Assembly (NCBI GenBank): GCA_900319645.1
Contig: ONPG01000005.1
Coordinates: 107,128 to 171,127, forward strand
Direction: 5' to 3'
Length of the DNA stretch: 64,000 bases
Origin: an uncultured Bacteroidales bacterium
GTDB lineage: Bacteria > Bacteroidota > Bacteroidia > Bacteroidales > Paludibacteraceae
Position 1 is the first letter of the stretch; every line of letters begins with the position of its first letter. The notes beneath the pieces are model-generated. The model had not been told where the DNA came from and searched no databases. It was given only the letters and a program-made list of their open reading frames with translations. A program made the translations under genes and the position numbers. Below are positions 1-64,000 of this stretch, piece after piece.

Positions 1-1181
1 TATGCATTAGGATCCTTGCCTGCCCCGAAATAGCTCTCGCGTCCTATATGCTGCAAAGCCGAATAGGCGGAGACAAAATGCTTGTTGTCCTCAGAGAACC
101 AGTCGAATGCCACCGATCCGGCGTCGATGTTATGTCTTAACTGCTCGGCTATATCCGCCTCGTGCGGCTCCAGTTCAAAATGGTTACCGCCACGGCGGAA
201 ATCCGTGGTGTGGTGATACTCAGCAGTTATTTTGCTATACGCGCTGGTCTTGAAAAAGACGCGTGTTCCCGCGGTAGTGGAACGCAGACGCGGCACGTCG
301 CTGAATCCGTCGTTGTCGCGGTCGTAATTGCTGCGGGTGCGATGGGATGCGAACAAGTACGCACCTATCTTGCGGTTCTCGCTCATCACCGAAGCGTTCA
401 GATCAGTATTGATATCGTATCCGACTTTCTCGTTCACGCTGCTCGTATTGCTCAGGTTCACAAAATTGCGTACCGGCTCCTTGGTAATCACGTTCACCAC
501 GCCGGCTATGGCGTTTGCGCCGTACATTGCCGATCCGCCGCCGCGTATCACCTCGATACGGTCTATCATTGCAGAAGGTACCTGCTCTAGACCATATACC
601 GAAGCCAGCGAACTGAACACAGGACGCGAGTCCATCAGTATCTGGGTATATTGACCTTGCAGACCGTTGATTCGCAGGTCCGTCTTGCCGCAGTTGGCGC
701 ATGTGTTCTCCACCCGCAGACCCGGCTGGAAATTCAGCGCGTCAGCTACGCAGGTCACCGCCGTTGTTTCAAACAGTTTGGGCGACAGCACATTCACGAT
801 AGTGGCTGCCTCCTGCGTCTTGGTGGCATAACGATTGGCTGTCACTACCACGTTCGATAGCATCTGCGACTGCTCGTGGATAACGGCTTTCAACTCCACC
901 GTTTTGTTCTCAACGATAGTCACCGGCAGTTCCTCCGTTTCGTATCCCACAAAACTGAATACAATAGTCTGCTTGCCAAGCGGCAGGTCTTTCAGTAAAT
1001 AGTGACCGCTTTCGTCGGTCACTGTTCCGATATTCGTCCCTTTCAGTTGCACATTCACGAAAGCCAGGTGTTCGCCTGTCTTTTCGTCTATCACGTGACC
1101 CGTCAGGTGAGCATCGTGTTGGGCTGCCAGCGACACTGCTATCACCAGCAGGACCGCAGTCAATAAGTGTTTGATTGTCAT
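1..1181 (-). CDS. TonB-dependent receptor, 5' part only (cut by window edge)
   Basis: The minus-strand frame opens at ATG 1181 and stays open to the window edge, giving 393 residues and no stop. A signal peptide (about residues 1-21, ending SLAAQ) is followed by a carboxypeptidase-regulatory-like domain (about 24-105; TGHVIDEKTGEHLAFVNV), a plug domain with RIEVIRGGGSAMYGANAIAG, and the first barrel strands. The plug carries a CxxC pair (NTCANCG). The last visible residues, GAGKDPNA, fit the usual barrel of this family. It is an outer-membrane, TonB-energised importer; the substrate cannot be read from sequence. It starts 30 bp after the stop of the next receptor on the same strand and is probably co-transcribed with it. 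Confidence 0.9.
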   Translation of the reverse strand, partial: MTIKHLLTAVLLVIAVSLAAQHDAHLTGHVIDEKTGEHLAFVNVQLKGTNIGTVTDESGHYLLKDLPLGKQTIVFSFVGYETEELPVTIVENKTVELKAVIHEQSQMLSNVVVTANRYATKTQEAATIVNVLSPKLFETTAVTCVADALNFQPGLRVENTCANCGKTDLRINGLQGQYTQILMDSRPVFSSLASVYGLEQVPSAMIDRIEVIRGGGSAMYGANAIAGVVNVITKEPVRNFVNLSNTSSVNEKVGYDINTDLNASVMSENRKIGAYLFASHRTRSNYDRDNDGFSDVPRLRSTTAGTRVFFKTSAYSKITAEYHHTTDFRRGGNHFELEPHEADIAEQLRHNIDAGSVAFDWFSEDNKHFVSAYSALQHIGRESYFGAGKDPNA

Positions 1182-1211
1182 TTCGTCCGTTTAGTATATT
1201 TTAGGTTGTGT

Positions 1212-3551
1212 TTAGTCTTTGTCGGGTTTCTCCAGGTCGTATCGGAAACCGAGATACACTTTCCACCCCGTTATCGGTGCACAGACCATCGAGGCGTCAA
1301 AATCCGGTCCGTAAGGTTGGAAACTGCCTACAATGGGGCTTGCTTGCCGGAAATTGGTCATATTCTCCGCACCAAGATAGAGGCTGCACGTGCGGAAATA
1401 CTTGGTCACCTGCGCCATCAGTTGCGGATACCAGCTGAGCGGCTTGGGGTTGGCGTAGCCGCCGTTCAGGTCACCCATCGCCACAAATCCGTCGGGCATT
1501 CGGCTGATGCCGTTGAACTGCGCAGTCACGTCAAACTGCCATTTTTTCAGAGGTGTCTGATAGCTGGTAGTGATCACGCCCTTGAACCGGCTTGTCAGCG
1601 GTTTGATTCTCAGTCGGGCGTCACCTTGCGCGTCGATTGTCGTCTGCTCGATATCCGTCCAACGGAAAGCTGCCGTCCACGTCCAGCCGCGCAGCACCTC
1701 CATCGACGCCTCCACCTGTGCGCTGTGCGCAAAAGAGCGACCGTTGATATCACGCTGGTTATAGATATGTACGGCGTGCGGGTCCTGATCCAGATCCACT
1801 ATCACCGAATTGATAAAATGCGTATAGTAGTACTCCGCTGACAGTTGCAGCTCGCGGCGACCTATAGGGATATAGAATGTAGTGCTCACACCCGTGTTCA
1901 TCGCCTGTTCCTGCGCAATAGAGCTCAGCGTGAGCTGACGCGAGGACGGCAGGATAAACGCGTTGTCTGCTATCGCGTTCGGGCTGCGGTAGCCTAATCC
2001 CACACTACCGCGGATGGTCCACCACTGCCAAGGCGTATAGCGGATATTCATTCGCGGAGTGGCAAAAAAACCGTACTTGCTCGACCAGTCCGCACGCACA
2101 CCTGCTACCAGCGACAACATCTCCGCGTAGTTGTAACTGTATTCCGCAAAGATTCCCGGAGTCACCTCCTGACGGCCGAGATCCAAAGTCTGGAGATTGC
2201 CGGATTCGCCTATTCGAAGCGTCTCGCCGTACTTGTCGTAGTTGACCGAGAGACCGGTGGTCAGCCGGTGATCGTTGTCGATAAGCCCCCCACCCTCGAA
2301 ATTGAGTTGGCAGAGCGCATTCAGATACGCGTTCAACTGGTTGGCGTTCCATTGACGCACACCATAACGATTGTTCAGGTCGTGATAACTGACTGCCGCT
2401 ATCACTGCCACCGAACTGCCGCTTTCGTCGTCGAACACATAGCCGTTCTTCATAAATCCTTCCACACGCCAGGTGTTCAGATCAATCTTGTACGGATTCA
2501 CGATACTGTCCGCCAACTGGCCGCCTCGACGACGGTCGTACAAACCGCGAACAAAAGCCTGGAACGTATAATCGCCATCCTTGTAAAACCAACGGTTGGC
2601 AAGATTGGCGTTCTGACCCTTGGGCATATCGGCAAACGAGTCTTTGTTGTCGTCCATCGTCATAAATCCGTGGCCGTAGTGCGCTAAGATACCCGTGTAG
2701 AGCGACTTGTGATGGCAGTGTTCATCGTGCTCGTGCTCCTCTTCTCCTTTGAGAGGAATCTGCCATCCACCCATAATGTTCGCCTCAGCCATCAGTTCGC
2801 TGTTAACCATCAGGTTGACCGACAAGGGGTTCTGCGTCTGCGGTTTGAGCAATTCCACATTGATCTGACCGGAGGTAGCCTCATAGCCGTTGATAACCGA
2901 CGACGTTCCTTTGCTCACCTGAATACTGCTCATCCACGGCCCTGGTATATACTCCAGTCCGAAGTTCTGCGCCAAGCCCCGTACTGCCGGGGTGTTCTCT
3001 TGGATCAACTGGACGTACGTGCCGCTCAGACCGAGCAAACGGATCTGTTTGGCACCCGTAGCGGCATCTGCGTAAGCCACATCCACGGACGCGTTGGTCT
3101 CAAACGCCTCGCTGAGGTTGCAGCACGCGGCACGGCACAACTCCTCGGTGCCGATCGACTGCGTGTCGAACGCCGAAGTACGACTTTTCAGTACGCCTTG
3201 TTTGCGCTCGGTGATGGTCACTTCGTCCAAAACCGCCTCTTCCACCATCACGATAGTAAGCGGTTTGCGATCTTTCACCACGATCGTGTCGTTGTGATAC
3301 CCCACAAACGATACCACCAGCACGTTTGTCCAACCGCCTTTGTCCTTCGCTCCTTGGTTCTTGTCTTTCACCGGCATCAACGTGAACTCGCCGTCCAATC
3401 CTGTTGCCACACCTATTCCTGTGCCGGACCAATACACATTCGCACCTATCATCGGCGAACCGCTGTCGTCCAGCACCACACCAGTCACTTGCGCACGCAA
3501 TACCACTACGTACGCAAACAGACTGAATATTATTGCACCTAATTTCTTCAT
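1212..3551 (-). CDS. TonB-dependent receptor with His-rich loop, candidate metal or metallophore importer
   Basis: 779 residues: signal peptide 1-21, carboxypeptidase-regulatory-like domain about 22-105, plug about 108-235 (TVTITERKQ-type start; GLSGTYVQLIQENTPAVRG), then a barrel. A CRAACC cluster lies at residues 139-144. At 270-281, between early barrel strands, is an acidic His-rich stretch (HEHDEHCHH) that would be an extracellular loop; such loops suggest Zn, Cu, Ni or a metal chelate, but this is inference. Residues 61-73 of the first domain hold a Lys/Gly-rich insertion encoded by imperfect repeats (3338-3369) where relatives have a short turn. It is the first gene of a two-receptor unit and has a good promoter upstream. 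Confidence 0.92.
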   Translation of the reverse strand: MKKLGAIIFSLFAYVVVLRAQVTGVVLDDSGSPMIGANVYWSGTGIGVATGLDGEFTLMPVKDKNQGAKDKGGWTNVLVVSFVGYHNDTIVVKDRKPLTIVMVEEAVLDEVTITERKQGVLKSRTSAFDTQSIGTEELCRAACCNLSEAFETNASVDVAYADAATGAKQIRLLGLSGTYVQLIQENTPAVRGLAQNFGLEYIPGPWMSSIQVSKGTSSVINGYEATSGQINVELLKPQTQNPLSVNLMVNSELMAEANIMGGWQIPLKGEEEHEHDEHCHHKSLYTGILAHYGHGFMTMDDNKDSFADMPKGQNANLANRWFYKDGDYTFQAFVRGLYDRRRGGQLADSIVNPYKIDLNTWRVEGFMKNGYVFDDESGSSVAVIAAVSYHDLNNRYGVRQWNANQLNAYLNALCQLNFEGGGLIDNDHRLTTGLSVNYDKYGETLRIGESGNLQTLDLGRQEVTPGIFAEYSYNYAEMLSLVAGVRADWSSKYGFFATPRMNIRYTPWQWWTIRGSVGLGYRSPNAIADNAFILPSSRQLTLSSIAQEQAMNTGVSTTFYIPIGRRELQLSAEYYYTHFINSVIVDLDQDPHAVHIYNQRDINGRSFAHSAQVEASMEVLRGWTWTAAFRWTDIEQTTIDAQGDARLRIKPLTSRFKGVITTSYQTPLKKWQFDVTAQFNGISRMPDGFVAMGDLNGGYANPKPLSWYPQLMAQVTKYFRTCSLYLGAENMTNFRQASPIVGSFQPYGPDFDASMVCAPITGWKVYLGFRYDLEKPDKD
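3338..3369. repeat. Imperfect short repeat inside a receptor gene
   Basis: About four degenerate 7-8 bp units of the type ctttgtc / cttcgctc / cttggttc / ttgtcttt lie in frame in the N-terminal domain of the receptor and encode a loop rich in Lys, Asp and Gly. The style matches the intergenic repeat tracts elsewhere in the window. Confidence 0.55.
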
Positions 3552-3567
3552 TTTCTCAAATCGGGTG

Positions 3568-3598
3568 CAAAATTACTGCTTTTTCGTGATATACGCAA
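3568..3598 (-). promoter_or_regulatory. Promoter of the receptor pair
   Basis: On the minus strand the -7 box TAATTTTG (3575-3568) is preceded, 20 bp upstream, by a -33 TTG (3598-3596) that continues as TTGCGTATATC. This matches the Bacteroidota sigma-ABfr pattern and the other promoters of this window. The -7 box lies 17 bp before the receptor ATG, so the 5' leader is very short. Confidence 0.75.
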
Positions 3599-3611
3599 TA
3601 CCTAAAAATAG

Positions 3612-3647
3612 GTAATTGTCAATTATCAATTGTCAATTGTCAATTAT
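3612..3647. repeat. Short tandem repeat, unit near caattgt
   Basis: Four imperfect copies of an 8-10 bp unit (gtcaatt / atcaatt). The tract reaches into the 3' end of the aminotransferase gene and supplies its last codons and TGA stop. The same unit recurs at 41577-41609 and inside glmS (53064-53117). Confidence 0.8.
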
Positions 3648-4827
3648 TATACGCTTCCAGCGCCTTGCGCAGCACGATCATCGCTTTGCCCAAATCCTCT
3701 TTGTTGAGCACGTAGGCCATTCTCACCTGGTGACGTCCGTCTTCGGGATTGGTGTAGAATCCTGTTCCCGGAGCCATCATTATCGTCGCTCCCTCATAAG
3801 TAAAATCCGTCAGGCACCACTTGCAGAATTTCTCCACGTCGTCCACCGGCAACTGCACCATCACATAGAATGCCCCCGTCGGAGCCGGAGCAAACACACC
3901 TGGGATCTGGTTCAGCTGGTCAATCAAGAAATTACGCCGCCTCAAATATTCGTCGTAAACCTCCAACATATAATCCTCCGGGGTGGAGAGCGAAGCTTCG
4001 GCTATCACCTGACCCAACAAAGGAGGACTCAGACGAGCCTGACAGAATTTCATCACAGCCTCGCGAACGGCTTTGTTCTTCGTGATCAGCGCACCGATAC
4101 GGATACCGCACTCGCTGTAGCGTTTCGACACACTGTCCACCAGCACCACGTTTTCCTCTATTCCCTCCAGGTGGCAGGCAGAGATATAAGGCGATTTAGT
4201 GTAGATAAACTCACGATAGACCTCGTCCGAAATCAGGTAAAGGTTGTATTTCTTCACCAGATCACGTATCTGTCTCATCTCCTGTTTGGTATAGAGATAC
4301 CCCGTAGGGTTGTTGGGATTGCATATCAAGATAGCACGCGTGCGAGGGGTGATCTGTTTCTCAAACTCCTCCACCGGCGGCAACTTGAATCCGTTCTCGA
4401 TGTGCGTTTTCACCGATTTGACGACAGCTCCGGCGGAGATAGCAAAAGCCATATAGTTGGCATAGCTCGGGTCCGTCACGATGATCTCATCACCTGGGTT
4501 CAGACAACTCATATATGCGAACATGATCGCCTCCGAACCGCCTGCTGTGATAATGATCTCGTCCGGCGATAGGTCGATGCCATAGTCCGCATAATAACTC
4601 ACCATCTTTGTCCGCAAGGACTTCAATCCCTGCGAAGGCGAGTATTCCAAGATCTCCTGCTTGAAATCCTTTACCGCCTCCATTGCCTGAGGAGGGGTCT
4701 TGATATCCGGCTGACCGATATTCAGATGATAAACGTGAACACCTGCCAACTTGGCTTCGTCAGCATACTTGGCGAGTTTCCGGATCGGGCTTTCCGGCAT
4801 CGATTGGGCACGTAATGAAATTTCCAT
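3640..4827 (-). CDS. PLP-dependent aminotransferase, class I (aspartate aminotransferase type)
   Basis: 395 residues, normal length for fold-type I class I/II aminotransferases. Visible motifs are the NPNNPTG loop, the SDEVYREF segment with the PLP-contacting Asp and Tyr, and the Schiff-base lysine in SVSKRYS followed by the CGIRIG arginine region. It transfers amino groups between an amino acid and 2-oxoglutarate in the cytoplasm; substrate choice (aspartate or another) cannot be decided from motifs. The final codons YNN and the stop are encoded by the AT-rich repeat tract at 3612-3647. It has its own promoter and is followed, on the same strand, by the receptor promoter, so it is probably monocistronic. 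Confidence 0.9.
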   Translation of the reverse strand: MEISLRAQSMPESPIRKLAKYADEAKLAGVHVYHLNIGQPDIKTPPQAMEAVKDFKQEILEYSPSQGLKSLRTKMVSYYADYGIDLSPDEIIITAGGSEAIMFAYMSCLNPGDEIIVTDPSYANYMAFAISAGAVVKSVKTHIENGFKLPPVEEFEKQITPRTRAILICNPNNPTGYLYTKQEMRQIRDLVKKYNLYLISDEVYREFIYTKSPYISACHLEGIEENVVLVDSVSKRYSECGIRIGALITKNKAVREAVMKFCQARLSPPLLGQVIAEASLSTPEDYMLEVYDEYLRRRNFLIDQLNQIPGVFAPAPTGAFYVMVQLPVDDVEKFCKWCLTDFTYEGATIMMAPGTGFYTNPEDGRHQVRMAYVLNKEDLGKAMIVLRKALEAYNN

Positions 4828-4845
4828 AATCTTACAATTTGGCTA

Positions 4846-4876
4846 CAAAATTACAACAAAAATTGCACATATGCAA
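4846..4876 (-). promoter_or_regulatory. Promoter of the aminotransferase gene
   Basis: Minus-strand -7 box TAATTTTG (4853-4846), 20-bp spacer, -33 TTG (4876-4874) continuing as TTGCATATGTGC. The -33 part overlaps the outer arm of the large inverted repeat at 4869-5032. Confidence 0.75.
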
Positions 4877-5032
4877 GTAAACGGGCATTTTTTTTGAGAA
4901 AAACGCGATTTTATCGCGTGTTGGTGTGTGCTGAGTGGTTATTGGGAGCTTGCTCACGGATAACCACTCAGCACACACCAACAAGGACGTCAGTCCGGTT
5001 TCTCAAAAAATATGTCCGTTTACTTGCATATG
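4869..5032. repeat. Large branched inverted-repeat element
   Basis: A perfect 23-bp inverted repeat (4920-4942 with 4960-4982) encloses a 17-nt loop that itself contains GAGC/GCTC. Outside it, the left flank 4869-4900 and right flank about 5000-5032 pair again, with 16 exact bases (ATATGCAAGTAAACGG) and a few mismatches after them. Between inner and outer stems each side carries its own small hairpin: 4903-4919 (ACGCGAT/ATCGCGT) and 4985-4996 (GGAC/GTCC). The fold would be a four-armed structure of about 165 nt. It has no believable coding content. The region 4828-5212 has no gene; it holds this element, the aminotransferase promoter, the tandem units and a terminator. Confidence 0.8.
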
Positions 5033-5174
5033 CACCGCAGGATGCGAATGTTCTTTCGGTGGGCCCCTGCAACGCAGGGAGGACCGAAATTACTACAAAA
5101 TTGCATATGCACAGCAGGATGCGAACGTAAGTTCGGTGGGTCCCTGCAGCGCAGGGAGGACCGAAATTACAAAG
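5024..5174. repeat. Two tandem copies of a 77-bp palindromic unit
   Basis: Copy A is 5024-5100 and copy B 5101-5174; about 63 of the first 70 positions match. Each begins TTGCATATGCAC and contains a hairpin with stems TTCGGT/ACCGAA and CCCTGC/GCAGGG. Several differences between copies lie in the variable stretch before the hairpin (about 5046-5056 and 5124-5134). Both copies resemble repetitive extragenic palindromes; copy A directly continues the inverted repeat to its left, sharing its TTGCATATGC arm. Confidence 0.8.
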
Positions 5175-5199
5175 AAAAAATCGCCCCGAAGAGCGATTT
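5173..5199 (-). terminator. Rho-independent terminator after the M16 protease gene
   Basis: Minus-strand hairpin AAATCGC (5199-5193) / GCGATTT (5184-5178) with an 8-nt loop, running into TTTTTTCTTT, 14 bp past the protease stop. Confidence 0.75.
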
Positions 5200-5212
5200 C
5201 TTCTTTGATCCG

Positions 5213-8110
5213 TTAATACACGAATATATCTTTGAGGCTGAGCACTTTCACCGGACCGAGGGTCTTGAGGAACTTCATATCTAGTTCTTTCGGGTCACCG
5301 AGTACCATATATCGGTAGTTTCGGTTGGCTACGTGCTCCTGCTGGAACTTCACCACATCGGCAAGGGTGAGTTTCTTCACTTCCTCGTACACCTCTTGGA
5401 AAATATCGTGATCCCAACCAAGGTCATTAAAATCAATATAGCTCCAAATAGGCTGATCGCGTACAAACCGACGTTGCTCTATCTGCTTGATAACGGCCTC
5501 TTTGGCATTGTCGAACGCAGTTTGTGAAATCGGCATCACGTTGCATATACTATCCAGCGTAAGGATACAGATCTCCATCTTGTCGTTCTGCGACAATACA
5601 CCTTTGGTGATATAGTTGCACTCGCCTTTGTAGTTGGCATTTGCATATACAGCCCAAGAGCCGTAGCACAAAGCTTTCGACTCGCGCATCTCTTGGAACA
5701 CGATACCTCCCATCGAACCGTCAAAATATTCGTTGAACAGTTTGATGATTGCGCGCTCTTTCGGATTATAGACCTCACCCCAGTTGGCATATGCTGCGAT
5801 ATACGCATTGTTTGCCTTGAAGGGTGCCACCAATACCTCGCTTTTCTGCACCTGCTGCATTTGAATGCGTTGAGGAGCCACGCGTTTGGAGGCATCAGCC
5901 TGCGCCAGCAGTTTGCTCGAAGCCAGCATATTCTTCACTTCGCTCTCCTGTAACGGACCGTAATACACTACCCTTCCTATCGCCGGCACTGCGGTTCGCA
6001 GGTCTGCCAGCAGAGCAGCAGATTTCATCTTCTGCATAGTTTTCGGAGTGAGCGTACGGTGTTTCTGTACGTCCGCGCCATAGTAACCGTACTCCCTGAG
6101 AGATGAATAGCAAGCCATCTGGTCTTTTTTCTCGTCGTTATGCGATTTGATCCGGTCGTTCACCAACTCCCTCAGTACAGCCTCGTCCGGTTTGGCTGTC
6201 AGCACGTGATCTTCCATCAAAGCCAATGCTTTCGGTAATGATTCCTTCAAGCCGTACAGATAGAACTGCGTCTCGTTTCTACTGCTGTTTACCCACGCTT
6301 CCGCGGCTTCGGCGTAGAGGGCTTTCTTGTATTGTTCGGTGGTGAGGTCGGCTGTGCCAAGATAGCCTAACAAGTCCGTTGCGATATCCAGTTGCGGAGC
6401 TTGGTCGATGCCTTTGGGGGCGATAAATACAAGGTCACTCAGGTCGTTCTCTGTGTTCTGACGGTAAAGCAACTCCACTCCGTTCGGCAGTGTACTGCGA
6501 CTCAGATCCTTTTCAAAATCAAGGAACTGCGGTTGGCAGCGTTCGGCGGGCATCACCATCAGACGGTCGTAGAACTCCGACGTCGCCTCACGGTTCATCT
6601 CGATGGGGGTGATACCCGGCTTCTCCATCTTCGGAGGATTGGAATTCTCATTGTGCTCCTTGAATACACACACATAGTTGTCTCTGAAATACGTGTTGGC
6701 TACGCGGACGATATCCTCTTTCGTCACCTTCTCTTTGCGTGCCATTTCGTGAACAATATCCTCATATGGAATCTGATAGATGTGGGCATTGATGAACGGT
6801 TGCACGCGTGCTACATTGTATTGCAGTTCCAGCAGTTGGCTGCGTTTCTTGTTGCGGATGATGGCTGGTATCAGATCCGCATCAAAATCGCCTTTTTTCA
6901 GTTTCTCTATCTCTGCCAGCAGAATCTGGCGCACTTCTTCCAGTTTCTGTTTTTCCTTCGGTTGAGCGCTCACGAAATAAGTGGAGTAATCTCCTGCTGT
7001 CCAGAACATCGAGCGGACGGAAAGCAACTGTTGTTTCTGGATAATATCTACGTCCATCAGTCCGCATCTGCCGTTTTGGAGTACATAATCCATCACCTCT
7101 ATTGCATCAATATCTGCGTGTTTGATATCCGGCATCTTCCATGCAAGATATATTTCCGGTGCTTCTTTTCCAAACACCACGGTGTCCTTGTGAACGTTCA
7201 GGTCGGCTTGCTGATACCGGATAGGTGCCGGACTCTTTCTCGGTTCCCATTTGCCGAAATACGCATCTATCACTTTGATCGCGTTGTCGTACTCAAAATC
7301 TCCCGACAGACAGATTGCCACATTATTCGGACGGTAATACGTATCGTAGAACTTGCGGATATTCTTGATACTCGGGTTCTTCAGGTCTTCCTGTGTACCG
7401 AGAACGGTGTGCTGACGGTAAGGGATATTGGGATACAGAACCTGATTGATTGCCAGATCCACCTTGTCGAAATCATATGTTGAATACATATTAAACTCCT
7501 CATATACGGTCTCCAGTTCCGTGTGGAACCCACGGATAACCAGGTTGCGGAAACGGTCGGACTCAATCATCGCCCATCGTGTCAACTCGCCCGAAGGGAT
7601 AACCTCGTGATAACAAGTCTGATCCGTACTCGTATAGGCATTCACAGCCGTGGCACCTATTCCTGACATCAGCTTGTCAAACTCATTGGCTATGGCTATC
7701 TTTGAGTTCTCGTACGAGAACGAGTCTATCAGATGATAGATCGCCTTGCGTTTGTCTGGGTCGGTGGTCTTGCCGTACTCCTCATACAACTTGTCGATAG
7801 CGTTCAAGTTCGGCAATTCCTTTTGGTAGTTGGTCGTACCATAGGATTTAGTACCCTTGAACATAATGTGTTCCTGGTAGTGCGCCAGACCGGTGGACTC
7901 CAGCGGGTCGTTCTGGCTGCCCGCACGCACGACAATAAAGGTTTGAATCTCCGGTTCGGCACGGTTCTGAGTGAGATAGACCGTCAGACCATTGTCAAGC
8001 CTGTAGATTCGAGCCTTCAGAGGATCACCTTCTACGGTTTGATACGTGTACTCTTTTGCCAGCATACTCATTGATGCCATGGCAAGAAACAATAAAACGA
8101 CTTTTCTCAT
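5213..8110 (-). CDS. M16 family zinc peptidase (pitrilysin-like), exported
   Basis: 965 residues. After an N-terminal signal sequence (about 1-18) comes the inverted zinc motif HYQEH at 77-81, with the downstream zinc-ligand glutamate region TVYEEFN near 201-207. The length fits a fused protein with two M16 halves (active N-terminal half, inactive C-terminal half). Such enzymes degrade peptides in the periplasm. A stretch of about 40 residues (100-140) lies between the zinc motif and the ligand glutamate, longer than in E. coli pitrilysin. No TAnnTTTG box is evident just upstream, so it may be read from the upstream gene or from an unrecognised promoter in 8111-8457. Confidence 0.92.
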   Translation of the reverse strand: MRKVVLLFLAMASMSMLAKEYTYQTVEGDPLKARIYRLDNGLTVYLTQNRAEPEIQTFIVVRAGSQNDPLESTGLAHYQEHIMFKGTKSYGTTNYQKELPNLNAIDKLYEEYGKTTDPDKRKAIYHLIDSFSYENSKIAIANEFDKLMSGIGATAVNAYTSTDQTCYHEVIPSGELTRWAMIESDRFRNLVIRGFHTELETVYEEFNMYSTYDFDKVDLAINQVLYPNIPYRQHTVLGTQEDLKNPSIKNIRKFYDTYYRPNNVAICLSGDFEYDNAIKVIDAYFGKWEPRKSPAPIRYQQADLNVHKDTVVFGKEAPEIYLAWKMPDIKHADIDAIEVMDYVLQNGRCGLMDVDIIQKQQLLSVRSMFWTAGDYSTYFVSAQPKEKQKLEEVRQILLAEIEKLKKGDFDADLIPAIIRNKKRSQLLELQYNVARVQPFINAHIYQIPYEDIVHEMARKEKVTKEDIVRVANTYFRDNYVCVFKEHNENSNPPKMEKPGITPIEMNREATSEFYDRLMVMPAERCQPQFLDFEKDLSRSTLPNGVELLYRQNTENDLSDLVFIAPKGIDQAPQLDIATDLLGYLGTADLTTEQYKKALYAEAAEAWVNSSRNETQFYLYGLKESLPKALALMEDHVLTAKPDEAVLRELVNDRIKSHNDEKKDQMACYSSLREYGYYGADVQKHRTLTPKTMQKMKSAALLADLRTAVPAIGRVVYYGPLQESEVKNMLASSKLLAQADASKRVAPQRIQMQQVQKSEVLVAPFKANNAYIAAYANWGEVYNPKERAIIKLFNEYFDGSMGGIVFQEMRESKALCYGSWAVYANANYKGECNYITKGVLSQNDKMEICILTLDSICNVMPISQTAFDNAKEAVIKQIEQRRFVRDQPIWSYIDFNDLGWDHDIFQEVYEEVKKLTLADVVKFQQEHVANRNYRYMVLGDPKELDMKFLKTLGPVKVLSLKDIFVY

Positions 8111-8228
8111 AGTGAGTATTTGTTAATGAGTTAATAATTAAATATCGTTGGTAGAACAATCTACCTTCGTTAGTCCTTCTCTTTCGTTCGTTGCCCAGTC
8201 TTGGAGACAGGTTCTACGTCCCTTCGCG

Positions 8229-8280
8229 CTTTCACCTTTCACTTTTCACCTTTCACTTTTCACTTTTCAGTTTTCAGTTT
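8229..8280. repeat. Short tandem repeat, unit ctttcac / cttttcac
   Basis: About six copies of a 7-8 bp pyrimidine-rich unit. It begins a gene-free stretch (8111-8457) that otherwise holds the next repeat tract and one hairpin; I see no gene in it. Confidence 0.8.
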
Positions 8281-8325
8281 AATATCGGTCCATTATCGGT
8301 CCAATATCGAGCCAATATCGGGATA
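8281..8325. repeat. Short tandem repeat, unit atatcggtcca
   Basis: Four degenerate copies of an 11-13 bp unit (atcggtcc / atcgagcc / atcggg) directly abutting the previous, unrelated tract. Confidence 0.75.
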
Positions 8326-8383
8326 GGCCCCCTTTTTTTCACACTTTTCCCCCTACTTCGCAGCAAAAAAAATGTCTGTTTAT

Positions 8384-8405
8384 CCGGCATACTATGCCGG
8401 TTTTT
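8384..8405. terminator. Hairpin downstream of the phosphatase gene, possible terminator
   Basis: Perfect 7-bp stem CCGGCAT/ATGCCGG with a 3-nt loop. It is followed by TTTTT on the plus strand; on the minus strand, where the upstream gene points, a T-run begins only about 10 nt later, so function in that direction is uncertain. Confidence 0.4.
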
Positions 8406-8457
8406 CCGCTGACAGGTCTTGGTAGCTCCCGTGAACTTCGCCACCTGGCTACTCTTT

Positions 8458-9111
8458 TCACCACAGTTCGGTTGGGGAGTCGATAATCCGTTCGCAGCCG
8501 GCCTCCACAAGTTTCTCTCGCGGCACAAATCCCCACGAGCAGGCAACAAACGGCACTCCGGCGTTCGCTGCGGTGTCACGGTCCACCAGACTGTCACCGA
8601 CGTAGGTAATGGATAATTCCTCTTCTTCCCTTTGTACCTTCTCCAAGATGTCCCGTACAATTTGAGGATTGGGCTTGCGCTCCACCCCAACCCGTTCGCC
8701 CAGAACAACATTAAACATCCCGGGGAAGAAATGCGCGACGATCTTCTCCGTCGCTTCTTGGTACTTGTTGCTCGCCACTGCCATCCGGCAGCCTCGTGCT
8801 TTCAGAGCCGCCAACAGTTCGGGTATTCCCTCGTAAGGCTTGGTATAATCGCAGTTGTGTGTGTTGTAATAAGGCACAAAATACTCCCGCAGCCGCTTTA
8901 CAGTCTGCTCGTCCTTGTGCCCTTCCGGCAGAGCACGCTCAATCAGTTTGTTCACTCCGTTGCCCACCAAACGCGGATATTCGCTGATGGAGTGCGTGGG
9001 ATAGCCACAAGCCTCCAGCGCGTGGTTGCAGGCATAACCCAGATCGTCTATCGTGTTGAGCAACGTGCCGTCCAGGTCAAAGATAACAAGAGATATCAGC
9101 TTATTGTTCAT
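8458..9111 (-). CDS. HAD-superfamily phosphatase, phosphoglycolate phosphatase-like
   Basis: 217 residues. Motif I FDLDGTLLNT lies at the N terminus, motif II threonine/serine region is AVASNKY, and motif III is near GERVGVERKPNP followed by the acidic YVGDS motif IV. The cap inserted after motif I is the small helical type found in Gph-like phosphatases. It hydrolyses a small phosphorylated metabolite in the cytoplasm; 2-phosphoglycolate is the family default and not proven. The start overlaps the 3' end of the mgtC-like gene by 11 bp, suggesting translational coupling. Confidence 0.88.
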   Translation of the reverse strand: MNNKLISLVIFDLDGTLLNTIDDLGYACNHALEACGYPTHSISEYPRLVGNGVNKLIERALPEGHKDEQTVKRLREYFVPYYNTHNCDYTKPYEGIPELLAALKARGCRMAVASNKYQEATEKIVAHFFPGMFNVVLGERVGVERKPNPQIVRDILEKVQREEEELSITYVGDSLVDRDTAANAGVPFVACSWGFVPREKLVEAGCERIIDSPTELW

Positions 9112-9532
9112 GTTTGTCTTTCTCCGAGCGGAGATGTTTAAAGAAGATGTTTACTATCATAATCGCCATCGTTCCTACTATCGCCTCCACAAACATTCCT
9201 GCTCCGCAGAGGCAGCCGATAGCTGCAGCACACCACACTGTGGCAGCTGTGGTAAGACCTTTGACAGAATCGCCGTCCTTGAAGATGATACCTGCGCCCA
9301 GAAAGCCGATACCCGACACCACCTGGGCGATAATACGCGAGTTGTCCCCGCCGATAATACTCGGCGACATCAGCACATACAACGCACTGCCGATAGCAAT
9401 GAGCGAGATTGTGCGTGTACCGACCACCTTGCCGTGCAACTCACGCTCCATCCCGATCAGATAGCCCAAAGCTGTGGCAAGCACTAACTTGGTCAGCAAC
9501 TGGATCAAATTTGTATTCAAGAAATTCTCCAT
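9101..9532 (-). CDS. MgtC/SapB family inner-membrane protein
   Basis: 143 residues with about four to five hydrophobic segments. Family signatures are LGYLIGMERELHGK near residues 22-35, the RTISLIAIGSALY segment and GIGFLGAGIIF. The short form matches the membrane domain alone, without the ACT-like C-terminal domain of Salmonella MgtC. The family is linked to Mg limitation and to inhibition of F-type ATP synthase in pathogens; whether that holds here is unknown. It is 5 bp downstream of the lipoate-ligase gene and overlaps the phosphatase gene. Confidence 0.88.
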   Translation of the reverse strand: MENFLNTNLIQLLTKLVLATALGYLIGMERELHGKVVGTRTISLIAIGSALYVLMSPSIIGGDNSRIIAQVVSGIGFLGAGIIFKDGDSVKGLTTAATVWCAAAIGCLCGAGMFVEAIVGTMAIMIVNIFFKHLRSEKDKHEQ

Positions 9533-9537
9533 TTGAT

Positions 9538-10164
9538 TTACGTTTGATGATTTATGATTGTTTTTTCGATTTGTTTTCGGAACTGTTCCATCTCGCCGAG
9601 ATCGCTGATCTCCCGCAGGTTGCGCACGCGCTGTCTGACCGACTGAACCGCGTGTTTCTCCAGTTTCTGCGCAGAAGGAGTGATAGCCTGTTGGAGCGCA
9701 TCTATATCGACGTCGTAGAGCATACAGGCGTGTACCACAGTGCCTGTAAGCGTGGTGTAGCAGGCTGTGCCCGCTACCTTGCGTCCGCCCACAAGCACGT
9801 CGTTGTGCGCCGTAGTTACCGCCTCATAGCCAAGCTTTTGCAGTCCGCTTGCCAGAATCCGGAGGAACTCGCTGAACACCTCCTGCGAACGGGTGGAAGG
9901 CGAGATATACGACACCATCAGGTTGCCGCCATCAGCATAAACACATCCTCCTCCGCTCTGCCGTTGCACGACGCGGACATTGTGCGCCGAACAATAGGCA
10001 TCGTTGACCTCCTGTTCGCGGATCTGATGGCGACCGTAGATAACCGTCGGTGCAACGATCCAGGTGAAAAGCGTCAGCTCTGTCACACTCTTCACCATCT
10101 CCGCCTCCATCGCCAGATACTCCTCCAGCAGCAGACCTTCCTTAGGATGAATCAGTTTTACCAT
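9538..10164 (-). CDS. Lipoate-protein ligase A family protein (single catalytic domain)
   Basis: 208 residues. Motif RQSGGGCVYAD is the conserved lipoate-binding glycine-rich loop and GGRKVAGTA carries the catalytic lysine of the biotin/lipoyl ligase fold. It attaches lipoate or octanoate to lipoyl domains. It is much shorter than LplA of E. coli (about 338 residues) because the C-terminal accessory domain is absent, so it may be an amidotransferase-type relative or need a partner. The last residues and stop fall in AT-rich repetitive DNA. Upstream on the same strand is the guanine deaminase gene. Confidence 0.85.
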   Translation of the reverse strand: MVKLIHPKEGLLLEEYLAMEAEMVKSVTELTLFTWIVAPTVIYGRHQIREQEVNDAYCSAHNVRVVQRQSGGGCVYADGGNLMVSYISPSTRSQEVFSEFLRILASGLQKLGYEAVTTAHNDVLVGGRKVAGTACYTTLTGTVVHACMLYDVDIDALQQAITPSAQKLEKHAVQSVRQRVRNLREISDLGEMEQFRKQIEKTIINHQT

Positions 10165-10173
10165 TACAGCTCT

Positions 10174-10294
10174 CGTTATTACGTTATTACGTTTCCCCGC
10201 CTCTCTTCGATTGTCCAGATTTTCGCTTGTCGAAAATCATCTTCCGAACGAAGCGAGATCATTTTCAATTTTCAATTTTCAACTTTCAATTTTC
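10174..10294. repeat. Intergenic repeats and hairpin between guaD and the ligase gene
   Basis: Contains a short direct repeat (cgttattacg, 10174-10193), a perfect 8-bp hairpin GATTTTCG/CGAAAATC (10219-10239), and a tandem repeat of unit ttttcaa (10261-10294). The last tract overlaps the end of guaD and supplies its TGA stop. Confidence 0.7.
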
Positions 10295-11563
10295 TTTGAT
10301 TCTCGGCTGTGCGATCTCCTTGCCCTGGCAGAACCGGTGGGTCAGTTGGCGGTCGTCGCCAAGATAGATATACCGCTCCAGCCGGTGTTGCAAGGAATAG
10401 TTGTCGAAATTCAAATCCGAGTCGTCCACTACCAGTGCATCAAAGGCGTAGCCGGGCTCGAAACTGCCGACCTTGCCGAAGAACGAACCTCCGGACTTCG
10501 TGGCCAGCCAGAACGCTTCGCTCAGGCTGAGGAACATCTCGCGATGACCGCCGTGTACCCATTTCATCTTCGACATCTGGAGCGTGTAATGGATAGCACG
10601 GAAAATAGAGAATCCGCTTCCTGCCGACACATCCGAACCCAAAGCGACAGGGATACCGGCGTTCATAAACCGGCGGATAGGCGCAATGCCCGAACCAAGG
10701 TTGCAGTTGGAGGTCGGACAATGGACGGCAAACACATGGTTAGCCCGCATCAACTCAAACTCCTCGCCTGCGGTGTAGCAGCAATGTGCCATCAGCGTCG
10801 GCGTCTGGCCGAACAGACCATAACGACGGTAAGCGTCGCCGTAACACGTCGATTCGGGTTCCAACTCCTTAACCCACTCGATCTCCGATTGGTTCTCGCT
10901 GAGGTGGGATTGCACCGGCAGATGATACTCGTTCGCCAGTTGTCCGAGCGCAGTGAGCATCTCTGGCGTACAGCTGGGCACGAAACGTGGAGTGACGATA
11001 GCCGACACCAGCGGCATCGTTGCCGTGCGCGCCATCACACGACGGGTACCCTCGATCACTTCTTCCGTCGTGTTACGGAGCGTTTCCGGACAGTTGCGAT
11101 CCATTCCGACCAAACCGATCATTCCGCCCATTCCTGCTTCGTGCAGCAGATCCGCCAACAAACACGACGCCTCCGGGTGGATCGTCGCGAAGATAGCGGC
11201 ACGCATCGTACCGAGTTTCCACAGGTCACGCACAAAACGGCGGTACATCCGCTCGGCGTACTGCAAATCCCGGTATTTGGTCTCCTCGGGGAACGTATAG
11301 GTATTAAGCCACGGAAGGAGCTCCTGATCCATGGCAATGCCTAAGTTGCGGTATTGCGGTGCGTGTACGTGCAGGTCGTTCATCGCCGGCATCAACAACT
11401 GGTCGCCGAAATCGGTAACCGGCACATCTTTGTATTGCTCCGGTAATTCCGCAAAAGTGCCGACCACACAACCGTCATCGCCCACTACCACATAGCCGTG
11501 CTCCAGCATCTCAAATCGCTCGGGCTCCGGCGTAAACAAGATATTCGCTTTATATGCTTTCAT
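10286..11563 (-). CDS. guaD: Guanine deaminase
   Basis: 425 residues, normal length. Amidohydrolase metal motif HVH at 65-67 in the GuaD-specific context NDLHVHAPQ; second family hallmark TPRFVPSCT; QSHLSENQSE supplies further metal/substrate His residues; ALGSDVSAG carries the metal-binding Asp. It converts guanine to xanthine and ammonia in purine salvage. The final residues KEN and the stop lie in the ttttcaa repeat tract. It is preceded on the same strand by rlmB with a 29-bp gap. Confidence 0.94.
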   Translation of the reverse strand: MKAYKANILFTPEPERFEMLEHGYVVVGDDGCVVGTFAELPEQYKDVPVTDFGDQLLMPAMNDLHVHAPQYRNLGIAMDQELLPWLNTYTFPEETKYRDLQYAERMYRRFVRDLWKLGTMRAAIFATIHPEASCLLADLLHEAGMGGMIGLVGMDRNCPETLRNTTEEVIEGTRRVMARTATMPLVSAIVTPRFVPSCTPEMLTALGQLANEYHLPVQSHLSENQSEIEWVKELEPESTCYGDAYRRYGLFGQTPTLMAHCCYTAGEEFELMRANHVFAVHCPTSNCNLGSGIAPIRRFMNAGIPVALGSDVSAGSGFSIFRAIHYTLQMSKMKWVHGGHREMFLSLSEAFWLATKSGGSFFGKVGSFEPGYAFDALVVDDSDLNFDNYSLQHRLERYIYLGDDRQLTHRFCQGKEIAQPRIKEN

Positions 11564-11592
11564 GTTTTTGTTTGGATAAATTTACCACTACT

Positions 11593-12369
11593 CTATTGCG
11601 CGAGCCCTCTCTGGCGAACAGCCTCATAGATAAACACGCCCGCTGCCACCGACACATTGAGCGACTCGATGACACCTGTCATTGGAAGACGAACCTGATC
11701 GGTACAAAGTTTGAGGTTCTCCTCATAAATACCTTTTTCCTCCGAACCCATCACAATACAGGTCGGAACAGTCATATCAACCTCGGTGTAGTTGCGCTCA
11801 GTGTGCTCGGTAGCAGCCACGATACGCAAACCGCTCTCCTGCAAGTAACGAAGCGCATTCTGCAGGTTCTCCACTTTGCAAATCGGCAACGTGTGCAACG
11901 CTCCGGCAGAAGCCTTGACGGCATCGCCGTTGATAGCCGCACTTCCGCGCGTACCTATAATAAGCGCGTGTACACCCGCGCACACACACGTACGGGCGAT
12001 AGCTCCGAAATTGCGCACATCGGTCACTCCGTCCAGCATCATCAAAAGCGGCGTCTTGCCTTCGTCGTACAAACTCTGCACTAAACTATCCAGCGGCGTG
12101 AACTCTATCGGACTGAGAAATGCAATCACGCCCTGGTGATTTTTGTCCGTAAACTGATTCAGTTTCTCCAGCGGTACTCGCTGAACCTGCGTGCCGGTTC
12201 CTTCTAACTTAATCAGCAACTCTCGTCCTATTGCCGAACTCATATCGCGGCGTACCAGCACTTTGTCAAGCACCTTGCCTGCGTCAATCGCTTCCATCAC
12301 AGCGCGCACGCCGAAAATCATCTCTTTCTCCGGCGGACGTTTGGTTTCATATTGTTTCTTCTGTATCAT
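11593..12369 (-). CDS. rlmB: 23S rRNA (guanosine-2'-O)-methyltransferase RlmB (SpoU/TrmH family)
   Basis: 258 residues with the substrate-binding N-terminal domain (FGVRAVMEAIDAGKVLDKV) and a SPOUT C-terminal domain showing all three motifs: DGVTDVRNFGAIARTC, CIVMGSEEKGI and LPMTGVIESLNVSVAAG. It methylates G2251 (E. coli numbering) of 23S rRNA using S-adenosylmethionine. A TrmH-like assignment to a different RNA position is possible, but the N-terminal domain favours RlmB. Confidence 0.9.
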   Translation of the reverse strand: MIQKKQYETKRPPEKEMIFGVRAVMEAIDAGKVLDKVLVRRDMSSAIGRELLIKLEGTGTQVQRVPLEKLNQFTDKNHQGVIAFLSPIEFTPLDSLVQSLYDEGKTPLLMMLDGVTDVRNFGAIARTCVCAGVHALIIGTRGSAAINGDAVKASAGALHTLPICKVENLQNALRYLQESGLRIVAATEHTERNYTEVDMTVPTCIVMGSEEKGIYEENLKLCTDQVRLPMTGVIESLNVSVAAGVFIYEAVRQRGLAQ

Positions 12370-12390
12370 AATAAATTTTATTTCTTTATG

Positions 12391-13293
12391 CTACCAAAAA
12401 TAGCATTTACATTCTTTTGCATTTTTCTTCAGCGGATTATACGGAGCTATTCGGTAGGATACTTTGATTCCGACATCGTAGATATTTCTCGCTGAGACCA
12501 AACGCTCGCCTTGTCTGTTAGCAGTCTCGACGGTTGCCAGCACGCGATGCAGAGGAAGCCCCTCCTGCATATTTGACAACATCAATAAGGATATTCGATC
12601 AGAGGCCAAGGCGGTCTCATTAGCGAACGAATAGTCTGCATAAAGACCGAGTGATATGTATGATTTATAATGTTGTGCAACATAAACCTGAATATCATAG
12701 CATAATTCCGCTGCAAGCCACCATTGTATCTGCTTTACGTTATTTTTCCCGCTTTGTATTTCTTTAAAAGAACGCGAAGCTGCTAATGGGAAAGACTCGT
12801 AAACACGGTTGTCCCGGTTGGGATAATAAACCGATAATGCCGCATCATCTACATTCTCCGCCCAAACGCCATGGAGAGGAAATACTATTTTAGGACCAAT
12901 ATAAAATGCGACTTGTTTTCCTGTTAGCGCCAACTGGAGAGGTATGCCAACAGACCAAGTAGTGTACATTTCTCTTAACCGCCCGATTGTATAATCAATC
13001 TGTATCGGTTCTTTCTCAATATCTATCGTCTTATACGTATCGGTATAACCGTTTTTTCCAAATCCGGCTTGGTGTCTGTCAATAATTGCTCCTGCTCGCA
13101 TACCAACTACCCGAGATGAATGATAGCTGTAGGTTAACTGCACTCCCGCGTGGAGACTTGGTACCGGTGATACATAGGTGCATTGCGCACGATAATCTGC
13201 CATGCCGACCCGTAATCCCGCTTCAAACAGGTGCTCAGCGTGTGCCATGAGCGGAAGCGACAGCAAAACCCATATAATTCGTTTCGTTCTCAT
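12391..13293 (-). CDS. Predicted outer-membrane beta-barrel protein of unknown function
   Basis: About 300 residues from ATG 13293; a longer frame using GTG 13317 is possible, but 13293 gives a clean signal peptide (MRTKRIIWVLLSLPLMAHA) and an ATGA overlap with the stop of the gene before it. The mature part alternates hydrophobic and polar residues with many aromatic strand ends (GVQLTYSYHSSRVVGMRAG, YISLGLYADYSFANE), as in porin-like Bacteroidota proteins. No family recognised. It is the third gene of a coupled unit with the Cys-rich surface protein and the DsbD-like reductase. Confidence 0.75.
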   Translation of the reverse strand: MRTKRIIWVLLSLPLMAHAEHLFEAGLRVGMADYRAQCTYVSPVPSLHAGVQLTYSYHSSRVVGMRAGAIIDRHQAGFGKNGYTDTYKTIDIEKEPIQIDYTIGRLREMYTTWSVGIPLQLALTGKQVAFYIGPKIVFPLHGVWAENVDDAALSVYYPNRDNRVYESFPLAASRSFKEIQSGKNNVKQIQWWLAAELCYDIQVYVAQHYKSYISLGLYADYSFANETALASDRISLLMLSNMQEGLPLHRVLATVETANRQGERLVSARNIYDVGIKVSYRIAPYNPLKKNAKECKCYFW

Positions 13294-14915
13294 GGTACCA
13301 TTCGTTTCTCTGTCCACACCTTTTCTCCTTGTTCATATCGGAAAAGGTAGATGCCATGTGTTACTCTCTTCTCGGGAATGAGAACTCCCTGACTGTTATA
13401 CACTTGCAGATGCAAAGGCTGCTGGTCCTGCGTATCAAGGATCGAGATTATATTAGACCGGATAGTCTGTCCGTTATCCAGCGTTACACGTAACTGAAAC
13501 ACACCGTGCAGTTCGTTCTGCTCGGCATAGTCATCATCCGTCGCGCCATCAATCGGCTGTTCGTTTTTGTACCATTGGAATGCGGTCGGAGTTCGCTCCG
13601 GGAGTAATTGCCGTAGCACTACATTATCGCAGAGCAACTGCCAGTTATATTTGTTTATTATAATCGGCCATAGTTTCTCGCAATGGAAGGTACTCAGCGT
13701 ATAAATGTGCTCTATACTGTCACATTCCTGCGAACTTTTCTCCATAATACGTTTTTCGCCGGATTCAGAAAACACCACTCCTCGCCATGTATAGGGCAAC
13801 AGGGTGTCACAAACGGTCGTGTCATAGGTCATCGTGACAAGTTCCCGACAGCATTTTTCGGTATGCAGAGAAAGTAGCAAACAAATACTATCCCCGCCGA
13901 GAACCGATGACAGGGTATCACGGATAACACCTTCCTCAAACCACTCGTGCTCGCGCCATGTGAACGGTAACAAGGTGTCACAGACGGTCGTATCCATTTT
14001 GACGGTGGGTACATAGTTCTTAGGAATATCCATTACAGGGCGTACGGATTTTCCACCACGCCTATCATTCGGAGTAATCTGAGTGGGAGGATAGTTTACA
14101 TCGCTATAGAATTCAAGATTATATGCTCTACTCTGTTTGTTTTCGTTACAAGCAGAAACTGACCAATAATATCCATGAATATTGGGAAAATTATTGTTAC
14201 CTCCATAAATTACTCCCGCAGCGGGTAAAAATACGGCACCTTTATTTTCTAATTGTTCCCACTGACTTTCCGTATATTTGTTCGTACTACAAAATCGATC
14301 ATTCCCCGGAATAAATTGAGGCAATGAAAGATCCGCAAAAGGATAATCATCCGGAAGAAAGATCAAGCCACATACATTATTGATAGTTGCTTTTCCGCAT
14401 AAGATAGAAGCATTTGTACGTCCGTTAAGTATGAATTCCCATTCCTCAGCCGAAAGCGTTCTCCAAGAGTTTGGAGAATATTCACCTATAGAGTTATATA
14501 CCGCCCAATCTGCATTTTCGTAGTCACCCGTCATACTGAGAGATGCATCACCATTGATATAATAACAGTTAGGAAAACCTGTTGTCCATGACCATGGTTG
14601 GTATTTTTCCACTCCGTTACTCCAACCGCTTGTTCCCCATGCGTACAAGTCGATCCATCCATTATACGTGGATGATGCAGACGCGTGACTGCCTATATAA
14701 TCCCATTGGTTTTCGGCGAAACGCCATGTACCTTGCTGCATCGTCCCGTCAGCACATAGATGCGTCCCCATGGCAGCATTATACTGCAGATTACCCGGCG
14801 CAAAGAACACTTTACGGTCGTCACTGACGCTGAATCCGTGCTGCCGGAGTTTTTCTTCCTGCGCCACTACCGGCAACGTAAGAAAAAGCAATAATATGTA
14901 TAATAATCTTCTCAC
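13290..14915 (-). CDS. Cys-rich secreted/surface protein with FISUMP-like domain and C-terminal sorting-type tail
   Basis: 541 residues. No ATG lies near the 5' end; GTG 14915 overlaps the dsbD stop as TAGTG and gives a textbook signal peptide (MRRLLYILLLFLTLPVVAQ), so I prefer it to TTG 14930. The first half resembles the Fibrobacter-succinogenes-major-paralogous fold common on Bacteroidales surfaces (KVFFAPGNLQYNA, GWIDLYAWGTSGW, SWRTLSAEEWEFIL). Two tandem units begin DTTVCDTLLP(F/Y)TWR. An Ig-like stretch (AFQWYKNEQPIDGATDDDY) precedes a C-terminal tail (VYNSQGVLI, HGIYLFRYEQGEKVW) like type IX secretion sorting domains. It has over ten cysteines. Exact role unknown. Confidence 0.8.
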   Translation of the reverse strand: MRRLLYILLLFLTLPVVAQEEKLRQHGFSVSDDRKVFFAPGNLQYNAAMGTHLCADGTMQQGTWRFAENQWDYIGSHASASSTYNGWIDLYAWGTSGWSNGVEKYQPWSWTTGFPNCYYINGDASLSMTGDYENADWAVYNSIGEYSPNSWRTLSAEEWEFILNGRTNASILCGKATINNVCGLIFLPDDYPFADLSLPQFIPGNDRFCSTNKYTESQWEQLENKGAVFLPAAGVIYGGNNNFPNIHGYYWSVSACNENKQSRAYNLEFYSDVNYPPTQITPNDRRGGKSVRPVMDIPKNYVPTVKMDTTVCDTLLPFTWREHEWFEEGVIRDTLSSVLGGDSICLLLSLHTEKCCRELVTMTYDTTVCDTLLPYTWRGVVFSESGEKRIMEKSSQECDSIEHIYTLSTFHCEKLWPIIINKYNWQLLCDNVVLRQLLPERTPTAFQWYKNEQPIDGATDDDYAEQNELHGVFQLRVTLDNGQTIRSNIISILDTQDQQPLHLQVYNSQGVLIPEKRVTHGIYLFRYEQGEKVWTEKRMVP

Positions 14916-16516
14916 TAGTATTTTAACCAATTAATAAACTCCATCGGGTCGGTGGTAAACGCCATCGGATCGGCTACCTGATTGCCCTTTGCATCGAGTT
15001 GCACAAAGAACGGCTGGGCATTCGATCCGAACTGCTCACGCTGCAAACGGCTGTTCTCGGTGCCTTCGCTCTCGCCGTCGCTGTCTGTATCCAGACGATC
15101 GTCCACAAAGAGCTCGATAAACACATAGTTCTGCAACCGTGCTTTCACACTGTCGTGATCCAGCACAAACGCTTCCATCTTGCGGCAGTTGACACATCCG
15201 TAACCCGTGAAATCAAGGATCACCGGCTTGTTAACCTGACGTGCGTAAGCTATTCCTTCTTCGTAATCGTTAAAGACGACGCGACCCTCTATCTCCATCG
15301 GAGGTGCAAAAGCACTGATGGCCTTCACCGGTGCGCCCCACAAACCAGGAACCAAGTAACCGGCAAACGCCAGCGAAGGAAGAATCACTATCGTGCGGAT
15401 AATCTTGCGCGTGGTGGATACATTTTTGATATTCCAAAGGAGATAGATTCCAATTCCCGCAAAGCATACAATCCAGATAGCGATAAACAGCCAGCGTGGC
15501 AGGATACCCCACCCGTACGCCATGTCAGCCACCGAGAGGAACTTGAGCGAAAGAGCCAGTTCAAGGAAAGCCAATACCACTTTCAGGCTCGTCATCCAGT
15601 CGCCGGATTTAGGTGCCTGTTTGAGCCACTGCGGGAACATCGCAAACAGCGAGAAGGGCAAAGCCAACGCAATCGCAAAGCCTAACATACCTATCGCCGG
15701 AGCCAAAAGGCTACGTCCTGCTGCCTCCACAAGCAAAGTGCCGATAATAGGTCCCGTACACGAGAAACTGACGATCACCAGCGTGAACGCCATCAGCAGA
15801 ATACTTACGAATCCTCCTGTACTGCGTGCTTTGTTGTCCAAAGCCGTGGACCAACTGTCCGGCAAAGTGATCTCAAACAATCCAAAGAACGAGAGTGCAA
15901 AAACCACCAGTACAAGGAAGAAAATGATATTCATTACAGCGTTGGTACTCAGCTCATTAAGGGCTGACGCCCCAAATAGAATCGTTACCAACAGACCTAA
16001 TCCCACATACAAAATTATGATGCTCAACCCATAAAGAACAGCATCCTTCAATCCGCCGCCTTTCTTGAGGAAAAAACTCACCGTCATCGGAATAATCGGC
16101 CACACGCAGGGCGTGAAGATGGCCAGCAATCCGCCCAACAATCCTAACAGGAAAATCAACCACAACGAACGGTCATTTGCCGTGCTTGGCAATTCCTTTG
16201 TACTTTGTACTTTGTCCCTTTGTACATTCTTCCACTCCCACACCTCGGGAGCCGTACACATCTGGTCGTTGCAGGCATTGTAGCGAATAGGTGCCAGATC
16301 GGTCTTGGACACCGTCATCACAAAGGAATCCTTGTATTCCTGAGTGAACATGAACTCGCCCATTTCCAAAATACTCATATGCCACCCCGGTTCCACTGTC
16401 GCCTTCAACCGCACACTATCGCCGATTTCTTCGCCTGTCCACTTCACAGGCTGTACCATTTGCGCCGCCACCATCAGCGGCATACATATCATTACTATTG
16501 TCAGTATTCTTTTCAT
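14915..16516 (-). CDS. Thiol:disulfide interchange protein DsbD-like
   Basis: 533 residues: signal peptide 1-19; short N-terminal periplasmic domain with a Cys pair (C82, C87; ACNDQMCTAPE); linker 97-110; multi-helix membrane domain with FTPCVWPIIPMT (C137) and FSCTGPIIG; C-terminal thioredoxin-like domain with CVNC near 440. It moves electrons from cytoplasmic thioredoxin to periplasmic disulfides. The linker is encoded by a ctttgta-type repeat (16195-16225). Its stop overlaps the next gene by one base, and that gene encodes a Cys-rich exported protein, so this copy may serve that substrate (inference). Confidence 0.92.
   Translation of the reverse strand: MKRILTIVMICMPLMVAAQMVQPVKWTGEEIGDSVRLKATVEPGWHMSILEMGEFMFTQEYKDSFVMTVSKTDLAPIRYNACNDQMCTAPEVWEWKNVQRDKVQSTKELPSTANDRSLWLIFLLGLLGGLLAIFTPCVWPIIPMTVSFFLKKGGGLKDAVLYGLSIIILYVGLGLLVTILFGASALNELSTNAVMNIIFFLVLVVFALSFFGLFEITLPDSWSTALDNKARSTGGFVSILLMAFTLVIVSFSCTGPIIGTLLVEAAGRSLLAPAIGMLGFAIALALPFSLFAMFPQWLKQAPKSGDWMTSLKVVLAFLELALSLKFLSVADMAYGWGILPRWLFIAIWIVCFAGIGIYLLWNIKNVSTTRKIIRTIVILPSLAFAGYLVPGLWGAPVKAISAFAPPMEIEGRVVFNDYEEGIAYARQVNKPVILDFTGYGCVNCRKMEAFVLDHDSVKARLQNYVFIELFVDDRLDTDSDGESEGTENSRLQREQFGSNAQPFFVQLDAKGNQVADPMAFTTDPMEFINWLKY
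16195..16225. repeat. Repeat inside the dsbD-like gene, unit ctttgta
   Basis: Four imperfect 7-8 bp copies (ctttgta, ctttgta, ctttgtc, ctttgta) encode the linker between the N-terminal domain and the membrane domain. Confidence 0.75.
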
Positions 16517-16532
16517 TTCTTATTTTCTATAT

Positions 16533-16571
16533 GTCGGTCATCTCTCGGTTGTCTCTCGGTCATCGGTCGGT
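16533..16571. repeat. Short tandem repeat, unit tctcggt
   Basis: About five degenerate copies (tcggtcat, ctcggttg, ctcggtca, tcggtcgg) fill the gap between murA and the dsbD-like gene. Confidence 0.75.
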
Positions 16572-17878
16572 TAATCCTCACGGCGAATGCAAGCACCGAG
16601 GGCGTTGAGACGAGACTCGATGTCTTCATAACCACGGTCAATCTGGTCAATATGGTCAATGCGGGAAGTGCCTTCTGCACTCATGGCGGCAATCAGCATG
16701 GCTATACCAGCACGGATGTCGGGCGAAGTCATGTTATTGCGTTTGAGTTGGCGGGTGTGGTCGTGACCAACAACTACTGCGCGGTGAGGATCACAAAGGA
16801 TGATCTGCGCGCCCATATCTATCAGTTTATCCACGAAGAAAAGACGGCTTTCAAACATCTTCTGGTGAATGAGCACAGAACCTTTTGCCTGTGTGGCTAC
16901 GACAAGCAACACAGACAGCAAATCCGGCGTCAAACCCGGCCACGGAGCATCTGCCACCGTAAGGATTGAGCCATCGAGGAAGGATTCGATCTGATAGTGT
17001 TCTTGCGCCGGAATAACGAGATCGTCTCCTTCTTCCTCAATACGGATTCCCAGACGACGGAAAGCATCGGGAATGATACCAAGATCTTTTATTCCCGCCT
17101 CTTTGATACGCAGTTCCGAGCCGGTGATAGCTGCCATGCCGATAAACGAACCCACTTCAATCATATCCGGCAGGAGTTTATGTTGCGCACCATGAAGCGA
17201 TTTCACGCCTTCTATGGTCAACAAGTTTGAGCCAACTCCGCTGATTTTGGCGCCCATCTTATTCAAAAGCCGGCAAAGTTGCTGCACGTACGGTTCGCAG
17301 GCTGCATTGTAAATAGTGGTCGTACCTTTCGCCATCACCGCAGCCATAATGATGTTCGCCGTTCCTGTGACGGACGCTTCGTCAAGGAGCATATACGCGC
17401 CTTTGAGATGCTTGCCGTCAAAACGGTACGCTAACAGTTCCTGGTCGAACTCAAACGTAGCACCGAGGTTCACCATTCCTTGGAAATGCGTGTCCAGACG
17501 CCGACGACCGATTTTGTCTCCGCCGGGTTTGGCGTACGTCACTTCGCCCAAACGCGCCAAAAGCGGACCGATTAACATTACCGAGCCACGCAGTTTGTTG
17601 CATTTCTTAAGGAAATCCGCACTCCGCAGGTACGCCGTGTCGATATTAGCCGCCGTAAAAGCAAACTTACCTTTGGATAGTTTCTCCACCGTCACGCCGA
17701 TAGATGCGAGCAAATCAATCAGATTGTTCACATCCAATATATTCGGAAGATTGTCAATCACCACGGTTTCTTTGGTCAACAAAACCGCACAGAGCACTTG
17801 TAGTGCTTCGTTTTTCGCGCCTTGCGGAGTAATAGATCCGTGCAATTTATGTCCGCCTTCAATTACAAATGTAGCCAT
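16571..17878 (-). CDS. murA: UDP-N-acetylglucosamine 1-carboxyvinyltransferase
   Basis: 435 residues, full EPSP-synthase-like fold. Markers: GAKNEALQVL near 20 (KN contacts), the R-G-S-V loop, the active-site loop AKPGGDKIGRR and the C-terminal RAGIAMLIAAM. It adds enolpyruvate to UDP-GlcNAc, the first committed step of peptidoglycan synthesis. At residue 121, where E. coli MurA has Cys115 (the fosfomycin target), this protein has Asp, as in naturally fosfomycin-insensitive MurA of mycobacteria and chlamydiae. It is followed by the repeat tract and dsbD, and preceded on the same strand by murB. Confidence 0.95.
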   Translation of the reverse strand: MATFVIEGGHKLHGSITPQGAKNEALQVLCAVLLTKETVVIDNLPNILDVNNLIDLLASIGVTVEKLSKGKFAFTAANIDTAYLRSADFLKKCNKLRGSVMLIGPLLARLGEVTYAKPGGDKIGRRRLDTHFQGMVNLGATFEFDQELLAYRFDGKHLKGAYMLLDEASVTGTANIIMAAVMAKGTTTIYNAACEPYVQQLCRLLNKMGAKISGVGSNLLTIEGVKSLHGAQHKLLPDMIEVGSFIGMAAITGSELRIKEAGIKDLGIIPDAFRRLGIRIEEEGDDLVIPAQEHYQIESFLDGSILTVADAPWPGLTPDLLSVLLVVATQAKGSVLIHQKMFESRLFFVDKLIDMGAQIILCDPHRAVVVGHDHTRQLKRNNMTSPDIRAGIAMLIAAMSAEGTSRIDHIDQIDRGYEDIESRLNALGACIRRED

Positions 17879-17925
17879 ATATTCATTTACAATTTAATCA
17901 TTTACCATTTGGTCATTTATATATA
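17879..17925. repeat. Short tandem repeat, unit catttaca
   Basis: AT-rich tract between murB and murA with four to five degenerate copies (catttacaattt, catttaccattt, catttatata). Its edge overlaps the last codons of murB. Confidence 0.65.
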
Positions 17926-18918
17926 ATTCACTTCGGGTGAGATTTCGATGCCGAATTTGTCTTTTACGTCCCAGCAAATAGCAGCAGCCAAATCCATTAT
18001 GTCTTTCGGCGTAGCGGAACCTGTGTTAACAAGCACGAGCGGTTGCTTCTCATAGCACTGTGCGCCGCCGACTTTTTTACCTTTCCACCCGCACTGCTCA
18101 ATGAGCCAGGCTGCCGGTATCTTCACTCCGCCTTCCTGGTCGTAATGAGGAACTCTATCGTCCCGTATCTGTCTCGTAAGTGTCTCGTAAGTGTCTCGTG
18201 AGACAATCGGATTCTTGAAGAACGAACCGGCGGACCCAATTTCAGACACTTCGGGCAGTTTTTGTTTACGGATACCTATAACTGCATTGCGAACAGTCGT
18301 TGGTGTCGGATTATCTCCCGCTTCGCTACGCAGATTGCCGTAATCCAACTTCGCTTCGAAGTGTTTATTAAGACGAAAAACTACGTGGGTGATAACATAT
18401 TTGCCCTGCAGCTCGTTCTTGAAAACACTGTCCCGGTAACCATAACGGCACTCGGCGTTGGTAAACACACGTTCAGTGCCATCTTCTTTAGCGATTGCAC
18501 GCACCGTCTCAATCACATCTTTTGCCTCCACGCCGTACGCTCCGACATTTTGCACCGCCGAAGCGCCCACTTCGCCGGGAATATAACTGAGGTTCTCCAG
18601 TCCGGAGATACCCATATCGCAAAGCTGATCTATCAGCTCGTCCATCACCAGACCATTATCCGCCTCAATCCACACATGGTCGTTATCCTCGGAAACACAA
18701 CGCGCACGGCACATCGCCGAGTGAAGGATAACACCATCGAAATCCTTGGTAAACAACAGATTGCTGCCTGCCCCAATATGCAGAATCTTCTCTCCGCGGT
18801 AGCGCTCCAGCAACGCGCGCAACTCCTCCACAGAACTATATTCTGCGAAAACACGCGCCTTCACGTCCATACGAAACGTGTTGTGCGGCAGAAGGGATAT
18901 ATTTTCCTGAATTTTCAT
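17917..18918 (-). CDS. murB: UDP-N-acetylenolpyruvoylglucosamine reductase
   Basis: 333 residues, long (type I, E. coli-like) form. The FAD-binding domain shows HIGAGSNLLFTKDFDG and IPGEVGASAVQNVGAYG; the substrate domain shows GSAGSFFKNPI with the proton-donor serine and the C-terminal ISPEVNYI. It reduces enolpyruvyl-UDP-GlcNAc to UDP-MurNAc with NADPH. Residues about 238-253 are encoded by a tandem 11-mer repeat (18155-18203), which keeps the normal length of that loop. It lies 39 bp upstream of murA, consistent with consecutive pathway steps in one unit. Confidence 0.95.
   Translation of the reverse strand: MKIQENISLLPHNTFRMDVKARVFAEYSSVEELRALLERYRGEKILHIGAGSNLLFTKDFDGVILHSAMCRARCVSEDNDHVWIEADNGLVMDELIDQLCDMGISGLENLSYIPGEVGASAVQNVGAYGVEAKDVIETVRAIAKEDGTERVFTNAECRYGYRDSVFKNELQGKYVITHVVFRLNKHFEAKLDYGNLRSEAGDNPTPTTVRNAVIGIRKQKLPEVSEIGSAGSFFKNPIVSRDTYETLTRQIRDDRVPHYDQEGGVKIPAAWLIEQCGWKGKKVGGAQCYEKQPLVLVNTGSATPKDIMDLAAAICWDVKDKFGIEISPEVNYI
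18155..18203. repeat. 11-bp tandem repeat inside murB
   Basis: Three copies of gtctcgtaagt plus a flank. The first 33 bases (18154-18186) match an intergenic stretch at 45234-45266 at 29 positions, so the same motif occurs both in a gene and between genes. Confidence 0.8.
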
Positions 18919-18933
18919 CTTTCACCTTTCATT

Positions 18934-20865
18934 TTAGATACAGCACGCATCGCTCGGCATTCTCCAGTCGCCGCGTGGCGAAAGCGAAACTGCCACAACC
19001 TTCGGACCATCCGGCATACAACTGCGTTTGAACTGCTGCGTGCAGAAACGCCGCATAAACACGCTGAGCCATTTGTCAATAGTAGCCTCGTCGTACTTGT
19101 CCTCAAATGCCTGAATAGCCATATAACGTATTTTCTCGCGTGTAAATCCGTAGCGGAGGAAATAGTAAATAAAGAAATCGTGTAACTCGTACGGTCCCAC
19201 TTTGTCCTCTGTTTTCTGCGCAATCTCACCCTGCTCGTCGGTGGGCAGCAACTCCGGCGAAACAGGCGTTTCCACTACATCCAAAAGCACCTCGCGCAAC
19301 TCCTCGCCGAAGAGGTTTTCTGCGGCATACTTGACCAGATACCTAACCAAGGTCTTGGGAATACCGGCATTGATGCCGTACATCGACATCTGGTCACCGG
19401 AATAAGTACACCATCCGAGTGCCAATTCACTCAGATCGCCTGTCCCGACCACAATGCCGTTCAGTTGGTTCGCCAGATCCATTAAGTTTAACGTGCGTAC
19501 GCGCGCTTGCGCGTTTTCATATGTAATGTCATGTACATCCAAATCGTGCCCGATATCCTGCAGGTGTTGCATCGCCATATCGCGAATAGGAATCTCCCGA
19601 TGGGTTATTCCGAGCATCTGCATCATATCGAGTGCGTTCTGGTACGTGCGGTCCGAAGTACCGAAACCGGGCATCGTCACGCCCACCACTCGGCTGCGGT
19701 CAAAGCCCATCTGGTCAGCCGCCATTACCGAGACCAGCAACGCTAACGTGCTGTCCAAGCCGCCGGAAACGCCGATAACCAGTGTCTCTGAATGGGTGTG
19801 CTCCCAACGGCGCATCAGCGCACTCGTCTGGATAGAGAACACATCCATACAATAACTGTCCTCCTCGCCTTTCTTGGGCAGGAAAGGAGAGGTAGAGAAG
19901 CAACGGTGAATCGGCTCCGTAAACTCCTCGTCGCGCTCTATCGGCGCTACGTTGATGTGACGGTAATGTCCTGTCTTGTCCTTGGTGAAATTGGTATTGC
20001 GCTGACGGTCTGTCCTCAGACGCTCGATGTCAATCTCCTGAACGATCATCGTGCTGGCGCGTTGGAAACGCTCACCTTCCTCCAGCATCGTACCGTTTTC
20101 GGCTATATACGTACTGCCGGAGAAAACCACATCCGTGGTCGATTCGCCCACGCCGGACGAGGTATATATATACCCGCAGTGGACGCGTGCCGACTGCTGG
20201 GTGATCATCTGACGACGGAAAGCGTGCTTGCCGACAAGACAGTTGCTGCTGGAGAGGTTGAACACCAACTCCGCTCCCTGAATCGACAACTGAGTAGATG
20301 GAGGAAGAGGCGACCAGAGGTCTTCGCATATCTCGATACCAAAGGTATAGTTGCGCGTCGAGAACAGCAGGTCGGTTCCGAATGGCACTTCCCCACTCCA
20401 TATTTCTATTTTAGGAATACGCGGTGCGATACCTCCTGGCGCGTACTCGCGCGCAGCACGACCCGACGTGAACCACCGTTTCTCGTAGAACTCGCCGGTG
20501 TTCGGCAGATTCACTTTCGGCACCACGCCCATCACTTCGCCGTCTGTCATCACAAAAGCGCAGTTGAAAAGATCGTTGTCCACCTGAAGCGGTGCACCCA
20601 CCAGCACAATGATGGCTTTGCCGCGGGTGTAATCACATAGCGCCTCCAACTCACGCATACAACTTTGTTGCAACTGCTGGGTGAAGAACAGATCCGCACA
20701 AGTATAACCTGTCAGAGTGAGCTCAGGAAAACAGATGACCTCCACACCCTCGGTGATAGCCTCGTCTATCTGGCGTTTTACCTGCTCGGCGTTGTATTTA
20801 CAATCCGCCACGCGCATCGTCGGCACTGCGGCCGCTACACGCACAAATCCAAAATTAGTAATCAT
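18934..20865 (-). CDS. nadE: Glutamine-dependent NAD(+) synthetase
   Basis: 643 residues from ATG 20865; an in-frame upstream ATG at 20967 would add 34 residues running through the promoter, so it is rejected. The N-terminal nitrilase-type glutaminase has the triad E48 (CFPELTLTGY), K117 (VPKVNLPN) and C180 (GIEICEDLW). The C-terminal ATP-pyrophosphatase domain has the P-loop SGGLDS at 367-372. It amidates nicotinate adenine dinucleotide with glutamine-derived ammonia. It lies just upstream of murB (15 bp) on the same strand and has a strong promoter. Confidence 0.95.
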   Translation of the reverse strand: MITNFGFVRVAAAVPTMRVADCKYNAEQVKRQIDEAITEGVEVICFPELTLTGYTCADLFFTQQLQQSCMRELEALCDYTRGKAIIVLVGAPLQVDNDLFNCAFVMTDGEVMGVVPKVNLPNTGEFYEKRWFTSGRAAREYAPGGIAPRIPKIEIWSGEVPFGTDLLFSTRNYTFGIEICEDLWSPLPPSTQLSIQGAELVFNLSSSNCLVGKHAFRRQMITQQSARVHCGYIYTSSGVGESTTDVVFSGSTYIAENGTMLEEGERFQRASTMIVQEIDIERLRTDRQRNTNFTKDKTGHYRHINVAPIERDEEFTEPIHRCFSTSPFLPKKGEEDSYCMDVFSIQTSALMRRWEHTHSETLVIGVSGGLDSTLALLVSVMAADQMGFDRSRVVGVTMPGFGTSDRTYQNALDMMQMLGITHREIPIRDMAMQHLQDIGHDLDVHDITYENAQARVRTLNLMDLANQLNGIVVGTGDLSELALGWCTYSGDQMSMYGINAGIPKTLVRYLVKYAAENLFGEELREVLLDVVETPVSPELLPTDEQGEIAQKTEDKVGPYELHDFFIYYFLRYGFTREKIRYMAIQAFEDKYDEATIDKWLSVFMRRFCTQQFKRSCMPDGPKVVAVSLSPRGDWRMPSDACCI

Positions 20866-20891
20866 ATACGCATTTTTGCTTATTTTGTGTG

Positions 20892-20923
20892 CAAAGATAC
20901 AAAAAAATATGCATATACGCAAA
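20892..20923 (-). promoter_or_regulatory. Promoter of nadE
   Basis: Minus-strand -7 box TATCTTTG (20899-20892), 20-bp spacer, -33 TTTG (20923-20920) continuing TTTGCGTATATGC. It sits 27 bp before the chosen ATG and inside the longer alternative frame, which decides the start. Confidence 0.85.
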
Positions 20924-20958
20924 AAAATGAAGAAAAATATCATTTTTTTTGTAAAAAA

Positions 20959-20990
20959 TTTGGTCATATCAAAAAAATGTAGTACCTTTG
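20959..20990 (+). promoter_or_regulatory. Promoter of tRNA-Glu
   Basis: -33 TTTG (20959-20962), 20-bp spacer, -7 TACCTTTG (20983-20990). It reads towards the tRNA 65 bp downstream and lies back to back with the nadE promoter. The gap 20866-21328 contains these promoters, the tRNA, its terminator and the promoter of the next gene. Confidence 0.85.
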
Positions 20991-21055
20991 CACTCGCTTT
21001 TCGGAAATGACCGCATTTAACGCGCTATTTCACTATCGAAGAGCCAAGTATTCCG

Positions 21056-21128
21056 GGTGCTATCGTCTAGTGGCCTAGGACAACGGCCTCTCACGCCGTA
21101 AACCCCGGTTCGAGTCCGGGTAGCACTA
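21056..21128 (+). tRNA. tRNA-Glu (CTC anticodon)
   Basis: Cloverleaf can be drawn by hand: acceptor GGTGCTA with TAGCACT (one G-T pair), D arm around CTAGTGGCCTAG, anticodon stem ACGGC/GCCGT with loop CTCTCAC giving anticodon CTC (Glu, GAG codons), T arm CCCGG/CCGGG with TTCGAGT. 73 nt without an encoded CCA. It is a single-gene unit with its own promoter and terminator. Confidence 0.93.
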
Positions 21129-21132
21129 CTGA

Positions 21133-21161
21133 AAAGAACGCAAACGCGTTCTTTTTTTTTG
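21133..21161 (+). terminator. Rho-independent terminator after tRNA-Glu
   Basis: Stem AAAGAACGC (21133-21141) / GCGTTCTTT (21146-21154), loop AAAC, running into a T-tract to 21160. Confidence 0.92.
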
Positions 21162-21274
21162 TGTAAATATTCTCTTCATAAATGCTTTCAAGCGCGATAT
21201 TTTTCATCGTATTGCAAAATGAATAGTACGATTTTGATTATTTTTGTTTTTTTTTGCAAAAAAATGGTAGAATA

Positions 21275-21306
21275 TTTGCTCATGTCGAAAATTATTTGTA
21301 ATTTTG
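21275..21306 (+). promoter_or_regulatory. Promoter of the barrel-protein gene
   Basis: -33 TTTG (21275-21278) continuing TTTGCTCATGTCG, 20-bp spacer, -7 TAATTTTG (21299-21306), 23 bp before the chosen ATG. Confidence 0.8.
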
Positions 21307-21328
21307 CACGTCATTTGTGATTACAATA

Positions 21329-22120
21329 ATGAAAAAGTTCAACTACATAAGTCTTGCATTGATAGGAGCAATGCTTTTGCTCTTCTCAGAATCGGCTATA
21401 GCTCAGCGTTATTACCACCAGACATATCGTCCTCGTACGCGTTCGCACGTTAGAGACAGAGATGGTTTTAATACTGAGGGATTCAGTTTCGGTGCAAACG
21501 TTTTGTATTATTTCGGTGACGCCGACGGTGGTAAGATTCCTTTGGTCCAGGGTTTCGACGCACAAGATATTAGTGCGGACGGATTTTTTATGTACCACAG
21601 ACCGTTCAACGAATGGGTGGGTTTGCGCTGCGGTGCCAATCTTGGTGTGCTGAAAGGAGACAACTCCAAGTATTGGGCTAAAGATGGCAAGCACGACGGG
21701 CAATATCGTAAGTTTACAAGTATCTTCCTGCAGCCATGTGCCGGTATTCAGATCTATCCTATTGAGGAAATCGGTTTTAATTTCTACGTCGGCGTTGGAT
21801 TTACGGGAAGCTACTTCCTCAAAAGCGATTTCTCAAATGTTGCTCCCAATGCTATTCCTAAATTCAGTTTTATGCCGATGGGTCAGGTGAGTATCGGTTA
21901 CGACTGGAACCTCAACAGCGATTGGCGAATGGGTTTGAACGCAGGCTTCCAGATGGGATTCTTTGATATCAGAGGTTGGAACTTGGACGGTTGGCCCTAC
22001 AAGACGACCGTTACCAACGATTGGCCGGACGGTATGTTCTCCCTCGGTTTGACCTTCTTCCACAAATCGCCGAACAGCTACGGAGGACCACGACGCCGTT
22101 CTCACTACAGAAGACGCTAA
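21329..22120 (+). CDS. Outer-membrane beta-barrel protein, DUF6089/PorG-like
   Basis: About 263 residues from ATG 21329 (an in-frame GTG at 21317 is a weaker choice). Signal peptide MKKFNYISLALIGAMLLLFS...AIAQ, then a short basic stretch (TYRPRTRSH) and barrel strands: FSFGANVLYYFGDADGG, GFFMYHRPFNEWVGLRCGA, GVGFTGSYFL, SIGYDWNLNSDWRMGLNAG. The YFGD and RPFNEWVGLR-type motifs resemble DUF6089 proteins, which include the type IX secretion component PorG; orthology is not certain. The C terminus is very basic (RRRSHYRRR), unusual for a barrel end. Own promoter and terminator. Confidence 0.75.
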   Translation: MKKFNYISLALIGAMLLLFSESAIAQRYYHQTYRPRTRSHVRDRDGFNTEGFSFGANVLYYFGDADGGKIPLVQGFDAQDISADGFFMYHRPFNEWVGLRCGANLGVLKGDNSKYWAKDGKHDGQYRKFTSIFLQPCAGIQIYPIEEIGFNFYVGVGFTGSYFLKSDFSNVAPNAIPKFSFMPMGQVSIGYDWNLNSDWRMGLNAGFQMGFFDIRGWNLDGWPYKTTVTNDWPDGMFSLGLTFFHKSPNSYGGPRRRSHYRRR

Positions 22121-22139
22121 TCCCCTACTCTTCACAATA

Positions 22140-22163
22140 AAGCCGGTAATTTTTACCGGCTTA
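22140..22163. terminator. Bidirectional terminator between convergent genes
   Basis: Perfect stem AAGCCGGTAA/TTACCGGCTT with a 3-nt loop, followed on plus by TATTTTTTT. It can serve both the barrel gene (plus) and the convergent gene ending at 22193. Confidence 0.88.
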
Positions 22164-22192
22164 TTTTTTTCTACGCACTACGAAAGGCTTGT

Positions 22193-22852
22193 CTATTTCT
22201 TGATTGGCTTAACACTTACAGTGCCCGTTTCGGCGTGTTCAACCAAGTTTTCAAGTATCTTCACGAAACGCCATTCGATGGCGTTTTGCCATATTTTGTC
22301 GGACACAAAGACCGCCAGCACTTTGCCGAAAGTAAGGCCGAACTCATAATGAACACGCGTGTGCGTGTCGTCTATAGGCTCCAGAACAAAGATCACATCT
22401 CCGCCTTCCAGCACAGAGCCGCTATAAGTGGCAGACATATGTGCTGTAAGAGGATAGTTGCCGTCCTTGGCACGTGTGAGACGGTAGATCGTTCCAAGGT
22501 GTTGGTCTTTCCACCAGCGTACGCCGAGCACGTACATGTCTATCGCCACGTCGCCTGTGTGGTACACCGGATCATAAACGCGGTCTTTATACGAGAGTTG
22601 GATAGCATTCCGGCTCTCCTTGGTCGGCTTTTCCGGTTGTTCCTCTTTAGGTTCGTCGAAATTCAGGTACACCCAGTCGAAAAGCGAATCCGGACAAGCC
22701 TGAAACTGGTAGTAAAACAGTTCTACCGTCTCCAGCATCGTCTCAACAGGCGCGTTGACGATGGTATCCTTGACCACTTCGCGGCGTTGCGGGCGTGCAA
22801 AAACACTTGCCGAGAAGACAATAAAGCAAGTTGTGAGCAGCAGCTTTTTCAT
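22193..22852 (-). CDS. Exported protein with SRPBCC/START-like fold, function unknown
   Basis: About 219 residues from ATG 22852 (MKKLLLTTCFIVFSASVFA signal peptide); an upstream ATG at 22885 adds 11 residues and overlaps the Dabb gene, so it is less likely. The central and C-terminal parts (YSGSVLEGGDVIFVLEPIDDTHTRVHYEFGL cut into its recognisable pieces GGDVIFVLEPI and TRVHYEFGLTFG, then a long C-terminal helix IEWRFVKILENLVEHA) suit a helix-grip ligand-binding fold. No catalytic residues recognised. It is followed by the bidirectional terminator. Confidence 0.65.
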   Translation of the reverse strand: MKKLLLTTCFIVFSASVFARPQRREVVKDTIVNAPVETMLETVELFYYQFQACPDSLFDWVYLNFDEPKEEQPEKPTKESRNAIQLSYKDRVYDPVYHTGDVAIDMYVLGVRWWKDQHLGTIYRLTRAKDGNYPLTAHMSATYSGSVLEGGDVIFVLEPIDDTHTRVHYEFGLTFGKVLAVFVSDKIWQNAIEWRFVKILENLVEHAETGTVSVKPIKK

Positions 22853-22874
22853 TGAAGAACGCGCATTGGGATAG

Positions 22875-23180
22875 TTAGAACTCATAATCGAGGCAGGTGC
22901 GCAGTTCGGTGTTCGGACGCACTACGCCATCAGCCACTGCTACGTGAGCCGGGTGTACGGCATAGCCGCGAAGCGCTTCCTGCGACTCGAGTGTGCTGTC
23001 GAGCATAATATCAGCGTTGCTGCTTTCTAACACGCCGTCTATCAGAACGTGTATCTCTTTCAATCCGGGAACCTGCCCCAGCAATCCTTCCAGTCCTTGC
23101 TTGATAGCGAGAGCTTTTTCGCGTTTCTCGCTTGCGCTCAACTCCGAACGCAAACGCCAAAGAATAATGTGCTTAACCAT
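22875..23180 (-). CDS. Dabb (stress-responsive alpha/beta barrel) domain protein
   Basis: 101 residues. MVKHIILWRLRSE at the start and the E..RGYAVHPAHVAVAD helix near the end are typical of the dimeric alpha/beta barrel Dabb family (ferredoxin-like fold). The family has diverse or unknown functions in bacteria. It overlaps the 3' end of menG by 8 bp and is probably co-transcribed with it. Confidence 0.85.
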   Translation of the reverse strand: MVKHIILWRLRSELSASEKREKALAIKQGLEGLLGQVPGLKEIHVLIDGVLESSNADIMLDSTLESQEALRGYAVHPAHVAVADGVVRPNTELRTCLDYEF

Positions 23181-23886
23181 GTTTGTATGCTGTATAAATA
23201 GTTGCTATTCCGAATGTGAGCGGCGTGAAATGTTCCCGCTCAAAACCAATATCGTGCAGATGATGCACAAACTTTTCGCCCCAGATAAAACCCTTCACAC
23301 TGCGGTTGAGATAGGTGTACGCCGTTTGGTCGCGGCTCACTATGCGCCCTACAAAAGGCAGGATATACGTAAAATATATATTGTATAGCGCGCGCACGAG
23401 GCGGTTGGTCGGATACGAAAACTCAAGGATCACCAGTTGTCCTCCTGGTTTGAGAACCCTGTACATCTCACGCAGTCCGTCATCCAAGTTGCTGAAATTG
23501 CGGCAACCGAACGCACAAGTGACAGCGTCGAAAGAACTATCCGCAAAAGGCATCTCCTGAGCGTTGCCATATACGAAACGCACTTCCGCACTCTGGCTCA
23601 ACTGCCCTTTCTCTTTCAGTTGCTTGATTTTCGCTTCACCGATAGCCATCATCTGCTGGGACAGATCAAGACCCGTTACCTGCATCGCTTTATGCTGGCG
23701 GAACATCTCCACGGTGAGATCTGCGGTGCCGATTGCCACGTCAAGTACCTGACGCACCGATTGCATTTTGGCTACCGTCTTACGGCGCCAAAGACGGTCG
23801 ATATTGAGCGATAAACCGTGGTTCAAACCGTCGTATGTGGAGGCGATACGGTCAAAAAGGCTTCCTATATTCTGTTTCTCGTCCAT
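23173..23886 (-). CDS. menG: Demethylmenaquinone methyltransferase
   Basis: 237 residues from ATG 23886; the frame continues upstream, but the promoter at 23896-23927 lies immediately before this ATG. UbiE/MenG signatures: SLFDRIASTYDGLNHGLSL, IDRLWRRKTV, the SAM motif VLDVAIGTADLTVEM, the acidic GLDLSQQMM and RVLKPGGQLVILEF. It performs the last step of menaquinone synthesis with S-adenosylmethionine, implying a quinone-linked respiratory chain. Start is in line with family length (about 240). Confidence 0.94.
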   Translation of the reverse strand: MDEKQNIGSLFDRIASTYDGLNHGLSLNIDRLWRRKTVAKMQSVRQVLDVAIGTADLTVEMFRQHKAMQVTGLDLSQQMMAIGEAKIKQLKEKGQLSQSAEVRFVYGNAQEMPFADSSFDAVTCAFGCRNFSNLDDGLREMYRVLKPGGQLVILEFSYPTNRLVRALYNIYFTYILPFVGRIVSRDQTAYTYLNRSVKGFIWGEKFVHHLHDIGFEREHFTPLTFGIATIYTAYKHG

Positions 23887-23895
23887 AATTCCGTG

Positions 23896-23943
23896 CAAAG
23901 GTAGTAAAATTTTTGCATATACGCAAAAAAAGTTGTAACTTTG
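23896..23943. promoter_or_regulatory. Divergent overlapping promoters (menG and DUF4250 gene)
   Basis: Minus: -7 TACCTTTG (23903-23896), -33 TTTG (23927-23924). Plus: -33 TTTG (23912-23915), -7 TAACTTTG (23936-23943). Both spacers are 20 bp. The two -33 elements are the ends of one palindrome (TTTTGCATATACGCAAAA, 23911-23928), so the promoters overlap and polymerases would compete for this region. Confidence 0.85.
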
Positions 23944-23961
23944 CAGCAAAATTTCAAAAAA

Positions 23962-24138
23962 ATGAATATTCCTAACAATCCGGACATACTCGTCAGCTTC
24001 GTCAATATGAAACTGCGCGATGAATATGAATCGTTGGAGCAACTGTGTGAAGACCTCGGTTTGACCCCCGAAGAACTGTGCCAGAACCTGCGAAATGCTG
24101 GCTACGAATACAGCCCCGAAGCCAAACGATTCTGGTAA
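23962..24138 (+). CDS. DUF4250 domain small protein
   Basis: 58 residues (MNIPNNPDILVSFVNMKLRD at the start). The MN(I/L)PNNP..L.S.VNMKLRD..SL..LC.DLG pattern is the DUF4250 family, small conserved proteins of unknown function in Firmicutes and Bacteroidota. The C-terminal helix-turn (LTPEELCQNLRNAGYEYS) resembles a small HTH or three-helix bundle. ATG 23962 lies 18 bp after the -7 box, so it is preferred over a TTG further upstream that would overlap the promoter. Confidence 0.85.
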   Translation: MNIPNNPDILVSFVNMKLRDEYESLEQLCEDLGLTPEELCQNLRNAGYEYSPEAKRFW

Positions 24139-24195
24139 ACGAAATGTGACACAGGGCGAACGAAAGTGCGAAAAGGTACGATCAAAAGTGCGGAA

Positions 24196-24237
24196 CTGCC
24201 ATTTTGGCAGAAAAACTTCGTTTGGCACAAGGTTTGT
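24196..24237 (+). promoter_or_regulatory. Candidate sigma-54 promoter with upstream palindrome, groESL
   Basis: TGGCAC (24223-24228), 5 bp, TTGT (24234-24237) fits the sigma-54 -24/-12 consensus TGGCAC-N5-TTGC except for the last base. A perfect palindrome CTGCCATTTTGGCAG (24196-24210) lies 12 bp upstream, where an activator could bind. No TAnnTTTG promoter is evident in 24139-24368. Confidence 0.5.
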
Positions 24238-24299
24238 AAATTCTTTTTCGGGAGTTTGTGCAGCTCTTATCGAGAGTGTATCGCATCCTGTCACACCCT

Positions 24300-24320
24300 A
24301 TAATATACATAGTATATTAT
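24300..24320. promoter_or_regulatory. AT-rich palindrome in the groES leader
   Basis: ATAATATAC / GTATATTAT, 9-bp arms with a 3-bp centre, between the candidate promoter and the groES ATG. It could be an operator or an RNA hairpin; no classical CIRCE element (TTAGCACTC-N9-GAGTGCTAA) is present. Confidence 0.5.
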
Positions 24321-24368
24321 CCCGTTGAATTTGAAATGTCGAACTAAATATTCTAAATCACACATATT

Positions 24369-24644
24369 ATGAGCAAAATTCAACCATTAGCAGACCGCGT
24401 GCTGATCAAGCCCGCTGCTGCAGAAGAAAAAACTGTCGGAGGAATCATTATTCCTGACAGTGCCAAAGAGAAACCGCTTCGCGGCGAAGTACTCGCCGTT
24501 GGTAACGGGACAAAAGACGAAGAGATGGTTCTCAAAGCCGGAGACCAGGTCCTTTACGGCAAATACGCCGGAACCGAACTCGAACTCGACGGCGAGAAAT
24601 ACCTGATTATGCGTCAGAGCGATGTACTCGCTATTGTAAAATAA
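24369..24644 (+). CDS. groES: Co-chaperonin GroES
   Basis: 91 residues, complete. [10 protein letters not shown] at the start, the mobile loop [18 protein letters not shown] and the conserved [12 protein letters not shown] are all present. It forms the heptameric lid of GroEL. The gene lies 30 bp before groEL. Confidence 0.98.
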
Positions 24645-24656
24645 TTCGTAATTTAA

Positions 24657-26303
<1,647 letters not shown>

Positions 26304-26311
26304 TCCGGAAT

Positions 26312-26350
26312 TTCAGATTTCCAGATCTCCAGATCTCCAGATCTCCAGAA
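26312..26350. repeat. Short tandem repeat, unit cagatctc
   Basis: Four copies of an 8-9 bp unit (ccagatct) directly after groEL and before the terminator. Confidence 0.8.
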
Positions 26351-26351
26351 C

Positions 26352-26387
26352 ACAAAAATGACACTCTTTCACGAGTGTCATTTTTGT
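26352..26387. terminator. Bidirectional terminator, groEL and convergent DUF2520 gene
   Basis: Perfect 15-bp stem (26352-26366 with 26373-26387) with a 6-nt loop and A/T tracts on both sides. The DUF2520 stop codon lies inside the right arm. Confidence 0.92.
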
Positions 26388-27133
26388 ATCAGTCGGCTTA
26401 TCAGCGCATATACTTCGGCTTTCTCATCCGGCGAGAAAGCCGAGTTGGGAACCGACTCCTTCAGCACTTCCATATGATGAGCCATCACATTCTTGTCATC
26501 CCGCTTCGCGGGGCCTGTCTGCGCCTCTTTGGGTGTGAGCGAATGTACTTTTAGAGCCGTTTGGTCTATCAGCGGCAACAGAGCCTGAAAAGGAATCTGC
26601 GTGTCGGACAAAATGTCCGCAGCCATTCTATACATCAGATTGCTGAAGTTATTGGCAAACACACCCGCTACATGCAGCCGCTCGCGATCATGCTGATTCG
26701 CCTCGTAAATACGGCTCGTCAGCATCTGCGCCAGCGAATAGATGGCAGCAATGTCGTCGATATTCCGCCCCGAGATGAAACAGGGAATACCGCTCCAGTC
26801 GTCTATCAGCACTTCCCGGCTGAAGGACTGAAAGAAATACAGCACTCCGCAATGCGGTTTATCCTCGCCGAACACATCCATCGGCATCGTGCCGGAGGTA
26901 AGCAAGTGCACCGCCTTGGGTGCATAAACGGTCTCCACTACAGCGCGAAGTGCATGATCCGCGATGGCATAGATATAGACATCCGCCTGCGGCAGCTGTT
27001 CAATCGCTTCGCGTGAAGTCTTTTCGTCCGTCAGCGGCCGTCCGTGAACCAGCTCCGTTCTGACACCTTTCAACGCAAAGGCGTGGTGTAAATTCGTCCC
27101 CACACTCCCCGCTCCGATAATTGCAATTTTCAT
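26378..27133 (-). CDS. Rossmann-like and DUF2520 domain protein
   Basis: 251 residues. N-terminal NAD(P)-binding IGAGSVGTNLHHAF (residues 5-18), then a DUF2520 C-terminal helical domain (about 125-250; RERLHVAGVFANNFSNLM). It resembles the fold of ketopantoate/6-phosphogluconate type dehydrogenases, but the substrate is unknown. Its stop lies within the shared terminator stem. The pepV-like gene is 12 bp upstream on the same strand. Confidence 0.88.
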   Translation of the reverse strand: MKIAIIGAGSVGTNLHHAFALKGVRTELVHGRPLTDEKTSREAIEQLPQADVYIYAIADHALRAVVETVYAPKAVHLLTSGTMPMDVFGEDKPHCGVLYFFQSFSREVLIDDWSGIPCFISGRNIDDIAAIYSLAQMLTSRIYEANQHDRERLHVAGVFANNFSNLMYRMAADILSDTQIPFQALLPLIDQTALKVHSLTPKEAQTGPAKRDDKNVMAHHMEVLKESVPNSAFSPDEKAEVYALISRLIQK

Positions 27134-27145
27134 GCGACGATGAAC

Positions 27146-28525
27146 TTAGTGGTTAGCGGCATATTCTTTATAAAACTCACTGATGGCAACAATACCTTTC
27201 TCCCACACCTCGAGATCCATGGATTCATTGGGCGAATGGATTGCGTTTTGCTCTAACCCAAAGCCCATAAGGATCGTTTTGCAGCCGAGTATCTGCTCAA
27301 AAGCGGCAATGATAGGAATACTGCCACCGCGGCGTGCAGCCAACGGTCGTTTGCCGAACGCAATCTCAAAGCCTTTCTCAGCAGCCTTGTAGGCTGGAAT
27401 ATCTATCGGGCAGACATAGCCTTGCCCTCCGTGCATAGGCGTCACTTTCACGCGCACGCCTGCTGGCGCTAACGCGCGCATATATTCAATGAACGCGCGG
27501 GAGATCTGCTCGTGATCCTGATTTGCCACCAAGCGGCAGGAGACCTTGGCAAACGCTTTGCTTGGCAGCACGGTCTTACTACCCTCGCCCGTGTAACCGC
27601 CCCATATACCGCACACGTCAAACGACGGACGGCAACTGTTACGCTCCAGCGTGCTATACCCTTTCTCGCCGAACACATCATCCACATCGATGGCTGCATT
27701 GTATTTCTCTTGCGAGAAAGGAATCTGCGCAATCATCTTCCGTTCTTCCTCAGGTATCGGCAGCACATCGTCGTAGAAACCGGGAATAGTGATTCGTCCG
27801 TCCTTGTCCACCACCTGTGCCAGCATCTCGCATAGCGCGTTCACCGGATTCTTGACCGCTCCGCCGAAATGGCCGGAGTGCAGGTCTCTGTTGGGACCAT
27901 CCACTTCGATCTCCCAATACGCCAAACCGCGCAACCCCGTGGTGATAGAGGGTGTGTCTTTGCCGATCATCGAGGTGTCGCTTACCAGAATAATATCGCT
28001 CTTCAGCAAGTCCTTGTGCTCGCTGATAAATGCTTCCAGCGAAGGCGAGCCAATCTCCTCTTCGCCCTCGAAGATAAACTTGACATTGCATTGCAACAAT
28101 CCCTCGCGAACCATGTATTCAAAGGCTTTCGCCTGGATCATTGCCTGTCCTTTGTCATCGTCAGCTCCGCGTGCGTAGAGCCTTCCGTCGCGGACGGAAG
28201 GCTCCCAAGGATCGGATTTCCACTGCTCCAACGGCTCTACGGGCATCACATCATAATGGGCATAGACCAACACCGTAGGTATTGGTGATGGATGATTAGC
28301 GAGTGGTGATTGATACTCGCCATATACAAACGGATTACCTTGCGAAGGGAGTATCTCTGCTTTCTGGCACCCAGCCTCTATCAGCAATTCCTTCCAACGC
28401 TCGGCACAACGGAGCATATCGGCTTTGTGCTCGGCTTGGCAACTCACGCTCGGAATACGGATGAGCGATGCCCATTCTTCGTAAAACCGCTCGCGATGAG
28501 TGGAAATATATTCAGTTACAGTCAT
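27146..28525 (-). CDS. M20 family dipeptidase (CNDP/PepV type)
   Basis: 459 residues. Metal motif VYAHYDVMPVEP (His 90, Asp 92), the bridging RGADDDKGQ, the catalytic FEGEEEIGSPS and the lid-domain LHSGHFGGAV. It hydrolyses dipeptides with two zinc ions. Residues 72-83 (QSPLANHPSPIP) replace the usual short turn before the metal motif and are encoded by a repeat (28280-28315) of the same style as the intergenic tracts. Part of a co-directional run with DUF2520 and dcp-like genes. Confidence 0.9.
   Translation of the reverse strand: MTVTEYISTHRERFYEEWASLIRIPSVSCQAEHKADMLRCAERWKELLIEAGCQKAEILPSQGNPFVYGEYQSPLANHPSPIPTVLVYAHYDVMPVEPLEQWKSDPWEPSVRDGRLYARGADDDKGQAMIQAKAFEYMVREGLLQCNVKFIFEGEEEIGSPSLEAFISEHKDLLKSDIILVSDTSMIGKDTPSITTGLRGLAYWEIEVDGPNRDLHSGHFGGAVKNPVNALCEMLAQVVDKDGRITIPGFYDDVLPIPEEERKMIAQIPFSQEKYNAAIDVDDVFGEKGYSTLERNSCRPSFDVCGIWGGYTGEGSKTVLPSKAFAKVSCRLVANQDHEQISRAFIEYMRALAPAGVRVKVTPMHGGQGYVCPIDIPAYKAAEKGFEIAFGKRPLAARRGGSIPIIAAFEQILGCKTILMGFGLEQNAIHSPNESMDLEVWEKGIVAISEFYKEYAANH
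28280..28315. repeat. Repeat inside the M20 dipeptidase gene
   Basis: Imperfect units ggtgatgg / gatgatta / gtggtgat, encoding residues 72-83, an expanded surface loop. Confidence 0.65.
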
Positions 28526-28533
28526 AATGGTAT

Positions 28534-30678
28534 TTACTTAATCTCGCGGGCTTTGATACCGTCACGCTCCAGAAGCGCATTGATGGTCGGTTCGCCACCG
28601 CGGAAACGCACATACAGATCCATTGCTTTTTCGGTTCCACCCTTCTCAAGGATGTTCTCACGAAAACACTTGGCTGCCTTCTTGTCAAAGATAGAGCCGT
28701 TTTTCTGTTGTGCCTCTTTGAAGACGGAGAAAGCGTCAGCATCCAGAAGCTCTGACCATTTGTAGCTGTAATAGCCTGCGGCGTAACCGCCTGAGAAAAT
28801 ATGGGTGAAAGCCGTTGCCATCTGTGTTCCCGGCACGGTCGGCAGCACTTGTACCTGCGCCATCGCCTCATCGCTGAAACGACAAACAGACTCCACGGTT
28901 CCGATAGTTTCGTTAACCTCAAACGGCTTCTCCAGTGTGTGCCACTTCATATCAAGATAGCCGAAACTGAGCTGGCGTACACAAGCGTAAGCAGCGTGAT
29001 AGGTCTGCGAAGCGTGCATCTTGTCGAGCAACTCCTGCGGCAGAGCCTCGCCTGTCTTATAGTGTTTGGCAAACGTATCGAGGAACTCTTTCTCGTCGAT
29101 GAAGTTCTCGTTAAACTGCGAAGGCAGCTCCACAAAGTCGCGCGGTACGTTGGTTCCGCTCTGAGCCGAATACTGGCAGCGGGTCAACATTCCGTGCAAG
29201 CCGTGACCGAACTCGTGGAGGAAAGTGCGCACCTCGTCGTAAGAGAACAGAGCAGGTTTGTCGGCGGTAGGACGGGTGAAGTTCATCACATTCACGATGT
29301 GCGGACGATGGTCTTTCTTGCCCTCGAAATACTGCGGCTGGAAATCGTTCATCCACGCTCCTCCGCGTTTACCGTCCCGCGGGTGGAAGTCCGCATAATA
29401 AACGGCTAAGAACTTGCCTTTCTCGTCAAAGACCTCATAAGCGGTCACCTCCGGGTTATAGACCTGGATATTCTTGTTCTCTTTGAATTTCAAGCCATAC
29501 AGACGCTCAGCCAGGCCAAACACACCTTTCTTGACGTTCTCCAACTCGAAATACGGACGGAGGTCATCGTCAGAGATAGCATATTTCTCCTGTTTGAGTT
29601 TCTTGGAATAATAGCTGAAATCCCAGGGCTGGATATGTGCGGCATAGAAACCGTGCGCGTGGGCGTAGTCCTCCAGTTCTTTTACCTCCTCGCGTGCTGC
29701 CGGCATATATGCGTCACGCAACTGATCGAGCAAACTATATACGCGCTCCGGCGTCTCTGCCATCGTCTTGTAGAGCGATTTCTCGGCATAAGTTTTCTTG
29801 CCGAAGAGGTTTGCCAAAGCCAGACGGGTATTGACAATCTCCACGATAAGACCCGTGTTGTCAAACTCGCCGCCCACACATTTGCCTGCATTTGCCATAT
29901 AGAGCTCACGACGAATGTCACGATTATCCAAATCCTGCATCACAGGAATCGTAGTAGTGGGTTTCAGGTTGAGCAACCAGCCCTCAAGACCTTTCTTCTC
30001 CGCGTTAGCGCGAAGCATGGCCTTGGTGTCGTCGTTAAGGCCGGCGAGCAATGCCTCGTCGCTAATGAGCATCGTCCAGGCGTTGGTAGCCTTAAGCACG
30101 TTCTGACCATATTGGAGCGTCAGTTTGCTCAGTTTGGCGGAAAGCTCGCGGTAGATCTGTTTGTCTTCCGGCGAGAGGTTGGCTCCGTTGTTCGCAAACG
30201 ACTCGTAGATATCCTCCAGCAGTTTGCGTTGTGCCTTGTTGAGTTTGAGTTTGTCACGCTGCTCATAAACGGCTTTGATACGTTTGAAAAGACCTTCATT
30301 CAGACGGATAGTGGATGCGTATTCCGACATCTTCGGGCTCAACTCCATCTCTATCTTCTGGAGCGTGTCGTTGGTCTCAGCCGAAGTGAGGTTGTAGAAA
30401 CAGCCGGCTACGATGCTAAGCATTTCTCCGGATTTCTCGTACGCCTCAATCGTGTTGGCAAACGTCGGAGCGGCAGGGTTATTGACAATATCGTCAATTT
30501 CCTTCAGACCCTGTTTCATCGCCTCCTCGAATGCAGGCATATAGTGCTCTGCGTAAATCTCGTTGAAGGGATACGTGCCGTGAGGCGTTTTCCAGTTCTT
30601 GTAATCAAAGAACGGGTTGGTAGCAGCAGAAGCTGCCATTACAGTTGTGGCGAAAGCCATAAGCATAAATTTTCTCAT
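28534..30678 (-). CDS. M3 family peptidyl-dipeptidase (Dcp-like)
   Basis: 714 residues with an N-terminal signal sequence (LMAFATTVMAASAAT). The zinc motif HEFGHGLHGML starts near residue 487, followed by the family segment FVELPSQFNENF. It removes dipeptides from peptide C termini; in Bacteroidota such enzymes are usually periplasmic. Together with the M20 dipeptidase downstream (8 bp gap) and the M16 protease elsewhere, it points to use of peptides as nutrients. Confidence 0.93.
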   Translation of the reverse strand: MRKFMLMAFATTVMAASAATNPFFDYKNWKTPHGTYPFNEIYAEHYMPAFEEAMKQGLKEIDDIVNNPAAPTFANTIEAYEKSGEMLSIVAGCFYNLTSAETNDTLQKIEMELSPKMSEYASTIRLNEGLFKRIKAVYEQRDKLKLNKAQRKLLEDIYESFANNGANLSPEDKQIYRELSAKLSKLTLQYGQNVLKATNAWTMLISDEALLAGLNDDTKAMLRANAEKKGLEGWLLNLKPTTTIPVMQDLDNRDIRRELYMANAGKCVGGEFDNTGLIVEIVNTRLALANLFGKKTYAEKSLYKTMAETPERVYSLLDQLRDAYMPAAREEVKELEDYAHAHGFYAAHIQPWDFSYYSKKLKQEKYAISDDDLRPYFELENVKKGVFGLAERLYGLKFKENKNIQVYNPEVTAYEVFDEKGKFLAVYYADFHPRDGKRGGAWMNDFQPQYFEGKKDHRPHIVNVMNFTRPTADKPALFSYDEVRTFLHEFGHGLHGMLTRCQYSAQSGTNVPRDFVELPSQFNENFIDEKEFLDTFAKHYKTGEALPQELLDKMHASQTYHAAYACVRQLSFGYLDMKWHTLEKPFEVNETIGTVESVCRFSDEAMAQVQVLPTVPGTQMATAFTHIFSGGYAAGYYSYKWSELLDADAFSVFKEAQQKNGSIFDKKAAKCFRENILEKGGTEKAMDLYVRFRGGEPTINALLERDGIKAREIK

Positions 30679-30702
30679 TTTTCTATATAATTGTTTCTGT
30701 GA

Positions 30703-32004
30703 TTAACGAAGTAGATTAATGTCTCCTGAAAGTTGGTAAACTCCTATTACCGATTCATCTGCATTCGCTTTTTTCTTCTTATAGGAAGCTTTTGCGCTGT
30801 ATTTGGCATTCTTGGCGGCATCGGTTCCGAGCGCACGGATGACGTAGAAATACGCGCCTTCTGCAGCGGGTCTGCCTCCGGAAATAGTGCCATCCCACCC
30901 TTTCGCGGGATCGGTCCATTCAAAGACCAGATGTCCCCAGCGGTTATAGACCCAGCAATGGAACTCTCTGATCGAGCGGTAAGCCACGCGGAACTCGTCG
31001 TTCTGTCCGTCGCCGTTAGGCGTGAACACATTCGGAACTGCCAGATACGATTCGCTGATATTAACCGTCACTTCCATCGAATCGGCTGCGCAATACGGAC
31101 TGTTGACCGCACAAACCACGCGGTAACTTCCCGGTTCGGAGAACGAGTAACGGATATCCTGATCCGAACGCGTAACTATCAGATCAGCACCGTGATAGAT
31201 AGCCCATCTATAGTATTTTACTTCAGGTGTCGGATTGCTGTAGAACGCCACCTCTAACGGTCCGCTGTACTCCGAACCTTGTATCAGGTCCTGGCTGGTA
31301 GGACGGTTGCGTTCGTTGGATTTCTCGCCTTCCGTTCCACGCGAAGTGACCAGAGAGGTCAATTGGAAATTCACAGCCATCACATCCTCTACAAACAGAG
31401 TTGCTTCCACACAAGCAGAATCCAGCCCGAACTTGGAGCGAATCTCTTGGTCGTAGCACAAGTGGATTGTTGTGCCGGCATACAAAGCAGGCAGAATATA
31501 ATTGCCCGTTCGCAAGGTAGCCGTCATTTGGGCGGCCGAGTCTCCCCATTGTTCGCCGTTCCACGCCAGCGCATTATATTCTATAGTACACGCACGCGCG
31601 TACGTACCCGTAGTAGCGTCCGGACGCGTATAGACAAAAGGTTTCGCGTCGCCCGTCAGCATGAGCGTTGTGGCATTACAATCGGGCACTATCGTAAGCG
31701 ATAAGTCCGTTGGCTCGTAGTACTTATAAACATAACATGGAGCCGACGTCGAGCCTTCGCGGACGATATAGTAGCCTCCTTCGTCCGGATAAATCTCATC
31801 CGTTGCGCTGGCTTCCAGAGTACCATCGGTCCTATACCAATCCACCTCGCCGATAGTGGAGCGAAGATGGATCTCTTCCTTAAAAATAAACAGCGTGTCT
31901 TTGCCGTTCACCACCTGCGTGGCTGTTCCTACGCACTCTATATCAGAGGCATAGGAAACAGCTGCAAGCAGGAGCAATAATAATGTTACTATTTTCTTTG
32001 TCAT
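30703..32004 (-). CDS. Surface protein with gliding-motility-associated C-terminal domain (type-B T9SS cargo)
   Basis: 433 residues from ATG 32004 (a GTG 24 bp upstream is less likely). Signal peptide MTKKIVTLLLLLLAAVSYA, beta-rich repeats with PKD-like stretches (YSFSEPGSYRVVCAVNS), and the C-terminal CHU_C domain: VPNVFTPNGDGQNDEF, YNRWGHLVFEWTDPAKGWDG and EGAYFYVI. That domain directs secretion through the type IX system. The very C terminus is extended beyond the domain by a Lys-rich stretch (KASYKKKK) and a short tail. The ligand or role is unknown. Confidence 0.88.
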   Translation of the reverse strand: MTKKIVTLLLLLLAAVSYASDIECVGTATQVVNGKDTLFIFKEEIHLRSTIGEVDWYRTDGTLEASATDEIYPDEGGYYIVREGSTSAPCYVYKYYEPTDLSLTIVPDCNATTLMLTGDAKPFVYTRPDATTGTYARACTIEYNALAWNGEQWGDSAAQMTATLRTGNYILPALYAGTTIHLCYDQEIRSKFGLDSACVEATLFVEDVMAVNFQLTSLVTSRGTEGEKSNERNRPTSQDLIQGSEYSGPLEVAFYSNPTPEVKYYRWAIYHGADLIVTRSDQDIRYSFSEPGSYRVVCAVNSPYCAADSMEVTVNISESYLAVPNVFTPNGDGQNDEFRVAYRSIREFHCWVYNRWGHLVFEWTDPAKGWDGTISGGRPAAEGAYFYVIRALGTDAAKNAKYSAKASYKKKKANADESVIGVYQLSGDINLLR

Positions 32005-32034
32005 TTCGTTATGACCTCGTGTCGTCACGACGAC

Positions 32035-32955
32035 TTATTTGTTCACTTGGAAACGGGTGTTGCCGTTCTCAATAAAATCAACGATTTGCTTGGCGGCGGC
32101 GATGCCGGCATTGATGTTCGCTTCGGCGGTCTGCGCGCCCATTTTCTTAGGCGTAGCGAAATAACGGCCTTCGAACAGCGTGCGGAACTTCATATCAGCG
32201 GCCGGCATAATATCCGTCATATATTTGAGATCCGTACGCTCCTGCATCAGCGAGATCAATCCTTCTTCGTCAATTACCTCTTTGCGGGCGGTATTGACCA
32301 GCACTCCACCCTTCGGCAGAAGGTTGACGAGATCACGGTTGATGCTTCCTTTGGTTTCCGGCGTTGCAGGAATATGCAGGCTCACGATGTCGCAGGCAGA
32401 ATACAATTCCTCCGCCGAATGAACCGGCTTCACATTTGCCTGTATCATCGCCTCGTCCGGGCAATACGCGTCGTACGCATATACCTCCATTCCGAAGCCT
32501 TGCGCGATACGTGCCACGTTGCGTCCGACATTTCCGAAGGCGTGAATACCGAGTTTCTTACCTTTGAGTTCGGTTCCGCTTGTGCCGTTATAGAGGTTGC
32601 GCACAGCATAGACCATCAGCCCAAGAGCCAACTCTGCCACAGCGTTGCTGTTCTGACCCGGTGTGTTCATCGCTACCACCTTGTGTGCCGTAGCGGCTTC
32701 GAGGTCGATATTGTCGTAACCTGCTCCGGCACGAACCACGATCTTCAGTTGCTTGGCGGCGTCAAGTACGGCGGCGTCCACCACATCCGAACGGATGATG
32801 AGTGCGTCGGCATCAGCCACGGCATCCAGCAACTGCTGTTTGTCGGTATATTTCTCCAGGAGCGCGAGCTCGTATCCTGCGCCCTCTACCACTTCGCGGA
32901 TACCGTCAACGGCCACTTTCGCAAAGGGTTTCTCTGTTGCTACTAATACTTTCAT
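32035..32955 (-). CDS. serA: D-3-phosphoglycerate dehydrogenase (short form)
   Basis: 306 residues from ATG 32955; the frame extends upstream into the repeat tract 32968-33016, which I reject as start. D-isomer 2-hydroxyacid dehydrogenase features: VRAGAGYDNIDLEAA, the NAD motif GIHAFGNVGRNVARIAQ, and the NTARKEVIDEE arginine region. No ACT or ASB regulatory domain, so serine feedback is not expected. It lies right after serC, making a two-gene start of the phosphoserine pathway. The usual catalytic His segment is replaced by MGAQTAEAN, with Gln-Thr where many enzymes have a His. Confidence 0.88.
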   Translation of the reverse strand: MKVLVATEKPFAKVAVDGIREVVEGAGYELALLEKYTDKQQLLDAVADADALIIRSDVVDAAVLDAAKQLKIVVRAGAGYDNIDLEAATAHKVVAMNTPGQNSNAVAELALGLMVYAVRNLYNGTSGTELKGKKLGIHAFGNVGRNVARIAQGFGMEVYAYDAYCPDEAMIQANVKPVHSAEELYSACDIVSLHIPATPETKGSINRDLVNLLPKGGVLVNTARKEVIDEEGLISLMQERTDLKYMTDIMPAADMKFRTLFEGRYFATPKKMGAQTAEANINAGIAAAKQIVDFIENGNTRFQVNK

Positions 32956-32967
32956 GATTCTTCGTTT

Positions 32968-33016
32968 TTGCGAGATACCGATATTTCGAGATTTCGACAT
33001 ATCGATATTTCGAGAT
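32968..33016. repeat. Short tandem repeat, unit gatatttcga
   Basis: Four to five degenerate copies (gatatttcgagat / ttcgacatatcg) fill the serC-serA gap and would be translated only if an upstream start of serA were used. Confidence 0.75.
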
Positions 33017-33021
33017 TCCTA

Positions 33022-34101
33022 TTAATGCAATTTTTCGTACTCTTTGATGCAATCCACGAGTGCCTGCACGCCCTCCAGATCCATCGCGTTGTAGCAGGAA
33101 GCACGGAATCCGCCTACCAGACGGTGACCTTTGATGCCGACCATGCCTTTTGCCGTAGCGAACTTGAAGAAATCGTCCTGCAAGTCTTCGTAACCCGGTT
33201 TGAGCACAAAGCAGATGTTCATGCGGCTGCGGTCTTCTTTGTCAAGAATCGTCGGCGTAAACAGTTTGGATTCATCCAGACATTTGTAGAGCAGATCAGC
33301 CTTGGCTTTGTTGCGTGCCTCTATCCATTTCACGCCGCCGTTTGTTTTGAGCCAGCGGAGCGTCAGCAGAGCGGTATAAACAGGCAGAACCGGAGGTGTA
33401 TTGAACATCGAACCGCCGTCAATATGCGTCTGATAGTTCAGCATCGTCGGAATATAACGGCTCACTTTGCCGAGGCAGGATTCTTTGATGATGACGAAAG
33501 TTACACCAGCCGGCGCAAGGTTCTTCTGTGCTCCGCCGTAGATGATGTCGTACTGGCTGACGTCTATCGGACGGCTGAGAATATCCGAACTCATGTCGGC
33601 TACCAAAGGCACATTGCCTTTTTTCTTGTAGATTTCCGCCAGTTTCTCGTCGTTGATCTCCGTTCCGAAGATGGTGTTGTTGGTCGTAATATGGAAATAA
33701 TCAGCGTCCTGCGGGATCTCGTAGTCCGTCGGGATATTGGTTGTGCTGGCGGCTACCTCCACTGCCTCGCCGAAGCCTTTTGCCTCTTTGAGTGCTTTCT
33801 TCGACCACACGCCGGTATTCAGGTAAGCGGCTTTCTTCTCCAACATATTGAACGGAACCATACAGAACTGGAGCGAAGCGCCTCCTCCGAGGAAGAGCAC
33901 GCGGTAACCCTCCGGTACATTCAGCAGTTCTTTCATCAGCGCTTCCGCCTCGTCCATTACGGGTTGGAAATACTTGGCACGATGAGAAATCTCCAGAATA
34001 GACAGACCTTCACCCTGAAAATCCATTACGGCTTCAGCCGTTTGCTTGATTACTTCTTGCGGCAGGATACTCGGTCCTGCATTGAAATTGTATTTTTTCA
34101 T
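33022..34101 (-). CDS. serC: Phosphoserine aminotransferase
   Basis: 359 residues. [13 protein letters not shown] at the start, [14 protein letters not shown], the lysine loop [15 protein letters not shown] with the PLP lysine, and GFRASCYNA near the C terminus. It transfers an amino group from glutamate to 3-phosphohydroxypyruvate. Immediately before serA, with which it forms the serine biosynthetic pair; only a phosphatase step is missing here. Confidence 0.97.
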
Positions 34102-34107
34102 ATTGTA

Positions 34108-35772
34108 TTAAAGGTTAAAACGTTTCCATTGTGTGTGACGGACCTCGGGCAGCGTGGCGGCGGCAGGGTTCGGTCCCGGTTTCCGGGATTTGTAAAGCGC
34201 CATGGCGATGGCAGCTTTCTCGTCCTCGCTGGCGGTTGCAGCCGGAGCGGGAGCAGGAGCGGCTTGTTGCGGCAAGTACTGCTGCAAGTTCTCAGGAACA
34301 GGTTTGCCGGCTTTCTGCATTCGCTCGGCAAGGTCTTTGTTGAACTGCTCTTTCGCCTGACCGGATTTGTATTCGCGGTATTGTTTGTCGTGCATAGCGA
34401 ACTCGAAGAGCTCTTCGTCGTCCTGGCCACGGTCCCAGCCCAGTTCCTCCATCTCCTTGATATACTGCGGCAGTACATCCGGATAGAGAGCCTGCGGGTC
34501 GCCGGTATAGAACTCCATGTTTTTCTCCTTTGCCAGTTCGATGATCTCCGGCGCAAGTGTACCGGGTAGTTTACCGGACTTGCCGAGGATCATTCCCCAC
34601 ATAGCCGGATCCATGCGTGTGAACGGTTTCTCGCCCATCGAGCGGCTGAAGAGGTTCATCAGCGCGGCGTTCTTCACATATTGCGAGAACGGCGTTACGA
34701 GACACGGCGTGCCGAGCATCGGCCATACACGCTGTACTTCCTGGAAGAGTTCGACGAGCAGTTCGTCTTCGTTGAGTGTTTTCTCGCCGCGTTTCTTGAG
34801 GTTGGCGTTGATAGCCGCGTGCATTCCTTTGAGATCCGCCATCAGCGAGCCCATCATTCCACCCGGCAGACCACAGCCGACGAGCAGCGAAGTCATCTTG
34901 CTGTTACGCGGGTCGATCCAGTAACCCAGGAAATCATCGATGAACTCCTGTGTCAGATTGCGCGCCTCCATATAGGCTTTCATGTTGATATCTTTCACCA
35001 GGAATCCTGCCTCGCGGAGCATCGCCTGAATAGTAATCACATCCGGATGAACCATTCCCCAGCTCAGCGGCTCGATAGCCACGTCGAGCACATCGCCGCC
35101 GGCTTTCGCTACCTCCAGCATCGAAGCCACCGAGAATCCGGGACCTGTGTGACCGTGGTATTGAATAATGATGTCCGGGTGTTTCTCTTTGATAGCCGCT
35201 ACGATCTTGCCTAACATCGTCGGACGACCGATACCTGCCATGTCCTTCAAACAGATCTCCTGTGCGCCGCCTTCGATCAGTTGCTCAGCCAGATTGACGT
35301 AATACTCCACGGTGTGAACCGGAGAATAGGTGATACACATCGTAGCCTGCGCGGTCATACCTGCTGCTTTCGCCCATTTGATAGACGGAATAATATTACG
35401 CGGGTCGTTCAGACCGCAGAAGATACGGGTGATGTCGGTTCCCTGCGCGTGCTTCACTTTGTACATCAACTGGCGCACGTCAGCCGGAACAGGATTCATA
35501 CGGAGCGCATTCAGACCGCGGTCGAGCATATGGGTTTTGATACCTGCTTCGTTAAACGGTTTGGTAAATGTACGCACGGCTTGGTTGGGATTCTCGCCGT
35601 AGAGAAGGTTGACTTGCTCGCTTGCGCCTCCGTTGGTCTCCACGCGGTCGAAGCAGCCCATGTCAATAATCACAGGTGCTACGCGCGCCAACTGGTCTTT
35701 GCGAGGAACATACTTGCCGCTCGATTGCCACATATCGCGGTACACGAGCGAGAATTGGATTTCTTTTTTCAT
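34108..35772 (-). CDS. Carboxyltransferase subunit of a pyruvate carboxylase/oxaloacetate decarboxylase type enzyme
   Basis: 554 residues: HMGL-like TIM barrel (about 1-290) with metal residues in YHGHTGPG and the conserved lysine in ICLKDMAG, then the PYC/OADA conserved domain (about 310-480). There is no biotinyl domain and no (A/V)MKM lysine motif; the C terminus is an Ala/Pro linker followed by a short segment, DEKAAIAMALY, that looks like the tail of OadG- or MmdC-type small subunits (inference). The biotin carrier and pump subunits must be elsewhere. Interconverts oxaloacetate and pyruvate using carboxybiotin. It lies 6 bp before serC and 12 bp after the DUF2130 gene. Confidence 0.85.
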   Translation of the reverse strand: MKKEIQFSLVYRDMWQSSGKYVPRKDQLARVAPVIIDMGCFDRVETNGGASEQVNLLYGENPNQAVRTFTKPFNEAGIKTHMLDRGLNALRMNPVPADVRQLMYKVKHAQGTDITRIFCGLNDPRNIIPSIKWAKAAGMTAQATMCITYSPVHTVEYYVNLAEQLIEGGAQEICLKDMAGIGRPTMLGKIVAAIKEKHPDIIIQYHGHTGPGFSVASMLEVAKAGGDVLDVAIEPLSWGMVHPDVITIQAMLREAGFLVKDINMKAYMEARNLTQEFIDDFLGYWIDPRNSKMTSLLVGCGLPGGMMGSLMADLKGMHAAINANLKKRGEKTLNEDELLVELFQEVQRVWPMLGTPCLVTPFSQYVKNAALMNLFSRSMGEKPFTRMDPAMWGMILGKSGKLPGTLAPEIIELAKEKNMEFYTGDPQALYPDVLPQYIKEMEELGWDRGQDDEELFEFAMHDKQYREYKSGQAKEQFNKDLAERMQKAGKPVPENLQQYLPQQAAPAPAPAATASEDEKAAIAMALYKSRKPGPNPAAATLPEVRHTQWKRFNL

Positions 35773-35784
35773 TATATTAGTTGT

Positions 35785-36990
35785 TTATTCGTATTCTTTT
35801 TCGTTATTGGAATTCTTCTGAGCCTCCTCAAACTTCGCCTTCATAGTGGGATTGTTATAGGTAAGGCGTTTGATGGTCACCTCCTGCAGTTTCTTGTCTG
35901 CGGCATTCAGATTATCGCCGGACTTGACAAGGTTCTCACGCACTTTGGTCAGATGGGCGATGGTCTTGTCGATCTCGTCTATGGCATCTGAGAAACGGTC
36001 GTTAGCCAGACGAACGTTGCGCGCGAATCCCTCCTTGAACTGCGAGAGTTTCTCCTCGAAATTGGTGACATCCACCTGCTGGGATTTGACGAGTGCCAGT
36101 TCTCGCTTGGCATCGAGACTTTTGCGGCTGGTTTGGCAGAGAAGTGTGATCATAGGCAGGAAGAACTGCGGCCGGATGACGTACATCTTGTCGTATTTAT
36201 GGCACATGTCCACAATACCTCCGTTGTAGAGTTCACTATCCGGCTCCAGCAATGAGACCAAAACCGCGTACTCGCAGTTTTTCTTGCGGCGGTCTTCGTC
36301 CAGTTTCTTGAGGAAATCTTCGTTCTTGTGCTTGGTGGCGGTCTCGTCGTTCTCGTTTTTCATCTCAAACATGATAGAGATATACTCCACTCCGTCCTCG
36401 GACTTGTCGCGGAAGACGAAATCGCCTTTTGTGCCATCCACCACTTCGTTGTCCTTGTCAAAATCAGAGTACGGGAACAACGAACGTACACGCATAAACT
36501 CATTATAACAATGTTGCTCCAGCGTCTCGCCGACCATTTTGGTAGAGAGGCGGAGTTTCATATCTTTGTAATAGGCGATCTGCTCCTGTGCGGCTTTGAG
36601 TTGCTCCGCCATTTGGGTTCGCAAGGTAGCTAACTCCTGATCTTTTTTCAGGTACTCTTCCGTGGCCTTCTGACGCACTTGTGCGACGGCTAACTGTTTC
36701 TGCTGCTCAGCTTGCTGCAGTTGTGCCTGAGCTGTTTGCAACAACTGTTGCTGTTGCGCCATCTGCTGTGCGAACTGCTGCTCACGCCGTGCTGTTTCGG
36801 CTTGCTGACGAGCCAAAGCAGCCTGCTGCTCCGCCTGCAAACGTGCCGCTTGAGCCTGCTCCATTTCACGGATACGGCGAGCCAGTTCGGTCTCGAACTC
36901 AGCATTTTTCACTTGACTAAGCAGCAAAGCGTAGTCCGCCTCATCGACGGTAAACGTGCTTCCACATTTCGGGCATTTCAGTTCTTTCAT
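35785..36990 (-). CDS. DUF2130 protein with zinc ribbon, coiled coil and PD-(D/E)xK-like core
   Basis: 401 residues. An N-terminal half zinc ribbon (CPKCGSTF, residues 5-12), a Gln/Ala-rich coiled coil (about 28-125), then the DUF2130 core from about 150: SLFPYSDFDKDNEV, KGDFVFRD and IMFEMKNE give an Asp...ExK pattern like restriction-type nucleases. A C-terminal helical region follows. Function is unknown; a nuclease on topologically unusual or damaged DNA is a reasonable guess only. It is the first gene of the unit reading through the carboxyltransferase, serC and serA genes and has a striking promoter (37008-37053). Confidence 0.82.
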   Translation of the reverse strand: MKELKCPKCGSTFTVDEADYALLLSQVKNAEFETELARRIREMEQAQAARLQAEQQAALARQQAETARREQQFAQQMAQQQQLLQTAQAQLQQAEQQKQLAVAQVRQKATEEYLKKDQELATLRTQMAEQLKAAQEQIAYYKDMKLRLSTKMVGETLEQHCYNEFMRVRSLFPYSDFDKDNEVVDGTKGDFVFRDKSEDGVEYISIMFEMKNENDETATKHKNEDFLKKLDEDRRKKNCEYAVLVSLLEPDSELYNGGIVDMCHKYDKMYVIRPQFFLPMITLLCQTSRKSLDAKRELALVKSQQVDVTNFEEKLSQFKEGFARNVRLANDRFSDAIDEIDKTIAHLTKVRENLVKSGDNLNAADKKLQEVTIKRLTYNNPTMKAKFEEAQKNSNNEKEYE

Positions 36991-37007
36991 CGCTATTTTA
37001 CCAATTT

Positions 37008-37053
37008 GGCTGCAAAGTTACTAAAAAAAATTGACATACACAAATGTGTATGC
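37008..37053 (-). promoter_or_regulatory. Promoter module with palindrome and T-tract, DUF2130 gene
   Basis: Minus strand: -33 TTTG (37044-37041) sits in the centre of the palindrome CATACACA-TT-TGTGTATG (37052-37035); the 20-bp spacer contains a run of eight T; -7 is TAACTTTG (37020-37013). The hairpin plus T-run also has the form of a terminator for the acetyltransferase gene just upstream. All but one of these 46 bases recur on the plus strand at 56309-56354. Confidence 0.85.
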
Positions 37054-37058
37054 CATTT

Positions 37059-37544
37059 TTATTGAAATAACTTCGTCCAGACCCTCGCATCGGCCTCCAA
37101 AGTCCATGCAGGAAGGGGGGAAGAAGGTGTAAATCCTGCTTTTTGATAGAGGTGCGAGCAGGGCTCGTTGGATGTAGCAATAACCGCATAGATCATCCTT
37201 AAGTTGAGTTGTACGGACGCGTATTCCTCCAGCAGTTGAACCGCCTGCAGCCCTATTCCTTTTCCGCGGAAATCGGGCGCGACGTACATCCCGACCGCCG
37301 CCTTGCGGTTGCGGATGTCCAAATCGAAGAGATCTATACACCCGACCGCCGCTCCGTTGCACTCGATGACGAGCCTTAACTGACGATCCGCATAGATATC
37401 GCCTGTGGTGGAAGCGATATAATCCCGCAAATCCTGACGCGAAAGCGGGTTGTGTATGGACGAATCCGGCCACGCCGAAGCGTCGTTCTCCCATTGATAG
37501 AGAAACGGGAGGTCGGAAGGCTCTAATTTACGCAGTTTCACCAT
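37059..37544 (-). CDS. GNAT family N-acetyltransferase
   Basis: 161 residues. Acetyl-CoA motif A is YVAPDFRGKGIGLQAVQLL (about 91-109), preceded by the beta-strand GCIDLFDLD and followed by IYAVIATSNEPCSHLYQKAGF. It resembles the RimJ/RimL or spermidine acetyltransferase group; substrate unknown. It ends just before the DUF2130 promoter module, whose hairpin may terminate it. Confidence 0.87.
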   Translation of the reverse strand: MVKLRKLEPSDLPFLYQWENDASAWPDSSIHNPLSRQDLRDYIASTTGDIYADRQLRLVIECNGAAVGCIDLFDLDIRNRKAAVGMYVAPDFRGKGIGLQAVQLLEEYASVQLNLRMIYAVIATSNEPCSHLYQKAGFTPSSPLPAWTLEADARVWTKLFQ

Positions 37545-37555
37545 GGTTCGGTCAC

Positions 37556-37618
37556 GTTATTGGTCTTATTCGTTTTCGACTCGTTTTCGACTCGTTTTCG
37601 TCTCGTTTTCGTGTTTAA
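37556..37618. repeat. Short tandem repeat, unit ctcgttttcga
   Basis: Four clear 11-bp copies (cgttttcgact / cgttttcgtct) and flanking degenerate copies in the 77-bp gap between the HAD gene and the acetyltransferase gene. Confidence 0.85.
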
Positions 37619-37621
37619 CCG

Positions 37622-38062
37622 CTACTTACCAAACAAACGGGCGAAGAAACCCTGCTTCTTCGGCTGGATATTTTGCAGATTATCCAGCGGAGCAGGCTCG
37701 TAAGGATGGCCGGAATGGATCATCTGGTAGATCACTCCCCAGTCCGGCAGGCCGCCGAGATTACGGTCGTCAATCCAGAGATCCGCCACGAGTTTGCGTG
37801 CCGTTTCGTGCTCGGGCTGCTCCTCGGGATAATTGGAGTTGACGGCATAGAACTCCAGCCCTTTGGATTTGCAGTAATCCAAGGCTTCCTCTAACAAAGC
37901 TCCTTCGCGAACGGTCCAAAGGATAATCTGGTGATGATCCTCTTCCTGGAGTTTTTTGAGCGTCTGGATGGCAAAAGGAATCGGTTTGCCTATTTTCGGA
38001 TATTCGTGGGTGACGATAGTTCCATCAAAATCACAAGCAATAATCATATTCGTGTTCGGCAA
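37622..38062 (-). CDS. Small HAD-like hydrolase (BT0820-type)
   Basis: 146 residues (a second ATG at 38047 gives 141). CDFDGTIV at the N terminus is motif I; LWTVREG is the motif II region; LWIDDRNLGG supplies the acidic motif IV. It is a minimal HAD without a cap, like the Bacteroides thetaiotaomicron BT0820 phosphatase of unknown substrate. The C-terminal tail (PKKQGFFARLFGK) is basic-amphipathic. Confidence 0.82.
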   Translation of the reverse strand: MPNTNMIIACDFDGTIVTHEYPKIGKPIPFAIQTLKKLQEEDHHQIILWTVREGALLEEALDYCKSKGLEFYAVNSNYPEEQPEHETARKLVADLWIDDRNLGGLPDWGVIYQMIHSGHPYEPAPLDNLQNIQPKKQGFFARLFGK

Positions 38063-38140
38063 TCTCGCGCATTTCCCGACGAGTTCGTCGTCCAGAAATG
38101 CTCCCCCTTGCCGGAGAGGTTTTATGGTTCGTAATTGGTT

Positions 38141-38629
38141 TTAGTAGTTCTCCTGATTCGGGTCTTTGGGCGTGAGTTCCTTCTGCATTTTGCCGATCGT
38201 GGGCTTGGTGAAATACCATCCTATAGCGGCAATCGCAGCCACCCAAAGCATTGATTTATAGCATCCAAAGAGATAATAAAAGATTATACCCAGCGGCATC
38301 GAACAGCTGACCAGCAAGATACGGAAAGCAGCCATTTTCTTGTACAACTCCAGTTTATCCGGCGTCAGGTCCTCGGGCGACTTGAGGGTAGAAACAATCT
38401 TCTTGTCGCAAAGGTATTTAAAGCCGTACAATCCGCCCGGAATAGTGATCAGGGCAAGGAAAATAACCACGTATTGCATCACCATTCCGAGTGTTGAGAA
38501 ACGATCCCACGGTTCGAACATCGCGTGCGTGTACGCGTAATAATAATAGGTGAGCACGCCGAGTGTGAAGACCATCACTCCGTAGTAATACTTGTTGAGT
38601 TCTTTAACAATCTTTTCCATATTATCCAT
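38141..38629 (-). CDS. Small four-helix membrane protein, unknown function
   Basis: 162 residues from ATG 38629, which overlaps the recR stop by 8 bp; ATG 38620, directly after the stop, gives 159. An in-frame ORF upstream runs through recR in another frame and is spurious. Hydrophobic segments: [37 protein letters not shown], and a pair at about 115-150. Short soluble loops and a charged tail ([10 protein letters not shown]). I do not recognise the family; it is coupled to recR. Confidence 0.7.
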
Positions 38630-39242
38630 TAAAATCAGTTCTGTTAACAATAGATCGTCCGAGCGTAATCTCGTCGGTATATTCGAGTTCGTTTCCGATA
38701 GCCACTCCCCGGGCGAGTTGAGAGACCTTAGGCGGGTTAGGCAATTCAAGATTCTGCAAGCGGCGATATATATAGAAATTGGTGGTGTCGCCTTCCATCG
38801 TGGTGGGCAAAGCGAGGATGATTTCCTCCACGTTGCCACGCTTCACCCGCTCGAGAAGCGAGTCTATCTCGATATCCTTCGGTCCAACACCGTCCATGGG
38901 CGAGATAATTCCGCCAAGCACATGATACACGCCGCTATACTGGCCTGTGTTCTCGATAGACATCACATCCTGAACGTTTTCCACCACACAGATGGTAGCG
39001 TGATCGCGTCGGGTGGAACCGCAGATGGGGCAAAGCTCGGAATCCGAGATGTTATGGCACTCGCGGCAATAGACGACTTCGTTTTTGAGTCGTGTGAATG
39101 CGCCGGAGAAAGCCTGCACTTCCTGCTCCGGCTGACGAAGCAGATGCAAGACAAGACGCAAGGCCGTTTTGCGTCCTATGCCGGGCAGCGAAGCCATCTG
39201 GTTAACGGCCTGCTCCAATAATATGCTGGGATATTCGGACAA
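38622..39242 (-). CDS. recR: Recombination mediator RecR
   Basis: 206 residues. N-terminal helix-hairpin-helix [18 protein letters not shown], the four-cysteine zinc finger [17 protein letters not shown], and the Toprim core [13 protein letters not shown]. With RecF/RecO it loads RecA at gaps. RecR and the small membrane protein overlap; the RSH gene lies 20 bp upstream, the pairing being probably one transcript. Confidence 0.96.
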
Positions 39243-39268
39243 TTGAAAATTAAAATTGAAAATTAGGA
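39240..39268. repeat. Short repeat, unit attgaaa
   Basis: AT-rich tract (aattgaaaattaaaattgaaaa type) covering the recR-RSH junction and the RSH stop codon. Confidence 0.65.
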
Positions 39269-40699
39269 TTTTTTGGCCCAGCGGGCAGGTAACATTCTAT
39301 AGGGATAGCGCTCCCGGATGTTGGCGGCATTGGGGCAATCACAACGGTGGATACGGATACCCTTGGTGACCGAAACGAAGGCGAAGATAGGATCTCCGGG
39401 CTGCGGATTGCAACACTTGGAGAGGTTAAAATCCACGTTGCTGACATTCATATCAACCTCGATAGCCAAGCCTTGGAGCTCGTTCTTGGGCACATACTCA
39501 TGCTCCTCGTGGTGAATAACGGGCACTTCGTCTGTCGCCAGGAAAGCCTCGCGCAAACGCTGAATGTCCTCTTTGCCGGTGGCCACCGACTGGTACATAT
39601 CCGAGACTTCCTTGTAGCCCAGTTTGAGCGCCATGCGTGTGATGTCGGCTTCCGTATATTCGAGTTTCCAGTTTTTGAACTTGCGTTCGATGATCTCTTT
39701 TCCTTCGCTTGCCTGCTTATATTCCAGTTCTTTGAGCGATTGTCGAATCTTGCTTTTGGCTTTGGAGGACGCCACAAAATTGAGCCAGTCGGCATTGGGA
39801 TGCTGGTTAGGCGAAGTCAAGACAAAGACCTGATCACCATTCTCGAGTTTTTGCCGGATGGAGACGTTTTGGTTGCGAATAGTACCGCCGACGCAATGCG
39901 AGCCGACTTCGCTATGGATAGAATAGGCAAAATCAAGTACTGTTGCTCCCTCGGGCAAGCGTCTGAGGTCGCCCGTCGGCGTGAAGACATAGACGTCTCC
40001 CGAACGCTGGATAATAGAGCCTTTGACACCTTTGTAGGACCAGTGAGCCGCCACTCCCTGCTCAGCTATTTCGTCCATTCGTCGCGTACGGATTTGCACT
40101 TCGACCCAGCGTTTGTCAGGTCCGAGCACCGTAGTGTGGAGGGATTCGTATCCGTTCTCCTTCGGGACAGAGAGCCAATCGCGCAAACGCTTGGGGTTAG
40201 GCGTGAAGATGTCCGTAATGAGCGAATAAACCTGCCAGCAATCGGATTTCTCCCGCTCGAGAGGTGAGTCAAGGATAATTCGGATAGCGAAAAGGTCGTA
40301 GATACGATCCACATCACAGCGTTGTGCCTGCATTTTGTTGTAGATCGAGTGAATGGATTTGGGACGACCTTTGATGGTAAAGGAAAATCCCTCTTCTTTG
40401 AGTTTCTGCTCAAGAGGCGCAATAAAGCGCGCAATGTAATCCTCCCGCTCGGCTTTTTTGGCGTTCAGCGCGTGCGCAATATATTTATAGGTGTCGTAAT
40501 CGAGAAACTTGAGCGCAAGATCCTCCATTTCGGTTTTGATCTGGTACAAACCGAGTCTGTGCGCCATAGGCGCGTGGAGTGTCTGCGTCTCTTTGGCGAT
40601 GTGGCGACGGCGTTCACTATCACCCTCTGCGTCAAGCGTTCTAAGAAGCTCCAAACGCTCGTTCAATATTGAAAAAAGTACCTTATTACTATCTTCCAT
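39263..40699 (-). CDS. RelA/SpoT homologue lacking the HD hydrolase and ACT domains
   Basis: 478 residues, against about 730-750 for a full Rsh. It begins in what would be the last HD helix ([14 protein letters not shown]; the Asp of the usual ADR is replaced) and continues with the intact synthetase: [58 protein letters not shown] domain ([24 protein letters not shown]) and conserved-Cys region ([19 protein letters not shown]) follow, but the protein stops at PARWAKK, before the ACT domain. A promoter lies 26 bp upstream, so the short N terminus is real. Likely (p)ppGpp synthase without hydrolase. Confidence 0.87.
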
Positions 40700-40724
40700 A
40701 TGTCAATAATATAAAAATCGGGCA

Positions 40725-40772
40725 CAAAGTTACGATTTTTTTTGCACATATCAAAATATTTTTGTAACTTTG
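40725..40772. promoter_or_regulatory. Divergent overlapping promoters (RSH gene and plus-strand gene)
   Basis: Minus: -7 TAACTTTG (40732-40725), 19-bp spacer, -33 TTTG (40755-40752). Plus: -33 TTTG (40741-40744), 20-bp spacer, -7 TAACTTTG (40765-40772). As at 23896-23943, both -33 boxes are the two ends of one near-palindrome (TTTTGCACATATCAAAA). Confidence 0.85.
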
Positions 40773-40810
40773 CAGCGTTATTTGTGAAAACATATAAAAT
40801 TTAACCTATA

Positions 40811-41575
40811 ATGAAAGCATCCAAAGTACTTACAATCTGTGTGCTCTTCGTCGCAGCGTGCTTAATGGCATACTTCTGCGTAATGAGCGTAGTGACCCCC
40901 ATTCAGTTTGAAGAAACACGCGCCGAGCGTGAAGTGAGTGTCATCAAAAATCTGGTAGATCTGCGAACAGCAGAGTTGGAATTCCACCACCAGAACGGCC
41001 GTTTCACGGCAAGTTATGACACACTGATTACTTTCCTGAAGACAGCTCCGAAGAAAGAGTTGATGAAGGAGGGAAGTCTGACCGACAAACAGTTGGAGGG
41101 CGGTTTGACGGAGAACAAAGCCGTTAAGATCATCAATGAAGCCAAAAAGAAAGCATTGAAGAACAAAAAACTCCAGTTTGCTAACAGCGATGAGCTCTAC
41201 GCTTACATCTGGGAGAACGACGCTGAGGTCAAGAAAAACGGTCTTCAGGGTTTCCGCCGTGATACGATTGAGCTGAATATGCTGCAATCGCTGTACAAAG
41301 GCGCTTATACACCGGAGAACATCGACCAGATCACTTATATTCCGTTCAGCAACGGCAAGCGTTATGAGATCGAAGTCAACAATGACTACAAGACCAGCCA
41401 GGGAATCCGTGTTCCTCTGTTCGAGGCTCGCGCTCCGTTTGAGAGTTATTTGGGCGACCTGAATGAGCAGGAGTTGGTTAACCTCGTTGACCGCGAGACC
41501 AAGTTGGACCACTATGCAGGCCTGAAAGTGGGCGATACGTACGCTCCGAACAACTTTGCAGGCAACTGGGAGTAA
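40811..41575 (+). CDS. Membrane-anchored or exported hypothetical protein
   Basis: 254 residues. One hydrophobic N-terminal segment (about 6-28; VLTICVLFVAACLMAYFCVM) then a soluble part. The segment after it (LRTAELEFHHQNGRFTASYDTLITFL) resembles the alpha-1 spine and the compact-sequence pattern of pseudopilin-like proteins, but no prepilin cleavage motif is seen. It is Lys-rich in the middle (AKKKALKNKKLQF). Unassigned; conserved-hypothetical in style. A strong promoter precedes it; rsmD follows after 74 bp. Confidence 0.75.
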   Translation: MKASKVLTICVLFVAACLMAYFCVMSVVTPIQFEETRAEREVSVIKNLVDLRTAELEFHHQNGRFTASYDTLITFLKTAPKKELMKEGSLTDKQLEGGLTENKAVKIINEAKKKALKNKKLQFANSDELYAYIWENDAEVKKNGLQGFRRDTIELNMLQSLYKGAYTPENIDQITYIPFSNGKRYEIEVNNDYKTSQGIRVPLFEARAPFESYLGDLNEQELVNLVDRETKLDHYAGLKVGDTYAPNNFAGNWE

Positions 41576-41576
41576 T

Positions 41577-41609
41577 GATAATTGACAATTGATAATTGAC
41601 AATTGATAT
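41577..41609. repeat. Short tandem repeat, unit aattgac/aattgat
   Basis: Four copies of a 9-10 bp unit following the stop of the hypothetical gene. Same unit as the tracts at 3612-3647 and inside glmS. Confidence 0.85.
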
Positions 41610-41649
41610 TAAGCCTGAGTGGCACGATTATTTTTAACAATCAAGAATC

Positions 41650-42180
41650 TTGAGAATTATTAGTGGCACATACGGGGGGCGGCGATTGTCGCCCCCTAAA
41701 AATATCACCGCAAGGCCGACCACCGACTTTGCCAAGGAGAGTTTGTTTAACCTGCTCAATAACCGAATGGATTTTGAGGGGATAGACATGCTTGATTTGT
41801 TTGCAGGAACTGGTGGCATCGGGATCGAGTGCGTCAGCCGCGGAGCAAGAGAAGTAACGGCTGTGGAATTGGCCCATGTGCAACAGAACTGGATCATCAG
41901 TTGCTGCAAGCAACTCGGAATCCGAAACCTAAGCGTGATACGCGGGGATGTGTTCAAGTTTCTGAATGCGTGCCGAACCAAATATGATCTGATTTTTGCG
42001 GATCCGCCTTACGCCTTGGAGCAACTCCCCACCCTTGCCGATACAATCTTGGAGCACGACATTCTCAAAGAAGAAGGCTGGCTGGTTATCGAGCACGGCA
42101 AGGACACCGATTTCAGCCAACACCCCAGACATAAAGAAACACGTCAGTACGGCAGTGTACACTTCAGTTTCTTCCAATAA
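41650..42180 (+). CDS. rsmD: 16S rRNA (guanine(966)-N(2))-methyltransferase
   Basis: 176 residues. MRIISGTYGGRRL, RPTTDFAKESLFNLL, the SAM motif MLDLFAGTGGIGIEC and the catalytic DPPY (FADPPYAL). It methylates G966 of 16S rRNA. The start codon is TTG at 41650: an in-frame TAA lies at 41635 and there is no ATG between, and the TTG gives the exact family N terminus. Its stop runs into the shared terminator. Confidence 0.95.
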   Translation: MRIISGTYGGRRLSPPKNITARPTTDFAKESLFNLLNNRMDFEGIDMLDLFAGTGGIGIECVSRGAREVTAVELAHVQQNWIISCCKQLGIRNLSVIRGDVFKFLNACRTKYDLIFADPPYALEQLPTLADTILEHDILKEEGWLVIEHGKDTDFSQHPRHKETRQYGSVHFSFFQ

Positions 42181-42214
42181 AAACAAGAGAGGCCCGAGGG
42201 TCTCTCTTGTTTTT
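42179..42214. terminator. Bidirectional terminator, rsmD and convergent manA
   Basis: 13-bp stem AAAAACAAGAGAG (42179-42191) / CTCTCTTGTTTTT (42202-42214) with a 10-nt loop. A/T tracts on both sides suit both directions. Confidence 0.9.
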
Positions 42215-42241
42215 ATTAAGAAGTTCCGGAGCTCTGGGATT

Positions 42242-43240
42242 TCAGAGTTCGACATAGACTTCCAGGAGTTGGCATTCTCCGTCAGGCGCGAGTTGGATAT
42301 CATTGAGGGATGCAGGTACAAGCACCGCTTCTCCCTGTCGTATCTGAACGGATTTGTCCGGGCTCTCGCAATCGAGCGCTGTAAGCTCCGCTTCTCCGCT
42401 CAGGCACATAAATGCGACAAAGGAATCCAAGGGCGCGTAATCACGCTGTACGGTTTGGGTGAGTTGCAGCCGGTTGACCGTGAAATACGGCGATTTGGCA
42501 ATATTCGCGATACCATTCTTGTCCGCCTCGGGATGCGAGGGTTTGCGATCCTCACGAAACGAGAAATTCATTACATCGAGCGCTTTATCCAGATGAAGCG
42601 GTCGCATTTTGCCATCATTTCCCACGCGGTTGTAGTCATACAGGCGATAAGTGATGTCGGAGTTCTCCTGTATCTCCGCCACAATGGTGTTGCGGCACAT
42701 GGCGTGAACCGTTCCGGCGTGGATATGTACCACGTCTCCTTCGCTGACCTTGAAACCCTGCAGGTATTTCGCGAGCGATCCATCCGTAATCGCGGCGTGG
42801 ATGAGCGAAGGATTCATGTCCTGGTTCCATCCTAAATAGATCGCCGCTTCGGGCGAAGAGGGCAAGACGTACCACATTTCGGTTTTGCCGAGCGAGTTCT
42901 CGTTCTCAAGAGCGTACTCATCGTCCGGGTGTACCTGAATAGAGAGATCGTCGGTGCAATCAATGAATTTAAGCAGCAGCGGGAAGTGATTACCAAAGGC
43001 ATCATAGACCTTCCCGCCGACCAGTTCGTCCATATAAACCTCCAACAAATCCTGCAGCGTGTCACCAGTTAGCGAACCGTTGCAGACTTCTGTCGGGTAT
43101 TTCTCAATATCCGATACCACCCACGCTTCGCCCACATTCTCGTAGTCGGCAGGTACGTGATCGTACCAACCGGCGATGGTGTGACCTCCCCAGATTTTAT
43201 GGAAGAGCCGCGCTTTGAATTTGAGAGGATATAGTGCCAT
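42242..43240 (-). CDS. manA: Mannose-6-phosphate isomerase, class I type
   Basis: 332 residues. Zinc-ligand motifs QVHPDDEYA and EMWYVL, then HIHAGTVHAM; WGG near the N terminus and the cupin folds fit type I PMI of small size. It interconverts fructose-6-phosphate and mannose-6-phosphate for mannose-containing surface glycans. Co-directional with galE (1 bp gap) and the nucleotidyltransferase gene (1 bp from galE), forming a sugar-nucleotide unit. Confidence 0.92.
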   Translation of the reverse strand: MALYPLKFKARLFHKIWGGHTIAGWYDHVPADYENVGEAWVVSDIEKYPTEVCNGSLTGDTLQDLLEVYMDELVGGKVYDAFGNHFPLLLKFIDCTDDLSIQVHPDDEYALENENSLGKTEMWYVLPSSPEAAIYLGWNQDMNPSLIHAAITDGSLAKYLQGFKVSEGDVVHIHAGTVHAMCRNTIVAEIQENSDITYRLYDYNRVGNDGKMRPLHLDKALDVMNFSFREDRKPSHPEADKNGIANIAKSPYFTVNRLQLTQTVQRDYAPLDSFVAFMCLSGEAELTALDCESPDKSVQIRQGEAVLVPASLNDIQLAPDGECQLLEVYVEL

Positions 43241-43241
43241 A

Positions 43242-44273
43242 TTACTTTATGTTACGAATGTGTTTCTCCCATTTCCAAGCACTGGCGAGCACTTCGCGAA
43301 TCGGCGTGTCCGCTTTCCAGCCCAGAACGGTGTTTGCTTTTTTCGGTTCTGCCCAGACCTGCTCGATATCGCCTTCGCGACGGCCGACGATGCTATAAGG
43401 AATCTTAACGCCCGTAGCCGCTTCGAACTCGTTGATCAAGGTCAGCACGCTCAGACCGTTACCCGTTCCGAGGTTGAAGATCTCGACCTGCTCGCGTTCG
43501 TTGCAATTCAACATCCGCTCCACGGCTTTGACATGCGCCTTCGCCAAATCCACCACATAGATGTAATCGCGGATACACGAGCCATCGGGTGTGTTGTAGT
43601 CATTACCAAAGACTTTGAGTTCCTGGCGCAAGCCGGCAGCTGTCTGGGTAATAAACGGCAGCAAGTTCTGCGGCACACCGTTAGGAAGTTCGCCAATTAA
43701 AGCCGAGGGATGCGCTCCAATCGGGTTGAAATAGCGAAGGATAGTGGCGTGCAAGCTTTTGTTGGCGTGTGCCTGATCGCAGATGATTTCCTCGTTGATC
43801 TGCTTGGTATTGCCGTAAGGCGAGAGTGCTTTCTGGATAGGAGCCGTTTCGTCCACAGGCAGATGGTTAGCGTCCGGCTGACCATAGACCGTACAACTGG
43901 ATGAGAAGACAATATTGCTTACGTCGTGCTCCGCCATGACCTCGAGAAGCGTCACAAGGCTTCCGATATTATTGCGGTAGTAGAGCAACGGTTTCTCTAC
44001 GGACTCACCCACCGCCTTACTGGCAGCAAAATGGATTACACCCACGATGTCGGGATAGGTTTTGAACACATTATCGAGATCCACGAAATTACCGCAATCG
44101 ATATTTGCGAATTCGGGACGACGTCCCACTATAGCCGCAATGCCGTCAATCACATCAATGGAAGAGTTGCTGAGATTATCCACGATGGTCACATCGTAGC
44201 CCTGCTGCATCAACTCAACCGTAGTATGCGAACCAATATAACCGGTTCCACCGGTAACAAGAATACGTGCCAT
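43242..44273 (-). CDS. galE: UDP-glucose 4-epimerase
   Basis: 343 residues. NAD motif GGTGYIGSHT at 7-16, active-site Ser/Tyr/Lys in SSSCTVYGQP and SPYGNTKQINEE, family hallmark GVIHFAASKAVGES and the RYFNPIGAHPSALIGE loop. It interconverts UDP-glucose and UDP-galactose. Middle gene of the sugar-nucleotide unit. Confidence 0.96.
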   Translation of the reverse strand: MARILVTGGTGYIGSHTTVELMQQGYDVTIVDNLSNSSIDVIDGIAAIVGRRPEFANIDCGNFVDLDNVFKTYPDIVGVIHFAASKAVGESVEKPLLYYRNNIGSLVTLLEVMAEHDVSNIVFSSSCTVYGQPDANHLPVDETAPIQKALSPYGNTKQINEEIICDQAHANKSLHATILRYFNPIGAHPSALIGELPNGVPQNLLPFITQTAAGLRQELKVFGNDYNTPDGSCIRDYIYVVDLAKAHVKAVERMLNCNEREQVEIFNLGTGNGLSVLTLINEFEAATGVKIPYSIVGRREGDIEQVWAEPKKANTVLGWKADTPIREVLASAWKWEKHIRNIK

Positions 44274-44274
44274 A

Positions 44275-45174
44275 TCAGAACAATTTAGCCGGGTAAACGC
44301 CCTCTTTAACGAGTTGATTTATTTTCATTACAACCTGCGGACGGTCTTCACTATAGGTAACACCAAACCATTTGCTCGGCGTGTCGAGTACTTTGCAGGT
44401 AGCTTTTCCTGCGAGAATAAGGTCATTGACCAAAGTCGGGATATAGAACTCCGATTTGAGTTCCTGGCCTTTCTCCGCCAAGAAAGCACGGAATCCAGCC
44501 TCGGAATACTCGAAATACTCCGGCGTGAATCCCCACATATTCATCGAGACAGGTGTGTTGGGCTCCAACTGAGTGTCCACACCGTCCTCTGTGAAGACGA
44601 TCTTGCCACCCTTCTCTTCGATCTTGGTACGCTCCACCACGTCGGTGAGGAATCCGTTCTCGTCCGCAACGCAAACGCCACGGCTAACCGAACCGTTCTC
44701 GCTGAGGGTGTTGCAAACACGATAACCGACCATGCAGTATTGTCCTTTGGTTTCCTCTACCGAGCAAAGATAATCCGCCAGAACCTGGAAAGACTCGCGG
44801 CCGTAGAAATCATCAGCATTGATAACTCCGAAGGGTTCGTGGATAAGGTCTTTTCCCATGAGCACAGCGTGGTTGGTTCCCCAGGGTTTGGTACGCTCAG
44901 GATTGTAGGAGCAACCTTCGGGCACTTTGTCCACCGACTGGAAGCAGATCTCACATTGTACTTTGCCTTCGTATTTGCTCAGGACAACACGACGGAAGTC
45001 CTCTTCGAAATCCTTACGGATAACAAAAACGATTTTACCGAAGCCAGCGCGGAGTGCATCGTAAACGCTGTAATCGAGAATTGCTTCTCCGTTCGGTCCG
45101 AGGCCGTCCATCTGCTTCAGACCTCCGTAGCGGCTACCCATTCCGGCAGCCAAGATAAATAATGTTGGTTTCAT
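44275..45174 (-). CDS. Sugar-phosphate nucleotidyltransferase-type protein
   Basis: 299 residues. N-terminal nucleotide-binding LAAGMGSRYGGLKQMDGLGP, with the acidic NADDFYGRES of the metal site. It probably activates a sugar-1-phosphate with an NTP, but has an extended C-terminal half (TPEYFEYSEAGFRAFLAEKG) and no family-specific residue that fixes the substrate. First gene of the co-directional unit with galE and manA. Confidence 0.85.
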   Translation of the reverse strand: MKPTLFILAAGMGSRYGGLKQMDGLGPNGEAILDYSVYDALRAGFGKIVFVIRKDFEEDFRRVVLSKYEGKVQCEICFQSVDKVPEGCSYNPERTKPWGTNHAVLMGKDLIHEPFGVINADDFYGRESFQVLADYLCSVEETKGQYCMVGYRVCNTLSENGSVSRGVCVADENGFLTDVVERTKIEEKGGKIVFTEDGVDTQLEPNTPVSMNMWGFTPEYFEYSEAGFRAFLAEKGQELKSEFYIPTLVNDLILAGKATCKVLDTPSKWFGVTYSEDRPQVVMKINQLVKEGVYPAKLF

Positions 45175-45233
45175 ATTTTAGATATTTTGTATGTTGATTT
45201 GATTTTATTGTTTTTTCTTCTAAGCAAACTGCC

Positions 45234-45382
45234 TCTATCGTCCCGTTACCGTCTCGAAAGTGTCTCGAGTATTGTCTATGATTACAAAACAATTAGCAAA
45301 CGATTAACAAACGATCGACTAACAATCAACTAACGATTAGCAAATGATTAGCAAATGATCAGCAAATGATCAGCAAACAGTT
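45234..45382. repeat. Two short repeat tracts upstream of the nucleotidyltransferase-YitT gap
   Basis: 45234-45266 is related to the tandem repeat inside murB (29 of 33 bases). 45286-45382 is a separate tract of unit gcaaatgatta / gcaaacgatta with about eight degenerate copies. The gap 45175-45384 holds nothing else recognisable. Confidence 0.8.
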
Positions 45383-45384
45383 AT

Positions 45385-46500
45385 TTATTCATCGTCAGAG
45401 ACGATTTCGATTTTTCCGTTTTTCTTGCGATGGCGTATCCATAGACCATAGACTTCGGAGCAGTTGCCTGCTGTGATGAAGGCGTGGATGCTATTCGAGC
45501 GGATAAACGCCATCACTGCGGCGAACTCATCTTGTGTCAGGAGGGTTTGGATCTCGATGTGTTCCTCGCCACTATATCCACCCTGCACTTTATATAAGGA
45601 GCACCCGCGCACGAGCGTGTCCACGATATACGCGCGCAAGCGCTCGGGTTCGTCGGTAACGATACAGACACGTTTGCGTTTGTTGAGTGCAGCGGTAAAG
45701 AAATCGATGACCAGACCGTTGATCCAGGTTCCGATAAGTCCTATCATGACCATTCGGAAATCGTTGATCAGGAAAGCCGAGCAGCAGATGACAGCCCCTG
45801 CCACAGCAACCGACGTGCCGATATCCATGTGGAGGTATTTATTGAGTATCTTACCAAGGATGTCCAAGCCGCCCGTAGAGGCATTGATACGGAACATCAC
45901 CGCCTGGCAAGCACTGAGCAGAAGGACAAAACAAACGAGGTCGAACCACACATCGCCCATTCCGAGTCCACCGCTCATGACGGTATCTCGTACTTGCTCC
46001 ATGACTTCGCCGGAACGGCTTAGAAGATATGGGTTTCCGTTGGGATCCAAGACCGTTTCGCCCGCTTGGAGTTGCGCCAAGACATCGGGTGCATCAATCA
46101 CTTTGTGGGTCAAGAGCGTATAAGGATAAATACGATCCCAGAGCTGAATAAGCGGACCAAGGATCATCGCTGTATAGACCGTTTTCGCGCCGAACTCATT
46201 TCCAATAAGGATAAAAGCGAGCACAAGCAGGAACGCGTTGATACCCATTACCCAATAGGAGAGTGTATCGGCATCGCCTCCCAAGGCTGTATTGAAGACA
46301 ATCGAGAGACCGGAGATAGAGCCGACCACCAAGTGGCTCGGCATCAGAAAAAAATACACCGCCGCGGCTCCGAGCATCATTCCGACGGTCATCATCAGTA
46401 GTTCCCGCCAGAATTTGATGGTACACATTGCGTGCAGCAATGAGCGCCCCAAGCCCTGCCAATAGGCAAGCGTAAGATGTTGTTGTAAAGTTGTGTTCAT
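45385..46500 (-). CDS. YitT family membrane protein (DUF161/DUF2179)
   Basis: 371 residues. Five to six membrane segments in the first 270 residues, with GSISGLSIVFNT (typical YitT loop) and NASTGGLDILGKILNK. The C-terminal soluble DUF2179 domain shows IQTLLTQDEFAAVMAFI and AFITAGNCSEVYG. A long hydrophilic loop (about 135-175) with repeated acidic residues separates helices. Function unknown; the family is suspected to transport small anions or amino acids. The gene is 10 bp downstream of the aspartate kinase gene. Confidence 0.87.
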   Translation of the reverse strand: MNTTLQQHLTLAYWQGLGRSLLHAMCTIKFWRELLMMTVGMMLGAAAVYFFLMPSHLVVGSISGLSIVFNTALGGDADTLSYWVMGINAFLLVLAFILIGNEFGAKTVYTAMILGPLIQLWDRIYPYTLLTHKVIDAPDVLAQLQAGETVLDPNGNPYLLSRSGEVMEQVRDTVMSGGLGMGDVWFDLVCFVLLLSACQAVMFRINASTGGLDILGKILNKYLHMDIGTSVAVAGAVICCSAFLINDFRMVMIGLIGTWINGLVIDFFTAALNKRKRVCIVTDEPERLRAYIVDTLVRGCSLYKVQGGYSGEEHIEIQTLLTQDEFAAVMAFIRSNSIHAFITAGNCSEVYGLWIRHRKKNGKIEIVSDDE

Positions 46501-46510
46501 TTGTATGGTA

Positions 46511-47758
46511 TTACTGGTTGTGTTCTTCTTTCACCACGAGGCGTGCGGTACGACGCGTGGTTTGGCAGAGCAGGATGGTACGTCCCGCCTTGGCTCGCTC
46601 GAGTATTTCAGGCGTTGTGCCGCGAATAGTGAGGAGCGAGAGATGGTCGTTGTACGTCACCTTGAAATGTTCGTTCAAAGCCTCAATCGCGTCGGGCACA
46701 AAGCGTGTGTTATCGACACAGACAGAGATAGTTACCGCCGAGGACTGGATCAGGGATACCTTGAGGCGATTGCGATGAATAATATCGAAAATCTCGCTTA
46801 GGCTCTCCTCCAAGACAAAGGCGAAGTCTTTTGCCCTCATCGTAATAAGAATCTGGTTTTTGCGCCAGATATACACCGGGACATCAATGGGTCCAACTGC
46901 TTCCGCGGAGATACATGATCCTGGCGCCGAAGGATCGCCGAAAGGCTTGACAAGCAGCGGGATGTGCTTGTTCTCCAAGGGTCGGATTGTTTTCGGGTGA
47001 ATAATCTGCGCGCCGGAATAGCTCAGTTCGACGGCGTCGCTGTAACGCAAAGAAGGGATAAGCACCGTGTCCGGCTCCAGACGCGGATCCGCGTTGAGAA
47101 TACCGGGCACATCTTTCCAAATCGTGACACTCTCGGCATCGATATAGTTTCCGAGGAGCGCAGCGGTGTAGTCGGATCCTTCGCGTCCGAGCGTAGTTCG
47201 TCTGCCGTCGGATGTACCGCCGATAAAACCTTGCGCCACGACGATTTTTGGTCTTTGCGGTCTGTCCCACCCCGCTCTGATTACCGAACGGCTTGCGGCA
47301 TCGTCCACAACGGCTTCGCGCCATGTGTCGTCAGTACGCAACAGTTTAGGCATATTCCACCACTCTACCGACAGGCCTTGCTTCAAGAGATAGACCGCAA
47401 TAATCTGGGTGGACATAATCTCGCCGAGCGAGATGAGTTGGTCGTAGTTCTCGTCAAAAGGACGGGTCGGGTCAAAGGGTATCTCTCCCTGCAAGCGCAC
47501 ATCAACACCAGGCTGCAAGCCGAGCGCTTTCATAATTGCCACATGGTAATCGATGATATCAACCCACTGGCTGAGCGCTTTCTCTTCCCGTCCGGCCGCC
47601 AAATCGTCCAAGACCCGTTCCAAGGCGTTGGTAGTCTTCCCCATCGCCGACACAACGACCATCAGGTCGTCGTCAGCAGCGCGGACAATCCGCTCGAGGT
47701 TGCGCACGCCATCCGCGTCACGCACCGAAGCCCCGCCGAATTTGTACACTTTTGCCAT
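46511..47758 (-). CDS. Aspartate kinase
   Basis: 415 residues. VYKFGGASV at the start is the kinase motif (usually KFGGTS), followed by VVSAMGKTTN, the GREGSDYTAALLG phosphate loop and KDVPGILNADPR. Two C-terminal ACT-like repeats (from about 310) give feedback regulation. First step of lysine, methionine, threonine and diaminopimelate synthesis; fits with ddh at 51027. Monofunctional, without the homoserine dehydrogenase domain. Confidence 0.94.
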   Translation of the reverse strand: MAKVYKFGGASVRDADGVRNLERIVRAADDDLMVVVSAMGKTTNALERVLDDLAAGREEKALSQWVDIIDYHVAIMKALGLQPGVDVRLQGEIPFDPTRPFDENYDQLISLGEIMSTQIIAVYLLKQGLSVEWWNMPKLLRTDDTWREAVVDDAASRSVIRAGWDRPQRPKIVVAQGFIGGTSDGRRTTLGREGSDYTAALLGNYIDAESVTIWKDVPGILNADPRLEPDTVLIPSLRYSDAVELSYSGAQIIHPKTIRPLENKHIPLLVKPFGDPSAPGSCISAEAVGPIDVPVYIWRKNQILITMRAKDFAFVLEESLSEIFDIIHRNRLKVSLIQSSAVTISVCVDNTRFVPDAIEALNEHFKVTYNDHLSLLTIRGTTPEILERAKAGRTILLCQTTRRTARLVVKEEHNQ

Positions 47759-47765
47759 GATAGAG

Positions 47766-47816
47766 ACAGGTGATTTACGATTTGACGATTTACGATTTAA
47801 CGATTTACGATTTTGG
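47766..47816. repeat. Short tandem repeat, unit gatttacg
   Basis: About five 8-bp copies (gatttacg/gatttgac/gatttaac) in the gap between ribH and the aspartate kinase gene. The same unit recurs at 53773-53800. Confidence 0.85.
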
Positions 47817-47818
47817 AA

Positions 47819-48298
47819 TCAGAGGTTCGCCATTCTGATGGCGGTATAGGCGCCTTCGATACCTTTGTTGCCCAGTTTGCCTCCGCAACGATCCAAAGCC
47901 TGCTGTTTGTTGAGCGTAGTGAGGACGGAGAAGATAACCGGCACTTTCGCCTGAACGTTCAGAGCGGTCACACCTTGGGTCACAGAACTGCAGACGTAGT
48001 CGAAATGCGGTGTCTCGCCCTGGATCACACATCCGATGACAATCACCGCACTCAGGCGTGGTTCCTCGTGAATCATGTGTGCCGCCGCGAAGGTCAGCTC
48101 GACCGTTCCAGGAACATGGCAGATGTCGATATTATCTTCGGGCACTCCATGCTTCACCAATGTCTCCACGGCTCCTTGCGCCATAGGATAAGTGATTTCA
48201 CTATTCCAGTCGGCAACTACAATCGCATAGCGCTGACGTCCGAGGACATCAGCGCTAGGCAGTTGGTTGGCGTCATATTTTGACAAATCGGTCGTCAT
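47819..48298 (-). CDS. ribH: 6,7-dimethyl-8-ribityllumazine synthase
   Basis: 159 residues. IVVADWNSEIT, the substrate motif HVPGTVELTFAA, GCVIQGETPHFDYV with the active-site His, and the C-terminal GGKLGNKGIEGA. It forms the lumazine precursor of riboflavin. It overlaps nothing but lies only 2 bp after the TPR gene and is surely co-transcribed with it. Confidence 0.96.
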   Translation of the reverse strand: MTTDLSKYDANQLPSADVLGRQRYAIVVADWNSEITYPMAQGAVETLVKHGVPEDNIDICHVPGTVELTFAAAHMIHEEPRLSAVIVIGCVIQGETPHFDYVCSSVTQGVTALNVQAKVPVIFSVLTTLNKQQALDRCGGKLGNKGIEGAYTAIRMANL

Positions 48299-48300
48299 GA

Positions 48301-48984
48301 TTATTGAGCGATAGCGATGTATTTGTCAATATCCTGCGCTTCGTTGGAGGCGGGATAATCTGCTTTGATGGTTTCGAAAGCGTGCTTAGCCTGGCTTTTC
48401 TTACCCTCATGGAGATAAACCAAACCTGCTTTCTTGAGGCTCATCGGAGCGATGAGGTCGTTACCGGACTTAGCCGCAGCCTCGAAAGCCTTAGCCGCCT
48501 TGCCGTACTCCTGAAGCTCGACATAGGCATCTCCGAGCAGCTGGCAAGCAGCGGGATCGATATTCAGATCGTCCGCGGAGAAACGCTTGAGGTAGTTAGC
48601 CGCCTCCTCATATTCGCCTTTCTCAAAATAGCAGATACCGGCATACAAAGCAGCCAGCTCGCCCTGCTGATGATGCTTGTACTCGTTAGCGACAGCCTCG
48701 AAACCGATACACTCGGCGTCGTCCCCTTTGAGGGCTTTGTCGAAGTCACCAGCCATGAAATAAACCACAGCCTTAGCGTTTTCGTTGCTTGCCTCCTGTG
48801 CGTGCGGTTTGATCACTTTCTGATTAATCAAGTAGATACCGAGAACCACAACGGCGATAGCGGCAACCACGCAACTAATCAGCGTAGCATGGTCCTCAAT
48901 CCATTTACCTGCGCCGGTGAGGGTTTCGTTCACTTCCTCCAGACGCTCGTCTTCTTTTGCAAAATCTTGTTGTTTCTTTGCCAT
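48301..48984 (-). CDS. Membrane-anchored tetratricopeptide protein
   Basis: 227 residues. N-terminal charged stretch, one membrane helix (about 35-53; LISCVVAAIAVVVLGIYLI), then TPR-like repeats (LAALYAGICYFEKGEYEEAANYL in overlapping pieces: LYAGICYFEKGEYEEA, ACQLLGDAYVELQEYGKAA, KKAGLVYLHEGKKSQAKHA). Architecture is like YfgM/the C-terminal halves of BamD-like scaffolds. Probably a periplasmic protein-protein interaction scaffold; exact role unknown. First gene of the ribH transcript. Confidence 0.82.
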   Translation of the reverse strand: MAKKQQDFAKEDERLEEVNETLTGAGKWIEDHATLISCVVAAIAVVVLGIYLINQKVIKPHAQEASNENAKAVVYFMAGDFDKALKGDDAECIGFEAVANEYKHHQQGELAALYAGICYFEKGEYEEAANYLKRFSADDLNIDPAACQLLGDAYVELQEYGKAAKAFEAAAKSGNDLIAPMSLKKAGLVYLHEGKKSQAKHAFETIKADYPASNEAQDIDKYIAIAQ

Positions 48985-49065
48985 AATATCATTTATTTAT
49001 TGTTTACAGGTGATTTTTTACCTCGCCGAAAAGAGCCAATTTGGTCATTAGAGCGAAATCGGCTG

Positions 49066-49096
49066 CAAAGTTACAACTTTTTTTGCACATACGCAA
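49066..49096 (-). promoter_or_regulatory. Promoter of the TPR-ribH unit
   Basis: Minus strand: -7 TAACTTTG (49073-49066), 20-bp spacer, -33 TTG (49096-49094) continuing TTGCGTATGTGC. The 35-base stretch TTGCGTATGTGC...GCAGC differs at only three positions from the promoter at 23913-23947. Confidence 0.85.
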
Positions 49097-49138
49097 GAGT
49101 ACGCGACTTTTTTTTAGAAAGTTTATCGTTAAAACGGC

Positions 49139-49702
49139 TTAATTGCGGTTTTTAAGGCAGAAATATTTCCAAAGAGGAGCCGCATGGAGCGCCTGGATGA
49201 TCTCTCCGTCGTGCAACATCTCGAGCACCTGCTCCGGCTCCATGATATCGACGTGGATATCCTCGGTGGGTTCCTGGTGTTGCTCGCGTTTCTTCTCGAC
49301 GCCGGTAGCGAGGAAAGTAAAAGAGAGGTTATTGTGGTTCGTGGGATTCGGCGAGAGTGTCATAAAAAGGCTCCACTCCCCACCCTCGTAGCCTGTTTCT
49401 TCGCTCAGTTCGCGTTGCGCTGCCTGGAGAGGCGTCTCACCCGGGTCGATTACTCCCGCCACCAGTTCGTAATGGGTCTCGCCCAACGCGTGGCGGTATT
49501 GGTCCTCCATAACCATCTTGCCGTCCTTGGTGATGGCAATGACGTTGACCCAATTCGGGAACTCCAGAATGAACCACGTGGGTACTTGTGCGCCAGACGG
49601 CAACTCGACGGTCTCCTGACGCACAGAAAGCCAGGGACCCAGATGCAAGATATTCTCGCTTGTAACAACCCGCCAGGGTCTATTGTCCAATTTCGGATAC
49701 AT
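49139..49702 (-). CDS. NUDIX hydrolase, ADP-ribose pyrophosphatase-like
   Basis: 187 residues. NUDIX box GVIDPGETPLQAAQRELSEE continuing TGYE matches GX5EX7REUXEEXGU. It hydrolyses a nucleoside diphosphate derivative, most likely ADP-ribose. Its start overlaps the MATE gene's 3' end by 23 bp, so translation is coupled. Confidence 0.9.
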   Translation of the reverse strand: MYPKLDNRPWRVVTSENILHLGPWLSVRQETVELPSGAQVPTWFILEFPNWVNVIAITKDGKMVMEDQYRHALGETHYELVAGVIDPGETPLQAAQRELSEETGYEGGEWSLFMTLSPNPTNHNNLSFTFLATGVEKKREQHQEPTEDIHVDIMEPEQVLEMLHDGEIIQALHAAPLWKYFCLKNRN

Positions 49703-51020
49703 ATACTTTTTTCCAATTGATTGTCAGATAAATCACTCTTGCCGCCAAGTGGGCGAAATAGGCGATATAAAGCGCCTGCGGTCCGACCCACTGGTCGGAA
49801 GCCAAAAAGGCAGCGAGAAAAGCAACCGCCGCCCAGATCATGGCGTTGCGAATCTCCCTCCCCGCCGTAGCGCCGGTATAGACACCGTCCCACATGAACG
49901 CGAGCGTGCTGACCAGCGGCATCGCAATCAGCCAGCCGAGGTATTTATTGCACGCCTCAAGAACCGCTTGGTCGGATGTCAGCAGAGCCAGGCAGTTGTC
50001 GCCCCAGATGCCATACAAGAGCGTGAAGAACAAGCCCACTCCGACACTCCAGTAGAACAGAAGTCGTACGACAGAAGGTATGTCCGTGGCGGGAAGGTCC
50101 GAGTTGCGCTCTTCCGCCTTCATTTCCCCAAAAGCCTTGCCCACCAACGCCTCGCCGGCATAAGCGAACCCGTCCACGAAGAAAGAGAAGAACATAAACA
50201 GTTTCATGATAATACTGCTTACCGCCAGCTCGGTATCGCCGAAACTGCCGGCAAGAGAAGTGAATCCCACGTACACCACCATGAAGCACAAAGAGCGGAC
50301 AAAGAGATTGCCGTTGAAACGGAAATAATCACGCCAATTGGCTTCGCGGCGGTTGCGGGATTTGGTCATTTCCTTTAGTCCTTCGCGCAAGCGGTAGCGA
50401 GTAAGGATGATCACTCCCGCCAGCAACAAACCGCTGTATTGGGCGATGAGAGTGCCCCAAGCAACACCCGCCACACCCATTTCCGCCGTGACCGCGAGCA
50501 GAAAACTGACCGTCATATTCATGACGTTGACCAATATATCGACCGCCATCGGGCTACGTGTGTCCTGCATGCCGATAAACCAACCCTTCAGCGCCATCAG
50601 CGTCAGCGTAGCAGGAGCCGCCCATATACGGATATAGAAATAGGTTCGAGCCACTTCCGCCACCTCATGTGAGCAAGGCACAAGCGCCAACACAGCCGTC
50701 ACGAACACCCACTGAATCAGCCAGATAGCCACCGCAGCCACGAGCGCGATAAAGACGCTTTGGAATAAGAGGCGATAGCACTCATGGCGGTCGCCTCTAC
50801 CATATGCCTGGGCGGTCAATCCGCTTGTGCCGATACGCAGGAATCCGAAGTTCCAGTAGAGCAGGTCGAAAAGCATCGTTCCGATGGCTATACCTCCGAT
50901 AGCGAAGGCGGAACTGATGTGCCCCACGATAGCGGTATCCACGATGCCCACCAAGGGTATCGTGATATTCGCCAGAATACTCGGTATCGCCAGCCGTAAT
51001 ATTTCCTTGTTTGTACTCAA
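49680..51020 (-). CDS. MATE family efflux transporter
   Basis: 446 residues with 12 predicted helices. The N terminus LRLAIPSILANITIPLVGIVDTAIVGH and the repeated GTMLFDLLYWNFGFLRIGTSG pattern are of the MATE/DinF class, which exports drugs or metabolites in exchange for Na+ or H+. Start codon is TTG 51020 (no ATG before residue 70), immediately after the ddh stop. Downstream it overlaps the NUDIX gene. Confidence 0.92.
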   Translation of the reverse strand: MSTNKEILRLAIPSILANITIPLVGIVDTAIVGHISSAFAIGGIAIGTMLFDLLYWNFGFLRIGTSGLTAQAYGRGDRHECYRLLFQSVFIALVAAVAIWLIQWVFVTAVLALVPCSHEVAEVARTYFYIRIWAAPATLTLMALKGWFIGMQDTRSPMAVDILVNVMNMTVSFLLAVTAEMGVAGVAWGTLIAQYSGLLLAGVIILTRYRLREGLKEMTKSRNRREANWRDYFRFNGNLFVRSLCFMVVYVGFTSLAGSFGDTELAVSSIIMKLFMFFSFFVDGFAYAGEALVGKAFGEMKAEERNSDLPATDIPSVVRLLFYWSVGVGLFFTLLYGIWGDNCLALLTSDQAVLEACNKYLGWLIAMPLVSTLAFMWDGVYTGATAGREIRNAMIWAAVAFLAAFLASDQWVGPQALYIAYFAHLAARVIYLTINWKKVYVSEIGQ

Positions 51021-51026
51021 TTCGTT

Positions 51027-51881
51027 TCAGACAAGTGCTGCCACATTTTCTTCCACCGAACCGGGCAGGAGATCCACGGGAGCCAGTTCGATCATTGTCT
51101 TGGCACCAAATTGTCCGCGTTGCTTCATTCGGAAAGCAGCCCGTGCACAACTGACCATCACCTGGCCAGTAAGAGCAGGGTTGTTGATCTCCATGTTGAA
51201 CTCAAAACGCTGATTATGTGTGTCTCCGCTGACGCCCGAGCGAACGAGATTGACGCCGTGTGCGACGTTGTTGAGTGCATCGACTGAGTCCACAGCTATG
51301 ACGTGGGTCTCGTCGTGTGCAAAATAATCGTCCTTGAGCAAAGCCGCTTCCACGGTCTTGAAGTCAGATCCTTCTTCCAACTCTATATACACCATCCGGC
51401 GGTGAATACCGGTTCCAAGCGGAATGGTCATCGAGAGTGCATTCTTGACGCCCGGAATGGCTTTCGCGGCAACGGTGTGTCCCATTGATCGGCCGGGACC
51501 GAAATTGGTGTAAGTCAATCCTTTAGGCGCCATCGCCATTAGCAATGCACGAATGACACTATCTGTTCCGGGATCCCAACCGGCGGAGATAATACTTACC
51601 GTCTTATTGGCGTGGCAGACCGGATCCAGCTGGCTGCGGAAAGAAGGAATTTGACCGTGGATATCAAAACTATCGACCGTGCAGATGCCACGTGCAGCCA
51701 TCGTGGCCGCGAACTTAGGCACTTCGCGCGTCGGTGTGCAAAGCAAGACTACGTCTGCATCCATGCAATCCAGACAATCGTTGTGGTGGAATATACCTGC
51801 CAGCTCCATATCGGGAGCGGCTTTGACAGCTTGTTCGGCGGCATGACCTATATTGCCGAAACCAAGAATTGCGACTTTCAT
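51027..51881 (-). CDS. ddh: meso-Diaminopimelate dehydrogenase
   Basis: 284 residues from ATG 51881; the frame continues upstream for 49 residues into glmS DNA, rejected. Rossmann ILGFGNIGHAAEQA, then SAGWDPGTDSVIRAL and the substrate-binding GPGRSMGHTVAAKAI. It makes meso-DAP directly from tetrahydrodipicolinate with ammonia and NADPH, giving a one-step branch to peptidoglycan and lysine. Its ammonia use fits a neighbourhood with glnN and glmS. Directly upstream of the MATE gene. Confidence 0.93.
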   Translation of the reverse strand: MKVAILGFGNIGHAAEQAVKAAPDMELAGIFHHNDCLDCMDADVVLLCTPTREVPKFAATMAARGICTVDSFDIHGQIPSFRSQLDPVCHANKTVSIISAGWDPGTDSVIRALLMAMAPKGLTYTNFGPGRSMGHTVAAKAIPGVKNALSMTIPLGTGIHRRMVYIELEEGSDFKTVEAALLKDDYFAHDETHVIAVDSVDALNNVAHGVNLVRSGVSGDTHNQRFEFNMEINNPALTGQVMVSCARAAFRMKQRGQFGAKTMIELAPVDLLPGSVEENVAALV

Positions 51882-51907
51882 AAACTCTGAATTATATAAA
51901 TTACAAA

Positions 51908-53767
51908 TTATTCTACTGTTACTGATTTGGCGAGGTTGCGCGGCTGATCGACATCGCAGCCTTTCTCCACAGCGATGTGGTACGCCAGCAACTGCAAAGG
52001 AATGACGGTCAGCAGCGGCGAGAGACACTCTTCGGTCTCAGGCACTTCGATGGTGTGGTCGGCAATACGGCTGACGAGTTTGTCTCCCTCTGTCACAACA
52101 GCTATCACCCTGCCCTTTCGGGCTTTGATTTCCTGGATATTCGACACCACTTTCTCGTATGTGCCGCAACGCGGAGCTACGACGACCACCGGCATCTCCT
52201 GCGAGATCAGGGCAATTGGACCGTGCTTCATCTCTGCGGCAGGATAGCCCTCCGCATGGATGTATGAGATCTCTTTCAGTTTGAGTGCGCCCTCCATCGC
52301 CACTGGGAAATTATATCCTCGGCCGAGATAGATGAAGTTCTGGGCGTACGTGAAGATCTTAGCGAACTGAGCTATTTGTTTGTCCTGCTCGAGAACGCGT
52401 TCAATCTTCATCGGGATCTGCCCAAGTTCGCGCACGATAGAGAGGTATTGCTCTTCGGAGATCGTTCCTTTCTCGCGTCCGATACAAAGCGCCAGCATGG
52501 TTAAGGCCGTCACTTGCGCCGTGAAGGCTTTTGTGCTTGCGACACCTATCTCGGGTCCGACGTGTGTATAACAACCGCTGTCCGAGACGCGCGGAATAGA
52601 CGCTCCGATGACATTGCAGATAGAGAAGATGAAGGCTCCTTTGGATTTCGCCAGTTGGATAGCCGCCAGCGTGTCAGCCGTTTCGCCGGACTGGGAGATA
52701 GCGATGACCACGTCATCCTTGTTGATTACGGGTTTGCGGTATCGGAACTCGGAGGAGTACTCCACTTCGACAGGTATCTGCGCGAACTCCTCGATGGCGT
52801 ACATAGCAATCAGGCCGGCATGCCAGGACGTGCCGCAGGCTGTGATGATGATACGTTTGGCGTTGAGAAAGCGCTCTTTGTTGTCGATGAATCCGGAGAG
52901 CGCGATATTGTCCTGGCGCACGTTGACCCGTCCGCGCATAGAATCGGTGAGCGTACGCGGCTGTTCGAAGATCTCCTTGAGCATAAAATGCGGGTAGCCG
53001 CCTTTCTCCAGTTGGGAAAGCGAGAGCTCGAGACGTTTGATCTCAGGCGTTTTATCCACACCGTTGATAGTTGACAGTTGATAATTGACAATTGACAATT
53101 CATCATTAACTGTCAACATGACGACTTCTTCGTCTTCGATATAGATGACCTGGTCGGTATATTCGACGATAGGCGTAGCGTCGGAGGCGAGGAAATACTC
53201 GTCCTTGCCGATACCCACGACGAGCGGCGAGCCTTTTCTGGCAGCAATAAGCGTGTCAGGATGGTCTTTGTCGAGTACCGCGATAGCATAAGCGCCCACC
53301 ACCTGCTGCAAAGCCAGTTGGACGGCAGTCTTCAGGTCCACCTGGCGGTTGACCTGCGTGTATTCGATGAGCTGAATGAGCACTTCGGTATCTGTGTCGG
53401 ATTTGAAGGTATAACCTTCTGCCTGCAAACCTTGTTTGAGGACCGCGTAGTTCTCGATGATACCGTTGTGGATGATAGCCAGACGCTCTGACTCAGAGTA
53501 ATGAGGGTGCGCGTTGACGGTATTCGGTTCGCCGTGGGTTGCCCAACGCGTGTGCGCGATACCGATCGTGCCATCCGTATCTTTGTCTGCGCAGAAGGCT
53601 TCCAGTTCCGCCACTTTGCCTTTCGCTTTATAGACATTCAGTTGTCCCTGAGCGTTGATAAGCGCCACTCCGGCACTATCGTAGCCGCGGTACTCCAAAC
53701 GATGAAGACCTTTTATAAGAATAGGATAAGCGTTTCGTTTTCCTATATAACCAACTATTCCACACAT
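51908..53767 (-). CDS. glmS: Glucosamine-fructose-6-phosphate aminotransferase (isomerizing)
   Basis: 619 residues. Catalytic Cys2 (MCGIVGYIG), glutaminase loop AHTRWATHGEPN, two SIS isomerase domains (SQSGETADTLAAI, GRGYNFPVAMEGALKLKE) and the C-terminal RNLAKSVTVE. It makes glucosamine-6-phosphate, the entry to amino sugars and cell wall. Residues 223-235 (ELSIVNYQLSTIN) between the glutaminase and isomerase parts are encoded by the repeat at 53064-53117 and lengthen that loop by about eight residues. It lies 26 bp before ddh. Confidence 0.95.
   Translation of the reverse strand: MCGIVGYIGKRNAYPILIKGLHRLEYRGYDSAGVALINAQGQLNVYKAKGKVAELEAFCADKDTDGTIGIAHTRWATHGEPNTVNAHPHYSESERLAIIHNGIIENYAVLKQGLQAEGYTFKSDTDTEVLIQLIEYTQVNRQVDLKTAVQLALQQVVGAYAIAVLDKDHPDTLIAARKGSPLVVGIGKDEYFLASDATPIVEYTDQVIYIEDEEVVMLTVNDELSIVNYQLSTINGVDKTPEIKRLELSLSQLEKGGYPHFMLKEIFEQPRTLTDSMRGRVNVRQDNIALSGFIDNKERFLNAKRIIITACGTSWHAGLIAMYAIEEFAQIPVEVEYSSEFRYRKPVINKDDVVIAISQSGETADTLAAIQLAKSKGAFIFSICNVIGASIPRVSDSGCYTHVGPEIGVASTKAFTAQVTALTMLALCIGREKGTISEEQYLSIVRELGQIPMKIERVLEQDKQIAQFAKIFTYAQNFIYLGRGYNFPVAMEGALKLKEISYIHAEGYPAAEMKHGPIALISQEMPVVVVAPRCGTYEKVVSNIQEIKARKGRVIAVVTEGDKLVSRIADHTIEVPETEECLSPLLTVIPLQLLAYHIAVEKGCDVDQPRNLAKSVTVE
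53064..53117. repeat. Repeat inside glmS, unit ttgacaa / ttgataa
   Basis: Five imperfect copies, in frame, encode an extended linker of glmS. The same unit occurs intergenically at 3612-3647 and 41577-41609. Confidence 0.85.
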
Positions 53768-53772
53768 AAAGC

Positions 53773-53800
53773 TATTTATGATTTGACGATTTACGAATTG
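53773..53800. repeat. Short tandem repeat, unit gatttacg
   Basis: Three copies (gatttgac/gatttacg/aattgatt) in the glnN-glmS gap, same unit as 47766-47816. Confidence 0.75.
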
Positions 53801-53801
53801 A

Positions 53802-55985
53802 TTAGTGAACCGTGAGCATTTCTCTGTATTTGACTAGTGTCCACATCTCGTCATCGACGATCATCTCCAGTTCGTCTGCGTGCGAACGGATGTCCGCCAT
53901 GAGAGGCAGAACAGTATCGTGATATGCGATGGCTTTGCTTCGTTCGTCAGGCTGACGGTTGGCTTTGTGGCGTGCTTCGGTCATCTTCTCCACTCCGGCA
54001 ATAATCGCCGCGGCGTGGTTCTCAATCTGACGGATGATGCTGTAGTCCTGCTCGTTCAGGCTTCGCACTTCCTCTTCGGAGAAGACCTGTTTGACGGCAA
54101 GGACGTTCTGGAGCAACATCGTCTGGTAGCGTTTGGCGGCAGGGAGCACATGGTTGATGACCAGATCGCCCATGACGCGGCTCTCGATCTGCACTTTCTT
54201 GCAATACGTTTCCCATTTGACTTCGCAGCGGCTATGCAGTTCCGCTTCGTTCAGGACACCTGTCGTGGCAAACATCTTCACCACTTCGGGCGAGAGGTAG
54301 TTGTCAATCATGAGCGGCGCACTCGTCTCGCAATCCAGTCCTCTGCGTGCAGCCTCCTCTTTCCATTCGTCGCTATAACCGTTGCCGTCAAAGCGGATGG
54401 CTTTGCACTCCACGATGTAGCGTTTGATGACGTCGAAAAGTACGCGTTCTTTGGCTTCTCCGGCTTCCACACGCCTGTCCACCTCGCTCTTGAACTGCAT
54501 CAGTTGCTCGGCTACGGCGGAGTTCAACGCCAGCATAGCCGCTCCGCAGTTGGCACTTGATCCGACCGCACGGAACTCGAAACGGTTGCCTGTGAAGGCA
54601 AAAGGAGACGTGCGGTTGCGGTCGGTATTGTCCAGAAGGATCTCCGGGATATTGGCGATACCGAGTTTCATCTCTTTCTTGGCGTTGATGATGATACCCT
54701 CTTCGGCCGTTGCGTTCTCCAGTTTGTCGAGCACTTCGCTAATCTGCTTGCCGAGGAAGACAGAGATGATAGCCGGCGGCGCTTCGTTCGCGCCCAGACG
54801 ATGTTCGTTCGTAGCCGAAGCGATAGAGGCTTTCAAGAGGCCGTTGTATTTATAGACCGCCATGAGTACGTTCACCAGGAAAGTGACAAACTGGAGGTTC
54901 TGATACGGGTTCTTGCCGGGCGAAAGGAGGTTGGTTCCTGTGTTGGTTTGCAGGCTCCAGTTGCAATGTTTGCCGCTTCCGTTCACGCCAGCATAAGGTT
55001 TCTCGTGCAGCAGGACACGGAAATGATGACGTTCCGCCACACGTTCCATAATACTCATAACCAAAAGGTTATGGTCATTAGAAAGGTTCACATCTTCGTA
55101 CACAGGCGCCATCTCGAACTGGTTAGGCGCCACCTCATTATGACGCGTACGCACGGGTATGCCTGCACGCAAAGCCTCATATTCCAATTCGCGCATGAAC
55201 GCGAGCACACGCGCAGGGATAGCTCCGAAATAATGGTCCTCCAACTGCTGGTTCTTCGCGCTGGCATGTCCCATGAGCGTACGTCCGGTCATCACCAGGT
55301 CGGGCCGTGCGTTGAAGAGCGCTTCATCCACGAGGAAATATTCCTGCTCCCAGCCTAAGTTGGTATGCACATGTTTGACCGTCTTGTCGAAATACTGGCA
55401 GACCTCTCTTGCCGCATGGCAGAGCGCGGCTGTGGAGCGGATGAGAGGCGTTTTGTAGTCCAAAGCCTCACCCGTATAAGCCACAAAGACCGTCGGGATA
55501 CAAAGGGTGTCTCCGATGAGGAAGACCGGGCTGGAAGGATCCCACGCCGAATAGCCTCGTGCCTCGAAGGTGTTGCGGATACCGCCGCTTGGGAAAGAGG
55601 AAGCATCCGGCTCCTGCTGGTAGAGCGCGTCTCCGCTGAACTCCTCGATGAGCATTCCGTCTTTGAGGGTGAAGAAAGCATCGTGTTTCTCAGCCGTTCC
55701 GCCCGTGAGGGGTTGGAACCAGTGTGTGAAATGGGTAGCTCCGTGGTCGGTAGCCCATTTGCGCATACCTATCGCCACGCTGCCTGCTATCTCTCGATGG
55801 ATAGTACGTCCATTGTCCACGTCGTCGAAGAGTTGCTGCAACACTTCCTCGGCGATATACTCCTTCATTCGCTCACGCGTAAAGACATCGCAAGCGAAAT
55901 AATCCTTCACTTGGCCTTTCACTTCATACGCCGTGCTCTGTTCTCTCGCACATTGTTTGATGGCCTCAAATCGAATGTTACTCAT
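53802..55985 (-). CDS. glnN: Glutamine synthetase, type III
   Basis: 727 residues, the large GSIII type. THWFQPLTGGTAEKHDAFF, the E..APNQFEMAPVYE and NEHRLGANEAPPAIIS segments and the FAFTGNRFEFRAVGSS loop are characteristic. It assimilates ammonia into glutamine, supplying GlmS and NadE, whose genes lie in this window. Long C-terminal helical region (about 600-727). It has its own promoter and is separated from glmS by a 34-bp repeat tract. Confidence 0.96.
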   Translation of the reverse strand: MSNIRFEAIKQCAREQSTAYEVKGQVKDYFACDVFTRERMKEYIAEEVLQQLFDDVDNGRTIHREIAGSVAIGMRKWATDHGATHFTHWFQPLTGGTAEKHDAFFTLKDGMLIEEFSGDALYQQEPDASSFPSGGIRNTFEARGYSAWDPSSPVFLIGDTLCIPTVFVAYTGEALDYKTPLIRSTAALCHAAREVCQYFDKTVKHVHTNLGWEQEYFLVDEALFNARPDLVMTGRTLMGHASAKNQQLEDHYFGAIPARVLAFMRELEYEALRAGIPVRTRHNEVAPNQFEMAPVYEDVNLSNDHNLLVMSIMERVAERHHFRVLLHEKPYAGVNGSGKHCNWSLQTNTGTNLLSPGKNPYQNLQFVTFLVNVLMAVYKYNGLLKASIASATNEHRLGANEAPPAIISVFLGKQISEVLDKLENATAEEGIIINAKKEMKLGIANIPEILLDNTDRNRTSPFAFTGNRFEFRAVGSSANCGAAMLALNSAVAEQLMQFKSEVDRRVEAGEAKERVLFDVIKRYIVECKAIRFDGNGYSDEWKEEAARRGLDCETSAPLMIDNYLSPEVVKMFATTGVLNEAELHSRCEVKWETYCKKVQIESRVMGDLVINHVLPAAKRYQTMLLQNVLAVKQVFSEEEVRSLNEQDYSIIRQIENHAAAIIAGVEKMTEARHKANRQPDERSKAIAYHDTVLPLMADIRSHADELEMIVDDEMWTLVKYREMLTVH

Positions 55986-56086
55986 AATTTATTGCGGTTA
56001 GTTTTGATATTTTGCATCGTTTTGACGCTGATTTTTATTTTCAATCGGATCGAAACTAAAATTCAACCTCTTTTTGAAATCGGGTG

Positions 56087-56118
56087 CAAAAGTACAACAA
56101 TTATTTCATATATGCAAA
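56087..56118 (-). promoter_or_regulatory. Promoter of glnN
   Basis: Minus strand: -7 TACTTTTG (56094-56087), 20-bp spacer, -33 TTTG (56118-56115) continuing TTTGCATATATG. The gap 55986-56521 has no gene; it holds this promoter, the repeat tract, the pheT promoter and the repetitive pheT leader. Confidence 0.85.
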
Positions 56119-56183
56119 TATTTGTGCGTTTTTTTGCATTTTTTGGGTGTTGGAGGACGGAAAAGGAGAGGTATCGAGTCGCT

Positions 56184-56228
56184 AATCACGCTATAATCAC
56201 GCTATAATCACGCTATAATCACGCTATT
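56184..56228. repeat. 11-bp tandem repeat, unit ataatcacgct
   Basis: Four near-perfect copies. It lies between the glnN and pheT promoters, so it is in neither gene's leader. Confidence 0.9.
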
Positions 56229-56308
56229 TTTACAAACAAAAACTCTCCACAGCCGTTACAACAAGGGAGGAAAAGAACGGGAAAAATAAAAGAAAAACAA
56301 GAAAAGTA

Positions 56309-56354
56309 GCATACACATTTGTGTATGTCGATTTTTTTTAGTAACTTTGCAGCC
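56309..56354 (+). promoter_or_regulatory. Promoter module with palindrome and T-tract, pheT
   Basis: -33 TTTG (56318-56321) at the centre of the palindrome CATACACA-TT-TGTGTATG (56310-56327), 20-bp spacer containing eight T, -7 TAACTTTG (56342-56349). One mismatch in 46 bases to the module at 37008-37053. Confidence 0.85.
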
Positions 56355-56383
56355 GAATTTGCGGAAATTGTTATCAAACGGCG

Positions 56384-56507
56384 AATTAAACGAATTAAAC
56401 GAATTTTATTTGTTCACAAAGAACACAAAGGGAACACAAAAAAAGGAAACACAAGTGGAACACAAAGGGAACACAAGTGGAACACGAATAAGGTTGAATA
56501 CGAATAA
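56384..56507 (+). repeat. Repetitive 5' leader of pheT
   Basis: First three copies of cgaattaaa (56384-56405), then five or more degenerate copies of gaacacaaag / ggaacacaag. The whole lies in the 165-nt untranslated leader between the pheT promoter and its ATG. No terminator-like hairpin or Phe-rich leader peptide was recognised. Confidence 0.75.
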
Positions 56508-56521
56508 AAATAAAACAAGAT

Positions 56522-59065
56522 ATGAATATTTCTTACAATTGGCTGAAACGGTACATCCAAGTGACAGATGATGCCGAAACAGTAGCAAAAATCCTGACTT
56601 CCATAGGACTGGAAGTGGGAACCGTAGAAACGGTAGAGACCATCCGAGGAGGATTAAAAGGTCTGGTGGTGGGAGAAGTGCTGACTTGCGTACCCCACCC
56701 TAATTCCGACCACATGCACATCACTACCGTCAACGTCGGAGAAGTGGAAGCACAAGGCTCCACTATTGACGAACAAGGCCGGCACATCCTGCAAGTAGTG
56801 TGCGGCGCACCCAACGTGGCAGCAGGTCAGAAAGTGATCGTGGCTACCATCGGAACCGTGCTCTATGACGGAGAGGAGAGCTTCACCATCAAGAAAGGCA
56901 AGCTTCGCGGCGAGGACTCGATGGGAATGATTTGCGCAGAAGACGAGATAGGCGTGGGAACCGACCATGCAGGCATCATCGTATTGCCGGCAGAGACTCC
57001 TGTGGGTATGCAGGCTCGCGACTACTACCACATCGAGGACGACACGATCATCGAAGTGGATATCACTCCGAACCGCTCGGACGCTTGCAGCCACTACGGC
57101 GTAGCAAGGGACCTGTATGCGTACTATGCTGCTCATGGCCAGAAGCACGAATTGCTGAAACCGAGTGTGGAGGCGTTCAAGGTGGATAATCAGGAACTGC
57201 CTATTACGGTTCATGTAGATGCACCCGATGCCTGTCCGCGTTATACGGGCGTGAGCATCCAAGGCGTGGAGATCAAGGAATCGCCCGAATGGCTGAAAAA
57301 CAGCCTGTTGGCCATCGGTCTAAGGCCGATTAACAACGTGGTGGATGTGACGAACTTCGTGTTGCACGAGTGCGGACAAGCCTTGCACGCATTCGATGCC
57401 GACAAGATCAAAGGCAACGAGATACATGTTCGCTATGCGCATCCGGGCGAGAAATTCGTGACCCTGGACGGCGTGGAGCGTGAGATGAACGAACGTGATC
57501 TGATGATTGCCAACTGCGAAGAGGCGATGTGTATTGCCGGCGTGTTCGGAGGTCTGGAAAGCGGCGTGACGGAGAAGACGAAGAACGTGTTCCTGGAGAG
57601 CGCTTATTTCGACCCTGTGACCATCCGCAAGACCAGCCGTCGCCATCAGTTGCAGACCGACGCTTCGTTCCGCTACGAACGCGGTTGCGACCCGAATAAC
57701 ACACTCTATGTGCTGAAACGTGCGGCTTTGCTTATTCAGGAAGTGGCAGGAGGTCAGGTTGCTATGGAGATTACGGACCAGCGAAGCTCCGGAGCCGAAA
57801 TGCCGTGCGGAGAGACTGTTTTTGCGCCGTGGGACGTGACCATCGATATCGAGCGTGTTTATAGCCTCATCGGCAAACGTATCGGCGAAGAGACCATCGA
57901 GACCATTCTCCGCGCATTGGAGATAGAGATCGTCGAGAAAAAAGGCAACTGCTGGCAGCTGGCCGTTCCTCGTTACCGCGTGGATGTACAACGCGAGTGC
58001 GACGTAGTGGAGGATATCCTGCGTATCTACGGCTACGACAACATCGAGTTCCCGGAGAAACTGAACACGAGTCTGGCTTACGGCGTGAAGCCCAATCCGG
58101 AGCAGCTACGCCGCCGCATAGCCGAGCAACTGACCGCACAGGGCTTCTATGAGATCCTGAACAACTCGCTCACAAAAGTGGCATACTACGAACCTCTGAC
58201 CCAACTGACATTGGACAGTTGTGTGAAGATCATGAACCCACTGAGTCAGGACTTGGGTGTGATGCGCCAGACACTTCTGTTCGGCGGGCTCGAATCGATC
58301 GCACGCAACGCCAACCGCAAGAACAGCGACCTGCGTCTGTACGAGTTCGGCAACTGTTACCACTATGACAAGACGAAAATTGAGAGTTTAAAGCAGAAAG
58401 GAATCGACGCAGAACCGTTAGCCGCTTATAGCGAGGAACCGCATCTGGGTCTGTGGCTGACCGGAAACAAGACGCCGCAGAGCTGGGTTCGCCGCGAAGA
58501 GAAGACTTCGTTCTATCAGCTTCACGCGTACGTGAACAATATCTTTACGCGTCTGGGTGTGGATATGCAGAAGACCACTATCGAGCGTCTGGAAGACGAG
58601 CTCTACTCCGACGGGCTGGTCATCAAAGCCGCCAACGGCAAAGCACTCGGCTTCATCGGCATCGTTGCCCGCCGCGTGCTCAAACAGATGGATATCGACC
58701 AGGAGGTTTACTATGCCGACCTCGACTGGAACCAGCTCATCAAACAGAACAAACAATACAAAGCCGTCATCAACGACCTGCCGAAATATCCGGAGGTGAA
58801 ACGCGACTTCGCCCTGCTGGTGGACCACTCGGTTGAGTTTGCCGACCTCGCACGTGCCGCGTTCTCCACGGAGAAGAAACTGCTGAAAAACGTCTATCTG
58901 TTTGACGTGTATGAGGGCAAGAACCTCGAGCCGGGCAAGAAAAGCTATGCGCTCTCGTTCATCCTGCAGGACGCCGACAACACGCTCAAAGATACGCAGA
59001 TAGAGAATATCATGAACCGCCTGAAGGCAACATTCGAGAAACAGTTTAACGCCAGCTTGCGTTAA
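56522..59065 (+). CDS. pheT: Phenylalanine-tRNA ligase beta subunit
   Basis: 847 residues. N-terminal tRNA-binding OB-fold (about 40-160; HPNSDHMHITTVNVG), B3/B4 editing region (about 210-400; VVDVTNFVLHECGQALHAFD), B5 (about 410-490) and the C-terminal ferredoxin-like anticodon-binding domain (from 755; YPEVKRDFALLVD). Full-length bacterial type. The alpha subunit gene is not adjacent. Followed by prfC after 32 bp. Confidence 0.96.
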   Translation: MNISYNWLKRYIQVTDDAETVAKILTSIGLEVGTVETVETIRGGLKGLVVGEVLTCVPHPNSDHMHITTVNVGEVEAQGSTIDEQGRHILQVVCGAPNVAAGQKVIVATIGTVLYDGEESFTIKKGKLRGEDSMGMICAEDEIGVGTDHAGIIVLPAETPVGMQARDYYHIEDDTIIEVDITPNRSDACSHYGVARDLYAYYAAHGQKHELLKPSVEAFKVDNQELPITVHVDAPDACPRYTGVSIQGVEIKESPEWLKNSLLAIGLRPINNVVDVTNFVLHECGQALHAFDADKIKGNEIHVRYAHPGEKFVTLDGVEREMNERDLMIANCEEAMCIAGVFGGLESGVTEKTKNVFLESAYFDPVTIRKTSRRHQLQTDASFRYERGCDPNNTLYVLKRAALLIQEVAGGQVAMEITDQRSSGAEMPCGETVFAPWDVTIDIERVYSLIGKRIGEETIETILRALEIEIVEKKGNCWQLAVPRYRVDVQRECDVVEDILRIYGYDNIEFPEKLNTSLAYGVKPNPEQLRRRIAEQLTAQGFYEILNNSLTKVAYYEPLTQLTLDSCVKIMNPLSQDLGVMRQTLLFGGLESIARNANRKNSDLRLYEFGNCYHYDKTKIESLKQKGIDAEPLAAYSEEPHLGLWLTGNKTPQSWVRREEKTSFYQLHAYVNNIFTRLGVDMQKTTIERLEDELYSDGLVIKAANGKALGFIGIVARRVLKQMDIDQEVYYADLDWNQLIKQNKQYKAVINDLPKYPEVKRDFALLVDHSVEFADLARAAFSTEKKLLKNVYLFDVYEGKNLEPGKKSYALSFILQDADNTLKDTQIENIMNRLKATFEKQFNASLR

Positions 59066-59097
59066 ACATCTGATTGTCAAACCGCTAAATTGTTAAG

Positions 59098-60594
59098 ATG
59101 TTAAGTTCAAGCGATCAAAACGAGATACTCAAACGGCGTACGTTCGCCATCATCTCCCACCCGGATGCCGGAAAGACCACTCTGACCGAGAAACTGCTGC
59201 TATACGGCGGTGCTATCCACGTAGCCGGAGCTGTCAAATCGAACAAAATCCGCAAGACAGCCACCTCGGACTGGATGGAGATAGAGAAACAACGTGGCAT
59301 CTCCGTGGCAACGTCCGTCATGGGCTTCGACTACCGCGACTACCATATCAATATCCTCGACACACCGGGTCACCAGGACTTTGCGGAAGACACGTTCCGC
59401 ACGTTGACAGCCGTTGACTCGGCGATCGTGGTTATCGACTCCGCCAAAGGCGTGGAGGCTCAGACCCGACGCCTCATGGAAGTGTGCCGAATGAGGAAAA
59501 CGCCTGTGATGGTTTTCATGAACAAGATGGACCGCGAAGGCAAAGATCCGTTCGATTTGATGGACGAAGTGGAACGCGAGTTGCAGATTCATGTGACGCC
59601 CGTGTCGTGGGCGAACGGACAGGGTTTGAAGTTCGAGTCGGTCTTCGCACTCGAAAACCGCCCTGCTGACTTAAGCGGCAAAATAGCGGAAGATCTGGAG
59701 ATGATAGACGGCGTATATCCGGAGTTTGACAAAGAGGCATACCTTCGCGGAGAACTGGCTCCTGTCTTTTTCGGATCCGCCTACAAGACCATCGGCGTAC
59801 AGGAACTGCTGGATTTCCTGGTTACAAACGCGCCTTCTCCCCGTCCTGTGACGGCCGAGGAGCGTACCGTGGAGCCGATGGAAGACAAGTTCACCGCTTT
59901 CTGCTTCAAGATCCACGCGAACATGGATCCGAACCACCGCTCGTGTATTGCGTTCTTCAAGATATGCTCGGGTAAGTTCCTGCGTAACACCTATTATTAT
60001 CACGTGCGCAAAGACCAACAGATGCGTTTTGCGGCTCCAACCTGCTTCATGGCGCAAAAGAAAGAGACCGTGGACGAGGCCTTCGCAGGTGATGTAGTGG
60101 GTCTGCCCGACACCGGCAACTTCAAGATAGGCGACACGCTCACCAGCGGAGAGAAACTGCATTTCAAAGGTCTGCCGTCGTTCTCGCCGGAGATGTTCAA
60201 ATATATCGAGAACGCCGACCCGATGAAGCAGAAACAACTCGACAAAGGTATTGCCCAACTCATGGACGAAGGTGTTGCACAGCTGTTTATCAGCCAGTTG
60301 AACGGCCGTAAGATCATCGGAACCGTGGGGCAACTGCAATTCGAGGTGATCCAATATCGTCTGGAGCATGAGTACCAAGCCAAATGTCGCTGGCAACCGC
60401 TGCAGATGTACAAAGCCTGCTGGATAGAGAGCGAAGACGATGCCGAACTCGACACTTTCAAGAAACGCAAAGCGCAGTATATGGCGTCGGACAAAGACGG
60501 TCGTGACGTGTTCATGGCTGACAGCGCGTACGTGCTGAGCTTGGCACAACAGGACTACAAACATATAAAATTCCACTTCACCTCGGAATTTTAA
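59098..60594 (+). CDS. prfC: Peptide chain release factor 3
   Basis: 498 residues. G1 [16 protein letters not shown]3 [13 protein letters not shown]4 MNKMDRE, then domains II and III with [13 protein letters not shown], a signature separating RF3 from EF-G. RF3 is the GTPase that recycles RF1/RF2 from ribosomes. Note the unusual switch-I region [19 protein letters not shown], typical of RF3. A repeat of unit cgagatga follows the stop. Confidence 0.95.
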
Positions 60595-60596
60595 CC

Positions 60597-60627
60597 TCGA
60601 GATCACGAGATGACGAGATCACGAAAA
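60597..60627. repeat. Short tandem repeat, unit cgagatcacgagatga
   Basis: Three degenerate copies of cgagat(c/g)a in the gap between prfC and the permease gene. Confidence 0.7.
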
Positions 60628-60646
60628 AACTAAAACAAATATTATT

Positions 60647-61945
60647 ATGAAAAACAAATCTCTTCAAATCCGCCTCATCGTCATGAACTTCCTGGAGTTC
60701 GCGGTATGGGGCGCGTACTTAACCTCGATGGGCACGTATCTCGCTACCCACGGCATGGCAAGCCACATCGGCTGGTTCTACTCCATTCAGGGTATCGTCA
60801 GCCTGTTTATGCCTGCGTTAATGGGCATTGTGGCGGACCGTTGGCTTCCGGCACAAAAAGCATTGAGCCTTTGCCACGCGCTGGCAGGTATCTTCATGTG
60901 CGCAGCGGGATTGTACGCCTACAACACGCCGGACGTGCAGTTCGCCACCCTTTTCTCGCTCTACACCATCTCTGTGGCATTCTTCATGCCGACGATTGCG
61001 CTCACCAACTCGGTGGCATTCAATGCGTTGGTGAAAGCCGGAATGGACACCGTCAAGGATTTCCCGCCGATTCGTGTGTTCGGAACCGTGGGATTTATCG
61101 CAACGATGTGGTGTGTGGATCTGCTGGGTTTCCAGGCTACTCCATGGCAATTCGTCGTTTCCGGAGGTCTGAGTATCCTGCTGGCGCTTTATTCGCTCAG
61201 CCTGCCTGCGTGCGAGATCAAGAAAACAGAAGGCAATGTGGATCTCGTGGAAGCTTTGGGTTTGAAGGCATTCACCCTCTTCCGCCAGAAGAAAATGGCT
61301 TTGTTCTTCATCTTCTCGATGATGTTAGGCATGTGTCTGCAGGTGACCAACTCGTACGCCAACCCGTTCATCACTTCGTTTGGAGCGATTGAAGAGTTTG
61401 CCAATACGTTCGGCGTTCAGCATGCCAATATCCTCATCTCTATCAGCCAGATATGCGAGGCGCTCTGTATCCTGGCTATTCCGTTTTTCCTGAAGAAATT
61501 CGGTATCAAGAATGTCATGCTGATGGCGATGTTCGCGTGGGTGTTCCGTTTCGGTTTCTTCGGGGCCGGTAATCCCGGAATGCCCGGAGTAATACTTTTC
61601 GTGCTCAGCTGCATCGTCTATGGTTTTGCATTCGATTTCTTCAATATCTCCGGCGCGTTGTATGTGGATCAGGAGACCGAGCCTTCGCAACGCTCGTCGG
61701 CACAAGGTCTGTTTATGATGATGACCAACGGCTTAGGTGCTACCATCGGTACGCTCTCCGCCCAAGCGATTGTCAACCGTCTGGTGTACGCTGAGAGCGT
61801 GACCAGCCAAGGTGCGATGGCTATCTGGGATGGATGGAAAGAAGCATGGTACATCTTCGCCGGATTCGCATTGTTTGTAGCCATCGCTTTCTGGATCTTC
61901 TTCCCCAAAACGCCGGTGAACAAAAACCTGGAAGTGAAACACTAA
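60647..61945 (+). CDS. MFS nucleoside permease (NupG/XapB-like)
   Basis: 432 residues, 12 helices. Characteristic N terminus RLIVMNFLEFAVWGAYLTS and GWFYSIQGIVSLFMPALMG; D-R-W loop VADRWLPAQKA; FPPIRVFGTVGFIATM. It imports nucleosides with H+. Consistent with guaD in a salvage pathway, although the genes are far apart. A repeat tract separates it from gldF. Confidence 0.9.
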   Translation: MKNKSLQIRLIVMNFLEFAVWGAYLTSMGTYLATHGMASHIGWFYSIQGIVSLFMPALMGIVADRWLPAQKALSLCHALAGIFMCAAGLYAYNTPDVQFATLFSLYTISVAFFMPTIALTNSVAFNALVKAGMDTVKDFPPIRVFGTVGFIATMWCVDLLGFQATPWQFVVSGGLSILLALYSLSLPACEIKKTEGNVDLVEALGLKAFTLFRQKKMALFFIFSMMLGMCLQVTNSYANPFITSFGAIEEFANTFGVQHANILISISQICEALCILAIPFFLKKFGIKNVMLMAMFAWVFRFGFFGAGNPGMPGVILFVLSCIVYGFAFDFFNISGALYVDQETEPSQRSSAQGLFMMMTNGLGATIGTLSAQAIVNRLVYAESVTSQGAMAIWDGWKEAWYIFAGFALFVAIAFWIFFPKTPVNKNLEVKH

Positions 61946-61979
61946 ATCATAAATCATAAATCATAAATTATAAATCACA
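61945..61979. repeat. Short tandem repeat, unit aaatcat
   Basis: Five copies of a 7-9 bp unit (aaatcata) starting at the permease stop and ending directly before the gldF ATG. Confidence 0.85.
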
Positions 61980-61980
61980 T

Positions 61981-62646
61981 ATGTTCCGCAAGGAACTCAC
62001 ATATTATTTCTCCACACCGATTGCCTATATTGTTATAGGCCTTTATCTGCTGGCGATAAGTCTTTTCCTCTGGGTGATCCCGGGTCAATGGAACATCATT
62101 GATTCGGGATACGCTCAGGTGGATGGGCTGTTCCAACTGAGTCCGTGGCTGTTCATGTTGCTTTGCCCGGCATTGACGATGCGGTTGTTGTCCGAGGAAC
62201 GACAATCGGGCATGTGGGACCTGATACGCACGAAGCCTGTTTCGCTCACACGGATCATGCTCAGCAAGTATTTCGCGGCATGGACACTGGTGTTAATCGG
62301 ATTGTTGCCATGTCTCGTACACTATTTCGTAGTGGCTTACATGGCGGAACCGATGGGCAATCTGGATAGTGGAGCGTTCATCGGGTCGTTTATCGGGCTG
62401 ATTCTTTTGAGCGGTACGTTTATGGCAATAGGTCTGTTCTGCGCGACGTTCAGCAAGAGCCAGATTGTCTGTTTCATCAGCGGCGCGCTGAGTTGTTTTG
62501 TGCTCTATTGGGTATTGTTTCAAGACCACTACTCTTCCCTCTCGCGCGGAGTGATTGACCTCAGAGACTTGACATTCTTCCTCACCGTCATCGTCCTTGC
62601 GCTGGCAGCGGCAATCTTCACGATCGACCATATCACAAGGAAATAA
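61981..62646 (+). CDS. GldF-type ABC transporter permease
   Basis: 221 residues, six helices. FRKELTYYFSTPIAYIVIG, FQLSPWLFMLLCPALTMRLL and the EERQSGMWDLIRTKPVS loop match GldF, the membrane subunit associated with gliding-motility ABC transporters (GldA/GldF/GldG). The usual neighbours gldA and gldG are not here: upstream is a nucleoside permease, downstream a phosphoesterase. The C terminus (DHITRK) ends abruptly. Confidence 0.88.
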   Translation: MFRKELTYYFSTPIAYIVIGLYLLAISLFLWVIPGQWNIIDSGYAQVDGLFQLSPWLFMLLCPALTMRLLSEERQSGMWDLIRTKPVSLTRIMLSKYFAAWTLVLIGLLPCLVHYFVVAYMAEPMGNLDSGAFIGSFIGLILLSGTFMAIGLFCATFSKSQIVCFISGALSCFVLYWVLFQDHYSSLSRGVIDLRDLTFFLTVIVLALAAAIFTIDHITRK

Positions 62647-62682
62647 TCTTCCGCTTTTGACCCCTTTTAATTTTGTATTTCT

Positions 62683-63243
62683 ATGACACGGATAGGACTT
62701 CTTAGCGACACCCACGGTCTGTTAGACCGCCGGATTTTTGAACATTTCAAAGACGTGGACGAGATCTGGCATGCCGGTGACATCGGCTCTATCGAAGTGT
62801 TGCAGGGGCTGCGTGAGTTCAAGCCCACACGGGCTGTCTTCGGCAATATGGACAGTGGCGATGTACGCTACTCGCTCAGCGAGTTCTACCGTTTCCGCGT
62901 AGAGGAAGTGAATGTGCTGCTGACGCATATCGGCGGCTATCCCGGCAAATACAATCCATGGCTGATCCCTTGGTTCCGCAAGAGCCTGGAAGAGAAACTG
63001 CAAATGGAAAAGGCTCAGACCACCAACGCCCCATTACCCATTAGCAATAACTCCATCGACCTCTTTGTCTGCGGACACAGCCATATTCTCAAAGTGCAAT
63101 ATGACAAGTTCTACCGCTTCCTCACCATGAACCCGGGAGCGGCGGGCAAACAAGGATGGCAACCTTGCCAGACACTCTTGCGCTTTACGATTGATGGGTC
63201 AAAAATAGATAATTTAGAAGTTATCGAACTGGAAAGGCTCTAA
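62683..63243 (+). CDS. YfcE/MJ0936-type metallophosphoesterase
   Basis: 186 residues. Metal ligands D9 and H11 (LLSDTHG), D33 (HAGDIG), N55 (VFGNMD), H82 (LLTHIGG) and H132/H134 (CGHSH). It hydrolyses phosphodiesters or small phosphomonoesters. Residues 107-123 (QMEKAQTTNAPLPISNN) form an expanded loop before the GHSH strand and are partly encoded by a short repeat. No terminator recognised after the stop. Confidence 0.9.
   Translation: MTRIGLLSDTHGLLDRRIFEHFKDVDEIWHAGDIGSIEVLQGLREFKPTRAVFGNMDSGDVRYSLSEFYRFRVEEVNVLLTHIGGYPGKYNPWLIPWFRKSLEEKLQMEKAQTTNAPLPISNNSIDLFVCGHSHILKVQYDKFYRFLTMNPGAAGKQGWQPCQTLLRFTIDGSKIDNLEVIELERL
63028..63052. repeat. Short repeat inside the phosphoesterase gene
   Basis: Imperfect units cccattac / cccattag / caataact, encoding part of the expanded loop at residues 115-123. 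Confidence 0.5.
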
Positions 63244-63321
63244 ATTCGATACTTTTTTGCAGAAAAATGCAAAAAACATCGTATATTTTAAAATTTATGT
63301 TTTATAACATAGAAAAATATT

Positions 63322-63352
63322 TTGCCACATCAAAAAAAAGCAGTATCTTTGC
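63322..63352 (+). promoter_or_regulatory. Promoter without an obvious gene
   Basis: -33 TTTG (63322-63325) continuing TTTGCCACATC, 19-bp spacer, -7 TATCTTTG (63345-63352). As good as the gene promoters, but the next convincing CDS has its own promoter 500 bp later. The gap 63244-63915 holds this promoter, a candidate small RNA, a repeat tract, a hairpin pair and the last promoter. Confidence 0.75.
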
Positions 63353-63358
63353 ACCGGA

Positions 63359-63486
63359 TTTAAGAAATGACAACTACAGTTGGCAAAATTAAGTCCAACA
63401 AAAATCAGACCAATCTTTTTTGTACCTTAAAAATAAACAGACTAATACCAAGAAACACAGTCGTCGAGATGACGGCTGTTTTCATT
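63359..63486 (+). ncRNA. Candidate small RNA with terminator
   Basis: The transcript from the promoter above would run about 125 nt to a hairpin ACAGTCGTC/GACGGCTGT (63456-63478, 9 bp with one G-T pair, loop GAGAT) followed by TTTTC. A 46-codon frame (63367-63507) starts MTTTVGKIKSNKNQTN but overlaps the terminator and looks unlike a protein. No known RNA family recognised. Confidence 0.35.
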
Positions 63487-63583
63487 TATAGACCTCTTTT
63501 ATATTAGACCATTTTTATTATAGACCTTATTTATACGCGTTCGCACGCGCACGCGTAACGAGTATTCAAACGGCATCTAAAAG

Positions 63584-63642
63584 AGGGTGATAAGGGGGTG
63601 ATTACGGGGTGATAAGGGCGTGATAAGGGCGTGATAAGGTGG
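63584..63642. repeat. 11-bp tandem repeat, unit gtgataagggc
   Basis: Five copies, the last three nearly perfect (gtgataagggg, gtgataagggc, gtgataagggc). Confidence 0.9.
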
Positions 63643-63646
63643 CTAT

Positions 63647-63700
63647 TCAGCCGACGTCGCCGGGAGGCTGACGGAACAAAAGTCCAAGCTCAGCCCCCGG
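63647..63700 (+). other. Mutually exclusive hairpins
   Basis: GGCTGA (63666-63671) can pair with TCAGCC either upstream (63647-63652) or downstream (63690-63695). The downstream pairing is extended by CCGGG/CCCGG (63660-63664 with 63696-63700) with one bulged A, giving an 11-bp stem. No start of a gene follows within 200 bp. Confidence 0.5.
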
Positions 63701-63863
63701 AAACATGCAAATACTTGCTAAAGTGTCTTTTCCTGCCTTTAACAGCAGATTAACGAATCCATTTTATAGGATATTTACGCCGGTTTTACCCGTTTTTCTC
63801 TCTGGGAAAGAATATAGAATTTACTCAAATTTGTAGATTTTCGATTGATTTATTACAAAATGC

Positions 63864-63894
63864 TTGCATATATCGAAAAAAAGCAGTACCTTTG
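63864..63894 (+). promoter_or_regulatory. Promoter of the gene at the window end
   Basis: -33 TTG (63864-63866) continuing TTGCATATATCG, 20-bp spacer with an A-tract, -7 TACCTTTG (63887-63894). Leader of about 15 nt to the ATG. Confidence 0.88.
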
Positions 63895-63915
63895 CAGCCG
63901 GAAGTTGCAAAGCTT

Positions 63916-64000
63916 ATGAGTAAAACGCTAAAAGACCGCTTGGATTATCTGATTGCTTTAGTATCAGAATTTGCTGCGACACATCACTTGTCGTTGCAGC
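63916..64000 (+). CDS. 5' end of a gene, possibly DUF3791 domain protein
   Basis: Only 28 codons are visible: MSKTLKDRLDYLIALVSEFA then ATHHLSLQ. The length of the leader and quality of the promoter support a real start. The pattern hydrophobic-x-EFA-x(4)-L resembles the N terminus of DUF3791 proteins, small proteins often encoded next to DUF3990-type toxin partners in Bacteroidota; this is a guess from a short stretch. Confidence 0.45.
   Translation, partial: MSKTLKDRLDYLIALVSEFAATHHLSLQ

Follow-up and report, generated by a model that had tools for sequence, protein, structure and literature searches.

Heptamer tandem arrays have been reported from a few bacterial lineages, where they were left unexplained. 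The closest known systems to the arrays described here are the TAACTGA heptamer arrays of Beggiatoaceae, cyanobacteria and some Bacteroidetes and, for arrays with an 11-bp unit, a minisatellite-bearing MITE of Porphyromonas. Related background includes the cyanobacterial STRR sequences, short heptamer arrays that are grouped with GGGNATC-type repeats, and the very small mobile repeats of Nostoc, also called small dispersed repeats, which are tiny, scattered, lack a coding part and may resemble the present arrays. The TAACTGA direct repeats are described as 7-bp arrays in gene gaps that lie, in Maribeggiatoa, mostly 'forward' and just before start codons, carry stops in each of the three frames of one strand, in some cases overlap the upstream gene end or sit inside genes, differ between two Cyanothece strains by indels that are mostly 7-nt steps, and are present in five Bacteroidetes including Paludibacter (MacGregor, 2015; PMC4679880). 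The GGGNATC heptamers of Xanthomonas and Nostoc are reported to separate aligned ORFs as short arrays, frequently no more than 50 bp from a start or stop, and to be scarcer in coding regions (Rehm, 2015; PMC4692102). BrickBuilt of Porphyromonas gingivalis is described as a MITE that contains a 23-bp minisatellite, numbers 19 copies in one genome and has a limited host range (Klein, 2015; PMC4596501).

The short gene gaps of the gut bacterium analysed here and of its relatives hold an unusually rich form of this poorly explained repeat type. A rotation of TAACTGA gives TGATAAC, which is a case of our TGANAAY class, and here too tandem 7-bp units are mostly intergenic and occupy many loci per genome. 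In contrast to the one dominant heptamer described for TAACTGA, with related heptamers seldom repeated, many 7-, 8- and 11-bp units occur in one genome here. Stops are the usual place of TGANAAY and starts that of AAATCGT, and orthologous junctions were observed both empty and filled across 30 species. Most 7-bp units here are A/T-rich, whereas GGGNATC is described as G-rich and quadruplex-forming (PMC4692102). BrickBuilt resembles our 11-bp elements in being dispersed and intergenic with internal tandem repeats, but it is described with a 23-bp unit and small inverted-repeat ends, whereas the unit here is 11 bp and no terminal inverted repeats were recognised by eye.

Tandem arrays in the window and across the genome

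The window is a stretch of 64,000 nucleotides from an uncultured Bacteroidales bacterium, and it contains the following arrays.

3614..3645, minus strand: 7-bp array GACAATT (sense) of the TGANAAY class, overlapping the final 6 bp of an aminotransferase gene (3640-4827, minus strand); unit at 14 further loci in the genome
8230..8280, minus strand: 7-bp array TTTCACT (AGTGAAA in sense), 7.3 copies, abutting an 11-bp element; 1 further locus
8281..8321, minus strand: 11-bp array of a dispersed element, with conserved left part GGCCTATCC and then CGATATTGGCT-type units
10174..10193, minus strand: 8-bp array CGTTATTA, 9 bp before gene 9538-10164 starts
10261..10294, minus strand: 7-bp array TGAAAAT (sense), overlapping the end of an amidohydrolase-family gene (10286-11563); 17 further loci
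16196..16225, minus strand: 7-bp array, ACAAAGT family in sense, inside a DsbD-like gene (14915-16516)
16534..16564, minus strand: 11-bp array GAGATGACCGA (sense), 6 bp past the murA stop
17883..17919, minus strand: 15-bp (7+8) array TTAAATTGTAAATGA (sense), occupying the entire space that separates two genes of the minus strand
26314..26349, no strand assigned: 8-bp array CAGATCTC between convergent genes
32971..33017, minus strand: 8/24-bp array, ATCGAAAT family
37570..37611, minus strand: 11-bp array GTCGAAAACGA, 3.8 copies; identical unit within a gene at L174:5145
39241..39265, minus strand: 13-bp array TTAATTTTCAATT at the stop of gene 39263-40699
41576..41608, plus strand: TGATAATTGACAAT array, beginning at the base directly after the stop codon of gene 40811-41575
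45287..45378, minus strand: 11-bp array GCTAATCGTTT, 8.4 degenerate copies, 6 bp past the stop of gene 45385-46500
47772..47813, minus strand: AAATCGT array (7+8 = 15-bp super-unit) in the leader of an amino acid kinase-family gene (46511-47758), ahead of its start; 6 further loci carry the unit
53063..53100, minus strand: in-frame 7-bp array, stop-free orientation AATTGTC, inside glmS (codons about 223-235)
53768..53801, minus strand: glmS leader with AAATCGT and AAATCAT units, after a type III glutamine synthetase gene (orthologous junction J3)
56183..56227, plus strand: 11-bp x 4 element (AATCACGCTAT)4
56382..56405, plus strand: 9-bp array CGAATTAAA in the divergent gap upstream of pheT
56442..56485, plus strand: 22-bp array AAAGGAAACACAAGTGGAACAC upstream of pheT
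60598..60624, plus strand: 8-bp array CGAGATCA in junction J1, which runs from the prfC stop to the start of a nucleoside-symporter-like MFS gene
61943..61977, plus strand: 7-bp array TAAATCA, beginning with the MFS gene stop codon and filling the gap to the start of an ABC-2 transporter-family gene (junction J2)
63581..63639, plus strand: 11-bp array AAGGGGGTGAT, reverse complement of the AATCACCCCCT family; 2 further loci

The original prediction held that gene gaps in this stretch carry real tandem tracts, and a tandem-repeat finder recovered all 15 tracts that it had listed, each at most about 15 bp from the coordinate given. Using a home-made caller, we defined 52 genes and 40 gaps (5,394 bp) in the window; with arrays counted at a period of 6-30 and a score of at least 40, 19 arrays were found in 14 of the 40 gaps, as against a mean of 0.4 and a maximum of 3 in 20 dinucleotide shuffles of the identical gaps. 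The 58.6 kb of coding sequence in the window held 6 arrays, and such arrays within genes (e.g., glmS, 53063-53100) were absent from the earlier list. A CRISPR identity was rejected, in agreement with the prediction, since the units run head to tail with a period of 5-30 bp, whereas unique spacers separate CRISPR repeats. For comparison with REP/RAYT systems, in which a Y1 transposase accompanies palindromic repeats, the genome gave a single Y1_Tnp match, at 28.6 bits.

We sampled 793 kb of the 2.64-Mb genome (30%; 729 kb outside the window), which contained 221 intergenic arrays, or 2.13 per kb of gap and approximately 8% of gap bases. Their periods are quantised, with lags of 7, 8 and 11 (and 14, 15 and 22) far higher than 5, 6, 9, 10, 12 and 13, and 86 of the 221 arrays fit none of the classes defined in the analysis. 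The genus was covered by 178 genomes, with one genome available per species.

Shared unit families and dispersed 11-bp elements

The claim that nearly every tract has its own private unit failed, as tandem arrays of 10 of the 15 listed units were found again in the 729 kb outside the window, at 1 to 17 loci each, and shuffled-unit controls gave none in all but one of 75 trials. Five of the 15 had no second tandem locus in that sequence at the stringency used, and none was found there for the units GAGATGACCGA (16534..16564), TTAAATTGTAAATGA (17883..17919), CAGATCTC (26314..26349) and GCTAATCGTTT (45287..45378). The exact unit recurred at another listed array for 36/52 arrays of period 7, 11/24 of period 8 and 24/46 of period 11, where shuffled units averaged 9.3, 0.5 and 0.0, respectively; with one mismatch allowed, period-7 recurrence became uninformative (48/52 versus 44.3 for shuffled units). 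The 15-bp super-unit AAATCGTAAATCGTC is common to loci whose flanks look unrelated. Across the genus, the AAATCGT pattern matched in 125 of the 178 genomes, with its reversed-pattern control matching in 1, and the TGATAATTGACA pattern matched in 106, with a control that was non-zero in 45 genomes, mostly at 1-5 places and at 19 in G011.

Arrays with an 11-bp period lie mostly in longer gaps (median host gap 361 bp, versus 121 bp for periods 7/8/14/15/16/21), and two 11-bp families are each present as several dispersed copies whose flanks are conserved and which contain tandem repeats. The AATCACGCTAT element gave 63 overlapping pattern places in this genome; among the copies inspected, 14/15 had exactly four units and 12/15 the flank TTTWACCAAC, and 10/11 copies in G115 and G079 had four units. 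Four copies are not general for 11-bp arrays: of 44, 18 round to four, 15 to two and 10 to three. The GGCCTATCC element occupies 15 places in this genome and was found in none of the genus's 177 other genomes with as many as 3 mismatches allowed. Neither terminal inverted repeats nor a target-site duplication was seen by eye in the inspected copies of 11-bp elements.

Position, strand and turnover at gene junctions

Tracts had been predicted to sit at stops or between co-directional genes, which is correct, and an excess near the upstream stop over random placement sharpens this claim. Co-directional arrays lay within 15 bp of the upstream stop only in 48 cases (30.5 under random placement in the same gaps), the downstream start only in 15 (30.6), both in 29 (21.9) and neither in 64 (73.0). 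The 7/8-bp arrays occupy tight gene junctions, on the strand of the adjacent gene. A fixed orientation to the start codon, as in the TAACTGA system, was found for AAATCGT arrays: a sense start lay within 60 nt at 13/15 sampled loci here, with no antisense start, and in other species an open start lay within 35 nt in sense at 20/23 fetched loci and in antisense at 6/23. Arrays of the TGANAAY class were at stop codons in 18/27 cases and within 60 nt of a sense start in 8/27.

Near-stop arrays contained 9.74 stop trinucleotides per 100 bp in sense versus 3.86 in antisense (48 versus 12 arrays, p = 3e-6), a bias that was replicated in G107 (11.79 versus 2.78; 43 versus 7 arrays, p = 2e-7) and was retained in arrays without gene overlap when the two species were pooled (29 versus 10 arrays, p = 0.003). 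For genes on the minority strand of their stretch, array orientation still followed the gene (6:0 and 7:0 in two families, 3:0 in a third pattern), and on the majority strand the ratios with versus against the gene were 7:0, 8:1 and 7:2. Strand bias was absent from arrays near neither gene boundary (24 versus 29). Array-less gaps had little sense excess of stops (4.72 versus 4.19 per 100 bp), which gives no sign of general selection for spare stops, and avoidance of ATG/GTG was absent from near-start arrays of two species (1.67 sense versus 1.71 antisense per 100 bp). Some near-stop families, e.g., CAGATCTC and CGAAAACGAG, lack any stop codon. Coding arrays (35 and 28 in two species) held 35 stops in sense versus 72 in antisense in G000, a paucity not seen in G107 (60 versus 44).

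Orthologous junctions differ between species. At J2 (MFS to ABC-2), stop and start overlap, abut or lie 1 nt apart in 11/30 species, and 21-64-nt inserts that look repeated by eye are present in 19/30; the sister pair L217 and L222 differs, with an empty junction in the former and 49 nt in the latter. The empty state is TAAATG or TGATG, and the arrays TAAATCA, TAAATGGC and TGAATGC share junction bases. At J3 (glutamine synthetase III to glmS), TAATATG was found in 4/14 species and arrays, by eye, in 9/14, and AAAT-type heptamers are kept by eye in the glmS leader of all 7 fetched species without the upstream neighbour. These empty and differing-array states at J2 and J3 indicate fast turnover, and, with the junction array-less in related species, no array is needed for the gene. 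At J1 (prfC to MFS), the stop type accompanies the unit, with TAG found with TAGAGAGAC and TAGTAAAC. The J3 array of L184 has the opposite orientation.

Proposed origin and possible roles of the arrays

We consider it fairly probable that the intergenic DNA of this rumen Bacteroidales genus holds dispersed short-tandem-repeat families of two kinds that behave as follows. Arrays of the first kind (7 or 8 bp, and 7+8 = 15) would arise, lengthen, shorten, be replaced and vanish quickly in tight junctions, through copying in trans between loci of one genome and then change by whole units, for which we infer slippage. The translated message would set their surviving places and strand, with selection at translation producing the strand bias: units with stops on one strand only would be kept mostly stop-bearing at gene ends and in the stop-free reading inside genes, and AAATCGT-type arrays would be retained as leaders before start codons. 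The second kind (11 bp) consists of small dispersed elements, mostly in longer gaps, and the best-seen family has four units and flanks that are conserved; these elements would multiply within a species.

The original prediction invoked a process acting at gene ends, and the alternation of empty and filled junctions bears out array gain, loss and replacement there. A purely local version, in which a gene's own stop/start junction (e.g., TAAATG plus one or two bases) is tandemly duplicated and then slips, with recurring units reflecting similar seeds, is in our view unlikely as the whole origin. The shared bases of the J2 empty states and arrays, the matching stop types at J1 and the number of own-type stop codons in near-stop arrays (162 versus 120 +/- 12) fit such seeding, but the own-type excess is not significant without gene overlap (43 versus 36.6 +/- 7.3, p = 0.22, n = 40), and so may be trivial. 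Furthermore, these units are also found inside genes, where there is no stop to seed them (the glmS linker and the coding arrays), and in leaders behind promoter-like sequence, neither of which decayed duplicated gene ends can account for. Units in cross-locus families, the shared super-unit and two 11-bp families copied with their flanks likewise speak against a purely local origin. Neutral slippage alone, with non-coding gaps simply tolerating tandem duplications, is already disfavoured and seems to us very unlikely; rapid gain and loss, degenerate copies and the low array density of coding sequence are as it would have them, but it predicts no strand rule, no units common to several loci, no quantisation of periods that leaves 9-10 and 12-13 low, and no constant copy number with shared flanks as in the AATCACGCTAT elements. 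An assembly artefact is extremely improbable even though the relatives' genomes are metagenome assemblies, given the shortness of the arrays, the recurrence of their families at numerous loci and in more than 100 species with separate assemblies, and the preserved frame of the glmS array.

In one speculative and rather doubtful reading, junctions would carry a fast-changing, strand-specific two-part marking, with AAATCGT-type start leaders and TGANAAY-type end arrays in a species-specific vocabulary copied between loci; in bacteria that make no use of Shine-Dalgarno sequences, the arrays might modulate initiation and uncouple or recouple neighbours, and their gain or loss might switch junctions on an evolutionary time scale. 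This genus, in which the same junctions are empty, filled or replaced, strand rules follow the gene and start and stop classes are separate, makes three questions testable: how arrays spread between loci, why units are 7, 8 or 11 bp, and whether they act on translation in bacteria without Shine-Dalgarno signals. By analogy with the proposal for TAACTGA in Maribeggiatoa, AAATCGT and TGANAAY arrays might instead act as binding sites or signals, either for a post-transcriptional regulator or for initiation itself, a reading that we regard as similarly doubtful. Their position before starts, their fixed strand, the persistence of glmS leader arrays when the upstream context changes and the description of Bacteroidetes mRNAs as lacking Shine-Dalgarno sequences (PMC6847099) are consistent with such a signal. 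However, the corresponding junction has no array in related species, and the A-peaks of near-start arrays (approximately -8 to -10 and -15 to -17, with -3 and -6 also A-rich) are offset from those of other genes in the genome, which lie at -6 and -12 to -14.

Tandem arrays and their recurring units

The window spans C19:107128-171127 of a 2.64-Mb genome (G000) that is 84% complete, and a home-made caller placed 52 genes in the window. The glmS protein encoded there shares 85-91% identity with five uncultured Bacteroidales/Porphyromonadaceae records (four of them RUG records) and 77% identity with one Paludibacteraceae record from roe deer rumen; judging by sequence, we infer that the source organism is a rumen member of the Paludibacteraceae. 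The repeat tracts described for the gene gaps are real, with all 15 that the original prediction listed being recovered, and in our check the gaps of the window held 19 arrays, compared with 0.4 in dinucleotide shuffles. A 793-kb sample of G000, consisting of the window and 40 stretches, contained 221 intergenic arrays (2.13 per kb of gap), and 36 of the 167 array-bearing gaps held at least two. Density was 2.63 per kb in a second species of the genus, G107 (119 arrays in a 379-kb sample), and 1.93 per kb in five close relatives, represented by small samples of loci up to 22 kb around glmS. Other Bacteroidota groups ranged from 0.00 to 1.01 arrays per kb in glmS loci of at most 22 kb, which are likewise small samples, with as little as a single locus for a group. 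At gathering thresholds, the known RNAs of the window amounted to one tRNA. The gap between the genes at 3640-4827 and 5213-8110 contains a 77-bp tandem duplication (window positions 5024-5170; 1.9 copies, 90% matches).

Lag analysis of the gaps gave 73 matches at lag 7, 59 at lag 8 and 56 at lag 11, against 5.6-8.5 in shuffles; lags 14, 15 and 22 were likewise high, lags 6, 9, 10 and 12 gave 21-29 matches, and lag 13 gave 14. Of the arrays with periods of 6-13, the period was divisible by three in 22 and indivisible in 110. Several other Bacteroidota groups showed similar, but weaker, period quanta. The proposal that each locus has a private unit did not survive at genome scale, as 10 of the 15 listed units were found again in the 729 kb beyond the window and five were not. 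With periods such as 14, 16 and 22 halved wherever the halves agreed, units recurred exactly at other arrays in 36/52 cases for period 7, 11/24 for period 8 and 24/46 for period 11, and the corresponding shuffled-unit controls were 9.3, 0.5 and 0.0. When one mismatch was allowed, recurrence of period-7 units was no different from that of shuffles (48 vs 44.3). Gap-versus-gap comparison also finds shared arrays, for example between window positions 47759-47818 and locus L065 (97.6% over 41 bp). The gaps of L262-L276 look like mosaics in which blocks recur in differing order, namely GGCATT/GGCTTT hexamers, TGAAAAC and ATGGACA heptamers, and CGATATTGG 11-mers.

Position and strand of the short-period arrays

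We distinguish arrays of 7 or 8 bp (and 7+8 = 15) in tight junctions, called kind 1, from dispersed 11-bp elements, called kind 2. Proximity to a gene boundary as such was a weak signal (93 arrays within 10 bp, versus 79 ± 5 under random placement), and the asymmetry between stops and starts was stronger: in co-directional gaps, 48 arrays were close to just the stop, 15 to just the start, 29 to both boundaries and 64 to neither one, whereas random placement gave 30.5, 30.6, 21.9 and 73.0. Near-stop arrays of G000 were richer in stop codons on the sense strand in 48 cases and on the antisense strand in 12 (p = 3e-6), and 42 of 77 had stops in all three sense frames, versus 13 for antisense; G107 showed the same bias (43 vs 7). 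Because arrays that overlap a gene contain a stop by construction, the fair subset comprises the non-overlapping arrays, for which sense and antisense counts were 15 vs 5 in G000 (p = 0.04), 14 vs 5 in G107 (p = 0.06) and different at p = 0.003 when pooled.

Two unit classes tend to lie at opposite ends of genes. In the G000 sample, AAATCGT was found at 15 loci, none inside a gene; 13 had a start on the sense strand at most 60 nt away, and 0 had one on the antisense strand. TGANAAY was found at 27 loci, of which 18 lay within 20 nt past a sense stop, one past an antisense stop and three inside genes. In 23 loci fetched from other species, one per species, AAATCGT was followed by an open start within 35 nt on the sense strand in 20 and on the antisense strand in six. 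The AAATCGT pattern is present in 125 of 178 genomes, and its reversed control matched, by our own count, in one. The TGATAATTGACA pattern is present in 106 of 178 (overlapping places in a single genome number between 0 and 181); its reversed control, which is a stop-bearing heptamer repeat too, matched by our own count in 45 genomes, mostly at 1-5 places and at 19 in G011.

Inside genes, the strand rule holds in G000 and fails in G107, because the 35 coding arrays listed for the G000 sample had 35 sense and 72 antisense stops and the 28 of G107 had 60 and 44 (periods 7, 8, 11, 14, 15, 16 or 22 counted). Replication strand was rejected as the cause of orientation, given that minority-strand genes obey the same rule, with the majority gene strand of a stretch used as a stand-in. 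Spare stops were dropped as a general function, as gaps without arrays have little stop excess and several near-stop families lack any stop. Seeding from a gene's own stop was dropped as a general origin, as the own-stop excess was significant only for gene-overlapping arrays.

Turnover at orthologous junctions

We compared three orthologous junctions, in which repeat states were judged by eye: prfC to MFS (J1), MFS to ABC-2 (J2; the 30 top-ranking loci, out of 167 genomes that matched) and type III glutamine synthetase to glmS (J3; 14 loci picked for synteny). At J1, the window and L207 have the CGAGATCA unit in common, relatives of L207 carry TAATTCG, TAGAGAGAC or TAGTAAAC, and species elsewhere have CCTAGGA units or no clear array. 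Among the best 30 J2 loci, stop and start overlap, abut or lie 1 nt apart in 11 species, and the other 19 have an insert of 21-64 nt with degenerate repeats. Sister species differ here (L217 is empty, L222 has a 49-nt insert), and L203 differs from L205 by 7 nt. At J3, arrays were seen in 9/14 loci, TAATATG in 4/14 and a short gap without repeats in 1/14.

Near-identical J1/J2 alleles occur in non-sister species among L203-L231 (at J2, L203 with L205 and L210; L206 with L222), a distribution suggesting either that junctions have recombined between species or that loss has happened repeatedly. In seven species whose glmS lacks the glutamine synthetase neighbour (L195-L201), AAAT-type heptamers are still present by eye in the glmS leader, and some of these leaders have TAATTTTG ahead of the heptamers, which we take to be promoter-like. 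Across L182-L201, AAAT-type heptamers are kept before glmS even with a different upstream gene. Within glmS, the linker has the common form LRLGEEVDITTINNV and in-frame repeat-like inserts that differ between species by eye, of types AATTGTC, AATCACC, ACAAGGT, GAGTTGA and CCCGTAACC. This linker (window positions 53063-53100; L003-L031) appears to be a hot spot for such inserts across the genus.

Dispersed 11-bp elements and a proposed origin of the arrays

Two kind-2 families have been copied together with their flanks. The (AATCACGCTAT)2 pattern occupies 63 overlapping places in G000, where its reversed control occupies none. It has some match in 30 of 178 genomes, those listed being mostly the variant AATCAC[GAC]CAAT; because the reversed control matches 21 genomes by our own count (22 places in G161), one or two matches per genome weigh little. 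Exactly four units were present in 14 of 15 inspected G000 copies and in 10 of 11 from G115 and G079, and eight G115 copies have about 55 nt of tail in common, which folds as RNA into a weak hairpin only (no shuffle control). L286-L296, from G115 and G079, have the form of a dispersed element of about 100 bp, with four 11-bp units and a conserved tail of about 55 nt, and in several copies the upstream reading frame ends inside or just ahead of the array. Rounded copy numbers for all 44 period-11 arrays were four in 18, two in 15, three in 10 and eight in one; four copies are therefore the mark of one family and not of the 11-bp class. As read from sequence, successive units of the AATCAC families are joined across a stop codon (TAA in general, TGA in the case of AATCACCCATG), and four copies therefore provide one stop per frame; the CGATATTGGCT family lacks this property. 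The GGCCTATCC-CGATATTGG element was found at 15 places in G000 and at none in 177 other genomes (at most three mismatches; control 0), and its alignment reveals a core, conserved over about 45 bp, within mosaics of other repeat blocks.

For kind 1, we propose that units would be copied in trans, after which arrays would change length unit by unit. Copying in trans is favoured because super-units and units are common to different loci. Arrays may instead be seeded locally from their own junction, as junction bases are repeated in the J1 and J2 arrays. What the message can bear, or makes use of, best accounts for the strand and position of kind-1 arrays. The arrays may also act directly in initiation, but related species lack an array at the same junction, no avoidance of ATG was seen in arrays near starts, and there was no match in phase with A-rich initiation positions: for arrays near starts (43 genes, every kind of array included) the peaks lie around -8 to -10 and around -15 to -17, versus -3, -6 and -12 to -14 in 362 other genes of G000. 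The main reading is independent of any general four-copy claim and of the cleanness of the two pattern controls.

As described by MacGregor (2015; PMC4679880), TAACTGA arrays have the same strand property, are start-proximal, overlap gene ends, differ by 7-nt indels and include five Bacteroidetes among their hosts. The present arrays belong to the same kind, as a variant and not as a separate kind; where they go further is in the multitude of unit classes, the presence of a stop-side class and of 11-bp families, and the species series of orthologous junctions. A reverse transcriptase was dropped as the templating enzyme, with 0 RVT_1 matches in the 84%-complete G000. The sole Y1_Tnp-like match in G000 lies at G000:C24:559-858.
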